Assembly (NCBI GenBank): GCA_017506865.1
Contig: JAFCMP010000335.1
Span: forward strand, 558,001-622,000
Length of the DNA: 64,000 nucleotides
Direction: 5' to 3'
Origin: Tribonema minus
Taxonomy: Eukaryota > Sar > Xanthophyceae > Tribonematales > Tribonemataceae
The notes beneath the pieces are model-generated. The model saw nothing but the letters and a program-made list of their open reading frames with translations. It was not told the DNA's origin and ran no database searches. The position numbers and the translations under genes were made by a program. Positions 1-64,000 of the stretch are shown here, piece by piece; position 1 is the stretch's first letter; each line of letters starts with the position of its first letter.

Positions 1-3000
1 CGCGGCTCTTCGACGCTGCCAGCGGCGACGCGCGCGCCGCCGCGGAGGCGAGCGCCTACCGCGAGTGCACCTTCGCGCCCGCCATTGCGACGCGCGAGGC
101 CAACGAGCGCCTCCTCGGCGGCCGCAGCGCGCCGCTGCTGGCGCGCCTCTACGCGCCGGCGGCGCTGCGCGAGCGCGACGCCGCGCTCACCGAGGAGCGC
201 GCGCGCGCCGAGCTCGAGGACTGCACGTTCTCGCCGAAGCTCGTCGCGAAACGTGGCGGCAGCGGCGCTGCTGCCGCGGGGTCGCCGCGCCACAGCGCCA
301 GCGGCAGCGGCGACGGCGGCGGCGGCGGCGGGGAGGCGACGGTGCACGAGCGGCTGTTCCAGGACGCGGCGCGCGCGCGGGAGGCGACGGGGCGGCGGCG
401 CGCGGAGCTCGCGGCGGCGGCGGCGGCGCAGTGCACGTTCGCGCCCGCGCGCGTCGCGAGCCCGCGCCATGCGCGCGCCAGGTGTGTCAGCGCTCCGCTG
501 CCTGCGTATGTATGTATCTGTGTGTGTGTGTGTGTCGTATGGAGGTTGGTGCACAGCGCGCCGCTGGTGTGCGCGCCTGAATCAACATGCATCTTGCAGC
601 TGGTGAACGGGCATGAGATGCCGAGAGGCAGGCGGCGGCGGGTGGGGATGCATGCCTCTACTTGCTTGGTCTGTATGAAGCTGTCGGGGCTGAAATGGGC
701 ACTTGAGCTGCCGAAAATGTGGCTGGCATGTGCAGAGGTGAGCTCAGTGCACACCTGTCGGCGGCGGTAACAAAAACAGCAGCGCTCAACACTGGGTACA
801 CAGCGGCGCAGCACCAAAGCGCAAGCTACCAACATACCGCATGAGATGTGGCAGCGCCCAGGCGGCGGTGCTTAGCAAGGCGTGAATGCGGTGTTGCTGG
901 TCGCTGCTGCAGCGATGCTCAGCACTGTCGTTGTGACTCGGGGGGGGGGGGGGGCGGGGTTCGAACTGGAGGTGAGAGGTGTGCCGCTCTCGCTGCGGGG
1001 GATTGCGCAAGAATTTGTGAACTCACTCAAAGCCGTAGTCGCAAGCAGTCGCAAGCAGTCGCGGCCCGTGTGCTGGGGCATGTGTCAATTCATGCTTTGA
1101 GCACGACAGTGAGGCACGCAGCTGCACATCCTTGCTGTGCGAAGGACTTTCCTCCAGACTCTATGAGGTGACAATCCGCGCACACAAGTCCCTACTCTAC
1201 TCAAAGTGGCCACTCAACTTCAGTGATGAAGTGACTTGCACACAAAACCTCACTCTGGTCAGGACGCCCATGCTCCCCCCTCTCCGGCTCCGCGCAGCAC
1301 CGGCGGCGCCGGCGGCACTCGCTCTGCGGCAACACGTTGAGGCGATTGTGCACTGCCCATCAACCCCACACTTGCCGCAGTCACTCAACTGCGCTCCTCT
1401 TGAACTTATCCCTTTTGCGAGTGCGCCATCGCCTCACCTTGTCACGGTCCCCGCGACCGCGCGTCTCCCGCTGCGCCCAGCACCAGCGGCGGCGCCGGCG
1501 CAGGCTTGTCACAGTCACTCAACTTCACTCTTGAAGTTATGCCTTCCATGCGTACGCCATCACCTCACCTCGTCAAATTCCCCGCGTCCGCGCGTCTCCC
1601 GCTGCGCACACTTGAGATCATCACTTCCACCGACGCCTCACTTCGTTGTGGCCCCCGTCTCCCGCTGCTGCGCGCAGCACCGGCGGCGCCGGCGACGGCC
1701 TCGTCTCAGTCACTCAACTTCACTCTTGAAGTTATGCCTTCCAAGCGTGTGCCAAAACCTCACCTTGCCACTGTCTCCGCATCCAACCGTCTGCCATTAC
1801 GCGCAGCACCGGCGGCGCCGGCGACGCCCTCGCCGTCCACGAGAGGCTGTACGCCGTGGCGGCGGCGGCGGCGGCGGCGCGCGCGGGTGCGGTCAGCGGC
1901 GGCGGCGGCAGCAGCGAAGACCCCGAGTGCACGTTCACGCCGCGCATGACCAGCAGGAGCACCAAGTCGGCGCCGGGCAGCAGGTGCGCAGGGGGCGGCG
2001 CAGGCAGCAGCGCTCAGGATCTGGCTAGGCATGGTTGAATCTGGCCTCTGAGTTGATGTGAGCGCATCTGCTGCGCTGGCTCTGAGTTGATGTGAGCGCA
2101 TCTGCTGCGCGTCTGTAGCGCCCGAGACACTGCAAGCGCAGCTGCTGGATGTGCTGCCTCGCCAGCGCGAAACAGCTGGCACAACAGCTGGCAGCGCAGG
2201 CGGGCAGCGCTGGCCGGATGTGATCGGATCGGATCTGGCCAGATTTGGTCTCGGTACATATGGTGCTGCCAACACCCGCAAACATCAGCACCATGATTCG
2301 AAGCATGTGGTGCCCGAACAGCACAGAGCAGCCGTCGGCCCTCCCACAGAAGGTGCAGAATTTTGCAAAAGCGGAGGCCACGTTGCGTGGGCAAGGCTAC
2401 TGGTATGGTGTTTTGCTTTTGTGATTTTGCGGTATCACTGGAGAGGCTTCGAGCTTGTCCAGGTCTGGTCAGAAGTCTGGATCATGGGCATCGGCAGGCG
2501 ACATGTATTTATGGATGTGGGGCACCAGTGTACGGGGGTCAAGTCAGCCTGCATGATGCGTTCGGGTTAGGGATAGGGTTAGGGCAATTCACTCCGGTGC
2601 TGATGCAAGAGTTTACGCGACGTGCACTCCCATGTGCCCACGTGGCTCATTCACTCACTCCCCCCCGTTCCTTCATTCATGACCGCCGGCACTGCTGCCA
2701 GCCCCAACAGAGAGGTTGTGGGCACGAGAGGGTCATTGCAGATGACGGCGCCCCTACAACATGGAGCATGCATGTAGGCCCTGGTTCTTTACAATCCGAC
2801 TTCATGAACTCATGAGTTCATGTTCATGAATGACAGGCGCGCCAGCCCCAAGCGGCACACCGCAGTACAGTATGAGCAGGGCAGGGCGCTCATGACGCAA
2901 TGATGGAGCCGCTGATCGTGACATACAAATAAAGGGAATTGATGAATTCATGTTCATGGTCGAGGGCCTGATCATGACATTGTTCGTGAATCTATGCATC

Positions 3001-5607
3001 CATGTTCATGAATGACAGGCGCGCCAGCCCTCAGCGACGCACGGAGGAGCTGTACGAGCAGGGCAAGGCGCTCATGACGCATTGATGAAGCCCCTGATCA
3101 AGCCTTTCTTCATGAATTCATGTTTGTGAATCACAGGCGTGCCAGCCCCGAGCGCCGCACGGAGGAGCTATACGAGCAGGGCAAGGCGCTCATGATGCGG
3201 CGCTCCATGAGCCCGCGCAACCCCGCCGCCGCCATACGCGCGCGCGAAGAGGCGGAGGAGCTCGAGAAGTGCACCTTCAAGCCCAACACGAGGTACGTAT
3301 GTATGTATCTGAGTGAAACTTGAAGTTTTGACACCGTCATCATCTGCAGAATTTCCAATACTGAAGGCGCTGCCCCAACTTCAACTTGCTCAGTAACCAA
3401 GAGGTGCAGATGTTTGCTTGCAAGTCTGTGCGTGCACCTTGGCACCTACAAAACCTTAGCAACGCACCGTTCCTCTGTCAACAATGCAAGTCAGCAACGC
3501 ATGTGCAATTGGATTATCATCTCCAAAAGTATCACCGTAGCTGCCACAACTGCCGTGCCCCCTGCCCTGCCCTACGAGCACATTTGCCTCCCAGCATCAA
3601 ATTCTGCATGCATGTCAGCGCCGCATCCCCCCCCCCTCCCCCCCCCCCATTAACAAATTCACCGACACAAATACCAACATCAAGTCGTCAAGCTCACACG
3701 CATCGACCCCCCTTCCCCCCCCCCGCAGCCCCACGAGCAAGTCCGCCTTCAAGCCGACGCGCCGCGGCAACAGCTCGCCCGCCTCCGTCTTTGACTCGCT
3801 GCACGCGGAGGGCGCCGCCATTGCCGCAGCGCGCGCAGCCGCCGCCGACGCCGCGCGCGCCGAGCACTCCTTCGCGCCCGAGCTGCTGTCACAGAGCACT
3901 GCCACGGGGCGCTCGCTGGCGCCCAAGCGCCCAGGTATGCAAGGCGATTGCATTCGCCACGCTGATATGCAATCCTGATGCATCCACAGTTTCCAGCAAT
4001 AAACAGGTGGCGTGCGCAGAGCAAGCAGTAGCGCGCGAGCTGCTGTGGCGGCGCACTGCCACGGTACGCTCGCAGGCGCCCAAGCGCCCGGGTAAGATAA
4101 TTGATCACATTTGCCGCTTTGAGTGCAAGCTTGATGCATCCCGGTGCTCGGCCGCTGAGGCGGCGCATGTAAAGTACGCATTCGCGCTCCAGCTGCTGTC
4201 TCGCCGCCACGGGGGCGCTCGATCGCACTCCTAAGCTCCCAATTTCGATGATCACCGAATGCCGAACATTAATGGTGTGTCCACCTGCTGTCGTAGAGCA
4301 CTGCCTCGGGATCGCACGACGGTGCCCACACGGCAAGGCATGATGCTGTTGAGTTGCGCTCAAGTGCGGTTTCGCTGCATCCGCGGTGCTCAGCATCAGG
4401 TGATCGAGAGCGAATGGGCAGCATACATACCCAAGCGTCCAGCTGCACGGGCGCTCGGCAACGGTGCTCGACTGCCGCCCCCTCTGCAGCATGCACACGG
4501 GCCCAAGCTCTGACGTGCACTGCGTCAAAGGCGAAGTCGGTGTCGTGCTGCCCTTCTGAGCGCTGCCACGGACAGCTCTCACCGCCGACCGACGTCCGTA
4601 GATGCTTTGTGAAAGCGCACGCTCAAGTTCCTCTGACCGAGACGCCCACCCTGGCGTTGAGTGGCACTTTCAAACCCCAAGCCCCACACCTGCACCCTTG
4701 CAGCAGCGGCTTCCACCACCTCCAAATGCTGACCCTCCAACTCTGACCTTAACCCTGCCCCTAACCCTGACCCCCATGCCCTCCGCTGATTGATCGATAT
4801 TTTTGGAAGAAGGTTTCAATGCGATTGTCAAGGGGCAACCTATTTCTAAAGTTGGTATACCACAACCCTACAAAGTAACTCTCAGCCCTCTACCGCAACG
4901 TCAATCCACGCGCGCGCAGGCGGCGTCGTCTTCGCGTCGCTGTACGCGGACGGCGTGAGGCAGCGCTCCGAGGTCCCCCAACCCTTCACCCTGACCCTAA
5001 ACCCTTTACCCCAAACCCCTTCGACCCCGATGCTCCAACTCTGACCGCCACCCTAACCTTAAACCCTAACCCTAACCCTAAACCCTATACCCCAACTTCA
5101 ACCCACACGCTCGCAGGCGGCGTTGTCTTCGCGTCGCTGTATGCAGACGGCGAGAGGCAGCGCTCCGAGGCGGCGGCGCGCGCGGACGCGGGCCTGCGCT
5201 CCCCGGAGGAGACCTTCGCGCCGACGCTCGTCTCCAGGCCGCCGCCCGGCGCCGCCAGCAGCGGCACGTGCCGCCCGCCGCTGTCGCCGCGCAGCAGCGG
5301 CAGCACCGGGCTGCCGCCGCGCTCGCCGCAGGGCACGCGCAGCAAGGCCGGCAGCGCCGCCACCGCCGCCATGGCTAACGCTGCCGCTGCCGCCGCCGCC
5401 GCCGCTGCTGCGCCCCCTGCGGCCGCTGCGGCGGCGGCGGCGCCCGCTGCCGGCGCTGCTGCTGCGGGAACGGGGGCGCCGGAGGCGGATGTGGCTTCAA
5501 CGGAGGCTGCGACCGATGATGCCGTGGCAGTGGAGGAGGCGGCGCTGGCGGCAGCGGAGAACGCGGCTGACGTTCCGCCGCCGCCACCCTCCTCTGAAAC
5601 TGCGTAG
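1..5607 (+). CDS. CTFxP-repeat protein, 3' part (5' end outside window)
   Basis: Five exons join in one frame: <3-481, 1807-1983, 3137-3292, 3729-3934 and 5117-5607, using GT-AG introns with matching phases (2, 2, 2, 1) and a TAG stop at 5605-5607. The visible part is 502 residues. It alternates a short motif of the type (R/S/E)-L-(Y/F/H)-x-(D/E/V)-(A/G), for example RLFQDA, ELYEQG and SLYADG, with the motif CTF(A/S/T/K)P about 30-45 residues later. Examples are ECTFAP, DCTFSP, QCTFAP, ECTFTP and KCTFKP; later copies decay to HSFAP and ETFAP. The C-terminus is a long Ala/Pro/Glu tail. Proteins with repeated CTFxP motifs are common in protists, but I know no firm biochemical function for them, so none is assigned. 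Exon edges at 1807, 3137, 3934 and 5117 have degenerate tandem copies in the neighbouring introns. The exon structure is well supported; the function is unknown. Confidence 0.72.
1261..1806 (+). repeat. Exon-edge array: copies of the acceptor and start of exon 1807
   Basis: The end of this intron repeats the segment made of a Pro-rich CTC/CCG tract, the acceptor (GCGCAG) and the first bases of the next exon (CACCGGCGGCGCCGGCG). Exon-like edges are seen at 1298, 1481 and 1678, and the one used in the gene model is at 1807. A partial unit lies near 1612. Spacing is about 130-200 bp. The linking sequence, with CAGTCACTCAACTTCACTC, is shared between units. This is a tandem duplication that crosses the intron-exon boundary. 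Confidence 0.75.
2045..2112 (+). repeat. 34-bp tandem repeat, two copies, intronic
   Basis: Two nearly identical 34-bp units containing TCTGAGTTGATGTGAGCGCA lie side by side in the intron after exon 1807-1983. No coding potential is apparent. Confidence 0.7.
2562..2584 (+). repeat. Degenerate telomere-like repeat (GGGTTAGGG)
   Basis: The intron holds GGGTTAGGGATAGGGTTAGGG, a short interstitial TTAGGG-like tract. Similar tracts recur at about 4740-5095, 8297-8313, 26825-26850 and 34645-34670. Confidence 0.5.
2815..3136 (+). repeat. Exon-edge array: copies of the acceptor and start of exon 3137
   Basis: The sequence CATGTTCATGAATGACAG followed by the first ~65 bases of the exon (GCGCGCCAGCCC... 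to GCTCATGACGC) occurs with edges at 2837 and 3019, then as the real exon start at 3137. The copies keep AG and read like the exon (GCGCCAGCCC, GAGCAGGGCAAGGCGCTCATGA), but then diverge and would run into stops. Period is 182 and 118 bp. Confidence 0.8.
3935..4470 (+). repeat. Exon-edge array: copies of the 3' end and donor of exon 3729-3934
   Basis: Downstream of the donor at 3935, the exon end (GAGCTGCTGTC, CACTGCCACGG, GCGCCCAAGCGCCC, then a donor) recurs at about 4025-4093, where a good GTAAG donor is retained at 4092. More decayed versions lie at about 4185-4240, 4290-4350 and 4440-4470. Here the duplication carries a donor rather than an acceptor. Confidence 0.7.
4735..5116 (+). repeat. 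Telomere-like CCCTAA/CCCTAAA tracts around a copy of the exon 5117 start
   Basis: The intron before the last exon contains several degenerate CCCTAA, CCCTAAA and CCCTGA tracts (about 4745-4775, 4985-5030 and 5050-5095). Between them, edge 4920 is a ~50-bp copy of the start of exon 5117 (GGCGTCGTCTTCGCGTCGCT, GAGGCAGCGCTCCGAGG) with its own AG acceptor. The copy lies 197 bp before the real one. Confidence 0.7.
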
Positions 5608-7032
5608 GCGGACCAGCGCGCGCCGGGGCTACAGCACGCGGCGCTGGCGGCGGCTGGGGGATGCAACATGGCCCAGGTGCCCACAGCTGCAGTTGGCGGC
5701 TAAAACGAGGCCGGGCCTTGACGTCTGGTGCAGGCAGAGGCGCGGAGAACTGGCAGCGGCGCTCGTGGGACGGACCGCAGCGCGGCAGGCTGCGGTTGCG
5801 CTTGCAGCGGCGGCGGCGGCGGCAGCGGCTTTGCCAGCTGGCTGCGATGCTGCGCGATGCGCTTGGGGTAACACTGATTTGTGGTGTTGGCTGGCTTGGT
5901 AACGCCTTCCCGCCGTGCTCGGAGCGCTGCTGCAAGCGGTGTGGCAGCTGAGCGTTGACATCTTGTGACAGCGTGAAAGACGGATGCAGGCAGGCGCTGC
6001 GCGCGCATATGCAGCGACGGCGCGGCATGTGAAGCACCTAAACAATGTACACCAGTCGACAGTCAGCACAGGGCGGGAGAACATAGGCCTGTAGAGCGGG
6101 TAAGTTTTGCGGAAGGGGTAAAGTGGGGAGGGGGATTGAGGGGGGGTGGGGGGGGGTATCAAAGTGCGGGGGCAGAGGGGTGCCCGGGGTTGATGTTGTC
6201 CAGTGTTCCTGACGTCATGTTTGCGTGCACCAGTGCTTGAGTGCAGCAAGTAAATTACCAAGTCTCAGTTCACGAGGTGTATGTACTGCATGTTTTTTCC
6301 TCGCTGCGTGCTGCTGTCTACACTGCCATCTTCCAATGTTGCCAGAGCACTGCCTCTGCCGCTGTGCAGATCAATGTGACTATGCACCTGATGTGTGAAT
6401 GCAAAGACTCTACAACGCGGCCCACACAGGTAATGGAAGGGCACTGCGCGCTGATGCCAGCGACATGGCGTGTGACACAGCCAGATCATACATGCATACA
6501 TGCATGCATGCAAGTGGATCGCCACGCGCGTTGAGCGGCGTGGCTGCAAGCGTCACAGTGCTCGTCAACTGGCGCTTGCACGCAACATCAACTTGCAGTG
6601 GCGCTGATGCTGCCATCAGTACAGACGTCATTTGAACCTCAACCGTTCAGAAGGAGATTGAGGCTGAACATTCACCCACGATCATCGAGCCTGGTGGCTG
6701 GTCGCCAACCATGCGCTAACAGTGGCAGTGTGAACATGTCAACATGTGCGACCCCTAATCATCATAGCTGGAGTTGCCATGAGAGCCTTACTGCAGTGTT
6801 GCCTCCTTTCCAAGGCAGGGGGTGCCACCCCCATCATTCAACGAAGCTTGTGCATAATAAACCTTATCCCTAAGAACAAAGCCACGAGGGTACATGCTAC
6901 CCCACACACCCCTACTACGTGTACTTTTTATTAATTCTCGCTCAGGGCGCGAAAAAGCCCAGATGATTGGCATCTAGCTGTAAGGAATCTGCGTGTCGTA
7001 TGACAGTCTGAAAGTGTCGCAACGACAACCAC
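5608..7032. other. Intergenic stretch without a supported gene
   Basis: I see no conserved coding segment on either strand. Overlapping open frames in 5608-6030 are low-complexity Arg/Ala/Pro shadows caused by GC-rich triplets. There is a G-rich run at about 6128-6158, and a short ATGCAT-rich stretch near 6490-6510. Confidence 0.5.
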
Positions 7033-8017
7033 TCAAACGCCGCCGCCGCCAAATGGCATCACGGGGTCCTCCCCTACGTCCTCCTCCATGTGCCCCCCCC
7101 CCCTGGATTCTGCCATGTGTGTCATGACATGGCCAGAGTACGCCATGTGGAGCGCTGCCGACAGGGCCGAGCGTAAGCGCGCCAGGGCGATGCCCTTGAG
7201 AGCTTTAGGGCGCGCTCCTCCGGGCACTGACATCCTGCTGGCATACTCCGTCGCCACAGCCTCCAGCAGCTTCCGCCCCTGCTCCCCGATGCTGCCAAAT
7301 GACCCTATTGCCAAAGTGGCAAGTTTGTAGCAATTCTGATCATAATGACCAGAATAGTGGGTAGTCTTGGCGGCCTCTTGGTCGCGGCAGCATCGCTCGG
7401 GGTTTGCTGCAGTCTTCGCCGCCCGCGACGCCACCTGTGCCTCGAAGCAGGTAACGTCCACCATGAGCGGTAGGTGGCGTGTCGGGTCGTCGTAGCCGGT
7501 CACCGGGAAGGCGTCGGCGGCAGCACGATGTCCATCCTGCGACTCCCCGGCGGCCCGGCGGACCCCAGAAACGTGTGTAGTCCTCGTCCACCAGTCCTGT
7601 TTTGAGGTATTGCCGCAGGATGCGCTGCGTGGCCCTCTTGACGCTATTATGGACGATGGTGTCGTGCGCCTTGACGCGTGGCGCTTGACATAGCCGTGCA
7701 TGCAGGGTGCCGCTCGGCGACTTCCCGCACAGCTTGCAGCCTGTCGTCTGTTCCTCTACTCCGATGGCGCGTTTGACGGCCAGTTGCCAGGATAGGCCAT
7801 CGAACGAAGCCGTTGTGGAGTACATGGGCTCATTGAGGAATGCCATGCCGATCGAGTGCATGTGGCGCTGTGACCGGAATCGAGCAAGTGCTTGCGTGCG
7901 TTGCGTGCCCTGCGGCAGCTGTTGCAGGTCCGTTTCCACCTTGTCTGCAAGCTCGGTAGCTACGTGTACATGCTGCAGCATATGCTTCATTCTTTGCAGA
8001 CACTGCGTATGACCCAA
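7033..8017 (-). pseudogene. Decayed non-LTR retroelement reverse transcriptase C-terminal region
   Basis: Two overlapping minus-strand frames read as one broken protein end. The upstream frame (8017 to about 7560) has a Cys-rich knuckle CKLCGKSPSGTLHARLC followed by VKAHDTIVHNSV. The downstream frame (about 7560 to 7033) continues with LMVDVTCFEAQ, IGSFGSIGEQGRKLL and LRSALSAALH. The order C-x2-C..H..C, then H-D/N, then D-V-T, then a G-rich segment and a terminal helix is the usual tail of LINE-type reverse transcriptases in algae. The frame changes in the G/C-rich stretch around 7545-7570. No catalytic RT domain is present, as expected for a 5'-truncated copy. The assignment is an inference from motif order. 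Confidence 0.5.
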
Positions 8018-8159
8018 CTATAGCGCAAACATCAAATGTCTGCTGCACAGTGTACACATGGCTTCTTGTGCAATACACAGCTGCCCTCGTCAGAGGCTCT
8101 TTCGTCCTGAATGTCCCTCCTAGATATAAGTGCGAAGAGGAGTTGCTGTTGTGTATCCT

Positions 8160-8345
8160 ATAGGGGCCCTCGCTAAATAGCCCCCCCCACACACAGAGGT
8201 TCATGAATTCCATCCTATAGGGCCCTAGCCAGCCCCCTGCACGAAGAAGGCGTGGGCGTGCGTACGGCGTGCGCAATGACGCCCCGCCGGGCCAGGGTTA
8301 GGGTTAGGGTTACGGTCCGCTCGCGGACCGTGACGCCCGGCCGAT
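8160..8345. repeat. Short direct repeat, TTAGGG tract and perfect hairpin
   Basis: The near-palindromic segment ATCCTATAGGGGCCCT at about 8156 recurs as ATCCTATAGGGCCCT near 8211. It is followed at 8297-8313 by three tandem TTAGGG-like units, and then at about 8313-8332 by ACGGTCCGC-TC-GCGGACCGT, a perfect 9-bp-arm hairpin. This lies just beyond the 5' side of the decayed retroelement. Confidence 0.6.
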
Positions 8346-10129
8346 AAACATGGTCAGATGTACGTTTCGCAACCCTAGTTGCCACTATCTAATGCCAACG
8401 GTGTGGGGTGGGGTGATGGTGGCCGAACATCACGTGACGTGTGCTTCTCGACTCGATACAAGGAGTATGCAGAGTAGGCAACGGGGAATGTGTACACTGC
8501 TTGTTTGTATACCTCTTGTAAACGAAAAGCCTACGTGGGGCGTGGCAAAGCCCAAATGATAAAAATCAAGTTTGCTGCCTTGAGCTATCATGTAATGGTT
8601 TATCTTTTATTTCGATGTGCATTCAATGATCACTGTCAGACCCAGTGCCATTGCCGTGTGTACTTGGTGGCAAGTGTATGGCCAAACGAGCCACAGCAAG
8701 CTGCATACGCAGTGCAAACGCATCAAGCATACATTGGTGCACATATCTCATCATGAGGCGCGCTGACTGTAGTTAGGACGCGCTTGCAACATATCCTGTA
8801 TGCACAGCGTGACAGAAGTTCGGCAAAATGGCGAGAGTAGAAGGCACCATGCATACATGCAGTGCAAAGCAGAGGAAGCCAGTGCGCATGCTGCAAAGCT
8901 GGATGCTACTCAGACGCACAAAGAAGGCGCAGCGGGGAAGGGGAAAAAGGCACCCGGTGGTAATACGCAAAATGTCATCTTGAAACTGGAGCGGTGTGTG
9001 AGGCTGCTCTGACACTGATCTCCCAAACGCGCGCGCAGTATGGCTTAAAAATGACAGCTAAGCTGTGTTACCAGCCACACGCGGCGCACGCCCGCTGCAC
9101 CAGCTCTACGTGCGTGCATGTGTGTTTGTGTGGAGGTGTGCGCGCGCACGAAAAAGAAAGCCACGTGCACGTTGCGCTCTTCAAAGACGACGACACACAG
9201 CCCACTCAGACCATGCTACAGAACACCGACAACAGACAAACACAACCTAGCAGTGCGGCTGCCCCACAATCGCTGCCCCCTGCCCCCCCCCCCTCTCCCC
9301 CCCTTACGCAAGACTTGAGTTGCGGCCGCAGCACTGGGGGGTGCTACGGCTTGGATTGCTGGTACTCTGGGGAAATATGGGGGGGGGGGGGAGCAACGAA
9401 AGAGGGGGTCCGAGCCGCAGTCCCGCTTGGCCGCTTTACTCCCCAAACACGCACACACGCACAAATGGCTGCCCCCGGCCCACCCCACCGCTGGCGTGCG
9501 GCGCAGCAGGGGGCTCGGAGCTGGGGAATCAAGGGCAGCCGTTATCACTCTCTCGATCTTCACTGCGGGTTAAGGGCGCTCGCTCAGTGACGGAAATGGG
9601 GTACCCGCGGAGGGAAGGGGGGCGCAGAGGCGCGTTGCGCCGGGCCGCCATCTTAAGTCAAATACGGACCGTCACAAGGGGGGGGGGGGGGGGGGGCTTG
9701 GCGGCCGGGTGGAGGGGGCGTTGCCGCCAGTAGCGAACAGAGGGGGGGGGGCGGGGGGGGGGGTGCACGACAACCCTCAGCTGCCAAGGCGCGGCCGAAG
9801 GCGATTTGATGGTGCTGATCGCTGCTGCCACAGGGTGGGTGTGGGGGGGGGGCAGCTACTGTGACGCGTGCTTGAAGCGGGGAAGGGGGGGGGGGTCCTC
9901 GGCAGGAGGGCCTCCCCGAGCAGTGGGGGCAGAATGGGGGGGGTGGGGGGGGTATGGAAAAGGGGCCGCGTGTGCATGGGGTGAATAGTAGGGCCAGACC
10001 TCGGCACACGGTAGTAGGGTGAGACCCTGGCTCCCCCCGCCGCTATGCGCGACACAAGGGACTGGGGGTTGGTCGACACCAGTCCCCGGCCTGGCCGTGT
10101 GGGGGGTGGGGGGGGGGGGGGGAGCACTC
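8346..10129. other. Intergenic stretch with long G and C homopolymers
   Basis: I find no supportable gene. From about 9290 to 10125 the + strand carries many runs of 8-20 G (for example near 9380, 9678, 9745, 9845, 9885 and 10105) and a C run near 9288-9302. These open long Pro/Gly frames on both strands with no domain content. Confidence 0.5.
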
Positions 10130-13038
10130 CTAGTCAGAGCGTTCAGCGACATCGCCGCCGAGGGCGCGCGCGGCGTTCATGATCTTGAGGCGCGGCCCCT
10201 TGGGGATGCCCAGGTCGGTGAAGTCGGCCTCGCTCATGAGCTGCGCAGCGTTGGAGTTGAGGTTGGGACTAGGGTTAGCGTGGCGAAAGTTGGGATTTTG
10301 AGTTAAGGTGGACGCAGGGCGGGCACGTGAGCACTACGGACGGCGCGCGAAATGTGCCCGTAGAGTGAACAAACCCGCTCGTGAAAAAGCCGACAAGGAT
10401 ATGGCAGCGCTCGACCCAGTGATCGAGCGGCTCAGTTCTGCAAATGCAATCAGCGCAAACAGCAGCACGCTTGGCCTGCGGCGCGCTGCGGCGCTGCCTC
10501 CACAAAGGCAGCGCACAGCAGCGCTCAGGCATCGCGTCACAGCGGCTCAGATCCACAGGCAAACACGGACGCACGTGCATACGCCTAACAAAACACAGCG
10601 CGAACCACACCACCGACACCGCGCGCCTGCACGAGAGAGGCAGCAGCAGCGCTCAGCCCCTGCCCCACCTGCAGCGCGTCCAGGTCCACCTCGTTCTCCT
10701 CGAGCGGGCGCGCGTACTTGGTCAGCTTGAGCGCGCACAGCAGCTCCGCGAGGCTCGCGACGCGCGCCGCCTCGCACATCGCCGCCGCCGAGCCCGAGGA
10801 CGCCGACGACGAGCTGCGGCGCTCGCGCTCCTCCGCTGCAGCGCTCAGCGTCGAGGACGGCGCCACGCCGGCAGCAGCAGCGGCGGCGGCGTCGACGCTG
10901 TGGTGGTGGTGGCGGCGCTCGTGCTGCTTGCCGCCACCGCTGGTCACTGTCGTCATGGCGGCAGCGGCAGGCGCGGCGCTGCCGCTGTGGTGGTGGTGAC
11001 TGCTGCCGCCGGACGCGTGCGCCTCGGCGCCGCCGCCGCCGCCAGCAGCGAGCCCCGCCGCCGTCGCGGCGGCGGCGGCGCTGAACGCGGCGGCGCCGCT
11101 GAACAGGCTCCACGACACGCCGCCGCTGCTGCGCGGCGAGCCGCCGTGCGACCCCGCGCCGCCGCCGCCGCCGCCGCTGTGCGAGTGGCCCGACCCGACG
11201 CTGCGGGGTCTCTCCTCGGACTCGGCGTCGGAGAGCGCGCCACTGCCGCCGCCGCCGCCGCCGCTGCTGCCGTAGTCGGAGGCGTGGAGGATGGCGCGGC
11301 GCGCGTGCTCCGCGGCGGCGGCGGCGATGATGGTCTGGATGCGGCCGCACGCCATGTGCACGGCGTGCGCGTTGCCGCGGATGATGACGCGCGCCATCTT
11401 CTTGTTCACGACCACCTGCGGGGGCGGCGGGGGTGTGCGGTGGTGGTGGTGGTGGTGGGGGGGGGGGTGCACGGTCGCGTCAGCATTAGGGAAGTTGGCC
11501 GCCGACGCACGCTCGCGGCGGGAAACGGTGCGACGAACGACCTGCTTCCTTGTGAGCAACTGTACCCATGTTAATGAATGAGCTAGGCGTTTGCGTGCTC
11601 AAATCATTTCGAGAACGGAGCAAGAGCTTATGGCTCAAACCCTAGGCGAAGCACCGGCTCCTGAAGTTACAGGGCGCAGCGCCCAGCTGATCCACAACAT
11701 TGTCTCCAGAGCTTGCAGTACGCTCAGTGACCAGTGCTGTGCAACCGCGTCGCACTGCTGAGCGTCAAGGCCGCCGCGGAAAGCAGGCAGATTGGGTGCA
11801 GCGGGCAGCGGTCTAGCCCCGAGGCAACATCAACATGTGGACGCAATTCTGGACTCGCGGCGGTCTTCGTTGCGCACTCAATCTGCACGTCACAAGCGGC
11901 GGCTGTTGGGATGCAGCAACCCCAGAGATGGTGCGTCGCCCTCTGAGCCCAGCTGCCCGCTACAAGCAACCACTGCGCCCGGTACAGCAATGCGCGTGCG
12001 GCGCAGGGCCAAAGACTGGAGCACACGGCAAGCACCAGCGACGAAGCTGCAAATCAGCTGGGCGCTGCACAACCGGCAGATGCGATGCTCCCAGGTCAAG
12101 TCTTGCGGCGCCCCCCTGTCCTGATCTAGCATGACAGAGGTTTGCTGAGTGGCTAAACAAGAAAGCATGCAGGCACCCGTCGGCATCAACTTTAGTTCGT
12201 GTCACTCACTCTGCTGTGCTCGAAACATGAATGTGGCGCGATGCAACAGGCGTGAAAAGGCAGAGTGTGCAGCTCACGGACTCGCGCACCTGTGCACGCG
12301 TCTCCTTGACGATGCGAGCAATAGTCGCCCTGTCCCCCAACATGTCCAGCAGATGGGGGGGACACTCGAGGGACCGCGTCACCGCCGCCTCCACAGCGCC
12401 CGCCTTGATGGGCGCAGCAGCGACGTACGCCTCGACGCACTTGGCAGCGTGCTCCACCGCGCAGACGTCAGGGCCCGTTATCGTGAGCTTCAAGGCTCTC
12501 TGGTCGACCCACATGTTGCAACCCGTCTTGTTCTTGAGATCCTTGATTGTGGATCCGTTCCTTCCTATGACCCACCCCACAACCTCAGCGTCGATGTCCA
12601 TATCTGGCAAAAAAAAAAGCGAGCAGGGCCAGGGCGGAAGTACCGGTCGCATGTTAGATCATCTTCCGCATTCTGCAAGCACGCAGAGCAGGGCGAGCAT
12701 GTGCACGTCCAAGCTTGACATGAGCGTTTCATAGCCGTCCGCGCAGCCAGAGTCCGCTGCTACAGTCAGCTTGGCAATGCAATCAACGTTTGCTGCTCTA
12801 CGATATCCCACTCAAATTGCCACTTCAACTTACCACATCTTATGAAGCCCTGGCACCTCTTGATAGAGTAGGGGGAGAATGGCGCCATGATGTTATTCAG
12901 CAAGCTGAGCTCGTCATACTGCTGCCGCTCCATGTCGCCAGGCTCGCCGTACAGGTGTGGCAATTGGCCAGGTGGAGGCGTTGCCCAGCCTTCGAGGTTG
13001 TGGTTGAAGGGCCACAGCGGTCCTCCTAGCTCCACCAT
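10130..13038 (-). CDS. KH-KH-SAM domain protein, Bicaudal-C-like
   Basis: Four exons on the minus strand join in frame: 13038-12834, 12603-12290, 11415-10669 and 10240-10130 (458 residues, TAG stop). KH1 (about residues 66-133) has a good nucleic-acid-binding loop, VIGRNGSTIK, with GRNG at 82-85. KH2 (about 146-205) is split by an intron and has a degenerate loop (GDRA at 158-161). Then comes a long Gly/Ser/His/Ala-rich disordered linker. A C-terminal SAM domain (about 394-449, NEVDLDALQ joined to LMSEADFTDLGIPKGPRLKI) is also split by an intron. KH repeats plus one C-terminal SAM is the architecture of animal Bicaudal-C, an RNA-binding translational regulator whose SAM domain polymerises; the same role here is inference. 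The start is the first ATG of the first exon (MVELGG). Only introns 2 and 3 are in phase 0. Confidence 0.8.
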
Positions 13039-15839
13039 TCGTGCTGATGCGTCTCGCCAGTCCCGTTGCGTCGTCTTAGCAAGGGATCACGAGCACTTGC
13101 GCGCCCTGACGGTTGCTTGCAGCGGCAAAGCACGATGCAAAGCTAACGGCTGTTTATGTTCCAAACTGTTGTAAACCGCAAAGTGGAACGCTCTGCTTTG
13201 CGCCTTGTGAGTGCTGCGGGGCTCGCTCCACGAGCGTGGCAGCGCTGTCTCGATCGAGCAGACAGCAAGAAGGGGGTGTGTGTGTGAGGGATGATCGATC
13301 CACTCTCTAAACGGCGTGCCTCTTGAGGGCTTCCAAAATGCCTATGCGATGCCAAGGGTCCTTAAATGGTCTTCACAGCGGTTAAATGACTGCGACCGTG
13401 CAGCACTTTGCGCGGCTGCTGCTACGTGTGCGCTGTTGTTCGCACGTTGTTCGCACTGGATGCAACAAGCTATTTTTGTTCGGCAAATATCGTGCCGGGC
13501 CGGTGTGAAGTGAAAGGCAAACTAGCAAATATGCAAATCTTTTGCCAGGCAGGCTTGTGAGGCTGGTGAGCAAGCTCCGTGGCAGGCAAGTCAACCAGCA
13601 AGAGAAGCTGCATGCTACATCATCTCTACAATGGCCGCTCGTCAGTGCAGCTGAAGTCTTCAGCAGCGTGTTTTTCTTTTGCTGAACTTTTTGCACACGC
13701 AACGGCCGGGAGTGGACAATCATATATGTGGGGACACATGACATGACATTGTGATGCACTTTGTATGGCGGCCGGGTCAGTCAAAAGCCTCGACGTGTAA
13801 CAGTTTTCGTTTCAAATGCGGATCATGAGATCACCTCGACTTTTCGGACGACAGATTTATGTCCGAGCTAGAACTACATCAAATCTGGGAACTACCGTAC
13901 ATCAAATCTGCAAATCATTTTGACGAGGGTGAATGAGGCAGCAGTCATTAGGCAAAATGTAGAAAAATCAAGCCTGACATGCCAGTGCAGGCGATGTCCA
14001 CCGCAAGCACCTTCCCTCGCCTGCGGCCAGTAGCTCACCACCACCTTTGCAAGCAATACGAAACTTGAAGTATCAATGTCCCAACTTGAAGTTAACTCAA
14101 GTCACCACCGAGTTGAATCTGTTGCGCAGCAAGTCGCCAGGGCTCCCCTGCTGGGAAAAAGGCGCCGCTGTAGATAGTATACTAGTAGTACGCACGCTAA
14201 CGAGCCATGACATCATGACGCAATTGTTAACTGTTCTAAACTCATGTTGGGCTCAGCCTGGGCTAGCCTGCATCAGACTCTCAAGCCATGAGTGGCTGGT
14301 CACAATCTTTGCAGTCACAGAGATACACCTTAAATGACTTGAGAAATGCAAAGCACTGTGGCATATACGATTGTCATACTTCAAGATGATACTTGTCTGC
14401 AGACGCCTGTAACGTCAGTACTGCACAGCGCAGACTAGGCTGCTGCGTTGACGCAAGCTTTTCGATTGCATAGGCAACCCGGCCTCCCTTGGGCCTTTAT
14501 AAATACAAGTCCATACGTACTGCCCCGCACAGCACATTTTTGTATTTTGTTGAATCCTCAGCTTAAAGTTACTTGTGCGCATCCAGTTCTTTTCTGAGAC
14601 TCATCACATTTCAAAACATCAACCATGTCTGCCTTGTGATCAAGCTCCCAGATGGCCCCACTACATAGTAGCAAAGCACCCACTGGGCTGACTATAGTGT
14701 TTGACATCATCAGAAGTTTTAGTTTAACACTGCGCCAACAGGATGGATGCCCACCGTCATAAGCGCAAGGTGAGAAACAAAGCGCTGCATGTGACAGTGA
14801 CAGAAGAACCACCACATACCAATTGTCTTTGCAATGGCAATGCACGTCATTGGGGGACAGACAGCTTTTACCAATAGCTTCCTGCATTGTCACGACAGAT
14901 CCTGTGCCCATCATGCCCAATCAGTCCGCACACCACCACAAGCAAACCATCAGGCAGAACTCCAGTCACTGCGCCTCAAGGCTCAAACACATGTGCAACG
15001 CACAGAAAATAGCAGCAGCTTCCAGGGGGGTGAATAAATGTGTTGTTTGCGTCACAGGATGCAGTTCCGGCGTTTGATGTGATTATTGCAGCGCTATTTG
15101 ATGGTGTGTATACTGCTCAGCAACACACTCCAAACAGCCACCAAAACATATGTGTGTAGGGGGCGGGGAAGCCTGCCGCACGACCCCCCAACTGCGCGCG
15201 CACGCACGCATGCACGCTGCAGTGGAACAGCACCGCAGAGTGACATGCTGCTGCCAGCGCAGGCGTCATCTTACATTGATGGCGCTTGCCTACAGGTGAC
15301 ATTATGACGTTCCAAAACTGCTTGCTGACGCTGCAGGAGCAGCAGCGGCGGCGGCGACAGCGGTGGCAGCAGCAGCCGCTGCTTTCCTGCACCCCTGAGG
15401 GCTGCTGCAGTCTAACCTGGCTGTGTGATCCGCCTTCACGAACTGCACATCTACTGTGTGATGCTACCCTGTGATGATGGCCGTTGATCGGTTGCAAGGC
15501 ACTTCTGTGCCATCCGCACCCCGTGCGCTGCCAAGTGGGCAGCTGACGGTGATATATGGGGCGTGTGAGGTAAGTCCATGCCCCGACCTGCTGCTGCTGC
15601 TGCTGCTCTCCGCAATGACTGACCGGCGCACCTAAACGCGACCTACAGAACGAGCTGGCAGCGCGCGCTGCGGATGCCATGCCCGCGCTCCCGCACATCC
15701 ACACCAGCACCAGACAGCAGCGTTCTTGCAGCCTGCCGCCGCTGATGGCGCCACTGCTGCCGCCGCTGCTGCCGCGCAGCGGCTGCCCCCTTGGAGGGTT
15801 CCTGCACCAGCAGCGCCTCGGCATGTTGGTCGGTGACTC
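13039..15839. other. Intergenic region between two minus-strand genes
   Basis: This holds the presumed promoter of the KH-SAM gene and the 3' flank of the racemase gene. A TATAAATA-like motif lies near 14503, but no convincing gene follows it on either strand. Open frames at 14047-14337 and 14558-14920 show no recognisable domain. Paired AACTTGAAG-type motifs occur near 14066-14095. Confidence 0.4.
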
Positions 15840-16094
15840 CGGCGCTGTAGCCACTGCCACCGCTGCCACCGCTGCTGCCAGCTGCTGCTACCGCCGCCGT
15901 CGCTGCTGCTACTGCCGCCGCAGCTGCTGCTACCGCCGCCACCACCGCCGCTGAAATGCAAGCAGTTGCTGCTACTGCCGCCGCCACTGCTGCTACCGCC
16001 GCCTCCGCCGCCGCCGCCGCCGCTGCTACCGCCGCAGCCACCACCGCCGCTGCTGCTACCGCCGCTGCTGCTGCTGCTGCTGCCGCCGCCGTCG
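15840..16094. repeat. Imperfect (GCTGCTRCCGCC)n triplet minisatellite
   Basis: About 250 bp of interleaved GCT, GCC, ACC and ACT triplets, directly abutting the stop codon of the racemase gene. ATGCAAGCAG, which covers the stop codon of the gene (about 16097), recurs near 15955, so the very end of the coding sequence also seems to have been duplicated. Open frames here (poly-Gly/Ser/Ala) are by-products of the triplets. Confidence 0.65.
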
Positions 16095-19000
16095 TCATGC
16101 AAGCAGCCGCGCGAGCTGCGCCATGTCCACGTTGCCGCCGCACAGCACGACGCCGATGCGGCGCAGGCCGGGCATGGCGGCGACAGCGTCGCTGAGCGCT
16201 GCAGCGACGCCGACCGCCGCAGACGGCTCGATGGCGAGCTTGAGGCGCTCGTACACCAGGCGCAGCGACGCGCGGATCTCGTCCTCGGACACCGTTACGA
16301 TGCAGTCGACCTGATAGGGGGGCGGGGGGGGGGGGGGGGGGGGCGCGTGAGCCGGCTGGGTAATAGGTCCAAAGGAAGATGTGAGCGCGGGGAGGATGCC
16401 TTCTTGGTTAGCTGGTGTAGGTGCCCTGGTCTTGACAGAGCGTGGCGGCGAGAGCTGTGGCAATGGTTGCCGATGAGCGCACCTTGCAAAGCGTAATCGA
16501 AGCAAACATGTATGAGCGGTGCTGCGTCTCAACGATAGGGCGTGTTGTCGACACTCTCCCTATGCGAGGGTCATGGGTGGACCATTGTTGTTCAGAAGTG
16601 ATTGTCAATGCGCATCTTGATACGTGCAAACTATTATAAGACATATAAGACACATGTGCATTTTGGTAGCAAGCTTGACGTACATCATCTGGGCTTGTTG
16701 GCGCCCTGAGCTAGAACCAATCAAAAGTACATCATGGCCTGGCGGCACACACCAGCAGCAGCAGCAGCGCTCACCTGATCTCGAACGACCGGCCACGTCC
16801 AGCTGCCCAGCACCGTGCGCAGACCGTCTGCCAGCGTGTCCGGCAGCGTGTCGTGCTCCAACAGCATGCCCGCAGCCTGGCGCGACAGAGACGCAGTGAC
16901 AGCAATCAGTCATGATGAACTTGGCTCTTTGAGCGAGGCTGTCAGAGGTGCACACAACGTTGTGGTTATGTTGAAAGGGCCATGATCAAGGTATACACTA
17001 CAACCATAGCGCACAGTAGACAGGTGCTACAGTGCGTGATATGGCACAGTCTGCTGGGCCCAACAGGGATGGAGAAAAAGCAGCATGACGTTGTATCTTG
17101 CTCAAGAACACATACGACGGTAATAGTGCGCCAGGAAACCCGACACCACAAAATAAGGTGAGCCCATGGCATTTCAATAACCATAGCTGTGACACTGATG
17201 CAGCACACTCCTCACTCCCGCAGTATGGAGCTGCATGTCAAGGCAGCACGCTTCCGGAGGCTGGCTCCCTACAGGGATACTGCAAGGCAGCCATGCTGCT
17301 CCGCTGTGTTGTTCGCATGGTCACATGAGCTCATTTACTGCAACTCAGAGGCGCTGCCCGTGCAGACTGAGCTCTTGTCTGCCTGTACAAACCTCGGTCA
17401 GCGCCTGTGCTTGAAGCTGCAATACTTGCCCTGCAGAATACGGTGCCACCGCAAACTCTACCTGTTTTAAGACTGGTGCGCAAACTTCAAGTGCCCACTT
17501 CAACTTCAACCTTACCCTGTAGCATCGCCATCCCTGTTTTCTAGAAACCAAGGCTCAGCATCACCCAATAACCATGGCTCCATCGAAAGGTCAAATGCTA
17601 AGAGCATTTGCTACTGCCCAGGCCAGAGACAGTTGCCCTCGGTATGCCCTGTGGGTTCACAGCAGTGGACATCATCTACCTGACACTACAGTAACGGCGC
17701 GCATTAAACATGCCCCGCCACTGTCCCCCGCCACAATGGACGCAAGGATTAGAGCCAACCACACAGCAAATTGGCGTGACCTTGCATGCGATTGCACACC
17801 GTGACTGTCACCAAAAGGTCACTCGGGTGATCGTGTAAGTGTTGCATTATCATGCTGCTGTGTCACCAGTCACAAACGCGGTTGGAGTTGCTCGCTTCAA
17901 CAAGTCAGCACGCCGCATCAGCGCTCACCCGCTTGCGCGCCGCGCCGTCAGAAGCGCTCGACTTTGCGCCAACCCCAAGCACGTGTTGTACTTGCGCATA
18001 CTGACCTTTACCAATAGCTGAAGGCACCTCACGAAGTCAGCATGCGTGCAGTACCACAGCAGCGCTCACCTTGCTGCGCGCGGCGTCAGCAGCAGCGCTC
18101 GACTCTGTGCCGACGTCCAGCACGCGCTGTACTTACTCACACCGACCTTACCATTTACTCAATAACTAAGGCACCCGGCGCAGCGCATGGTAGCACAGCA
18201 GCGCTCACCTTGCTGCGCGCGGCGCCGTCGGCAGCGCTCGGCTGCGCGCCGATGGCCAGCGCGCATCGTACTTCCGATACTGACCTAAACCTTCTGACCA
18301 ACACTTCAAGGCACATCGCAGAGCCAGCATACGCGCAGTACACACCACAGCAGAACCTCACCTTGCTGCGCGCGGCGTCGTCCGCAGCGCTGGGCTCCGC
18401 GCCGATGACCAGCGCGCGCGGGCACAGCGCGCGCACCGCCACCGCCACCCCCGCCAACAGCCCCCCACCACCTACCGGCACGATAACTGCGTCCAGATCC
18501 GCGCCGCCGCACATCTCGCGCACCTGCTCCACCAGCTCCAGCCCGACCGTGCCCTGCGGATGAAGAGAGGCGAGCGGGGGCGCGAGGGAAGCGTGCGGGG
18601 TGTGCGTGAGGGGGTGCATACGAGGCTTGAGAGGTATACATAGCCGCCCGTTTGATGGCTTGCATACCCCGATTGATGGCACAGCCATGCAATATGCATA
18701 CCCCGTCTGATGACGTGAAGACCCATGTGACAAAGTCACCGGTGCTGATTGGCCGCTCCCCCCCCCCCACGAACCCCGGACAGTAAAGTGCGCTCCTCAA
18801 AAGCACACCAGGAGGGAGTGCTCCGCCATGGGCACATGACGCTCCACAGTACGCCAACACAAACCACACCACCATCACCAAACATCATTCAACAGCACCA
18901 CACCGCCGCGCGCCGTTTGCTGAGCGCCGCCTTCCGCCGCACCTGCCCGTCGATGACGCGCGGGTCGTTGGACGAGTGGACCAGCACCGCGTCGTGCTCG

Positions 19001-20725
19001 CGCACAAGCGCCGCGGCGGTGCTCACGCGCGCGCCGTAGCTGGGCGTGCACAGCACCACGTCGGCGCCGTAGTCGCGCACGCGCGCCGCCTTGGCGGGCG
19101 ACGCGTCGTTCGGCATGACGCAGTGCGCACGGACACCGCGCACCTGCAGGCGCAGATGCGTACACGGACGGGTTGCAGTTGAGGTACTGATTGCGAAGAG
19201 TTACAGTTGAGATTGGAAAAGGTGGGTGTGAGCACGACGTCGGCACGCACGCGCGCCGCCTTGGCGGCCGACGCGTCGTTTGGCATGACGCAGTGCGCGC
19301 GCACGCCGCGCACCTGTGGGTGGCATGGGTCCACGGGAGTGTCGCAGTTGAGGTATGGGTTAGACCTCTTCACAGGAGCGTCACACAGTTGAAGTTGTGG
19401 TAGCCGGAGCGGCGTCAGCACGCTGACGCACGTGCGCGCCGTGTAACGGGAATATGGTACAGAGACGTGTGTTCACAGAAGAGCAATGAATGAGGAAGCG
19501 GTCGTTGCAACAACGCGCCGTGATTTTACAACCAGCATGAGCAGAGCACGTAGACGCAGTGCACCTGCAGACGGGTAGGTATGTATGGTTTCATAAGAGA
19601 GTCACGGTTGAGGTAGTGGCAAAGATTGACGTGTTTGTGCAGTCCCGCTGTACTTCAGCGCGCGGCATGTGTGTGATGATCGGTGCAACGAGTCAGCGCG
19701 GTGACGTGCCTCAATGCACGCATACGCAGACGTTGTAACAGAGTATGCAGCCATCAGCATCCCTCAATGTCTGTTACTACTGCATGCAATGGAACACAAA
19801 AGCTGAGCCTGTCACATAATTGCACAAAGGGCCACTGATGGACTTTGGCGTTGTTGGTTGCGCTTTGGCTGCCTGCAGTGCGCATGCCGCAGACGAATCC
19901 AACTGGCATGATGCGACACTGAACAGGTGCCTGTCTGCTGCAAGTGGAACTGCAACATGCTCAAGCAGGAGTAGCCGTCGTTTGAGCAACGTTGGCGCTT
20001 GTTCGCGGGAGTTGGCGGAACCTGTCAGCCAGGCTCGCACTGCTCGCTGAGAAGAGTACAATGAGCCAATGGACTGCACTGCTGCAAACTTGCACAAATC
20101 GCCTCAACCATCGGAGCGTAAAATGATCGTCAACTGAAGGCCTCACCTGCGCCGCCCACGCCAACGCCTGCGCATGGTTGCCGCTGCTGTGCGTCACGAC
20201 AGCCCTGCATGAGGGCGGCAGCAGCAGAGTCGCATTGCACGCCCCCCGAGCCTTGAAGCTGCCCGTTTTCTGAAACAACTCGCACTTGAAAATCAGCTGA
20301 CGCCCATGTCCCGCCAGCTTGTCAATGCCTTCGCAGGTCATCACCGGTGTGCGGTGCACATATGGCTCGATCCTTCGCGCAGCTGCCTGGATGCTCGCAA
20401 GGCAGACGCCGCCTCCCTCCCCCTCGCCCTTTTCTCGCTCTCCCCATCCGCCACCGCAACTGGAGCTGCTGAAAGTGGGCTGAGGCTTCGTGTCGTGAGG
20501 ACACCGCTCCGGAGGAGACTCGTGGAATGCTCGTGGCGCCAGCACGGCCCTGTTGCGCTTGGCAGCGGGCTTCAGCGGCTTCCGCGCAGGCTCGCCGCAA
20601 CATGGCGGAGGCGAGGCATGCTCGCACCTCTCCGGTGACCGCCGCAGTGCGGCCTGCTGTGCATCCCACTTGACAGCCGGCCTTACGCCTGTGCTGTTCG
20701 CTGCAGGCTCCACGGCGCGCACCAT
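16095..20725 (-). CDS. Serine racemase / threonine dehydratase-like PLP enzyme
   Basis: Five exons, all introns phase 0: 20725-20147, 19143-18943, 18553-18362, 16876-16775 and 16310-16095 (429 residues, TGA stop). It is a fold-type II PLP enzyme. The Schiff-base lysine is K158 in KTGSFKARG; the substrate-binding segment is HSSGNHAQAL; the phosphate-binding glycine loop is PVGGGGLLAG (288-291); the C-terminal part has LGSWTWPVVRD, VSEDEI, IEPSAAVGVAA and LCGGNVD. The order and spacing follow eukaryotic serine racemase closely. Racemases and L-threonine/L-serine dehydratases of this family cannot be told apart from sequence alone. No ACT regulatory domain follows, which argues against biosynthetic IlvA. 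The first ~115 residues are a low-complexity Arg/Pro/Ala/Ser-rich extension beyond the usual N-terminus; it could be a targeting peptide or an over-extended start. Confidence 0.85.
17915..18361 (-). repeat. Exon-edge array: copies of the 3' end and donor of exon 18362-18553
   Basis: On the minus strand, the end of the exon (coding ALVIGAEPSAADDAARSK) and its donor GTGAG occur again within the intron. Exon-like edges are at 18209, 18070 and 17929; the real edge is at 18362. Spacing is 139-153 bp. On the + strand each unit shows CAGCGCTCACC followed by a GCTTGCGCGC/TTGCTGCGCG-type end and a CAGCGCTCG core, so the donor is preserved in all copies. Confidence 0.78.
19144..19570 (-). repeat. Exon-edge array: copies of the acceptor and start of exon 18943-19143
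   Basis: The first ~85 bases of the exon (coding VRGVRAHCVMPNDAS) with the acceptor recur at edge 19313, 170 bp upstream in gene orientation, where the frame still encodes VRGVRAHCVMPNDAS. A much decayed unit has an edge near 19564 (GACGCAGTGCACCTGCAG), and a fragment lies near 19407-19440. Confidence 0.7.
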
Positions 20726-21355
20726 CGCTGTCTGTGCCCTCCCTCCCAACGCGGAGTGTACGTGTTCCCTCCCTGTGCTGCGGTGCGCTACGATGACGCG
20801 TCGAGTCGCGCGCTGGCGCACACAGCCTCCGCACCCTCACCGACACATCTTCCGCCTGCAGCAACAGCGGAACTCGTGCCCTTGAGCGTGTAATCGCTCC
20901 TGCTTCTAGCTGCCTGCAATCTGTGACGACGGCCTTCTGCAAACTCCAGCACCTCACACTCAACAGCTCGCAGATCGCTGTCTTGCTGCAGCGCTGGCCC
21001 TTGTGTTGCGCCACAGATTCCGCTCAACGCCCGCCTGTAGCACGGCCTGATTGCTGCAGCACTTGTTGCAGTCACAAGGTTCTGATGAGGCTAAATAAGG
21101 CTGGAGTGGAAGCAAGAGTGCGAATCCATGATGATTTTTTTTGCTCAGCATACATGATGATGATGATGACTTGCACACATGCAGGAAGTGACTGGTAAAC
21201 TGTTGCAGCGCAGGTGTTTGGGACACGATATCCATTTGCGTAATCAACCAACACACACACATGTGTGACTCAACATGTACTGCGCACTTGACGTGTAGGC
21301 GCACTGCCACATCGCTGCCAGCGCTGCTGCAACAAGAGCAGCAGCATCTTGGCCA
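20726..21355. promoter_or_regulatory. Gap between two minus-strand genes, presumed promoter of the racemase gene
   Basis: About 630 bp with no supported gene. It contains the 3' flank of the gene ending at 21356 and the likely promoter of the racemase gene. A non-ATG-initiated frame continues upstream of 20725 to about 20821, so the true start may differ. An (ATG)n-like stretch lies at 21154-21168. No clear TATA box is seen. Confidence 0.3.
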
Positions 21356-23212
21356 CTACATCTGGTCAAAACTGCCTGCCCGCTGCCGGCCGAACTCTTC
21401 CCCCGCACCCCCCATGTCATGGTTATCAATGACGCCCGCATCATAGAGCTGCGTCACGAGCGCGTTTGCGTCAGCCATGTCAAAGTCAAACAACTCGGCT
21501 TCCTCATCTGCCGCCGCTGCCGCTGCCGCCGCCTCCGCCGCCGCCACCACCTCCGCCGCGGCTTCTGGCATCGCCACCGCTGCTGCCGCTGACGCCGCAG
21601 CAGGCGACACAGCGGCTTCTCCAACGCCGGCTGCCTCTGCCGCTGCCGCCGGTCCCGCCGCCGCGTGCGCTGCCGCCTCCGCCATGATGGCCGCCCTGTC
21701 GTCGCCGAACTCGGGCCACAGCGCGTCGAGCGCCGCCTCGTCTTCGGGCGCGCCCAAGTTGAAGTCGGACAGCGCGTCCATGTACATGCAGCAGCGCACG
21801 CGCGAGAAGACAAAGTCGCGCCGCGCGCCGCGCGCGATGCACGCCTCCAGGTCCAGCTGCCAGTACGGATTGGCGCCTGACCGCTTCAGGGGCTTGCCGC
21901 GCACGTACCCCCACAGCTGCGTGGGCTGGGCGCCAGCGCCACCGCCGCCGCTGTTGCCGGAGTCACCGCCGCGGCTGGTGGCGCTGGTGGCGCCGCCGGC
22001 GCTGCTGCCGCCACCGGTGTCGCCGCCGCCGCTGCTGGCGCCACCGGTGCCTGTCAGCTGGTCGCTGGACCCGCCTCCACCACGACCATCGGCGCCGCCG
22101 TTAGTGACGCTGCTGCCGCCGGCGCTGGCACCGCCTGCGCTGCCAGCTGCACCGTTTCCAGTGCTGACAGCTTCGCCGCCGCTGATTGCGCTGGCGCCAC
22201 CAATACCGCTGCCGCTGCTGCTCACAGCGCCGCCGCCTGTACCGGCGATGCAGGCGGCAGCCATACTGCCGCTGCCGTCAGCGGCGCGCAGCCGCTGCTT
22301 GCTGCGGCGTATGCGCTTCACCGGTGCAGCAGCAGGGGGCTTTTTGTCCGCGATCTTGAGGCGCTTCGCGGGCGGCGCCATGTACTGTTCAGGCGCCATG
22401 AGCACAGGTCTGGACACATTGAGCACCGCCGCCGGTGGTGGCACCGCTGCTGCCGCCGCAGCAGCTGCTGTTGCCGCAGCTGCTGCAGCCGCTGCTGCTG
22501 GCACGGGAGCCGGAGGCGCAGCGGCAGTGCTCACCGTCGGCACGCCTGCTGCAGTTGAGGCAGTGGCGGGCGCAGGAGTGACATCGCCTGCAGCGGCAGC
22601 AGGGGCTGCAGCGGTGGCGGCGGCACCATCAACGGCGGCAGAGCGGATAATTATCTGCTCGTGTCGCTGCATATTTGTTGGGATACCACCACCGTCACCG
22701 GCGGCACGTGCGGTTGTGTCCTCCTCCCCGCCCCCACAACTGCCATCGCCAGCGTCAGCACTGATTCCCCGGCTTCTTGCGGATTGTTGAGCGCTGTCAT
22801 GAACCGTGTCTTCATCCGGCGGCAGGTCTGCCAGCACACGGTAATGCTCCCGCCACGCAGTGCGCAGTTTCACCAGCGCCTCCGGGCTTGCGTGCACTTG
22901 CGCATGCGTGGCCGCCCGAGCCATGACATCTGCCAGGCAACAGCAGACACATGCAAGCCCGTCAAGCGTCACCAGTTGTCGAGGTCAGCATGACTCAAAC
23001 ACATAGGCAGCAGTTTGACACGTTATCCAGTGCAGAGATCTCGCAAAGTCGCTGTCTACGCTCATCAGACTCTGTGACAATGCAACCCAGCATGCATTCT
23101 AACGCAAATTACCTGCTATGACGCGGCGAGAAAGCGCCGTCGCTTCTCTGGCACATAGCGGGAGGCGTCTGCTCGCGTTCTCCTGCGGCGGCACTGGATT
23201 CGACTCCTCCAT
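21356..23212 (-). CDS. Uncharacterised Ala/Gly-rich protein with basic, NLS-like segments
   Basis: Two exons, 23212-23113 and 22929-21356, join in phase 1 (557 residues, TAG stop). After a short N-terminus (MEESNPVPPQ) comes a helical stretch (LVKLRTAWREHYRVL), then long Ala/Pro/Thr tracts, then basic clusters PAKRLKIADKK and KRIRRSKQRLR that resemble nuclear localisation signals. A Gly/Ser-rich spacer follows, then the most information-rich segment, about 75 residues starting QLWGYVRGKPLKRSG and including WQLDLEAC and VRCCMYMDALSDFNLG. The end is acidic and Ala-rich (EEAELFDFDMADANAL). I do not recognise the family. A nuclear, perhaps transcription-related role is a guess from composition only. 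It is transcribed away from the kinase gene, with only 207 bp between their start codons. Confidence 0.6.
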
Positions 23213-23419
23213 GTCGCTGCTAATCTCCTGACCCCCAATGCTTGTCGACTGTCATCGTGCACTGCCTAGGTGAAGCTGCAGCTGATGGATCTGTCACGAG
23301 TTTACAATGCAACAAGTAATCCGGCGGGATCCGGGATGTTCATGAAGGTTCAAAAACCCAAAACTTCAAGCTCTTGAACTTGACTTTTGGATCGGGATCG
23401 ATAGATCCCGTTCGTGTTT
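23213..23419. promoter_or_regulatory. Divergent promoter region with a dyad
   Basis: 207 bp separate the ATG of the minus-strand gene (23212) from the ATG of the kinase gene (23420). The segment holds CGGGATC-GATA-GATCCCG at 23393-23410, a perfect 7-bp-arm dyad just upstream of the kinase start. A related GGCGGGATCCGGGAT lies at about 23321. TCAAGCTCTTGA lies near 23368. No TATA box is evident. A shared bidirectional promoter is an inference from the spacing. Confidence 0.4.
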
Positions 23420-26400
23420 ATGCCTAGAATGGAGCCGGTGAGCAAGAAGTTCATCAATGCGGCAGCCGATGTGGTCGTGGAGCAGCTGGAGGGAGTTGCG
23501 CTGTCAGATCCTGAAAGAGTTTCTTTCGTGCGTGGCGCCAATGTGCTGATTCGCAGCGATATCGAGGCCGTAAAGCAGAGGTATGGTCAGCTGACCAGCT
23601 GCTTGTTTCCCACCACCATTTGTTAGCTCCACTTCTTGCCTGCTTTGCAATCAGCAACACAGTATTAGTGAACCTCTCCTCTCCTTCAAGTGCTTGAACA
23701 TGTGCATGTTTCTGCTATTTACTATCGCGAGAGCCGCTCTTCTAAAGTGTGGTGCTGACGTCGCAGCGCACGGTCCGACTACTTCTCTTCAAATTTCACA
23801 AACTGCCTCTATCTATGATTCAAATTTCACAAACTGCCTCTATATATGATTATCAGCTGACATCAATGTGGGGGTCCTCTCCGGGTTTGGCCAGCAGCAT
23901 TCTGTGTGTCGACATGTATGGGAATGAAAAACGAATCAAAAAGATCGTTGAGCTCTAGGTGACAAGGGATGGTTAGCCGCAAGTGCCTTCCACCAATAAC
24001 CGTGGTCGCCGCTGCTGCAGTCGAGTCAAACAGTGCCACCATAACCACAGTAGACACCGTAACCACAGTAGACAAAAGACTTCTGTGTGCAAGCTTTTTA
24101 GCGTTCGAGGCATGGGTGTTCAGTATGGACAGGTCTCACGTGTTCGGTAGGCCAGCTCCAGCCCACAGCCCAACACAGAGGTTCAGCAGCTTGCGACAGC
24201 GCTCTTGAATGCGTGTAGTGCAGAAGGTGATGAACGGGTTTTGAACCAATCCGTGCGGCGACACGGTGGCTCCATGTTGTTTAGCACGAGCTGTCCGTAG
24301 CGTTCTCCTTTCCTCACCTACGAGCAGTAGCGTGACACTATATGCGGCCCCCACACACGCTTCCCGAGCCTGGTCAACGTGTGCTCTTGCAGGCCTGCAA
24401 TCTTTTTGCTAGTAGGTAAAGATCAAATGCGCTTGCGGCTCTACGGCATGATTGCTCTGACTCTGTCACCGCCCCCAAAGTGGCGCAGTGCCTGATTGCA
24501 GGAAGTCACAGCACGAGCTAATGGCTGCCAATGTTTCAGGAACACATCTGCTGCTAGGATAGGCTCTGATTGTTTGAGCGTTGCGAATTTGTGCTCTTTA
24601 ATGGTACTGTCCCTGTTCCATGAATCAAGGGGCGCATGCCTGTGAGAGCACCTTCTGTAGTGTCATGCTCGCAAGCGCTCGAGCACCTGTTGTGTGGTGC
24701 CCACAAGTGCAGGCAGAACATGAAATCCATCACTCTCAACTCCACCCGTTCGTGGGTAGATACACCTGCAGCTGTACTCACATAAGCCTACTTTGACAAC
24801 TACCATATTGCAATGCACTTCATTAGTTGAACTCAACCGCCTCGTCCCCCCGACTACATTAAAATGCAGGCAGGTCACGGTGATCACTGGCGGCGGCTCC
24901 GGGCACGAGCCCGCCTTTGGCGGTTACGTGGGCCCTGGATACCTGAGCGCTGCTGTGTGCGGAGGCGTATTTGCAAGCCCTTCGTCCAGCGCGGTTCTGA
25001 CGGCAATACGCACGGCGGGGGGGGCAGCGGGCGTGCTGGTGATAGTCATGAACTACACGGGCGACAGGCTCAACTTCGGCAAGGCGGTGGTGAGTCGCAC
25101 CTTTGTTGCGGTTTGTGAAATGAAGTTGATGATATGGCTGTGTGTGAGGTGATGTTGAACTTCACAGTTCACTGCGTGATGACTGTGTGCAGGTCAGAGT
25201 CGGAATGGCTGATGCGGTGCTGGTGCTGGCCGTGAGAACCGCACATGCAAAGAATGAGTTGTAAACACTCTGCCTCTTTGCAGCCGCACCCAGTTTCTTG
25301 TCTCTGGCGCGTAGGTACTTGTCAGGGGGATGTATACCTACATACATATACACAGCCGACTACCCAGGCGCCAGGCTCACCTTATTAGCAAGGCAGCGGC
25401 GCGCTGACCTAAATGCCACACATTGGGGGCGGCGGCAGCTCTACAGCGCTAGGTGGCCAGGCCAAGTGGTGGCTGGACACAGTATGTATGGCCCTTAAAG
25501 TATGCGCATTCGTTCACCTGCCGCGTGCGCCCGGTGCATCTGCACACGCAGGAGCAAGCCAAGGGGGAGGGGCTGAAGGTGGCGATGCTCATCGTAGGCG
25601 ACGACTGTGCGCTGCCGAGGTATGATAATCGCACCATGTGAAGGTTGCCATTGTGTTGTAATACCTACTTACTCAGGTCAAAACGGTGTGTGGTGATGAT
25701 CAGTGACAGCGCACAGCTCAGCGCAAGTCGATGTTGAGTCCTGTCGGGCACTACGTGGCTGCCATGTTTGGCGTCCTGCTTCTCAATGATCACTTCTGGC
25801 AACTCATGCGCTAGTCGCACGCCTTCTGTCTACTTGGGTCCATTGGACGTCCATCTCTGGCACGGCGGTGACTCAATCATCATTGGTATAGCAGGTTACC
25901 TTTGTGTAGTATACCTACATGCTCAGATCCAGGTGTGGTGATGAGCATCATTGGTCAAGCGCCTTCGCCGCAGCGTTCAGATGCGAAGGCACCACGCTTT
26001 GCCAGGCTTTGCAGCTGACTTTGATGCTGCCACACAGTGTTGCAATGGCAAACATCAGATGGCTCGCACAGATGCCAGTTTTTTGCTCAAGCTGCCGCCA
26101 AACCCCCCACCTGACATCCTCAGCTGGTCACCCTGTATCGCTGATGATGATGAGCCAACTCCAACAGAATTCAAACTTAATGTTCAAAGATGCGGTCACC
26201 AAGCTGCCCCGCGTTCGTGCTCTGCATTCATGCTGTGCGTCTCGTGGGCCTCGTACACCGGACACCGGCCTCAGTGTACAAGATGCTGAGCCATGTATGC
26301 ATGCAGTAGCTGCACGCCAAAACACTCAATGTGCAGCGCCAGCTTATGGCAGCACATTTGGCGCCGCCCCCTCTGATTCAAAACGTCATGTTTGAAGTTG

Positions 26401-29400
26401 TGCGCTCGCTCGCCCTCGTGCACGTGAACCGCAGGGACAAGGGCCTAAGTTTGATCTTGTGCCCTCAGCGCTCAACCTCGCACGCGTGAACGTGAACCGC
26501 GGGGACAAGGGCATAACGGGGCGGCCTTGATGCACAACTTCAAGTTTGAACTTGTGACCACAGCGCTCGAACCTCGCGTGCGTGAATGAACCGCAGGGAC
26601 AAGGGCATAACGGGGCGGCGCGGCATCGCTGGCACCATTCTCGTACAGAAGGTCGCGTGCGCGGCGGCGGAGGCGGGCATGGCGCTGGACGAGGCGAGTA
26701 CATGGCAGTGCTCAGTCCCAGGTTTCTTGTTGATCTATACTTGAAGTTTGAAGTGCTGCGAGTATCGCAGAGGTGGAGTGCTGCGCGTCCACAGCAGTGC
26801 TCAGACCATGTTTGACGGGATTTAATGTTAGGGTTGCGGTTAGGGCTAGGCTTTGCAATTGCAGGTTGACTGTACGGTCTGGGGTTATCTGGGCCACCAT
26901 GCGCGGGGGGCGGTGGAGGGCTGCACCTTCTGCATTGCGCATTTTACCCTAGATTGCGAGAGCGCTGGTGGACATGGAACCTCGGAAAAGTGTGGAAGCC
27001 TCAGTGCTGATGTCATGTACTTCAACTTCAAGTGCAAGTCAGCGGCAGCTCACCATGTCACGCAGTGAAGTTGCCAAGTAGACTGTACAGCTCTAGCTCC
27101 TGCGCCAGACCATTTCATTTCACGCAAGCGGTGTTGCAGACTGTGGTCACGACCCAAGTGCTTTGCAGCCGAGGGACTGAATGCTTGGCTGCTATGACCG
27201 CTTTGTCTTCTTCGCACTGCTGATGCCATGGCTGCGTTCTGTCCAAGGCGATGCGGGCGGCGGAGCATGTGGTTACATGTTCATATTTTCCTATTCATTT
27301 CGTTATCTTATTTCTTAAGTCCTCTTTGCTTTGCTGATGCCGTGCCTGCAGGTCCTGGCGGAGGCGACGCAGGCAGCGGAAAACGTGGGCACCATGGGCG
27401 TGGCGCTGACAGTGTGCTCGCTGCCTGGTCAGCCCGCCAACGCCAGGCTCGATGCGGCCACCATTGAGGTGGGCCTAGGTATGTACTGCAATGTAGAGAG
27501 CCGCTGTTGCACCACACCCGCAGAGCTCCACATCAAGGTGACAAATGCAACAAAAGACCGACGCCAGTAGCGTGCTGCTAGGTTTGAATGTAGCTGTAGT
27601 CTGTCTACCGACGACAAGTGTATCTGCCGTAACTGTCAAGCGTGCAAACGACAATGAGCATGCAACTGCCATATGCTCCAACATTATGTACTTGTGAGAC
27701 TCTCATTTATCTGTGGGGGTGCTATCAGTGTGTGATGCGTGCATACGCAGCAACAATCGAACATCAAGTAGATGATCACCCTCAGCCTTCAAGTTGCCAC
27801 AACAACGTTTCATTGGTCACCAGGCTTACATCTGCTTAGTCCACCCGAAGTTCGGCTTTGAGGGGGGGGGGGGGGGGGTGGCTTCTGCGCAAAGCACCAG
27901 CTGCCAGGCATGCTTAACATGAGATACAAGGCTTTAACAAGCGGTGCGAAGCAGACGGCTGCGTTGTCCAACTGAAGTGCGGCTTTGAGGGGGGGCGGCA
28001 TCGCTTCTGCGCGATGCACCGGATGGCCGGCATGTTGAACCTCAGCCGAATCTCTGCCAGCCAGCGTGGCTGCGGGGGTGCTGCGCTTGTGCCTGCTTGC
28101 TTGTGCAGCCTTGCCGTGCCACCGTCGAGTCACCCCTGCTAGCAGCCCCAGTGCAGCAGCGCTCAGTTGTCGCACAGCCGCAGCGCGACACTGAGCAGCC
28201 TCAGGATGCGGCTGCAGTGCAGCCCCCGGGGCCCCTTCCGCAGCTGCCTGACAGTGCTGTCACACGCGCATGGCTGGCCGCATATGGTGGCATCCACGCA
28301 CAGAGGAGGCCATCTGAGCAGCTGCGTGATGTCTCCGTTATAACGGCTAAGTTATATCGGCTAAGTGCTGTGACTGCTGAAAGGCGACACGACGCGCCTG
28401 CTCAGATGCCCCCCTCTGTGCGTGGCTGCCACCATATGTGGCCAGCCGTGCGTATGTGACAGGAGTGTCAGGCAGCTGCAGAAGGGGGGCCGCGCTGCCG
28501 CCGGATCCCGAGACTGCTTAGTGTCACACTGCGGCTGCGCGGCGGTTGAGCACTGTGGCTGCGCTGGGGCTGCTAGCAGCGGTGACTTGACGGTGGCACG
28601 GCAAGGTTGCACTAAGAAGCACAACAACCCTGCAGCCCCATAGACTCGGCTGAGCTCCATCATGCCGGCCAGCTGGTGCTTCGCGCAGAAGCGGTGCCGC
28701 CCCCCCTCAAAGTCGAACTTCGGTTGGACTAAGCAGCCGTCTGCTTCGCACCGCCTGTTCTTGGTGTCAAGCATGCCTGGCAGCTGGTGCTTCGCGCAGA
28801 AGCGTCGCCGCCCCCCCTCAAAGCCTAAGCCCGCAGCGACCAAGCAGCGTTCCGCTTCCCACCGCTTGTTCGCTATGTCAAGCATGCCTGTCAGCTTGTG
28901 CCCCGCTTCAGAAGCAAGGCCGCCCGCCCTCACAGCCATTGCTTGCCTCCTGCTTCGCACTGATTGGTTCTTTATGCCACGCATGCTTGCCAGCATATGT
29001 GGCACAATGCACCTGTTCCAGTGTAGCAGGTATGCTGGACGGACAGCAGTCATTATAGAAGTATACATATGACTCGGTACCTCTGTCGCACTCTTCCAAG
29101 CGTCAGATAGTCCAAGTAGAAGCATACACTTGCGCTAAGCGAAGGCGGCAGGCACAGTCGGCGTGCGCTTGGCTCTGTAGCCTTGTGTGATCAGCGTCTG
29201 CGCGAGCGCGGGTGCTCTGATCTAGCGGGGGGCGTGTGATGTGTGTCTGATGCATCGTGATGCTACTCACATGCTGCACGCATTCACGGCGAGCCTGGCA
29301 TGAAATGGCCACCGCTGGCACCTGTCGATGACCTTGCTTCCGCAATGCTGATCGCAGTCACTCGTCTGTACACCTACCAACGGGCACTTGTGGCGTGAAA

Positions 29401-32400
29401 CGGCCGCCACTGGGTGCCTGTCAAATGGCCTCGCTTGCGCAATGCTGATCGCTGCCACTCGCCTATACATACCTACCCGCAGGCATTCACGGTGAGCCCG
29501 GCGTCAAGCGGCAGCCGTGGGGGACTGTCAATGACCTCGCTTCCGCAATGCTGATCGCTGCCACTCGCCTATACATACCTACCCGCAGGCATTCACGGCG
29601 AGCCCGGTGTCAAGCGGCAGCCGTTGGCGCCCGCAGACGAGCTCGCTGCCGTGATGCTGGAGGGGATTGTAGGGGGTGCGGACCCCTATCTGCCGCTGAA
29701 GCAGGACGAACAGGTAGAGTGAATTCGACATAAAGACAGCGGAATTTTCCAGGTAGCGTGAATTTGACATGAAGACAACGAAATTTTCCAGGTAGAATGA
29801 ATTCGACATGAAGACACCGAAATTTTCCAGGTAGAGGGAATTCGACATGAAGGCAACAAATTTTCCCTCCGCCCACGCCTATTTTGGTCAAGAGTAGGTG
29901 AGGGAAGTGGGGTGGAGAGGGGGCGGGGGCTTTGTGGGATTATGCAGGATTATGCAACGGGCTAATCCCTGAAATCTGCTCCTAGGGGTGGCGGGGGAAA
30001 GACCAGGATGGCGATGCTGGGTATGAGGAATTGACACGTCACATCGTTTTCTTGATGCACTGAAGTTGAAGGTTGAGGTTGAAGTTGAGTGGGGGGGGGG
30101 CGCGGACCCCTATCTGCCGCTGCAGCAGGGCGAAAAGGTAGAGTGGTGCTCGCTGCGCATGCGAGGAAGCGAAGGGTCACATTAGTTTCCTGACTCGCTG
30201 AAGTGGGGGTTGACGTTGAAGTTGAGTGTGGGGGCGCGGACCCCTATCTGCTGCTGAATCAGGGCGAACAGGTAGAACGGCGGTGCTGGGCATGCGAGGA
30301 AGCGACGGGGTCACATAGTTTCCTTGACATGCTGAAGTTGACGGTTGAACTTGAAGCTGATGGGGGGGGGGGGGGGGGGGGGGGACCCCTACCTGCCCCT
30401 CGAACTGTCACTCGCCTAGTCTACTACTACTACCATGCGCCGTGGGCGCTGGGGTTGTTGATGTGAGGGGTGTGGCTGTCGCCCCAGGTGGGCAAAGCTC
30501 CGCATCGCATCTGCTAACATCAAGTGACGCCGTGTAACATGCGCCGCCATTTGCATTGCCAGATTCGATGCGATGGCTCTCGAAAGACTTGCTCACGTCA
30601 GGCGACGGCCACACCCGTCACAGCGACAACCCAAGCGCCCAAGGCGCATAGAAGTTGGGTAACGGCACCAGCAACGTCCGCCGCATAGCCGAGCTGCTGC
30701 CGCTTGGCCCGTGAGAGCTGCCCCCGAGGAAGTGATGGGGGGTTACACCGTTTCCTGGAAGCATTGACGTTGAGAGTTGAAGCTGAAGATGATGGGGGCT
30801 GGCAGAATGGCCCCATGCGGCGGCAGCTCAAGTATGCGGCGCAGGTTGCTGGTACCGTCATCCAACTATGAGCTCGGGTGGTCGCTGTGAGGGGTGAGGC
30901 CGCCGCCCCAGGTGGGCAAGCTTTTTTGAAAGAGCCATCGAATCAGAGCTGGTAATCCAACGACCGCCGCTGTCTCACGGAGTGCTGTAAAAAAAAAAAG
31001 GGCGCCCCGCCCCTCAATCAGCCCCTGAGACGGCTTGCGCGTGCGGCGGGCACCCCCTTGGCTCCCCTGGCAGGCCACGGTGTGGCAGATGCCAATTTGC
31101 AGCATGCTCGTGCCTGCTCAACAGTCTAGACTTGGCTTTGACCGCCTAGATTGCTGCTCGCGCTTTGTGCGAATGGCGGCGCATGCCACACCGTGGCGGC
31201 GCTGCATGAGGGCGTCGGCTGCCAGTGCGCTCGTCGCGCGGCTGACTGGCGGCGCCATCTGCATTCTGCAAAATCATGATCTGCACATGATCATGAGATT
31301 TGCACAGTCATCATCTGCACATGATCACGCATTCGGAAGCCACGCGTGCATCTCCACCTCCCAGACTGCCCTGAACACGTGCCGCAGAGACGACCTTCAG
31401 CACTGCACCACCACGTCACCGACTCATCTGCGGGACGTTGTACCAACCTTTATCAAATTGTCACCCACACCATGGCGCGCATTACATTACATGACTGCTG
31501 TGAGGCGGTGTGGTTCGTCGGTTTGTTATGCGGATCGAGTGCCGTGCGTGAACGATGGGGTATGTACGTAGTCCCAGCGAACTGAAGTTGAGCGTTCGCA
31601 TCCAAAGGGCCGGGGGGTGGGGGGGGGGGGGGTGTTCACGGTTCTGTGGCGTGTACATGCACCTACGTTTGGAGGCCGCAATTCACACGAAATAGCAGTC
31701 ATTGTCACAGAGCGGCGCACAGGTGATGCGGCAACGCTCAGCTGCTGGCAGCGCTCAGCGCGTTGGGACACGTTGACTACATAGTCACCGGGCGTCTAAG
31801 CTGCGTTCACGTCGCCGGTTTGAGAACTACGACGAAGTACTGTGAAGCATGTGATGTGATGTGCATTATCTCACTCAATGACGTATTTCCGCGGATAGAA
31901 AGGCGCGGACTGGACTGGTCCCTTTGAGATCACTGAAATGCGCCGCCTAATTCTGCCCCCCCCGTCCCCCCAAAAAGTAGTCGTAATGGTCACCCGTCTC
32001 TGGTGGGTAGTGTATCCACCAAAGTTCGCCGCCTGATTACGTGACCCCCCCCTCCCCCCCTCCCCTGCATGCGCCCTCACACAAACAGGTAGTCATAATG
32101 GTGAAGCACCCCTGAGGCAGTGTATACACAACAAAAGCCCCCCCCCCCCCCCCCCCCCCCGCCCCCCCCGTCTCTCCAACAGTAGTTGTAATGGCGAAAT
32201 TCCTCCGGGGCAGTGTATCCACAAAAAACGCCACCTGTTCTGCACCCCACCTATTCTGTACCCCCCCCCCCCCCCCTTACGCTAACAGGTAGTCGTCATG
32301 GTGAACAACCTCGGGGGCAGCACCAAGATTGAGGAGGCCATCGTGAGCAGAGCCGTGCTCAAGGGCCTGGCGCAGCGCGGCGCGTGCGTGAGGCGCGTGT

Positions 32401-35400
32401 TCTGCGGCCACTTCATGACAGCGCTCGACATGTGCGGCATCAGCGTAACTGTCATGAGGTATGTGCGCTGACTGACTCAGATGATTTTACATGCTTCCTG
32501 TAGGTGCTTAAATGGGCTTTAAACCCCATCAAAGGTTAGAGTGGAGACACATCATGACACTGCTCAATATGTGCGGCATCAGCGCGCCGGTCATGAGGTA
32601 CGTAATCGACAGGCGTGCTTTATACATCACCATAAAAAAGCGTGCAGAAAGTTCATGACAGCGCTCGACATGTGTGGCATCAGCGTAACTGTCATGAGGT
32701 GCGCATGCGGCATGTGTGCTTTGAACATAACCAGAAGCTTTCAACATCACCATAAATTAGCACGCTGACACTTCATGGCGGCGCTCGACATGTGCGGCAT
32801 CAGCGTCACCGTCATGAGGTACGTGCGTGTGCTGGCAGACTCACATGAAGTTGTACGCTCAGGCATGCTTGGCACTCCCATCCAAAAGTAGGGTGCAGAT
32901 GAATCGACACGCTCACGTGTGCTTTACACCCCATCAGAGATTAGAGTTTAGGAACTTCATGACAGCGCTCGACATGTGCGGCATCAGCGTGACCGTCACG
33001 AGGCACGTATGCTGGCAGGCTCAGCACACGGATGAATTTACACACTCAGGTGGGCTTAAGACTTAGCGCACGGATGAATTTACACACTCAGGTGTGCTTC
33101 ACACCCCATGAGAAAGAAGAGTGCAGAAACGTCATGGCAGCGCTCGACATGCGCGGCATCAGCGTAACCGTCATGAGGTACGTATGCGGCAGGTGTGCTT
33201 CAAACACCGTCATAAATTAGCGTGTGCTGACACTTCATGACAGCGCTCGACATGTGCGGCATCAGCGCCACCGTCATGAGGTACGTACGTGTGCTGACAG
33301 ACGCAGATGAAGTTACTCACTCAGGTGTGCTGTACACCCCATCAGAAATGAGAGTGCAGACACTTCATGACACCGCTTGATATGTGCGGCATCGGCGTGG
33401 CCGTCGTGAGGTTTGCACGCATATGCGCACGCTGGCGGGCTCTCGGGTACCTGCTGTCCGAAGAAGTGAGGTGCGGCCACTTGCCGTGACAGCGCTCGAC
33501 ATGTGCGGCATCGGTGCAACCGTCATCAAATGCCTGTGTATGTATGTACGTGCCCACTGTGCGCACTGTACATACCCTTGAAAGTTTATATTTGGGCAGT
33601 CGTCGCGTTTGCGGGGTCAAGGCCTGAATGACAGATCCCATTGCAGTGTTCTGGCAACAGGCCCCTCTCTTCACGTGCGAACAGTGGTGCATGAGACAGG
33701 CAAGGTCCTCCAAGCAGGCAGGCGCAAGGTCAGCACCAGGCAAATAAGTGGATCATGCGGGCTGCCAGCGCTGCGCTCCTGACCGTGACACCGCTTCCGC
33801 TGCGCCCCGCTGCCCGCACGCCAACAGAGCAGACGCGCTGACGCTAGCGCGGCTCGATGCTGCCTCCGCCGTCCCCGTGTGGCACGGCGGCGCCAAGCTG
33901 CCGCGCGCCGCCGCCGCCGCCGCCGCGCCGCAGCCGCGCTCTGCAGCGAGTGCAGGTGGGCACATGTAGCGCTTGCCGCCTCTGCGGATTTCGGCAATGC
34001 AGCTTTCGTCAGCGTGTCATGTCCCAGCACCGGCGCAATTCAGAAATGCAGCTTTGGCTAGCACGGCATGCGCCAGCGCGCTGCGCTTGCGGGGAACGTC
34101 ACACTTGCGTTTACAGTGTGCAGTGACCTCACAGCTTAGACGTGGGAGCATGTCGCGCTCGCACCCTCCGCAGCTTCCAGAAGTGCAGCTTTGGCGAGCG
34201 TGTCATGCCCCGGCGCCTGCACTGCGCTTGCGAGGAGCGTCACACTTATGTTTTACGGTGCGCAGTGACCTCACGGCATGTCCCCTCGCTCGCGACGTGT
34301 TACGAACTGCAGTCAGGCTTCACACAGCAGCAGGATGGTCGCTGTGCTCAACAGCCATTAAAGGGTCTGGCATGCGTCATCATGGCAATTCTGAGATGCG
34401 GCAGCGTTGCTCAGTGCTTGCCCGTCGCACGGCTCAGCCCAGGCGCGTGCTCCGTGTCCTGGCGTGATTGTGTCTTACGAATGACATATCTTTAGAGCTG
34501 ATCATGGGCACTTAAGCATCGCTTGCCTGCGCACCTTGCGGCACGCGCCCCCACGCATCAGTGGCTCGTTCACAGCAGCACGATAATATCGCCTCGGTCA
34601 GTCGGGTCAGCGGGTCAAAGGTGAGGCGTATTGGGGCCAGTCTCAGCGTTAGGGCCAGGGTCAGGGTTAGGGTAGAGTTGATACGCACTCAAGTCGGCCA
34701 GATTCGCTGCGCTGTGAGCAGTTGGCACCCTGTGTACCAGGCAGAACGCTGCGCGCATCTGCCGAGTGCTGCTCACACCTGCTGGCCGGCGATAATTCCA
34801 AGTGCACGCATGCCCATTTCCGCCACGCAGCCGCAGCGGAGGCGCCCTCTGCCGCGCAACGACCCGCAGTGGCACCAGGGCCTGCCGCCGCAGTGGAGGC
34901 AGCGCTCAGAGCGGCGGCAGCAGCGCTCATCGCCGCAGAGCCTGAGGTACGCTGCAGCATGTATTGTGTATTGGTGGTTTGCTGTTTGGTGCCGCAGCGG
35001 TTCGAATGACATCGCTCAGCCGATTGCACTAAATATTTCTATGCAGTGACCTGTGCAATTTCAAACAGCAGCGCTCAGAGCAGGGGGAGCAGCAGCGCTC
35101 GCCGCCGCCGACGGGCCAGCGCACACGGCAGTGCTTTGGTGTTGCCGTTTCCTGGGAAAGACCAGTCGCTTGCAGCGCCGCACCCGCCGCATGCGCCTGC
35201 GGTGCCGGACGCACATGCCATCAACGCCACCTGTGATGAGCGCTGGTGTGAGCGCTGCTGCCGCTCTACAGCCCTTCTATACAGGTCAGCGGCCACCACA
35301 AGGTTGTGGATGTCTGTTCTTAGTAATCAGCCTCCAAACGCGCATGACCACGAACTGCTGTGCAAGCCACTTAAGGTCGCGGGGGTAGGGTTGGCTTCCG

Positions 35401-38400
35401 CACGCCTTTGCGTCAAAGGAGGCTCGATGGACCACGGCGACTGCCGCAGGGCATTCCAAACGCATGTGGGCACACGGCCATCACTCAAGCATGCTGCTGT
35501 CACCAAGTCCCCGACGCTCGGCTGCAGCTGCGGGCGCCTCCAACTAGGGCTAGGGCTAGGTTTCAAGCTAGAGTACAGACGCTGTGCATCAATTGCGCCA
35601 ACGTTGCATGCAATGCCTCCACCTCTCTCAAACATGCTGCCAGCGCCACGTCGCACTGGAGTGCTCGCTCGCCGGTCGCGGCGAGTGAATGTCAGAGTCA
35701 GGCTCACCCAGCACTGAACAGGCGCCGTCCCAGCCATCGACCCGTTGATGCCGCTCCATACTTCTCTAGGGCTCTGTCTGTCGCAATCTGCAGCTGTCGA
35801 CGTGCGCGCAGCCCAATCAGAATCACAGCGCTCGCTACCACACAGTCATTGCTGCCGCACCACCTGAGTTAGGGTTTCAACTGCTGCCGCCTTCATCCCC
35901 TGCCCGACCGCCGCACTGCCCCTCCCCACTCCCCCCTCTCTCGCGCGCTCCCTCCCGCGCGCGCCGCCGCAGCTGACCAAGTGGGACTCTACAGCAGCAT
36001 CACGCCCCTCGTTTGCTTGCTGCTGCCTTCACCCCCCCACCGCCGAGCCGCCCCCGCACTCCCCTCTCTCTTTTGCGCGCGCTGACGCAGCTGACCAAGT
36101 GGGACTCGCTGGCAGAATCACGCCCCTCGTTTTGCTTGTTGCTGTGCTGCCTTCATCTCCGACACCACCGCCTACATGCCCCCCCCCCCCCCCCGCGTGC
36201 GCCGCCGCATCTGACCAAGTGGGACTCTACATCAGAATCACGCATGCCGCTGCCGCTGATCAAGTGGGACTCTACAGGAGAATCACGCCCCTCATTTGCC
36301 TGCTGCCGCCTTCATCCCTGACATCACCCCCCCCCTCCTCCCCCCGCGCGCATACCGCCGCAGCTGACCAAGTGAGACTCCAAAGCAGAATTACGCCCCT
36401 CATTTGCCTGATCCTACCTTCATCTCTGACCTCACAACTCAATGTCCAACACCACCACCTACACGCCGTGTACGCTGCCCCCTCCCGCGCGCGCATACCG
36501 CCGCAGCTGACCAAGTGGGACTCCATAGCAGCATCACGCCTCTCGTTTGCTAGCTGCCGCCTTCACCCCCTTTTCTACCGTCGAACCGCCCCCACACTCC
36601 CCTCTCTCTCGCGCGCACGCCGCTGCAGCTGACCAAGTGGGACTCCATAGCGGGCGACGGCGACTGCGGCGAGACGTTCCGCCGCGGCGCGCAGGCGCTC
36701 CTGAGCGCTGACGCGAGTGCCGTTCCGCGGAACGATCTGGCGGGGCTGCTGCGCGGCGTCGCCGCCGTCGCGGGAGGCGCCATGGGAGGTGCGTCACCCG
36801 GCATTGAGGTTCTGATCGCTTTCTGTTTGTGCGTTGAGGTTTATAATTGACCTTCGTGCTTTGCGCTGACGCGTTGCGCGTGGTCAAGGGACGGCCAAGG
36901 GGGCAGCGCCGCAGTTGCAGTAGTTGCTTGGCGGTGCGTCACTGCAAGTGAAGTTGAAGTTTTTTCGGCGCTTCACAACTTCCATACTGGCATTCTGCCG
37001 TATGGTGTCTCACAACGTGGAAGGGTGCTGCACACAGATGCCAGTAGTCGCTTGAAAGCGCGTCACCACAGCTTGAAGATTTAGTCGCGCTTCATCAGAA
37101 TCTGTATTGGCATGCTGCAAGGATGGTGCTTGTAATGTGAAGGGATGTTGTACAGCATTGCCTCTGCTGCCGGAGGGGCCATGAGTTGTGGCTGGGCATA
37201 ATCTAGTTCACTCTATGCGAAGTCATGTTTGTTTCCAGTGGGGCCTGGGGGCGGCTGCGATTTTCAAGTTTTGGTGTAGTGTGATGCTTAGATGTCGAGC
37301 CATCAGCAGTTTGGGTGGCAACATGAATACCATGTTCACAAACAGTAATGGTGTTCTCCTGTTCTTGGACAGTGTGAGCACTGCTGCCTGCACCCACAAT
37401 GACCATGATACTTACCCAACATACCCGTTCAGCATTGGCATCAAAGTAGTTATATATTCCACCCCCACCTCTCACCCTTCATTTCTGAGGTCGCGTTGGC
37501 CCACGATGGGCGCTTTGAGGGACCATGCCAAGGTCGATGGGGGCGACCTGAGTGTAAGGATGCTGTATGCATGTATGCTGACACCTCAAAAGATGACCGC
37601 TACCCTGCCAAGTGTGCACAAGCTTCTTAGCTCTGTGGTAGTGCCAGAGTCACCACAGTGAGCACAAACCTTGTAACCTTTATCAAACCTCAAGTGCCAC
37701 TTGACGTTGACACTGCCAGCCCGGTGCAAATCCAGCCCTAACTCTAGCACGCTGCACACGCGCTGCTGCCATGCGATGTGTACCCTTTTTGTGCGCTGCT
37801 ACTGCAGGCACCAGCGGCGCCATCGTGGACATCTTCTTCACTGCAGGCGCGGGCGCCGCAACGGAGGTGACGCCGCGCTGAGCACTGCTTGCATCTCGCA
37901 TCAGTGCTGTCCATGTATCACAGGAATAAATCAAAAGATTCTAGAGCCCTAGGTGACAAGGTGTGGTCAGCCGCAAATGCCTTCGACCAATAACCGTGGA
38001 CGCCACTGCTGCGGTTATTGGCCACAAGTCAAACAGTGTCACTGTATCCACAGTAGTCAAAAGACTTCTGTGTGCAAGCTCTTTGGTGTTCGAGACATCA
38101 CTAAGGGAATAGTGTACGTAGGCTATGCATATGCTTGGCAGTAAACCATGTTCCAGAGAAGGGCGCCGTGGACTCACTTCTGTCTGCACACTTCAATTGA
38201 AACCTGGCTCCAGTTGGCAGAGGGCTTTCGGGCCGTGGCGCATTTGAGTCAGGAGCCAATGAATCTGGCACTTGAAGCGGCTGCGCCTGGAACTTGACAT
38301 GGCAGAGCATGCTGAATTGACTGCGGCAGGGCCGGTTGCTAAACTGCTGTGTACGAATCTTCCACATTCAAGTTAGAGAAGGTGCAGCAGTGGAAGAGCC

Positions 38401-40957
38401 CGCTTTGGGGAACCACGTTGTTGTACATTCATCCTGCTAGCTGCGTAGTACGCGGGCTGGAACAGGAAGGGAGTTGTACTGAAACTAGCACTGTGTGAGA
38501 TGCCATGCGTTGGTGCTTGCATCGGCAGGCATGACGTGGCACCTGCGTGCGCACTGCCTTGCGACCCTGGCTTTGATACCTAACGCAGCAGCGCCGCTAT
38601 CATCAATGTGTAGTAAAACAGGCAGTCAGCCGTTGTCATCAATGTGTATTTCAAACAAGCAGTGAGCGCCCTGCACGCTACCGCATCTGCAGACGGCGCA
38701 TTCTTCCAACCTCAACACTGCTGCATTGCTCTACAGTTTACTTCAAGTTGTTTACCATGCAGGCACACACGCAGGCCCATCCTCCGAGGGCACAAGCTCA
38801 CCCTCAGCCTCAACACGGCTGCTTGCTCTTATTCATGGTGCTGCTGGCGTGCAGGGCTGGCCGGCCGTTGTGGCAGCAGGGCTCAACGCCGTGAGCTTCT
38901 ACGGCGGCGCAAAGGCCGGCATGCGCACACTGCTAGATGCACTGCAGCCATTCTCCGATGCGCTGTCAGAGCAGCAGAAGGCAGGCGTGACAGGTGAGGG
39001 CATTGAATCAGATGTCAGGGTTGGCTGCTGAGGAGTTCGAGTACATTTGTTGAAAGTCACCAGCACGCGGTGTTTGCGCAGCAGCGGGCAGGAACGTCAG
39101 GTCAGCACTGGCGCAGATGGCAGAGCTGAAGTTGGCTGTTGCGAAGTTGAGGGTTTTGCGCAACGATGCTCGGATGCAGTGTCTGCGCAGCGCAAGGCCG
39201 ACAAGTCAGATCACGCGCGTGCTGAATGGTGGAGTTTCTCGCTTCAACTACGTCACACTCAAAGTGCCTGAGATGTGCCCGCCCACTTGCGTTAGCGGCA
39301 AGTTGGGCGGGGGACCAGGCGGCACACAGCAGCACGCATTCTGACTGCGATGGTGAGGTTTGCCGAAGCCAGCCAGCAGCCATCCAAAAGAGTCATGGTG
39401 CACATGCCGTTAGAGCATTAGTGGCGGCATTACACGCGCCGCACTGTGTCAAACATGAGCGGCTGGGTGATGCGCATTGGCCAACTCTACGATGCTGCAA
39501 TCCTGATTCCGAGTGCAGGGTCTTGCACTTGGGCTTGGCGTCTATGGTAATGCCTGTGAGAGCAGCATCAATGAATGCATTGTGCTTATCAGTCACAGCA
39601 ATTGTTGCGCACTTACAATGAATGGTGGTCTCAATGTCAGTCTTAGCAGATTTCGAATTAAAGATTTTTCTACTGTTGTGCTTCGAAGTACCCAATTGCT
39701 TTCGGTGGGTGTCCATGTGGCTGTCCAGAGGCATGCAACCTCATTGTTGAAGTTACGAAGCCGGAGACTGCAGGTGACAGTGATCGCCATGCTCACCTTT
39801 TGTTGGCCACGGCTTCTGAGTTGTTGCAACAATTCCCTGTCACGTTGCAACAATCCCCTGTCACGCCTCGTACTGACACTTGCCCCTACGCTCTCAGGGG
39901 TGGAAGCGCTGGAAGTGGCGTTTGCGGCAGCTCGCACGGGGGCCGAATCCACGCGCGGCATGCAGGCCCAAGCTGGCCGCGCCAACTATGTCCAGGTACT
40001 TAAAGTTGCTGCTGCTGAAGTTAATGGAAACGAATCGAAAGATCGTAGAGCTCTAGGTGACAAGGAGCGGTCAGCCGCAAGTGCCTTCCACCAATAACCG
40101 TGGTCGCCGCTGTTGCAGTCATTGGCCACGGGTCAAACAGTGCCATCATATCCACAGTAGTTAAAAGACTTCTATGTGCAACCTTTTTAATATCCACGGG
40201 GGTTTTACATTGATTGCTGTTTTGTGTGTTCGGTTCAGGCCGAAAGTGTTGGTTGGATGTGTCCGGCGATGGCGAGTGTATCGGGCGAGATCGGGGTCCA
40301 AAGTGCTGAATTGCGGCACTGAAAAAAGGGGCAGGCGCACACATACCACATTTATACATGCACCGCCGCCTCACCTCCCTGCTCGAGTTAGGTAACGACA
40401 AGGGACGTGGTTAGAGTTGCCGGATGCCACTGTGGTTTGCTGCCAATGTATGCTTCCTAAAGCATCAAATACTCTGTTATTGGTTCTGCCGTTCCGTACA
40501 TGGTGGATGCTAGCATTGGCGCTTAGCGCATGTGAGGTCCACTGTCATGTGAACTTGAACAGTCTCAAAAACATTGGCCGATTGGCCAGGTGCCATTGCG
40601 TCAGTTTGAGCCACTCTTGCAGTCCAATCTCGCTTCAAGCCCCTCACGAACTCTGTCTGGTGTAATGCTGACACAGCCTCATCAATGGTGCCCAGGGCGG
40701 AGCTGCGCTGCATGGCATAGCAACCCCCGTGTTGCGGCTGCTGAAATCAGCACAGCGATGTCGTTTTCAAATGGACCCTCACGTTGCACTTCCACTATCC
40801 AGCCAATGATGAACCCATTGTTTCTTGTGATTCGTTGACGCTCGTGCCCTTGCAGGGCGGAGCCACGCTGGAGGATGTGCCTGACCCTGGCGCCATGGCC
40901 GTCGCCATCGCATTGGAGGCCGTCCTACAGGCTCTGCAGTCAAGACGAAAGCAATGA
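23420..40957 (+). CDS. DAK: Dihydroxyacetone kinase (DhaK-DhaL), 14 exons
   Basis: Exons: 23420-23580, 24870-25089, 25552-25619, 26597-26693, 27352-27478, 29589-29713, 32289-32458, 33828-33955, 34831-34946, 36629-36788, 37808-37866, 38855-38993, 39898-39995 and 40856-40957. Phases match at every junction and give 589 residues, close to the usual 575-600. The DhaK part has the substrate loop GGGSGHEP (61-68), NYTGDRLNFG (115-124), the covalent substrate histidine in GIHGEPG (H227), VVVMVNNLGG and FMTALDMCGISVTV. A low-complexity Ala/Pro linker (about 345-400) leads to DhaL, with the Mg-ATP motif AGDGDCGETF (412-421), GGAMGGTSGAI and the terminal PDPGA (565-569). The enzyme phosphorylates dihydroxyacetone or glyceraldehyde with ATP in the cytosol, linking glycerol to glycolysis; animal homologues also have FMN cyclase activity. 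The start could also be the second ATG at 23429. The donor after 26693 is GC, not GT. Confidence 0.92.
23787..23852 (+). repeat. Intronic ~33-bp tandem repeat, two copies
   Basis: CAAATTTCACAAACTGCCTC plus TATMTATGATT occurs twice in a row in the first kinase intron. Confidence 0.7.
23930..24110 (+). repeat. Intronic dispersed element, copy 1 (kinase intron 1)
   Basis: A ~175-bp segment beginning AACGAATCAAAAAGATCGTT and containing AGCTCTAGGTGACAAGG, CCACCAATAACCGTGG and AAAAGACTTCTGTGTGCAAG. It recurs in kinase introns 11 and 13, always in the same orientation. Copy 1 has an internal duplication of the ACCACAGTAGAC segment. Confidence 0.7.
24136..24354 (-). pseudogene. Possible decayed coding fragment
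   Basis: The frame includes a run containing GEERRTLRTARAK, VSPHGLVQNPF and TTRIQERCRKLLN, which has a protein-like, amphipathic composition unlike the surrounding intron. I cannot name a family. It may be a remnant of a mobile element or only chance. Confidence 0.15.
25640..25945 (+). repeat. Intronic two-copy tandem duplication
   Basis: The segment GTAATACCTACTTACTCAG with GGTGTGTGGTGATGA near 25658-25705 recurs in diverged form as GTATACCTACATGCTCAG with GGTGTGGTGATGA near 25908-25942, in the intron after exon 25552-25619. Confidence 0.45.
26420..26596 (+). repeat. Exon-edge array: copies of the acceptor and start of exon 26597
   Basis: CGTGAACCGCAG followed by the exon start (GGACAAGGGCATAACGGGGC) occurs with edges at 26435, 26503 and the real 26597. 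The middle copy has lost its AG (CCGCGG). Units also share ACTTCAAGTTTGAACTTGTG-type and CAGCGCTC motifs. Spacing is 68 and 94 bp. Confidence 0.8.
27840..28350 (+). pseudogene. Inverted, decayed copy of the EsV-1-7-type ORF
   Basis: On the plus strand, about 27940-28035 reads KRCEADGCVVQLKCGFEGG, then HRFCAMH and MAGML, the same Cys/His unit as in the minus-strand ORF at 28361-29125. A more damaged unit interrupted by a G run precedes it at about 27845-27905. The sequence after the unit (LVQPCRATV, SPLLAAP) also mirrors the minus-strand ORF, so 27840-28345 and about 28390-28960 form an inverted repeat centred near 28355. A GC-rich TATAAC/TTATAT spacer lies between the arms. Confidence 0.55.
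28361..29125 (-). CDS. EsV-1-7-type Cys/His repeat protein, nested antisense in a kinase intron
   Basis: A 254-residue frame from an ATG at 29125. It has two clear units of about 36 residues. The first is degenerate (RWEAERCLV, FEGGRRRFCAKH, LPGMLDTKN); the second is intact: RCEADGCLVQPKFDFEGG, then HRFCAKH and LAGM, that is C-x4-C-x15-C-x2-H. A decayed third unit lies upstream (GGLASEAGHKLTGMLDIAN). This spacing and the G-M after the last His are those of the EsV-1-7 motif described in brown algae (IMM proteins), other algae and their large DNA viruses. The motif is presumed metal-binding; its molecular role is unknown. The ORF lies wholly inside the intron between exons 27478 and 29589 of the kinase gene, on the other strand. 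It may be a gene or a fresh pseudogene. Confidence 0.5.
   Translation of the reverse strand: MLLLGLSDAWKSATEVPSHMYTSIMTAVRPAYLLHWNRCIVPHMLASMRGIKNQSVRSRRQAMAVRAGGLASEAGHKLTGMLDIANKRWEAERCLVAAGLGFEGGRRRFCAKHQLPGMLDTKNRRCEADGCLVQPKFDFEGGRHRFCAKHQLAGMMELSRVYGAAGLLCFLVQPCRATVKSPLLAAPAQPQCSTAAQPQCDTKQSRDPAAARPPFCSCLTLLSHTHGWPHMVAATHRGGHLSRRVVSPFSSHST
29262..29588 (+). repeat. Exon-edge array: copies of the acceptor and start of exon 29589
   Basis: Units of about 100-106 bp contain CCTACCCGCAGGCATTCACG, AAGCGGCAGCCG, and GACCTCGCTTCCGCAATGCT, mirroring the first ~75 bases of the exon including the active-site-histidine codon context. Edges lie near 29280, 29383, 29483 and the real 29589. The copy at 29483 keeps a perfect acceptor. 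Confidence 0.8.
29714..29869 (+). repeat. 39-bp tandem array of GT...AG units at the donor of exon 29589-29713
   Basis: Four units of exactly 39 bp start at 29714, 29753, 29792 and 29831. Each begins GTAG and the first three end TTTTCCAG, with GAATTCGACATGAAGAC-like cores. Each complete unit therefore looks like a tiny intron bounded by GT and AG. The first GT is the donor used in the gene model. Confidence 0.85.
30090..30415 (+). repeat. Exon-edge array: copies of the 3' end and donor of exon 29589-29713
   Basis: The exon end (GCGGACCCCTATCTGCCGCT, AGGACGAACAG, then GTAGAG) recurs at about 30099-30142 (donor GT at 30138) and 30235-30280 (GT at 30272). A third, decayed copy near 30383-30410 has lost the donor and follows a run of more than 20 G. 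Confidence 0.78.
31965..32288 (+). repeat. Exon-edge array: copies of the acceptor and start of exon 32289
   Basis: AACAGGTAGTCGTAATGG-like segments followed by GCAGTGTATCCACAA and a poly-C tract recur with edges near 31977, 32089 and 32183, before the real edge at 32289 (CTAACAG, then GTAGTCGTCATGG). Period is 94-112 bp. Only the copy at 32089 keeps an intact AG-GT edge. Confidence 0.75.
32459..33535 (+). repeat. Exon-edge array: eight further copies of the 3' end and donor of exon 32289-32458
   Basis: The last ~50 exon bases (coding FMTALDMCGISVTVM) plus donor are repeated downstream. Copies of the donor lie at 32598, 32699, 32819, 33003 (GC), 33178, 33281 and 33411, and a dead end near 33530; the first, at 32459, is used in the model. 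Spacing is about 101-184 bp. Codons are well kept, with mostly synonymous or conservative differences (GTAACTGTC, GTCACCGTC, GCCACCGTC). Between copies lie CTCAGGTGTGCTT and CACCCCATCAGA motifs, so the duplicated unit includes intron sequence. Confidence 0.88.
33965..34275 (+). repeat. Intronic tandem repeat (~60-145 bp units)
   Basis: Units with AATGCAGCTTTGGCTAGC / AGTGCAGCTTTGGCGAGC, TGCGCTTGCGGGGAACGTCA and GTGCAGTGACCTCAC occur two to three times after exon 33828-33955. I could not match them to that exon's end, so this array may be purely intronic. Confidence 0.55.
35960..36628 (+). repeat. Exon-edge array: six copies of the acceptor and start of exon 36629
   Basis: CGCCGCAG followed by CTGACCAAGTGGGACTC (coding LTKWDS, the start of the DhaL domain) recurs with edges at 35973, 36091, 36211 (AG mutated to AT), 36256, 36364 and 36507, before the real 36629. 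Units also share ATCACGCCCCTC and Pro-tract sequence. Period is about 45-143 bp. Each copy carries about 24 bases of exon. Confidence 0.88.
37925..38105 (+). repeat. Intronic dispersed element, copy 2 (kinase intron 11)
   Basis: Begins AATAAATCAAAAGATTCTAG and contains CCCTAGGTGACAAGG, CGACCAATAACCGTGG, TCAAACAGTGTCACTG and AAAAGACTTCTGTGTGCAAG. About 80% similar by eye to the copies in introns 1 and 13. Confidence 0.7.
40026..40202 (+). repeat. Intronic dispersed element, copy 3 (kinase intron 13)
   Basis: Begins GAAACGAATCGAAAGATCGT and contains AGCTCTAGGTGACAAGG, CCACCAATAACCGTGG, TCAAACAGTGCCATCA and AAAAGACTTCTATGTGCAA. Same orientation as the copies in introns 1 and 11. Confidence 0.7.
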
Positions 40958-43673
40958 TGCCTCCAGCGCTCTGCCATTGCGCTGGCTGAGGCTGCCATCA
41001 GCACAACTGCTTTATTGCACTGTCATCGGGGCATGTCCGCATTGAGTATTTATGGACCATCCCCCGCATGGTGCACCAGCAACGTACGCATATGAGTGGC
41101 GCGTTTCACAAGGCTGACAGACCAAGGCGACAACGGGTGCAATGCATCAAGGCAACCATGTGCACCTCCAGCGCTGCTGGCATCACCCCGCATATTCTAG
41201 CCGCCCTTGCCTGAAGCTCCATAAGGACAGCTCTGCTGACAGGGACAGCGCGGGGTGCGCAGCTTGCAGTGATGTGTGCAGTGGTGGAACTAGCGGTAAC
41301 GAGAAGCAGCACCAGCCGTGCTGGCAGGTTTAGGCCCAGGGCAATGGAAGGTGCAATGCACAGGGCTGGCTCAAAGACCATTTGGGCCCTATAGCTGCCA
41401 ATGTCTGAGTTGTCGCCAACAGGCCATGTAGGTCAATCGCAGTCTGACACACGAGTTACGCTGATGGCTAGGAAGCAGGGCTGCGAAATATGGTGCTCGG
41501 GTCACGCCAACACGATAGCGAGCGCTGCCAAGCATGTGTCCATGATTGGCTGTGCATGGCTGCAGCAGTTGCATAAAGATGGTGCTTGACATCACCAGCG
41601 CTTGAATGCATAGCCGTTGATGCACATGGTGTCGTCGACACACACCCCATGTCTGGCTGATCTGCGGTCTACCGCTGATGTGATACTCATAGCATGAGAA
41701 GAACCGTGATGGAGAGCGTAGCTACACGACGAAATGCACAATTTCGGGCTGTAACAAGTGTTTGACCTTTAAAGTCTTGCGCCTGATGCTTGTCAGGCAA
41801 AAGTCTGCATGTAGAGGTTGCATCGCACCAGGAGTATCTCGCTATGCTCTCAGAGGCTTCTATGCCAGAACAGTAATCGTTCATCTTGTCTATTGTACAA
41901 TTGACAGCGGTGGCTCTGCAACAGCGCACACCATGCCAAGCGCACCAGTACGGTGTGCACTTGCACGCATGCACCAGACAGGCGCAAGAGGTTCATGTAA
42001 GCTAGTGTATCTGTCATAGTGATGTGTAGAACTGGTTTGTCTGAGACCATAAAGCGGCTGCAGCCTGCTGTGAGCTCTGGAGCCATTGTATGCAACACAA
42101 CGGTTGCACTTGGCGTTCTCCCAGCTGCATATATTGCGCGCGCTGATATACTGTGCTATGTGTGCGGGGACACTTGAAGGCAGCACTGGAGTCCAGTGCC
42201 TCTAGACGACAGTGTGCAAGACACTGCTAGTTGAAATCCGTGCACACCATCCGCAATTAAAGCAAACCACAGTAGATCTCAAGTAAGCGGCTGTGACTAC
42301 AACAAGCCAGACGCCGCCCAATGCGAAGCCTCAACGTGTTTTGTGGTCGCATATTTTTGATTCAAGTGCACTGGTGCTGCATGCATTGGTGTCCAGGCAG
42401 CAGACCCAACATACGTTGCCGCATAATAGCAGACAACGTACTTGTTAGTACATCGTACCTGGTGGACAGTGCTCGATTACTGCATGACGGCAATGTTACA
42501 GCCTTGCAAACTGTCTTCAAGTTGAGGTGCGTGCACTTGCGTGCAGCATCTGGACACACCACTACACCAGTCTCATCATACAGCATACAGTGTTTGGAGC
42601 TCTTGTTGCCCCCTGCTGCATGTGCTTTAATCTGTGACTGGTAACTGCTACAACAACTCCGTGACTAGCACATTTCGTGTAGTACTAGTTTATGCTGCAC
42701 AAGATGCAGCATTCAACGGAGAGGTGCAAACTGCTCATCACTGTCAAGGTCTTGCAGATCTCACAGTTGCGTTGAGTGCTTGCAGATCTCGCTGCTGCTG
42801 TCACGTTGTGTGCTCGTTTCAAAGACTCAAGCAACAAATCCAGAATGCTGCTGCGAGTACATCCTGAGGACGGCATACTTTGCAGCATTATTGCCAGGCA
42901 AGACGGATGCAAAATTGTCGTCCTCTGCTGAGTCAAAGCAAGATGGCCGTCACGGTGACAGCTGTTTGAGCTCAGGGCCGTCATCGGTTGCTGCCAAGTC
43001 AGCACATGTGTTGCATGGCTGCACGACATTGCATGCAGCCACCAGCGTTCGCCTGACGCAGTCAATTGCTGCAAGTGAGCTTCATGTAGTGCTGCCATCT
43101 TCTCCTCCAACTGAACTACATAGCTGCCAACTTTGGCCTGCCAGTACTGCAAGATCAATTGCAGCAGGTGCCGCTCCTATAGCATTGTTGCTGATTCGCC
43201 AGCGGTCACTGTCGCTGTAGCGTTGTGGCACTGAAGACATGCCTTGCTTCCTCGTCAGCAACTGTCCTCGGGAGTGGTCCAACCACCCCGATCCTCTGCC
43301 TGACTTGTCCCTAGACTTCAGCATGCCCCCTTGGCGGGCCTGCGCAAGTCCGACTGTGGAGGGCCGCGGACTGCAACGAAGGTTTGCTATGCTGCTCATG
43401 ACGACAGGGGTGCGAGCTGCAGTTTTGTGTGTACTACTGACTACTGGCTGTTGCTGCTGCTCAGCTCCAAGTTGTCTTCAAACCCAGTACAACACCGCTT
43501 GGGGATAGATCTTATCCACGACGTTTTTTTTTCCAAGAAAAAAAAAACTTACCAACTTCAGAAAGAGCTTGAACTACGTTTTGAGGTGTTGTGACAGAAG
43601 CAGCAGCAGCAGCAGCCGTCAGCAGGTCCTCTTACCTACTGAGAAGTTCATTGGCCAACCACACATCATAGCA
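40958..43673. other. Non-coding flank built of old segmental duplications
   Basis: No supported gene. About 41440-41800 is a diverged copy of 49030-49345 (GAATGCATAGCCGTTGATGC, ACGAAATGCACAAT). About 41860-43400 is a diverged copy of 52850-54290 (GCGCACACCATG, GGGGACACTTGAAGG, TGCTGCCATCTTCTCCTCC, CCTCTGCCTGA). These blocks flank the leucine-rich-repeat genes. Facing A and T runs lie at 43524-43550. Confidence 0.5.
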
Positions 43674-45113
43674 ATGGAGCGCGCCCGGCCTGCCGCACCC
43701 TCAGGCCCTTTGCATCACCAGGACATGATGAGGATGGTGTTTATTAGCATGGCGGGGCGCAGGTTGCTGCCCAAGAATTGCTGGAGCCTCAACAGGGCCA
43801 TCCACGACACAGCCGCTCCCACGGTCAAGGTCCGACTGGAGGCTGACAGCGCCACCTGCGCCATATTCCATCGCATCCTGGAGGACTCAGCTCGGAGGCT
43901 CGTTGTGAGGCTGACGATGGACGGCGACTTTACAAGCATTCAAGAGCGTCCGCTGAGCTTGCCTCCCTCCCTGGTGCGGTTGGAGCTCAATGGGTTCAGG
44001 GGTGAGCTAGGCCCAGCGCCATCAGGGTTGCGAGACCTGCTTCTGTGCGCTATGGACGAAGATACCCCTCACCCTTTGCTTACTGACCTTACTGACGGCG
44101 ACGCCGTGCAAAGCTTTTTCAGAGAGACACTAGCTATCATTGGGGCCATCTTGCCAACTTTGCGAGTCCTTGATATTTCTGGCCCGTATGCAGGCGAAGA
44201 CAGCGGCGCAGATGAATCCGTTCCTTTCCGGTCTTGCCTACAAGCACTGTGCGAGTTGCCACATCCTCATCTAGAGGAACTTGTCCTCAGTGTTTGGAAA
44301 GTGCACTGGGATGACCTGCTTCCACTGCTGTCTCCAGTGGTGGCAAACCTGAAGATTGAGAACTGCCGGTTTGAGCCAAGCACTCCTTCACGCAGAATGA
44401 CCGTGCCGTCGCTCCCCGAAGGGATACGATCCCTGAGCTTGTTGAGCTGCTACTGTCCCAACGAAACATATTTCTTGGGTTTCAGCAGACTGCCAGATAG
44501 TCTGCGGCACATAGTCGTTGATCTAGGTCCCCACGAAGTTGACTTTGGGCAGCCTTTGCCCACTCTCTTGGAGTCGTTCAGTCTATTGGCCGATGACGAT
44601 GATGTTACTATCAACGTCAGCGCGGACATACTGCCAGCGGGACTGCGCGTACTAGAGCTGGCAGGGCGCCAACTTCGGCAGCTGGACGAATTGCCCCCCG
44701 GCTTGCGGGTGCTCAAACTGCGCAATCATGAGCACCCGCTGCCGCCACTGCCGGACACACTTGAGACACTGGTGTTGGATGAGTGCACGCACCACGTCGC
44801 CGAAATTCCCGACAACGTGCGGTCGCTATCACTCTTTTGGCACCCCCCCCAGCCCGCGCCGCCGCTGGCAGCCCGCTGGCCCTCGCACCTGGAGCGTCTT
44901 GTGTATTGGGGAAAGTCAGATAGTGCGGGAAGGCCATGGATTGAGCATTTGCCTAGCACGCTGAGGCAGTTGGAACTCAACGGTTGTGGGGTCAACGCAG
45001 AACTGCCGCAGACGCTGCAGAAGTTGTGTCTGGGCTGTAAGTTCAGAACAGCGTTGAAGTTCACAGGCAGCCTGAGGGTCGAGGTCAACAGCTACAAGCT
45101 AGAGTTTGACTAG
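43674..45113 (+). CDS. Leucine-rich-repeat protein, paralogue 1
   Basis: A single-exon frame of 479 residues starting at MERARPAAPSG. The frame is open for 35 codons upstream without an ATG, and this segment is also conserved in paralogue 2, so either the 5' UTR is conserved or an upstream exon is missed. The N-terminal ~40 residues (MMRMVFISMAGRRLLPKN, WSLNRAIHD) recall an F-box-like helix pair, but weakly. The rest has irregular 20-23-residue repeats of the form LPxxLRxLxLxx, for example LPAGLRVLELAG, LPPGLRVLKLR, LPDTLETLVLDE, IPDNVRSLSLFW, LPSTLRQLELNG and LPQTLQKLCLG, a short LPx-type LRR. Likely a protein-interaction scaffold; no enzymatic motif. Paralogues lie at 47318 and 58819. Confidence 0.75.
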   Translation: MERARPAAPSGPLHHQDMMRMVFISMAGRRLLPKNCWSLNRAIHDTAAPTVKVRLEADSATCAIFHRILEDSARRLVVRLTMDGDFTSIQERPLSLPPSLVRLELNGFRGELGPAPSGLRDLLLCAMDEDTPHPLLTDLTDGDAVQSFFRETLAIIGAILPTLRVLDISGPYAGEDSGADESVPFRSCLQALCELPHPHLEELVLSVWKVHWDDLLPLLSPVVANLKIENCRFEPSTPSRRMTVPSLPEGIRSLSLLSCYCPNETYFLGFSRLPDSLRHIVVDLGPHEVDFGQPLPTLLESFSLLADDDDVTINVSADILPAGLRVLELAGRQLRQLDELPPGLRVLKLRNHEHPLPPLPDTLETLVLDECTHHVAEIPDNVRSLSLFWHPPQPAPPLAARWPSHLERLVYWGKSDSAGRPWIEHLPSTLRQLELNGCGVNAELPQTLQKLCLGCKFRTALKFTGSLRVEVNSYKLEFD

Positions 45114-46059
45114 TTGGCCGGTAGATCAGGTCCCATACATGACTGACAAATGGCTACACAAATGGCTCTACGACAATTCAGGACGAACCAACACACTCCT
45201 TCTGGTCTTCTGGTCTACTGCCACCCGCACTGTCTTGAAAGTTCATTGCGTTGCTGTGACACCAGGTGTTGCAGTGGCATCGCGTCTAATGTGTCTGATT
45301 GTGTTGCATGATTATGATCAGCATTACGGCTTGCGCATCCACTGGCACCAAGCGACAGCGCTCATGACGCTTGCTCTTGGCTGAGTTTCCACAAGGCATG
45401 TGTACATGCATGTACTGTTCCTGCAACAGACACCGTTGCGTATGCATAAGCCTAGGCCTGGTGTCAAGCCCGAGCCCTGATGGCCATCTCAGGCTGCTGC
45501 AGCCATTCGACGATATGTGTTGATTCCAAGATGACACTTGCTCTTACTAGGTGCCCACAACTTCTCAAGACATTTACATATACTACACTGCAACAGACTC
45601 GTTGCATATGCATCAATCTAGGCCTGACGTCACGCCCGAGCTCTGGTGGCCATCTGCTGCAGCCAGTCCACGAGTCTGTTTCAAACAAAATGACCCCACG
45701 AAAATTGTATGTTGTGGTGAAGACCAATGGTATCTTTGCTGTTGCAATTCAGCACCTTTCAGGCAGCAGCAAGCCACGGGCCATTGGCTGCAGCAGTCTA
45801 GAGGCTCATAGCAGAGCGGCCATGCACCTTTTCAAAGCAAGCAATACCATTTAGCCCGGGGCCTTGACTGGAACTATCAAATACTGTACTTTTTTGAAGC
45901 ATTACATACTTCATTCAAGCTCAGCAGCGTGCCTTTATTGGGCTTCCACAAGCCCCTTCCAGCTCCAAACAAGTTGCCATCATGGTGAATGCATCAGATG
46001 CATTGCATAGCAGCTGTTGGCAAGTATTACTGCAGATGTCCTTTTTATTACTTCTCGGC
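45114..46059. repeat. 3' flank with a two-copy tandem duplication
   Basis: About 45125-45370 is similar to 48760-49000, the flank of paralogue 2. A ~185-bp unit with CAACAGACNCGTTGC, CTAGGCCTG and GATGGCCATCT recurs at about 45425-45500 and 45590-45660. No gene seen. Confidence 0.5.
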
Positions 46060-46480
46060 AAAGTTTTCGCTGAGGGTATGAAGATGCCCAGATAATTAAT
46101 GTCAAGCTGGCTACCAGAATTTGCATGCATATTGTGACAGTGTGAAGGTGTCTCAATGCACACTAACCATCACTCCTACTAGTACACGACATTGCAAAAT
46201 GGGCTCTCGCTCCCCCCCACTTACATCCTCGTCCATCCATCCCCTTTGAAGAACTCCGCCATGTGCAAAAACATTTGCCATATGCGGAATGCTGCCCAGT
46301 GAGCTGAGCGCTTGCGTGCCAGTGCACGTATACTATCGTGCAGCTTGGCAGCACAGCTCGCGGCACAGTAATTCCGCCTGCTGCCAGCAGCAAAGGCACG
46401 TATAGATGGCATATGTGCGGCTGCCACGGCAGTACATGCTGTCCTCTGGCAGAGTCACATACGGTATAGCAGGCGGCTGG
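46060..46480 (-). pseudogene. Second, more decayed copy of the retroelement 3' end
   Basis: The segment follows the same order as about 6950-7210: a GCCCAGATAATT / GCCCAGATGATT block, GTGACAGTGTGAAGGTGTC, a CCTCGTCC/CCTCCTCC block, then CGCCATGTGC... GAATGCTGCC... GAGCGCTTGCGTGCCAG, corresponding to the C-terminal LRSALSAALH region of the element at 7033. No frame is intact. Confidence 0.35.
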
Positions 46481-47317
46481 CAAGAGCGCAGATGATCAAG
46501 CACACAGCTCGCTACAGCTGCCAGTGCTTAGAGGCGCCCTGCGCTGTAGTGATAACATTTGGGCCGCATTTCGACGATGAGACACGTGGTATGAGCAGTT
46601 GGAGGTCAAGGTGGTCGTGTGTTGCTCGCTGTCAGTGAACTTGTCGCACCTGTGCAGGCATTGCAGGCAATCGACCTTTCAGCCTTGCACAGCTGTTGCT
46701 GCTCGTGCCCTCTTGTTCTGCTTGGCTAGCTGCCAAATCTTCGCCACTTGTTAGCCATGCACAAGTTCAATTTGCTGCCCATCTCGGACCTGGTCCCGCC
46801 AACTGTTGTTCATGCTTGGACCGCTGCTCCATGTGCAACCTTCCACCTCCCGTGGATTAAGCTTCCCTCCTCGAGGGGGCGCCCCTCAACGAGGAAACCA
46901 GTGCTTTGCATGCAAGGGTGTCTTGCCGCCCTTTTCATAGCGCAATGGCTGGGTCTACTGCCGATGATCTAGCGGCTGTGGAACCACCTGACTGCCCTGC
47001 CTCTTGCCTGTTGCTGTAGGTCTTAAAGCAGGCTTGCCCGGCGTCAACCTGCAAGCTCCAGCGTCGGGCGAGTGTTGCGCAAGCATATTGCTCCAGCCAA
47101 AGCTTGCCCCGTTGATGACTTTGTAAAAATGTTCCTTGCGCTCCACCGTCACCAGCTATGGCGGTAGCCACCAGGACCTGCACTTTGCCCAGAACAAAAA
47201 CTTCGAACTTCGAAAGTCTTGAAGTACATGTTCTTGAGGCACAGGTGGAGCAACAGCAGCCGTCAGCAGGTCCTCTTACCTACTGAGAAGTTCATTGGCC
47301 AACCACACATCATAGCA
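46481..47317. other. Intergenic, nothing recognised
   Basis: No conserved coding segment; short frames only. The last 100 bp (TTCGAACTTCGAAAG, CAGCAGGTCCTCTTACCTAC) resemble the 5' flank of paralogue 1, so the duplicated unit begins before the start codon. Confidence 0.4.
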
Positions 47318-48748
47318 ATGGAGCGCGCCCGGCCTGCCGCACCCTCAGGCCCTTTGCATCACCAGGACATGATGAGGATGGTGTTTATTAGCATGGCGGG
47401 GCGCAGGTTGCTGCCCAAGAATTGCTGGAGCCTCAACAGGGCCATCCACGACACAGCCGCTCCCACGGTCAAGGTCCGACTGGAGGCTGACAGCACCACC
47501 TGCGCCATACTCCATCGCATCCTGGAGGACTCAGCTCGGAGGCTCGTTGTGAGGCTGACGATGGACGGCGACTTTACAAGCATTCAGGAGCGTCCGCTGA
47601 GCTTGCCTCCCTCCCTGGTGCGGTTGGAGCTCAATGGGTTTAGGGGTGAGCTAGGCCCAGCGCCATCAGGGTTGCGAGACCTGCTTCTGTGCGCTATGGC
47701 CGAAGATACCCCTCACCCTTCGCTTACTGACCTTACTGACGGCGACGCCGTGCAAAGCTTCTTCAAAGAGACACTAGGTATCATTGGGGCCATGTTGCCA
47801 ACTCTGCGACTCCTTGATATTTCTGGCCCGTTACCAGCAGACGAAGACAGCTGGCCATACGCATTCGTTCCTTTCCGTTCTTGCTTGCAAGCACTGTGCG
47901 AGCTGCCACATGCTCATCTTGAGGAATTTGGCATCAGTGTTTGGAAAGTGCACTGGGAAGACCTGGTACCACTAATGTCGCCAGCTGTGGCAAAACTGAA
48001 GATCGAGAACTGCCTGTTTGAGTCAGGCGCTCCTTCACGCAGAATGGCCGTGCCGTCGCTGTCCGAAGGGATACGATCCCTGAGCGTGTTGAGCTGCCAC
48101 TGTCACAACGAAACAGAGCTCTTGGGTTTCAGCAGACTGCCTGATAGTATGCGGCACATTGTCGTTGATCTAGGTCTCACCGAAGTTGACTTTGAACAGC
48201 CTTTGCCCACTCACTTGGAATCGTTCAATCTAGTGACCGATTACGCTACTGTCAACGTCAGTGCGGACATGCTGCCAGCGGGACTGCGCGTACTAGAGCT
48301 GGCAGGGCACCAACGCCAGCCGCTGAGTGAGTTGCCGCCCGGCTTGCGGGTGCTCAAACTGCGTAAGCATGAGCACCCGCTGCCGCCTCTGCCGGACACA
48401 CTTGATACACTAGTGTTGGACGAGTACACGCACCACGTCGCCGAAATTCCCGACAACGTGCGGTCGCTATCACTCTATTGGTCCCCCCCCCAGCCCGCAC
48501 CGCCGCTGCCAGCCCGCTGGCCCTTGCACCTGGAGCGTCTCGTGTATTGGGGAAAGTCAGATAGTGCGGGAAGGCCATGGATTAAGCATCTGCCTAGCAC
48601 ATTGAGGCAGTTGGAGCTCAACGGTTGCGGGGTCGACGCAGAACTGCCGCAGACGCTGCAGAAGTTGTGTCTGGGCTACGAGTTCAGAACAGCGTTAGTG
48701 TTCACAGGCAGGGTCCAGGTCAACAGCTTCAAAGTAGATTACGATTAG
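47318..48748 (+). CDS. Leucine-rich-repeat protein, paralogue 2
   Basis: 476 residues from MERARPAAPSG to VDYD. The first ~185 residues are almost identical to paralogue 1; divergence rises from about residue 190, for example LPADEDSWPYAF against the AGEDSGADES region, and LGFSRLPDSMRH against LGFSRLPDSLRH. The same LPx-type repeats follow (LPAGLRVLELAG, LPPGLRVLKLR, LPDTLDTLVLDE). Conserved 5' sequence upstream contains an in-frame ATG at 47228, so a start 30 codons earlier is possible here but not in paralogue 1. The graded divergence suggests recent gene conversion or duplication of the 5' half. Confidence 0.75.
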   Translation: MERARPAAPSGPLHHQDMMRMVFISMAGRRLLPKNCWSLNRAIHDTAAPTVKVRLEADSTTCAILHRILEDSARRLVVRLTMDGDFTSIQERPLSLPPSLVRLELNGFRGELGPAPSGLRDLLLCAMAEDTPHPSLTDLTDGDAVQSFFKETLGIIGAMLPTLRLLDISGPLPADEDSWPYAFVPFRSCLQALCELPHAHLEEFGISVWKVHWEDLVPLMSPAVAKLKIENCLFESGAPSRRMAVPSLSEGIRSLSVLSCHCHNETELLGFSRLPDSMRHIVVDLGLTEVDFEQPLPTHLESFNLVTDYATVNVSADMLPAGLRVLELAGHQRQPLSELPPGLRVLKLRKHEHPLPPLPDTLDTLVLDEYTHHVAEIPDNVRSLSLYWSPPQPAPPLPARWPLHLERLVYWGKSDSAGRPWIKHLPSTLRQLELNGCGVDAELPQTLQKLCLGYEFRTALVFTGRVQVNSFKVDYD

Positions 48749-49383
48749 GGTGGTCGATCAGCCCGTTTATGACTGACAAATGACTATACAAATGGCTCTA
48801 CTACATTTCAGGATGAACCGAAGCACCCCTTCTCTGCTGCCGCTTCGTTGCACCTGCACTGTTTTCAGAGTTTATTGCATTGTCATGGCACCAGGTGTTA
48901 CAGTGGCATCGCGTTTGATGTCTGATTTTGTGTTGTTGATTTATGGAGAGCATTACGGCTGGCCTGGTGATGCAGACCAAACTACAGCACTCATTTGCGC
49001 CCGCGGGCTAGTTCAACTGACACAGGAGTCGTGGAGCGAGCCAGTACACAGGAATGCGACAAGTGGTGCTCAGGTCACGCAGATGCTTGTTTGTGTATCG
49101 CCTGCAGCAGCAGGTGCGTAGGAATCGGTGCTTGACATTACCAGTGCTGGAATGCATAGCCGCTGATGCACATTGTTGCTGCCAAAGGCCTCATGTGTGG
49201 CTGATCTACCTTTCACACTGCTGATACCATGCACGGTTTACGCAAAATATTCCGTGATACAGGGTGCAGATAGGCAGCCACACACAACGAAATGCACAAT
49301 GGGCTGTTTAGAAAATTACACAACGCGGACATGTCAGGCGAAAGTTTGTGAAGGTGTTTTGCATCCCATTTGCAGTGTCATGC
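48749..49383. other. 3' flank of paralogue 2, homologous to other flanks
   Basis: 48760-49000 matches 45125-45370, and 49030-49345 matches 41440-41800. No gene seen. The stretch ends at ATGC, which is repeated after 52823 and flanks the LTR element. Confidence 0.5.
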
Positions 49384-49720
49384 TGTGCGTCCAGGTGTTG
49401 TCGACACTTGTGCCATGCACGTGTCTCGGTACCTGTACGACATTCATCATAAGCATGAGTTGCCTCACTGCTGTGTTTATGAACTACGCTAGAAACTACA
49501 CACCTTACGACTCCTGAGACCTCAGTTCCACATGCCCATGTGCTGTGTGCAAACCCATATCAAATGAGAGCATAGCCAGCGGCCAAAGGCAGTGGAGAGA
49601 AGTCCTGTCAGGAAGTCATGGTGTTGGGTATCTTGTATAGAGCACAAAAGGCATGTCGTGTACCAAGCGGTTACACAACCCTACTTCAACAACGGCTCCA
49701 CCTAGGGTCGCCTCACCACA
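49384..49720 (+). repeat. Left LTR, intact
   Basis: 337 bp, TG...CA ends, identical to the two halves of the right LTR. Confidence 0.75.
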
Positions 49721-50201
49721 CACGCCCCCTGCATGGCTCTTCTGCTCCGCAAGTGGAAAGACATGCACACATGTGAGGTGCCCTAGGTGCTACACACTCA
49801 GTATCTCTACGAATGCAAGAACAGCAGCCCTCCGCTACCGCCGAAACTCTCGAAGAGAACGCGGGCGTCTGGCATATACCACTAACCCTCCGCTACCACC
49901 AAGTCTCAGAAAGACTGCAGCGCGTCTGGCCGGAGTAGTACCTGCGTTGCTGCAAACAATACAATCTTACTGCTGCAGCACAAAAACAAGTTTGAGCAAG
50001 CAACTTGCTCCGCTGCTATATGCGCCCCCGACATGTTGGCACTGCGCAATCAACGCAAGCAAACACACCACCATTCTACTTCAACGTACGCCCCCGACAT
50101 GTTGGCACTGCGCACTAATCCCCCCCCAGCGTTTGTGTCGAACACACGCGCAAAACAAGTGCGCGGTGGCCGAAACAATCTTTAGGGTGGGCGGGTGGGT
50201 T

Positions 50202-50261
50202 TGTGCGTCCAGGTGTTGTCGACACTTGTGCCATGCACGTGTCTCGGTACCTGTACGACAT
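50202..50261 (+). repeat. Right LTR, first 60 bp
   Basis: Identical to 49384-49443. It is interrupted after GTACGACAT by the insertion 50262-52547. Confidence 0.75.
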
Positions 50262-52547
50262 CGCCCCCAGACACTACACTGCTGAGCCTATACCGAAGTA
50301 GTGTGGTGTCTAAAACGTACAGGCCCAGAGATAGACCTGCAAAACGCCTCCTGTCACGTCATTGCTAACGTGCAATATGCCAAGCGCTGTCATGTGTAAC
50401 TGACCGAGCTGAGCAGGCCTAGCTACTCCGAGTAGTACTCAAGGTGTATCTGTAAGACACATGGCACAGAGAAGAGCTGCTGCTGTGTGTGTCTCACAAA
50501 CATCAGCGCAATATGCGCTATGATGAGGAGCCTGATTGCTGCGGAGCGCCACAGCTGCGCTTGAGTGTGCGCCGCTGTGCGCACCTGCTGCTGCCAAGTC
50601 TGGCGGCAGCTGCGCGCCATCGCTGCCTCCCGCCTTGCTGACGCAGCGCGTGAGCATCACCTTGCGCCTCGCCTGGCGATCGCGCAGATGCTGCTGCTCC
50701 TCAGGCGTGTAAGCCGCCCAATACTCCCTCCTTTTCTGCTGCCGCCGTGTGAGCGGCCGCCCGACACTGCCGCCGGCCGCCGCGCTGTACGCCCGCCTGA
50801 TGCCGCGTCCTCTCGCGTGCGCCGGAACGTGCAGCGCTGGCGTGCCGCTGTTGCGCGGAGCGCTGCTACCGCGCATGCAGCTGCTGCTGCTGTTGCCGAT
50901 CGCGCCGCCGCCGCTGCCGCTGCTGCCGCTGCCGCCGCGCGTGCTGCCGCCAGTACCGCCGTGCCCGCCGCTGCCGCACACGCTTCCGCCGCTAGCACCG
51001 CTGCCGTGTGCATCGCCGCGCGCGTCGTTGCAGCGAGCATCGCTGTGGCTGCTATTGCTGCGCGCGCCGTCGCTGCTGTTGCATGAGCCGCTGCTGCTGG
51101 GAGTGTCGCCGCTGCCCCCGCACATGACTGATGTAAGCGCCGCCATGGGCGCTAATGTTAGCGCCGCCGTGGGCGCTGATGTTGCAGCGATATCAACACC
51201 GCTGATAGCATCTCCACCGTTAGCACCCGTGTTTGTGGGCACACGCGCTGCCGCAGCGGCCGCCTGCGCACAAGCAAGCTGCTCACGCAACGCCGCGCTC
51301 GCACGCGCTCCCGCATCGCACACCATGTGTAGGTGCACGCTTTGAGCGTCAGCTGCAGCAAGCCGCTGCTGCAGACCTTCCGCAAACGCTCTGCTGCTAG
51401 CAGCATCCTGCTGCAGCTCCGACACCCGCCTCCGCATTTGCGAAAGCAATGCTGAATCGTCAGCTGCTGCACCCTGTTGCTCACGCTGACGAGCGGGTGC
51501 TGGGATGCTGCTGGCCGCTGGTGTCACGGTGCTGGCTGATGAAGTGGTAAGCGACGCAGCCTGCACTGCAGCACGCAGGCCAGCATTCTGCGCTTCCAAA
51601 CGCTGAACCTGCTGCTGCAGCTCCACTGCAAGCATAGCTGCTGCAGACGACTCCAGCTCCAGCACTCGCGCCTCCAGCGTACCTCGACGCGCTGAGCCCT
51701 CTGCTAGCTCCTGCTCCAAGTGCGCTTCCCCCTGCTCTAGCGCCTTGATTCGAGCCCACAGTCGGCCCTCTCGCCCGTCCGCCTCCTCCATCTGCTGCTC
51801 TAGGCGCTCGTTTACGCCTGTAAGCTGCTGCTGCAGTTGTTGCTGTTGCTGCTGGTGTAACTGCTGCTGTTGCTGTAGCCGCTCTTGCATCTGCTGCTGC
51901 ATGTGTAGCTCCGCCAGCCTTGCCGCTACCGCTGCCTCCTGGCTGCTCACTGTACGATCTTGCAGCTGCAATACCCTCAGGTTTTCCTCAGCGACCCTTT
52001 CTTCTGTCTCCGCTAGACGCGTTTTGAGTCGTCGCTGAACACCAATTAGGCGCTCGCTGTCTGTATAGAAGTGCTCCAATGCATCGCATACACTCCAGAA
52101 CTGCGGCTCAATCTGCGATCCCTTCATTTCCTCCATTCGCTGCCAGCTGCTGTATGGATTTCGTCCAACTGTGACAAGCCAGTTGTGAATTTCCAATGCC
52201 TCCTCACGACTTATAGCAGCACGTTCCTCCCCCCACACCATTTTGCTGCAAGCAAGAAGGTGTGCACGTGCTGTTGTTGAACCGATGCCGGCGTGCACCT
52301 ACGGTTAGGCACGTCGCTGCACGCCAAAGCAGCGTTGCTGCTGCTGTTGCTGAACTGAAGGTGGCGCAGTAGTGTCGCTGTAGCTCGCCACAACTAGCAC
52401 ACGCCCCCAGCTGTTGAAATCCCGAAGCTCCGCCGACTGCCCCTGCTTGATGCTGCAGCACGAGCTCAACGGAGCTTGGCGCCGCGTACTGCTGCGCTAA
52501 GCCTTCCCAGAGTGTCTCCTGGCTGGCTAAAGACTGCCGAGATCTGC
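50262..52547. mobile_element. 2,286-bp insertion inside the right LTR
   Basis: Bounded exactly by the two LTR pieces. Its left end (50268-50312) holds AGACACTACACT and AGTGTGGTGTCT, an 11/12 inverted pair. I see no terminal inverted repeats joining the two ends and no clear target duplication; one LTR base (T at 49444) is missing at the junction. It carries the coiled-coil ORF on the minus strand. The class of element is unknown. Confidence 0.55.
50439..52241 (-). CDS. Gln-rich coiled-coil protein carried by the insertion
   Basis: About 600 residues from ATG at 52241 (MVWGEERAAISREEAL) to CLTDTP; the frame stays open a little further upstream and an upstream exon (about 52310-52460) is possible. 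Order: an N-terminal globular ~75 residues (ISREEALEIHNWLVTVGRN, PQFWSVCDALEHFYTD); a long coiled coil with Glu/Arg/Leu heptads and poly-Gln (about 75-300); an Ala/Ser/Gly-rich low-complexity region; and a basic C-terminal segment (LTRRQQKRREYWAAY, EEQQHLRDRQARRKVM). That last segment resembles the basic repeat of the protein at 60698, and basic repeats of this sort precede catalytic domains in some DNA transposon proteins. No transposase or polymerase motif is visible. Function unknown; it may serve the mobile element. Confidence 0.5.
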   Translation of the reverse strand: MVWGEERAAISREEALEIHNWLVTVGRNPYSSWQRMEEMKGSQIEPQFWSVCDALEHFYTDSERLIGVQRRLKTRLAETEERVAEENLRVLQLQDRTVSSQEAAVAARLAELHMQQQMQERLQQQQQLHQQQQQQLQQQLTGVNERLEQQMEEADGREGRLWARIKALEQGEAHLEQELAEGSARRGTLEARVLELESSAAAMLAVELQQQVQRLEAQNAGLRAAVQAASLTTSSASTVTPAASSIPAPARQREQQGAAADDSALLSQMRRRVSELQQDAASSRAFAEGLQQRLAAADAQSVHLHMVCDAGARASAALREQLACAQAAAAAARVPTNTGANGGDAISGVDIAATSAPTAALTLAPMAALTSVMCGGSGDTPSSSGSCNSSDGARSNSSHSDARCNDARGDAHGSGASGGSVCGSGGHGGTGGSTRGGSGSSGSGGGAIGNSSSSCMRGSSAPRNSGTPALHVPAHARGRGIRRAYSAAAGGSVGRPLTRRQQKRREYWAAYTPEEQQHLRDRQARRKVMLTRCVSKAGGSDGAQLPPDLAAAGAHSGAHSSAAVALRSNQAPHHSAYCADVCETHTAAALLCAMCLTDTP

Positions 52548-52823
52548 CATCATAAGCATGAGTTGCCTCACTGCTGTGTTTATGAACTACGCTAGAAACT
52601 ACACACCTTACGACTCCTGAGACCTCAGTTCCACATGCCCATGTGCTGTGTGCAAACCCATATCAAATGAGAGCATAGCCAGCGGCCAAAGGCAGTGGAG
52701 AGAAGTCCTGTCAGGAAGTCATGGTGTTGGGTATCTTGTATAGAGCACAAAAGGCATGTCGTGTACCAAGCGGTTACACAACCCTACTTCAACAACGGCT
52801 CCACCTAGGGTCGCCTCACCACA

Positions 52824-54290
52824 ATGCTAAGCTGTCCTTATATGCTGGATCAGCAATAGTCCATTTCGTCTATTGTGCACGCACCAGCTGCACTGTAAAA
52901 GCGCACACCATGTCATGCACATGTGCAGCCAGCATCGTGTGCACTTGCACATTGCACTATAGATAGGTGAAAGGGGGTGATATAGTTAAGTAGGAACATA
53001 CGTATGTTCCTACTTAACTATATCAGGGGGCGTTCAATTTATAGTTCCAAAAAAATTGACATGCTGGTAGTGCAAAGTTTTGTGGTTGTGTACATGTGTG
53101 TCGATTCACCAAGCACCAATGGCCTGTACGGACGTTGTACTTGGGGCTTTCTACCGATGCTGCACACTTCAAGCTGTGCTATGCTAGGCGGGGACACTTG
53201 AAGGCTGCGCTGGAGTCCAATGTCTCGAAGGACAGTGCAGCATGCAGCACGCACTGCTGCGTTGAAGTGCTGCTTAAGCCGTGCGAGCCGTCCACGATCA
53301 GATCTTGGTACAGAACATCTCTGACAGGCGATCGCAAATACAACAATAATCCAGATGTAGTACCTGCACAATAACTGCATGACAGCATATTTACGGCCGT
53401 GCGAATTGTTGTGGAGGTATGTACCCCGAGATGCATGAATTTGCGTGCACCACCTTGATGCACAGCTGCACCCAGCTCACCATACAGCGTTCGCAACACT
53501 TGCTGACTGTGTTGCATGTGTTCTAATCTGTGACTGCAGCCATGGCAACTTGAACCGCCACAGCAGATCTGGCGAGCATTATACTTGCAGTATTTGGTTG
53601 CAGTGCACAGAATGCAGCACTGACCGGAAACTTGCACAGTGCTGTGCAGTACTTCAGAAAGTACTTCATTGAGTACTTGGAGATCATGCTGATAGCTTCA
53701 CATTGAGAGCTCTTTTTAGTCAACGAAGCATCCATGCACTGCTGCACAGTAGAACCTAGGATGGCATGCTGTGCAGCATACACATGCTGATGAAGGGCAA
53801 AGCAGATGCAGTACACGAGCTTTCTGTCTCCTCTGCTGCTGAGTCAAAGCGAGATGGGTCGAGGTGACAGCTAGTGGAGCTCAAGGGCTGTCGATCGCTT
53901 GCTGCCAGGTGAGCACATACATTCCATGGCTGCACGGCATGACAGCCACAAGCAGTCACCCTTTTGCTTGATGCAGCCATTGCTGCGGATGAGCTTCATA
54001 GCAGTGCTGCCATCTTCTCCTCCGGCTGAGCCAACTGGCACCTTCGGCCTGCCAGTATTGCAGAATTAATTGCAGGTGCCGCTCGTCTGGCGGTTGTTGT
54101 TGGTGGTTCGCCAGCAGTATTACTGTGGCTGTAGCGCAGTGGCACTGGAAACCTGCCTTGCTGCTCACCAGCACCTGACCTCTTTCTTTGAAGATGTGCT
54201 AGTCCAACGACCCCCGATTCCTCTGCCTGAGTTGTCCTAGACTTGTCAGCATGCCCCGCTTGGCGGGCTTGGGCCGTGCACTGCAAAGGG
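52824..54290. other. Segmental duplication related to 41860-43400
   Basis: The order of shared blocks is the same as upstream of paralogue 1: GCGCACACCATG, GGGGACACTTGAAGG, TGCTGAGTCAAAGC, GTGCTGCCATCTTCTCCTCC, CCTGCCTTGCT and CCTCTGCCTGAGTTGTC. No frame is intact across it. Confidence 0.55.
52978..53025. repeat. 48-bp perfect palindrome
   Basis: The left half TGATATAGTTAAGTAGGAAC plus ATAC is followed without spacer by its exact reverse complement ending CTACTTAACTATATCA. The two 24-bp arms match at every position. It is AT-rich and lies within GGGG-flanked sequence. Confidence 0.95.
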
Positions 54291-54419
54291 TGCTGTGCTA
54301 TTGTTCGATGACCAGGGTGTGCCCAGCTATGTGTACTCTGGTTATTGGCTTATCTTCAAGTCCCGGGTGCACACTCGAATAGACCCCCTTGCTCGAATTG
54401 TTCAACGGAATATAGCTGT

Positions 54420-55137
54420 GGTTGTAGCGAGCGACCGGCGGCGCGCGCGGCAGCGCGCGGAGCGGGAGCGGAGCCCAAGTCAGTTTTGCTGCCTCGGTAC
54501 AGCCTAATAAGTTCGCATACGCAGCTTCACAGCAGCAGCAACAGGAGCACCAGAGCAGCAGCAGAGCAGCCAGCAGGCAAACACCATGGCGCTAAGCAGG
54601 GGTAGTAGACAGGCGGTGAGCTGCTTTCGTTTTGAGCAACTGGTGCTGCGCTTTATTGCACAAAGGCTGCGCAGACAGAGTAGCAATAGTCTGTCAAGCA
54701 CAGGTCTCTGCCTGCGCAGCAGCAAAGTAGCAAAACACAGCAGCAACAGCAGCTGCAGCAAGTAGCAGTGCAGTCAAGTGCTTGTGTTTGCTGCCTCGCG
54801 ACAAACTTGAGCACACAAGCCTCTGGTCAGCTTTGCTTGAGCCTTCCTCATGGCAAGGAGGCGATGCGCGGGGCAGCGTTGCTTTCCTTTTCTGAAGCAT
54901 TCTGCACTTGCGCATGGTACCTTTGAATGCTTTGGCTTTTAAGCAGGGGTAGACAGGTAAGCTGCTTTCGTGATGTGCAACTAGTACTATGATTTACTGT
55001 ACAAACTCTCTTGAACACTGTCTTCGCAGCAGCAGACCAGCAAAACATAGCAGCAAGAGCAGGAAACCTTGTCCTTAGACAGCTGCAGTTTGACTTCTTT
55101 TTTTGAGAGCATGAGCGTTCTTGTCAGTTTGCTTTAG
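54420..55137. repeat. GC-rich dispersed fragment and a diverged tandem duplication
   Basis: 54425-54480 (GAGCGACCGGCGGCGCG, GAGCGGAGCCCAAGT) matches about 56336-56398. About 54590-54760 and 54935-55065 are diverged copies of a unit with AGCAGGGGTAG, GAGCTGCTTTCGT / AAGCTGCTTTCGT, and GCAGCAGCAAAGTAGCAAAAC / AGCAGACCAGCAAAAC. No coding segment is supported before 55138. Confidence 0.45.
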
Positions 55138-55766
55138 ACCCTACACCGTGCAATTTGTGCGGCAAACAAATCGGCCTGGGCTTCGAGGCGAAGGGCAGCC
55201 TCGAGGACTACAAGGTCAGAATGAACTCTCCGGTACGATGTGCTAATGCCCTTCTTGTAAACTAATACTTACATGCTCAACCCACGAATAATGACTCGAA
55301 GATAAGTGCTCACATGTTACATGCTCACGATACTCCTGCTGATTTTGCTTTTGGTGTCACACAGAAAACGTTCTTCTTCAAGTTCCGCGACGACATGCGC
55401 AACTTCCACTGCGTCCACGCCGACTACAACGCATGCGGCTTGTTCCAGCACCAACTAGTGTCGACGGACGACATAGCACAGCTACACTGTGTGGACTGCG
55501 ACGCCACAATCCCTGACCTGGCAAAGGCGTGTGCCCAAAATCCCAACTACGAAGGCGAAGACCGCACAGCAGACCTGTATCGCCTCGACACGGCAGACCA
55601 CGAAGCGAAATACATCCACAAGGCCTGCTACAACGCACGCAGGGAGTACGCCGCCTCCCATGTGATCGCTTATGCCAAGATCAAGAAGGCGAAGAAGCGT
55701 CCAGCGCCTAGCGCAATAGCCATGAACACACCAGAACCGGTGAACAAATCCCAGCGTGTAGCATAA
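55138..55766 (+). CDS. Cys/His-rich (putative zinc-binding) protein, paralogue 1, partial model
   Basis: Two exons are supported: 55138-55214, which carries PTPCNLCGKQIGLGFEAKG and starts in phase 1, so an earlier exon is missing from the model; and 55365-55766, which runs to a TAA stop. The second exon has HCVHADYNACGLF, LHCVDCDATIP, YEGEDRTADLYRL and YIHKACYNARREY. The spaced pairs C-x2-C, H-C...H...C and C-x2-C...H-x2-C would suit zinc binding. The tail is basic (KKAKKRPAPS). I do not recognise the family. Paralogue 2 lies about 2 kb downstream. Confidence 0.55.
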
Positions 55767-56184
55767 TCCGACAGCACGCTCATGAGATAAGCGCACATGT
55801 ACAAATCATCATAGCCAACGATAGCATAGCATGTACAGACACTCACGGCGACAGATGAGCGACATGCGTCGTACAGCACACTCCTCGTTTGTGAAACATC
55901 CAGATCAACTCTGCAGAATTTCCCAGCCCCGCCCTACGCTAGCATACGCTTCATCTGGCAACATGGTTCATCGGTGATAACTCTGCATGCACACCTTCGA
56001 CACTTGCAGCCACCGCTCTCAGTGTTATAAATACATCACTTCTCTGGCCTACACAAAGCTAGCCATCCACGCACAAATGGACAACCTGGTGTTCTGCTGC
56101 CCTGCTGCCTGCTGCATATCAGCGCACACAGTAACATGATATTGGACGCCTTCACACGTGCTCGTTTGATTGTTGCATTGTTGT
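55767..56184. other. Intergenic, nothing recognised
   Basis: No coding segment. A TTATAAATAC motif lies near 56025. Confidence 0.35.
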
Positions 56185-56405
56185 ACATGCATGCGTTAAT
56201 AACTTTACACATGCATTCACAGTGCATTCATTCGATTGCTTTTGTCCCAAGCTAGCGGAAGGCTTTCGAAGAGACCAGCTGTGAACGCAGTTTACACCCC
56301 CTGCGCGGTCGCGAGCCCCCCCCGCCGGGCCTTGTAGCGAGCGACCCGGCGGAGCGCGCGACAGCGGAGCGCGCGGAGCGGCAGCGGAGCCCAAGTCCCC
56401 CGTCC
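56185..56405. repeat. Dispersed GC-ended repeat, full copy
   Basis: A ~150-bp unit from GTACATGCATGCGTTAATAA to GAGCCCCCCCCGCCGGGCCT, then a tail with GAGCGACCCGGCGGAGCG. The first 150 bp is almost identical to 58537-58689, and its 3' part also occurs at 58466-58536. GGTCGCGAGCC resembles a pol III B box, so a SINE-like origin is possible but unproven. Confidence 0.6.
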
Positions 56406-57437
56406 CCCCCCGGCCTGGGCTCTACCGGCCCTCGAAAGCTAGGAGTTTGGTCACGGGCTCTGGCGAGCGGCTGCCTGAGCGCCGGCGGAGGCGGCTGGGG
56501 TGACTTTGGCGTGGCTGCATTATGCACAGGATTTTCGAGCTGGTGCGCTGCTTCTCTCCGCGTCGTCCGGAAGCGGCGTTTTTCATTATTTTGAGCAAAA
56601 CAGAGAAACCAGAGGGCCCTGCTTGCTGCAGCTTGCCTTGCGAGGGAGACTTTGGCGTGGCACTGGCCTTTTTGGTGTATTGCTGGAGGGTGGCGAGAGT
56701 CCGGACGCAGCTCGCTGCAGCGTGGCGGGAGAACGGAGTTTTGAGTGCTTCCGCAGTGACCTAAGGTTGGTGTTGTCACTGCTTGCCTGTCTATGGTGTA
56801 TCCGGCCTTGCAGGCGCAGGCCGAGCTGCAGCTGTGCTGCCTAGCAGCGTGTGTCCGCATTGCCTCGTGTCCAGAGGGGCGGGTTTTATATCGTTCGCTT
56901 GCGCTAGCGCTGTGTGCAATGACGTCTGGCAGCTGCAGCAGCGTAGCCGAGGCACCGACTTGCATGCCAGGGCCTCATTGCCCTGACAACACCATGCACA
57001 GCTAGCCAGCGCTGCCGCTCCACGCCATAGAGCAACATATGCTTGGCGCCACTAGGCCACATGAGAAGATTGGCGGGGACCCTCACGGGGTCTGGAAGAC
57101 ATAGGCAGCCCCCGTCGGAGTGAATGCCAGTAGCCTTCGCCTATTGCTACGACACTGTCGCACAGCAGCACGCTGCTAGCGTCTCGTCCCACTTGCTTGG
57201 CTGTGTGTTGGAAGCTTTCTCCATAGTGGCAGTTAGCATTTTTACTCTATGGACCCAGCACGGAACCATTGCTCAGGCTACGCCTTCGTGCAACATGGTC
57301 TTAGACGCTAGTGATGCCCACCTTGTATTGCTGGCCATGCTCGCTCCCTCGCCAGCCCTTGCTCTCTCTGCCTTCATCAATGATTTGACACCTGCAAACG
57401 CAAACATATTAACCATACAACGTTTCTTTGCACGCAG
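56406..57437. other. Non-coding stretch, probably repeat-derived
   Basis: A short duplicated phrase GACTTTGGCGTGGC occurs near 56500 and 56648. Open frames across 56500-57000 on both strands lack recognisable domains. The upstream exon expected for paralogue 2 of the Cys/His-rich family was not found here. Confidence 0.35.
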
Positions 57438-57836
57438 GCAACATTCTGCTACAAATGCTGCGACGAGTTTGGCAAGTACCACTGCGTGCACGCCGACTAC
57501 AACGCCTGCGGCCTCTTCGGACCCCAGCTGGTGCCCGCAGACGAGACAACGGGACTGCACTGCGTGGACTGCGACAGCACAATCCCTTATCCGGCAAAGG
57601 CATGCATTCAGAACCCCAGCTTCGAAGGCGACGACAGCACAACAGACCTGTACCGCCTGGACAGAGCAGACAATGCAGCCAAGTACATCCACAAGGCCTG
57701 CTATGATGCACGCAAAGAATATGCCACCTCGCGCATCATCGCGTTCTTCAAATCCAAGCAGCAGCAGAAGAGGCGCTCGACATCAACAGCAAGTGACGAA
57801 CCAGAACCAGCAGACAAGCGCCAGCGTGTGGCGTAA
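57438..57836 (+). CDS. Cys/His-rich (putative zinc-binding) protein, paralogue 2, last exon
   Basis: The exon begins after a CACGCAG acceptor in phase 0, as in paralogue 1, and runs 132 codons to a TAA stop. It reads ATFCYKCCDEFGKYHCVHA, YNACGLFGPQLVPADE, LHCVDCDSTIP, FEGDDSTTDLYRLD and YIHKACYDARKEY, then a basic tail (KSKQQQKRRS) and the shared end RQRVA. Cys/His positions match paralogue 1 except that this copy has an extra CYKCC at the exon start. I found no equivalent of the CNLCGKQ exon upstream, so the 5' part is missing from my model or lost. An overlapping long frame from 57124 in another phase is a shadow. Confidence 0.5.
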   Translation, partial: ATFCYKCCDEFGKYHCVHADYNACGLFGPQLVPADETTGLHCVDCDSTIPYPAKACIQNPSFEGDDSTTDLYRLDRADNAAKYIHKACYDARKEYATSRIIAFFKSKQQQKRRSTSTASDEPEPADKRQRVA

Positions 57837-58130
57837 ACACACAAATCCAGCAAGTCCGGATAGCGAGGCCATATAGAGCATTCGGTACATAGTCAACAAC
57901 ATCAGCAACCCATACTGCACATACATGTACAACTACTAGCTTCATCCGTTCTGCAATGCACAACAAGCTCCATCCATTTTCACACAGGATACGTGCGACA
58001 TACACATACATGTAATAAATGGGCTTCACACATGTTACAGTGACAATCTTACTGCTGTAACGTGCATGCATTGCAATGAAATGACCCAACAACTATTTCC
58101 ATGCATGCTGCACACTACTAGTATGCATTA
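57837..58130. other. 3' flank of the Cys/His-rich gene
   Basis: AT-richer than the coding part; TGTAA occurs near 58011 and 58056. Nothing else recognised. Confidence 0.35.
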
Positions 58131-58268
58131 CGATCACAATGTTCAGCACATACTTTGCACCAGAAATGCTCGCAACAATGCACTTGCAATCACACTGTAC
58201 GATGACAATGTTCAGCACATACTTTGCACCAGAAATGTTCGCAACAATGCACTTGCAATCACACTGTG
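58131..58268 (+). repeat. 69-bp tandem duplication
   Basis: Two units starting CGATCACAATGTTCAGCAC and CGATGACAATGTTCAGCAC differ at only a few bases. Non-coding. Confidence 0.85.
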
Positions 58269-58465
58269 CCGATCAACCCAGGTAATGCCCAGCATAGCAC
58301 AAAGTCAACAGCGCACACACGCCATATCGCAAGTGCACGCAGACTAATGTTGACAGATAGATATCACAGCAGAGCTTGCGTAGAATAGCAACACCAAGTG
58401 CCTGATGTGTGTGCTGCCATAGAAAGGCCCTGTCGATCGAACTAGCTATACAGATGTCAAAGATA

Positions 58466-58689
58466 GGTAAGCAGCTGTGAACGCCGTTTACACCCCTTTG
58501 GGCCCTTTGGGTCGCGAGCCCCCCCCGCCGGGGCTTGTACATGCATGCGTTAATAACTTTACACATGCATTCACAGTGCATTCATTCGATTGCTTTTGTC
58601 CCAAGCTAGCGGAAGGCTTTCGAAGAGACCAGCTGTGAACGCAGTTTACACCCCCTGCGCGGTCGTGAGCCCCCCCCGCTGGGCCTTGT
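58466..58689. repeat. Dispersed GC-ended repeat: partial copy followed by a full copy
   Basis: 58466-58536 is a 3' partial copy (CAGCTGTGAACGCCGTTTAC, GAGCCCCCCCCGCCGGGGCT). At its end TTGTA, a full copy (58537-58689) begins GTACATGCATGCG. The full copy is almost identical to 56185-56332. The head-to-tail join at the same TTGTAC motif suggests site-linked insertion or tandem duplication. Confidence 0.6.
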
Positions 58690-58818
58690 AACACACACCT
58701 TCACATCAACTTCAAGCACCGAATTTGAACTTCGAACACCGTTCATGAAAAAAGCGACAGCGACAGCCAGCAGAGCCAGCACGCTCCTCTTTTCACAGAA
58801 AGTCGTTGGCCATACACC

Positions 58819-60262
58819 ATGACAATGGAGCGCACCAGGCCCAATGCACCCACAGCCCCTGCAAACCACCATGAGATTATGAGGATGGTGTTCACCAGCA
58901 TGGCGGGGGCGCAGGCTGCTGCCCAAGGAAGGCTGGAGCCTCAACAGGGCCATCCACGATGCAGCCGCTCCCACGGTCAAGGTGCGACTGGAGGCTGACA
59001 GTGCCCCCCCCGCCATCGCGCATCGCCTTTCAGACGATACGACCAGAAAGCTCGTTGTGGAGCTGACGATGGAGGGCGACTTTACAAGCATCCAAGAGCG
59101 CCCACTAAGCCTGCGTCCCTGTCCGGTGCAGCTGGAGCTCAATGGGGTCAGGGGTGAGTTAGGCCCAGTGCCAGCAGGCCTGCGAGAGCTGCATCTTTGT
59201 GCTTTCTACAGTCGAGGCGACGTGGATATTCCTCACCCTTTGCTTACTGAGCTTGCTAACGGCGACGCCGTGAAAACCTTCTTCAACGAGACACTAGCTA
59301 TCATCGGGGCCGTCTTGCCAATTCTGCAAGTCCTTCACGTTGCTGGCCCATATGCAGCAGACGAAGACAGCTGGCCAGATTCGTTCGTTTCTTTCCGTTC
59401 TTGCCTACAAGCACTGTGCGAGCTGCCACATCCTCATCTTGAGGAATTTGGCATCAGTGTTTGGAAAGTGCACTGGGAAGACCTGGTGCCATGCATGTCG
59501 CCAGCGGTGGCAAAACTGAAGATCGAGAGCTGCCTGTTTGAGTCAGGCGCTAGTTCACGCAGAATCGACGTGCCGTCGCTGCCCGAAGGGATACTGCGCC
59601 TAGAGCTGACATACTGCAACTGTTACGTCGACCATTTTGTGTTCAACAGATTGCCGGATAGTCTGCGGCACATTGTTGTCGATGTAGGTCTCACCGAGGT
59701 TGACTTCGAACAGCCTTTGCCCACTCGCTTGGAGTCGTGCAATCTAGTGGCCGAGGACGAGGGCGGCGTTGTCCACATCAGAGCGGGCGTGCTGCCAGCA
59801 GGTCTGCGTGTACTGGAACTGGTAGGGCACCAACGCCAGCCGCTTTGTGAGTTGCCGCCAGGCTTGCGGGTGCTCAAGCTGCTCTCTCACGAGCACCCGC
59901 TGCCGCCGCTGCCGGACGCGTTTGAGACACTCAGTCTGGTGCTGCACGCGTGCACGCACCATGTTGCCAACTTTCCTGACAGCTTGCGGTCGCTATCACT
60001 CTATTGGTGCCCCCCCCGTCCCGCACCGCCGCTGCCAGCCCGCTGGCCCTCGCACCTGGAGCGTCTTGTGTATTGGGGAATGTCAGATAGTGCAGAACTG
60101 CCATGCATTGAGCATCTGCCTCCCACATTGAGGCAGTTGGCGCCCAACAGGTGCGAGGTGCGCGCAAATTTGCCGCAGGCGCTGCAGCAGTTGCGACTGG
60201 GCCGCGAGTTCAGACAAGGGTTGGAATTTTCAGGCAGCCTGAGGGTCAAGATCGACAGCTAG
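58819..60262 (+). pseudogene. Leucine-rich-repeat protein, paralogue 3, frameshifted
   Basis: The start region MTMERTRPNAPT through RMVFTSMAG matches paralogues 1 and 2, but the G run at 58905-58909 has five G where the others have four. This shifts the frame and leads to an early stop. The correct downstream frame is then open from about 58982 to 60262 with the same LPx-type repeats (LPAGLRVLELVG, LPPGLRVLKLL, LPPTLRQLAPN) and ends earlier (KIDS) than the others. No ATG opens the downstream frame near its beginning. A sequencing error in the homopolymer, or a recent pseudogene, are both possible. Confidence 0.7.
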
Positions 60263-60697
60263 TGAGATGATCACGACTAGGGTGGTCGATCAGTGCACAA
60301 AGGGTGACTGGCTATATAATATCTACACGATTTGCAGTGCTCTGTTAGAGTTTGCTTGAACCATTGCCGTCTGTTGTGCTGCTCTTTCACACCTGCCTCA
60401 CATGTGAGTGCTATTCCTGGGTACGATAGTACTCAGGTCTCCCTAAGCTTAAATCACCTCACCTTTTTTATTTTGAACCACTGCACCTGCGGGCTAGCTG
60501 ACTGCTGCTAACACCTCAGTTAGTGTCATTATTGAGCAATATCGACCCGACGCCAAGCGGTTTGCTGTCGTCGTGGTGCTGTCCAAAGAGCTCCTCAAGT
60601 AAACTACTTTGCCTGTGCAGAATCCACCGTTTGCGAAACCGCCAGAATTGCTGAAATCCTTGCGTCATTTGCCTGATGCGTTGGCGGTCCCACCAGC
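60263..60697. promoter_or_regulatory. Gap before the palindrome gene, presumed promoter
   Basis: Includes CTATATAATATC near 60312 and no coding segment. The start 60290-60300 (GGGTGGTCGATCAG) matches the flank of paralogue 2. Confidence 0.3.
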
Positions 60698-60741
60698 ATG
60701 CCTAGGAGTGCAACAGCAGGGCGAGCTGCTGCTCGACCGGC

Positions 60742-60796
<55 letters not shown>

Positions 60797-61228
60797 CCGC
60801 CGTCCAGAAGGAGTGCACGATTGCAAGGCCGTCGAAACACAGCACTACAGGCAGAGCAGGAGAACGACGCTGCTATCGAGGGTGATACCGGCACCAGGCA
60901 GCAGCGTCTGCGAGCCGCACGAGACAGAGCCAGGAGGAGCCAACCAGAGTCTGCAGCACAGCGGCAAAGTCGCGCTGCAAGAGACCGAAGCAGAAAGTCT
61001 GTTCCGAAACCGGAGGCATTCTACCAGGCTGCGATTGCCAGGGCAGCGCTAGTCAAAGCGGGTGATAGGGTGGAAACATTGACAAAATCCTACACGGAGG
61101 AGGTGGAGGCGTATGGTTTTCCTGAAAGCATATCTGAGGTGCCGTTCCCGCCGGTGGTCAGCCAGGAGGTGATGCAGCACCGCATCGCCGAAGCACGAGA
61201 GGAACTCATGGGCGGCCAACTGCTGTAA
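60698..61228 (+). CDS. Small basic protein with Ala tract and RxAxRDRxRKS-type repeat, left arm
   Basis: 176 residues, ATG at 60698, TAA stop. An N-terminal poly-Ala tract is encoded by (GCA)n, interrupted once by GTA. Then SRRSARLQGR, then two copies of a basic repeat: RQQRLRAARDRARRSQ and RQSRAARDRSRKS. A compact C-terminal part follows (YQAAIARAALVKAGDRVE, YGFPESISEVPFPPVV, HRIAEAREELMGG). Similar basic repeats occur N-terminally in some transposon-encoded proteins; no catalytic domain is visible. An inverted copy lies at 63503-64000 in the other arm of the palindrome. TGTAA occurs near 61254 and 61286 after the stop. Confidence 0.55.
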
Positions 61229-61644
61229 GTGCTGTTGACAACGTTTAATCCTGTGTAACGGTTTGCAGCCAGCAACACTTGGACTGTAACGTGTTAAGGC
61301 AGAACAGCACAGCAGGCTCAAGGAATTGGATACCGTAACGGGTTATGCTTCACTGTGTTGTCCTTGCTTGTGCTGGCATACATTGTGCCAACGAACGACT
61401 TAATTGTGCATTCCAGGTCTTAAACAACTGCTCTCTTACAACAAGTGATGTGTATAGGTTTATGGGTATGCTACCTTATTCTCGCGTGTTCTCTTGTAGT
61501 AGTAGTAACGTTGACCATAAGTGACTTACTGTTAATGATGGCACTGCTCTATTACACTACAATGAGTGATGTGCTCGCGTACTTGGACTTAGCCGTCGAC
61601 GATGCATTTGCTCACTTGCAATAATCATTCTTTACATGGCGTGT

Positions 61645-62268
61645 TTTTTTTAGGAGAGTCGACTGAACGCCAGGCTACCGCTGTCTTCTAATGACAATTC
61701 ATTTGCTTACTTGCAATTTTCCTCATTTACAGGGGAATCTGGCAGTTTTTTTTTTTAAATTAAGGGAGATGGCTGAACGCTACTACTACTAGGCTACATA
61801 CGCTTCACTGTGTTGTCCTTGCTTGTGCTGGCATGCATTGTGCCAACGAACGACTTAATTGTGCATTCCAGGTCTTAAACAACTGCTCTCTTACAACAAG
61901 TGATGTGTATCGGTTTATGGATATGCTACCTTATTCTCGCGTGCTCGCTTGTAGTAGTAGTAACGTTGACCATAAGCGACTTACTGTTGATGATGGCACT
62001 GCTCTATTACACTACAATGAGTGATGTGCTCGCGTACTTGGAATTAATCGCTTGTTACAACCATGCACGGAAACGCCACCGATTGTATGGCAGCTGAAGC
62101 CTGACGTATGTAGCCTAGTAGTAGTAGCGTTCAGCCATCTCCCTTAATTAAAAAAAAAGACTGCCATAGATTCCCCTGTAAATGAGGAAAATTGCAAGTG
62201 AGCAAATGAATTGTCATTAGAAGACAGCGGTAGCCTGGCGTTCAGTCGACTCTCCTAAAAAAAAAACG
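61645..62268. repeat. Foldback unit inside the left arm, ~155-bp inverted ends
   Basis: 61645-61795 and 62105-62268 are inverted copies: GTCGACTGAACGCCAGGCTA, AGGGAGATGGCTGAACGCTA. They enclose a ~310-bp core that is a diverged direct copy of 61377-61597. The mirror unit is at about 62463-63095. The structure resembles a foldback or long-TIR non-autonomous element. No target duplication could be defined. Confidence 0.6.
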
Positions 62269-63502
62269 CATGGGTATGCTACCTTATTCTCGCGTGTTCT
62301 CTTGTAGTAGTAGTAACGTTGACCATAAGTGACTTACTGTTGATGATGGCACTGCTCTATTACACTACAATGAGTGATGTGCTCACGTACTTGGACTTAA
62401 CCGTCGACGATGCATTTGCTCACTTGCAATAATCATTATTTACAGGGGAATCTATGGCGTTTTTTCTTTAGGAGAGTCGACTGAACGCCAGGCTACCGCT
62501 GTCTTCTAATGACAATTCATTTGCTCACTTGCAATTTTCCTCATTTACAGGGGAATCTATGGCAGTTTTTTTTTATTAAAATTAAGGGAGATGGCTGAAC
62601 GCTACTACTACTAGGCTACATACGTCAGGCTTCAGCTGCCATACAATCGGTGGCGTTTCCGTGCATGGTTGTAACAAGCGATTAATTCCAAGTACGCGAG
62701 CACATCACTCATTGTAGTGTAATAGAGCAGTGCCATCATCAACAGTAAGTCGCTTATGGTCAACGTTACTACTACTACAAGAGAGCACGCGAGAATAAGG
62801 TAGCATATCCATAAACCGATACACATCACTTGTTGTAAGAGAGCAGTTGTTTAAGACCTGGAATGCACAATTAAGTCGTTCGTTGGCACAATGCATGCCA
62901 GCACAAGCAAGGACAACACAGTGAAGCGTATGTAGCCTAGTAGTAGTAGCGTTCAGCCATCTCCCTTAATTTAAAAAAAAAAACTGCCATAGATTCCCCT
63001 GTAAATGAGGAAAATTGCAAGTAAGCAAATGAATTGTCATTAGAAGACAGCGGTAGCCTGGCGTTCAGTCGACTCTCCTAAAAAAAAAACGCCATGTAAA
63101 GAATGATTATTGCAAGTGAGCAAATGCATCGTCGACGGCTAAGTCCAAGTACGCGAGCACATCACTCATTGTAGTGTAATAGAGCAGTGCCATCATTAAC
63201 AGTAAGTCACTTATGGTCAACGTTACTACTACTACAAGAGAACACGCGAGAATAAGGTAGCATACCCATAAACCTATACACATCACTTGTTGTAAGAGAG
63301 CAGTTGTTTAAGACCTGGAATGCACAATTAAGTCGTTCGTTGGCACAATGCATGCCAGCACAAGCAAGGACAACACAGTGAAGCATAAGCCGTTACGGTA
63401 TCCAATTCCTTGAGCCTGCTGTGCTGTTCTGCCTTAACACGTTACAGTCCGAGTGTTGCTGGCTGCAAACCGTTACACAGGATTAAACGTTGTCAACAGC
63501 AC

Positions 63503-63934
63503 TTACAGCAGTTGGCCGCCCATGAGTTCCTCTCGTGCTTCGGCGATGCGGTGCTGCATCACCTCCTGGCTGACCACCGGAGGGAACGGCACCTCAGATA
63601 TGCTTTCAGGAAAACCATACGCCTCCACCTCCTCCGTGTAGGATTTTGTCAATGTCTCCACCCTGTCACCCGCTTTGACTAGCGCTGCCCTGGCAATCGC
63701 AGCCTGGTAGAATGCCTCCGGTTTCGGAACAGACTTTCTGCTTCGGTCTCTTGCAGCGCGACTTTGCCGCTGTGCTGCAGACTCTGGTTGGCTCCTCCTG
63801 GCTCTGTCTCGTGCGGCTCGCAGACGCTGCTGCCTGGTGCCGGTATCACCCTCGATAGCAGCGTCGTTCTCCTGCTCTGCCTGTAGTGCTGTGTTTCGAC
63901 GGCCTTGCAATCGTGCACTCCTTCTGGAGGGCGG

Positions 63935-63995
<61 letters not shown>

Positions 63996-64000
63996 GCCGG
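63503..64000 (-). CDS. Small basic protein, right-arm copy (5' end outside window)
   Basis: The inverted copy of the gene at 60698-61228, minus strand, stop at 63503-63505. The protein is the same from the end of the Ala tract to LMGGQLL in my reading, while an overlapping frame shows base differences (for example near 63667). The Ala tract is an uninterrupted run of about 21 GCA codons and is cut by the window edge. Confidence 0.55.

Follow-up and report, generated by a model that had tools for sequence, protein, structure and literature searches.

Copies of exon borders in the introns of the window

How introns lengthen is poorly known beyond the insertion of transposons. The question raised by the locus analyzed here, 64,000 nucleotides of the Tribonema minus contig JAFCMP010000335.1 (positions 558,001 to 622,000, hereafter the window), is whether introns can also grow by copying their own borders. 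Segments of exon-intron borders are copied head-to-tail into the adjacent intron, and this observation is real. Self-BLAST of the window, accompanied for some sites by Tandem Repeats Finder, revealed local repeats in direct orientation at all the places named in a preliminary description of this DNA, and all 12 junctions listed there carry at least one copy. As described, these junctions belong to three genes, all with open spliced frames, and include acceptors and donors on both strands: the arrays of the ECTFxP-motif gene and of the dihydroxyacetone kinase (Dak1) gene lie on the plus strand and those of the PALP (racemase/dehydratase) gene on the minus strand. Exact junction coordinates are given below as the first base after the junction.

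The ECTFxP-motif gene has exons at 1807-1983, 3137-3292, 3729-3934 and 5117-5607, with a frame open up to the stop, and a further exon that ends at 481; comparison of its protein with PDB gave no convincing match. Its array at acceptor 1807 (1211..1833) has copies 129, 326 and 509 nt upstream of the junction, all with AG, while the acceptors 3137 (array 2801..3198, copies at -118 and -300) and 5117 (4864..5170, copy at -197) and the donor 3935 (3841..4480, copy at +157 with GT present) carry fewer. The PALP gene (18362..20368, minus strand) has exons 18362-18553 and 18943-19143 and a third ending at 20147, with a Pfam match from about 20368. Copies at 153, 292 and 433, all with GT, form the array at donor 18361 (17913..18419), and the array at acceptor 19143 spans 19065..19355. 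A further acceptor proposed for this gene, 20204, was dropped since the Pfam match runs through it; it is still counted in the earlier runs reported below (shuffled controls, repeat cover in eight genes and the test at identity of at least 80%) and absent from the later ones.

The part of the Dak gene that was traced (24874..36788) has exons at 24874-25089, 25552-25619, 26597-26693, 27352-27478, 29589-29713, 32289-32458, 33828-33955, 34831-34946 and 36629-36788, i.e. 402 codons with no stop. Arrays are present at acceptors 26597 (26374..26610), 29589 (29276..29659, with a 106-bp unit), 32289 (31953..32320) and 36629 (35881..36651, six intronic copies), and also at acceptor 27352 (27205..27388), a thirteenth copy-bearing junction absent from the earlier list. 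The donor 29714 has a 39-bp unit on the junction and exon-end copies further on (29652..30400), and the donor 32459 (32403..33542) has about eight copies of exon end and donor by eye, four of which were scored automatically. At donor 33956 the array (33956..34277) starts exactly on the donor, with zero exon bases. In the gene at 10130..13038 (minus strand), whose domains we take to be of KH/SAM type, the three introns have no exon-edge array.

It had been considered telling that copies occupy only the intron side, the real exon standing at one end of the array. The pattern is present, but it is not a special sign: when a tandem duplication spans a junction and the exon body remains single, no other arrangement can result. 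In the 20 junctions measured, units consist of intron and exon sequence, each copy comprising a single junction with 17-111 nt of its exon; exon breakpoints are sharp and variable, and no motif common to them was found by eye. Copies are overwhelmingly direct, with 102 direct versus 6 inverted local matches in 12 gene loci.

Position of arrays relative to splice junctions

A test with 60-mer anchors found matches at 14 of the 37 junctions in the window (9/18 acceptors and 5/19 donors), while none of 62 shuffled controls reached its threshold. Among the five donors, the match at 1984 is to a coding GGC repeat lying to the exon's side of the junction, and 18942 lies exactly at the threshold; donor 29714 carries copies yet was missed. 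No match was found at the junctions of the KH/SAM-type gene (0/6) or of the loci L041 (0/3) and L044 (0/5), the junctions of L044 being approximate as they are ends of HMM matches.

The full sample comprises 12 genes with 39 complete introns: the window genes, six kinesins, IFT172 and CAND1. Junction arrays were found in nine genes and are absent from three. Kinesin loci were hand-picked for compact multi-exon spans and blind to repeats, not at random, while IFT172 and CAND1 were chosen when their repeat cover was already known; the IFT172 locus can be aligned along 207 residues with the IFT172 chain of a solved structure, 8bd7_S. L012 and L015, two of nine short extra loci, entered as C-run matches with recognisable exons and were modelled after repeat cover and repeat lists had been inspected; the donor L012:1880 is ambiguous. 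For L039 the donor 3406 was used over the top-scoring 3426, both lying inside the array 3341-3587, and L038, where a single repeat lies close to a coding segment, was left out of the gene models. A comparison of copy number between haplotypes on two pairs of similar contigs was dropped, since these have long intronless frames and look virus-like (judged from frames for one pair, and from composition and kinase matches only for the other), and therefore uninformative on introns.

The 39 introns contain 34 arrays, of which 25 cross a junction, 17 of them at an acceptor, where the 3' part of the intron and the 5' part of the exon are in tandem, and eight at a donor; two random-placement nulls gave means of 6.4 and 4.8. 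By group, junction-spanning arrays number 11/16 in the window genes, 2/4 in IFT172 and CAND1 (nulls 1.2 and 0.9) and 12/14 in the six kinesins (nulls 2.5 and 1.9, with 9 and 7 as the highest values among 5000 draws), all 14 kinesin arrays coming from three of the six loci. Masking exons removes the advantage that a conserved exon partner has in detection; of the 27 arrays then found, 17 have an end no more than 20 nt from a junction, versus 1.4 under the null, whose highest value among 5000 draws was 7. At identity of at least 80% the excess is smaller (6/11, null 1.4-3.1, P 0.0006-0.05). Acceptors exceed random intron points (22/44, p 0.0002, with points within one array not independent), while donors are barely above them (12/45 versus 107/468). 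The expected excess over matches internal to introns is thus present in the 12-gene sample for acceptors and for both sites jointly when counted per array, but hardly for donors alone.

These results support the earlier suggestion of a duplication process tied to exon edges, and the placement nulls, together with the simulation described below, do not show the independence of position that unanchored intronic satellites would have. Recurrent tandem duplication biased to exon edges, lengthening introns from their ends, is in our opinion the probable explanation (probability about 0.68). DNA segments that straddle a junction, mostly of 45-300 bp, would be duplicated in tandem again and again, far more commonly than segments lying wholly within introns. 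The copy adjoining the exon body would stay spliced, while the others, each with a splice site and a piece of exon, would sit in the intron ignored and drifting neutrally. Repeated events, at acceptors more than at donors, would extend the intron from its ends. The excess would then reflect more frequent duplication at exon edges and not selective retention, and chromatin, transcription or co-transcriptional splicing at exons are examples of what might cause such a bias. It is a tentative suggestion, for which we would give somewhat less than even odds, that in this lineage exon-intron edges act as hot spots for tandem duplication because of local events, for instance splicing during transcription, pausing of the polymerase or nucleosomes bound to exons. 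If so, splicing architecture would direct genome growth and introns would lengthen from the ends inward.

The edge pattern could also be survivorship: duplication would be unbiased, purifying selection would remove duplications that damage exons, and those crossing a single junction would survive. The geometry with the real exon at one end comes free with this explanation, and the neutral look of the copies agrees with it. However, we simulated unbiased duplication with purging, growing each array-bearing intron from its array-reduced to its present length (no deletions, no divergence), and the spanning fraction was only 0.20-0.23, with a maximum of 0.47 in 240 runs, versus 0.74 observed. As random placement fails also, we consider survivorship improbable. 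A similarly low probability is given to retention by deletion, in which large deletions purge the middles of introns, those reaching exons are lethal, and arrays at the edges remain. On the acceptor side, repeat cover in eight genes is 0.44-0.55 in the nearest 300 nt and 0.21 at a distance of 800-1000 nt, which is what such purging would leave (close to donors the cover is 0.33-0.38, and farther out it is irregular), but arrays that lie near the edge and do not cross it should be kept equally, and most arrays cross.

Divergence and use of the copies

The copies had also been proposed as a reservoir of alternative splice sites. For the analyses of copies 66 of 75 were used, five copies in four weak donor rows and four distant PALP donor matches having been dropped. 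Identity between the real junction and its copies is 0.873 in the exon part and 0.771 in the intron part, the exon part being higher in 19 of 24 arrays. Between copies, pooled identity is a little higher in exon-derived parts (0.818) than in intron-derived ones (0.770), and exon-derived parts are higher in 6 of 14 arrays. This pattern is the expectation for neutral copies of one constrained exon, and the copies look neutral. If used, 8 of the 66 copies would keep the frame and 58 would break it. A reservoir of splice sites is thus unlikely, with exon-derived and intron-derived parts diverging to about the same degree and most copies breaking the frame. The spliced frames of the Dak, PALP, ECTFxP and KH/SAM-type genes are open without copies, from which it appears that the copies are not spliced. 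The spliceosome may ignore them because each is without the opposite splice site of the exon.

We therefore regard it as very improbable that the arrays are retained for a function, as alternative splice sites or as decoys. Of the acceptor copies 35/46 still have AG, and of the donor copies 13/20 still have GT (14/29 with the weak rows), which could favor such retention, but the AG retention of 0.76 is the upper end of the 0.59-0.76 predicted for two bases at identities of 0.77-0.87. In 27/46 comparisons at acceptors and 13/20 at donors the real site outscores its copy, which speaks against function; these fractions also mean that many of the copies remain strong as sites. Around the junction identity rises to a peak of about 0.82-0.91, as functional copies would have it, compared to 0.72-0.76 for anchors shifted 40-80 nt into the intron and 0.84-0.86 for exon anchors (real-copy pairs included). 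This apparent peak, a sign of extra conservation that counts against neutral copies, mixes real-copy pairs with a bias in the finding of copies, and the BLAST-based split into exon and intron parts was preferred. The nearest copies tend to resemble the real junction most, as growth solely outward from that junction would have it, but the same is expected of a plain array.

Intron length and relation to known mechanisms

The proposal that the arrays are a way in which introns grow is supported by the correlation between intron length and array bases (rho 0.76, 33 introns). In the same 33 introns the median length is 1303 nt with arrays, 611 nt after subtraction of array bases, and 566 nt in array-free introns, so the copies make up a large part of the length by which long introns exceed short ones in the genes of the sample. 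A local, junction-directed process would explain this difference in the sample while leaving traces that can be counted.

The statement that no named system does this holds in part. In potato RdRp an intron was gained through a tandem duplication crossing the intron-exon boundary, so a single junction-spanning event is known, while the literature searched gave no account of arrays across many genes. The potato case is one event in one gene that made a new spliced intron (PMC4974935). Judged by sequence, the Tribonema arrays seem different, being found in several genes, often with several copies per junction, at donors too, and with no indication that copies are used. Intron gain by tandem duplication of AGGT-containing sequence is alike in that a local tandem DNA duplication alters intron content; in that model an exonic segment with AGGT is duplicated and a new intron is made, whereas here an existing intron lengthens, and none of the units at the 20 measured junctions was a purely exonic one of that intron-creating type. 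Tandem exon duplication, including mutually exclusive exons, also copies exon sequence beside its source within the gene, but it involves whole exons, often spliced (PMC9013439), and here the 20 measured copies are exon fragments with one splice site. Introners, known from green algae among others, likewise place repeated sequence in introns; they are described as elements copied into many genes and making new introns (PMC9860276), unlike the gene-specific local arrays found here.

That an introner-like or other mobile element was inserted at exon edges is, despite the many introns affected, extremely improbable, as the units were gene-specific in both cases searched, two of the 12 genes, with no element shared by many unrelated introns among the matches listed. 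The Dak array 31900-33700 occurs elsewhere in the genome, among the matches listed, only at its C-rich run. For L040 the matches listed include no second copy in the assembly, and among its best 40 scored candidates the matches elsewhere are limited to a dispersed stretch of 65 bp and to exons of kinesins on two further contigs.

Edge-biased duplication would make this genome a natural system for asking whether mutation is steered by splicing or by the chromatin of exons, and raises the question of how several near-perfect copies of splice sites are passed over by the spliceosome. It is also a warning that, in genomes of this kind, gene prediction may yield false exons. Array bases are richer in C/G runs of 8 or more (2.0% versus 0.8%) and slightly higher in GC (0.60 versus 0.58), which may or may not be relevant to the junction bias.

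Copies at exon edges in the window and in other genes

The window (C335:558001-622000) belongs to a 158 Mb assembly in 554 contigs, which was judged by its kinesins, IFT172 and composition to be eukaryotic and probably that of a flagellated green alga. It yields four gene models in which splicing at the junctions considered here gives open frames: an ECTFxP-motif protein without a Pfam match, a racemase/dehydratase of the PALP family (Pfam, E 2e-42), a dihydroxyacetone kinase matching Dak1 (Pfam, E 3.5e-55) and a gene that we take to be KH-type. In the kinase gene one exon ends at 26693 and is followed by GCGAGT at 26694, a GC-AG intron as judged from frame. The preliminary description had reported tandem copies of exon-intron junctions at eight acceptors (1807, 3137, 5117, 19143, 26597, 29589, 32289 and 36629) and four donors (3934, 18362, 29713 and 32458). 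Numbered by the first base past the junction, the donors are 3935, 18361, 29714 and 32459; 19143 and 18361 are on the minus strand. Self-BLAST of the window bears this out, all twelve carrying direct local repeats, several of which were also reported by Tandem Repeats Finder, and a 13th copy-bearing junction lies at 27352. Among the papers searched the closest case is potato RdRp, for which PMC4974935 describes a single duplication across an intron-exon boundary, whereas here the arrays are recurrent and affect several genes. No account of recurrent exon-edge arrays across many genes was found in those papers, and one in a subscription paper or in different wording is quite possible.

The sample was extended to 12 genes. 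Six kinesin loci were hand-picked among HMM matches with their repeats still unseen; HMM match positions, reading frame and the splice consensus served to place their junctions (approximate in L044). Two further pieces, presumably IFT172 and CAND1 to judge by their translations (the former also matched in a PDB search), were among C-run matches and were picked once their repeat cover was known. A junction-centred 60-mer was scored as positive if it had a junction-spanning match with score of at least 20 within 3 kb. This was so for 22/44 acceptors, 12/45 donors, 107/468 random intron points and 23/110 intron points at least 400 nt from a junction. By these counts against random intron points, the proposed excess at exon edges stands for acceptors (p 0.0002, computed from anchors that are non-independent where they share one array) and hardly for donors (p 0.34); acceptors also exceed donors (p 0.03). 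Outside the window the values were 13/26, 7/26, 64/264 and 8/65, respectively. In the window alone 14/37 junctions were positive, and with 9/18 acceptors against 15/45 far points the excess is unclear (p 0.17). When 8 genes were tested earlier, 19/31 acceptors, 9/31 donors, 81/336 random intron points, 21/96 exon interiors and 0/62 shuffled flanks were positive. No junction was positive in this test in the KH-type gene or the kinesin loci L041 and L044, and 1/6 was in kinesin locus L043.

Spanning arrays exceed random placement

Since intron points inside an array match through that array, arrays are the better unit for counting. In 39 complete introns 25 of the 34 arrays span a junction, 17 at acceptors and 8 at donors, while 5000 random placements that could reach as far as 100 nt into the exon gave a mean of 6.4 and a maximum of 18, and random placement of a 130-bp unit a mean of 4.8 and a maximum of 12. 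The window genes contribute 11/16 and the other genes 14/18. Kinesin arrays, every one from L039, L040 or L042, span in 12/14 cases against 2.5 and 1.9 for the null, and those of the IFT172 and CAND1 pieces in 2/4 against 1.2 and 0.9. With an identity limit of 80% the excess in 8 genes is weaker, 6/11 against a null of 1.4 to 3.1 depending on margin (P 0.0006 to 0.05).

Old arrays might stay visible because one partner is a conserved exon, so exons were masked and arrays called from intron-intron similarity alone. In 17/27 cases an array still ended no more than 20 nt from a junction (null 1.4), and in 9/12 for kinesins alone (null 0.6). Whether selection alone could produce the spanning pattern was checked by forward simulation, in which tandem duplication was uniform, exon-only, whole-intron and deep-exon (>110 nt) events were purged, and each array-bearing intron was grown to its present length under four degrees of array self-expansion. 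With deletions absent and an assumed ancestral length, obtained by subtracting 0.65 of the array bases from today's length, the spanning fraction was 0.20-0.23, with a maximum of 0.47 in 240 runs, against the observed 0.74. Exon-edge duplication is real and non-random.

Intron length and the fate of copies

Introns that hold more array bases tend to be longer (Spearman 0.76, p 2.8e-7, for 33 introns from nine genes), in part by construction because array bases count within intron length. The telling part is that array-bearing introns (median 1303 nt, n=21) are left with 611 nt once array bases are subtracted, matching the median of 566 nt in array-free introns (n=12). Exon-edge duplication lengthens introns in most, not all, of the sampled genes. 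For comparison, PMC5966456 gives mean introns of 230-462 bp in five chlorophyte genomes.

Neighbouring copies have a median spacing of 130 bp (range 44-1732, weak and distant rows counted), and local matches are direct in 102 cases vs 6 inverted. The unit takes in 17-89 nt of exon at acceptors (14 measured) and 38-111 nt at donors (6 measured). Its exon breakpoints are sharp, and no common motif was seen in them by eye at these 20 junctions. AG is retained in 35/46 acceptor copies and GT in 14/29 donor copies, or 13/20 once rows judged weak are removed. C/G runs are commoner in arrays than in the remaining intron sequence, and GC is slightly higher.

A copy compared with its real junction has an identity of 0.873 over the exon part and 0.771 over the intron part, the former being higher in 19/24 arrays; for two copies compared with each other the values are 0.818 and 0.770, the exon part being higher in 6/14. 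This pattern is that of neutral copies plus one constrained member, the real exon. The copies may be under some extra constraint, as identity profiles are highest at the junction and anchors 40-80 nt inside the intron show weaker likeness than exon anchors, both comparisons mixing in real-copy pairs and favouring the sequence used for copy finding. Use of a copy's splice site would leave the frame open in 8/66 copies. Exon-edge duplication is probably neutral.

Other repeated sequences

Between array copies in a kinesin intron, a sequence of about 65 bp (L040:2940-3004) is present on at least 33 other contigs at 81-93% identity. Inside a Dak intron, away from exon edges, one segment occurs in inverted and direct copies (27832-28999; inverted copies 81% identical by self-BLAST). 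Outside tandem arrays, aligned blocks of the contig pairs C90/C179 and C144/C223 share about 80-97% identity; the former pair has kinase matches, the latter long frames without introns, one a protein kinase, and both resemble endogenous large-DNA-virus islands. Weak matches to the FNIP repeat (Pfam PF05725) occur in three long open frames of the window, at 43509-45113, 47168-48748 and 58883-60262, the first two within a 1.86-kb direct repeat 87% identical by self-BLAST. At 61344-63387 self-BLAST finds 248-bp segments, direct and inverted and 96-97% identical, in an arrangement resembling a mobile element with complex termini.
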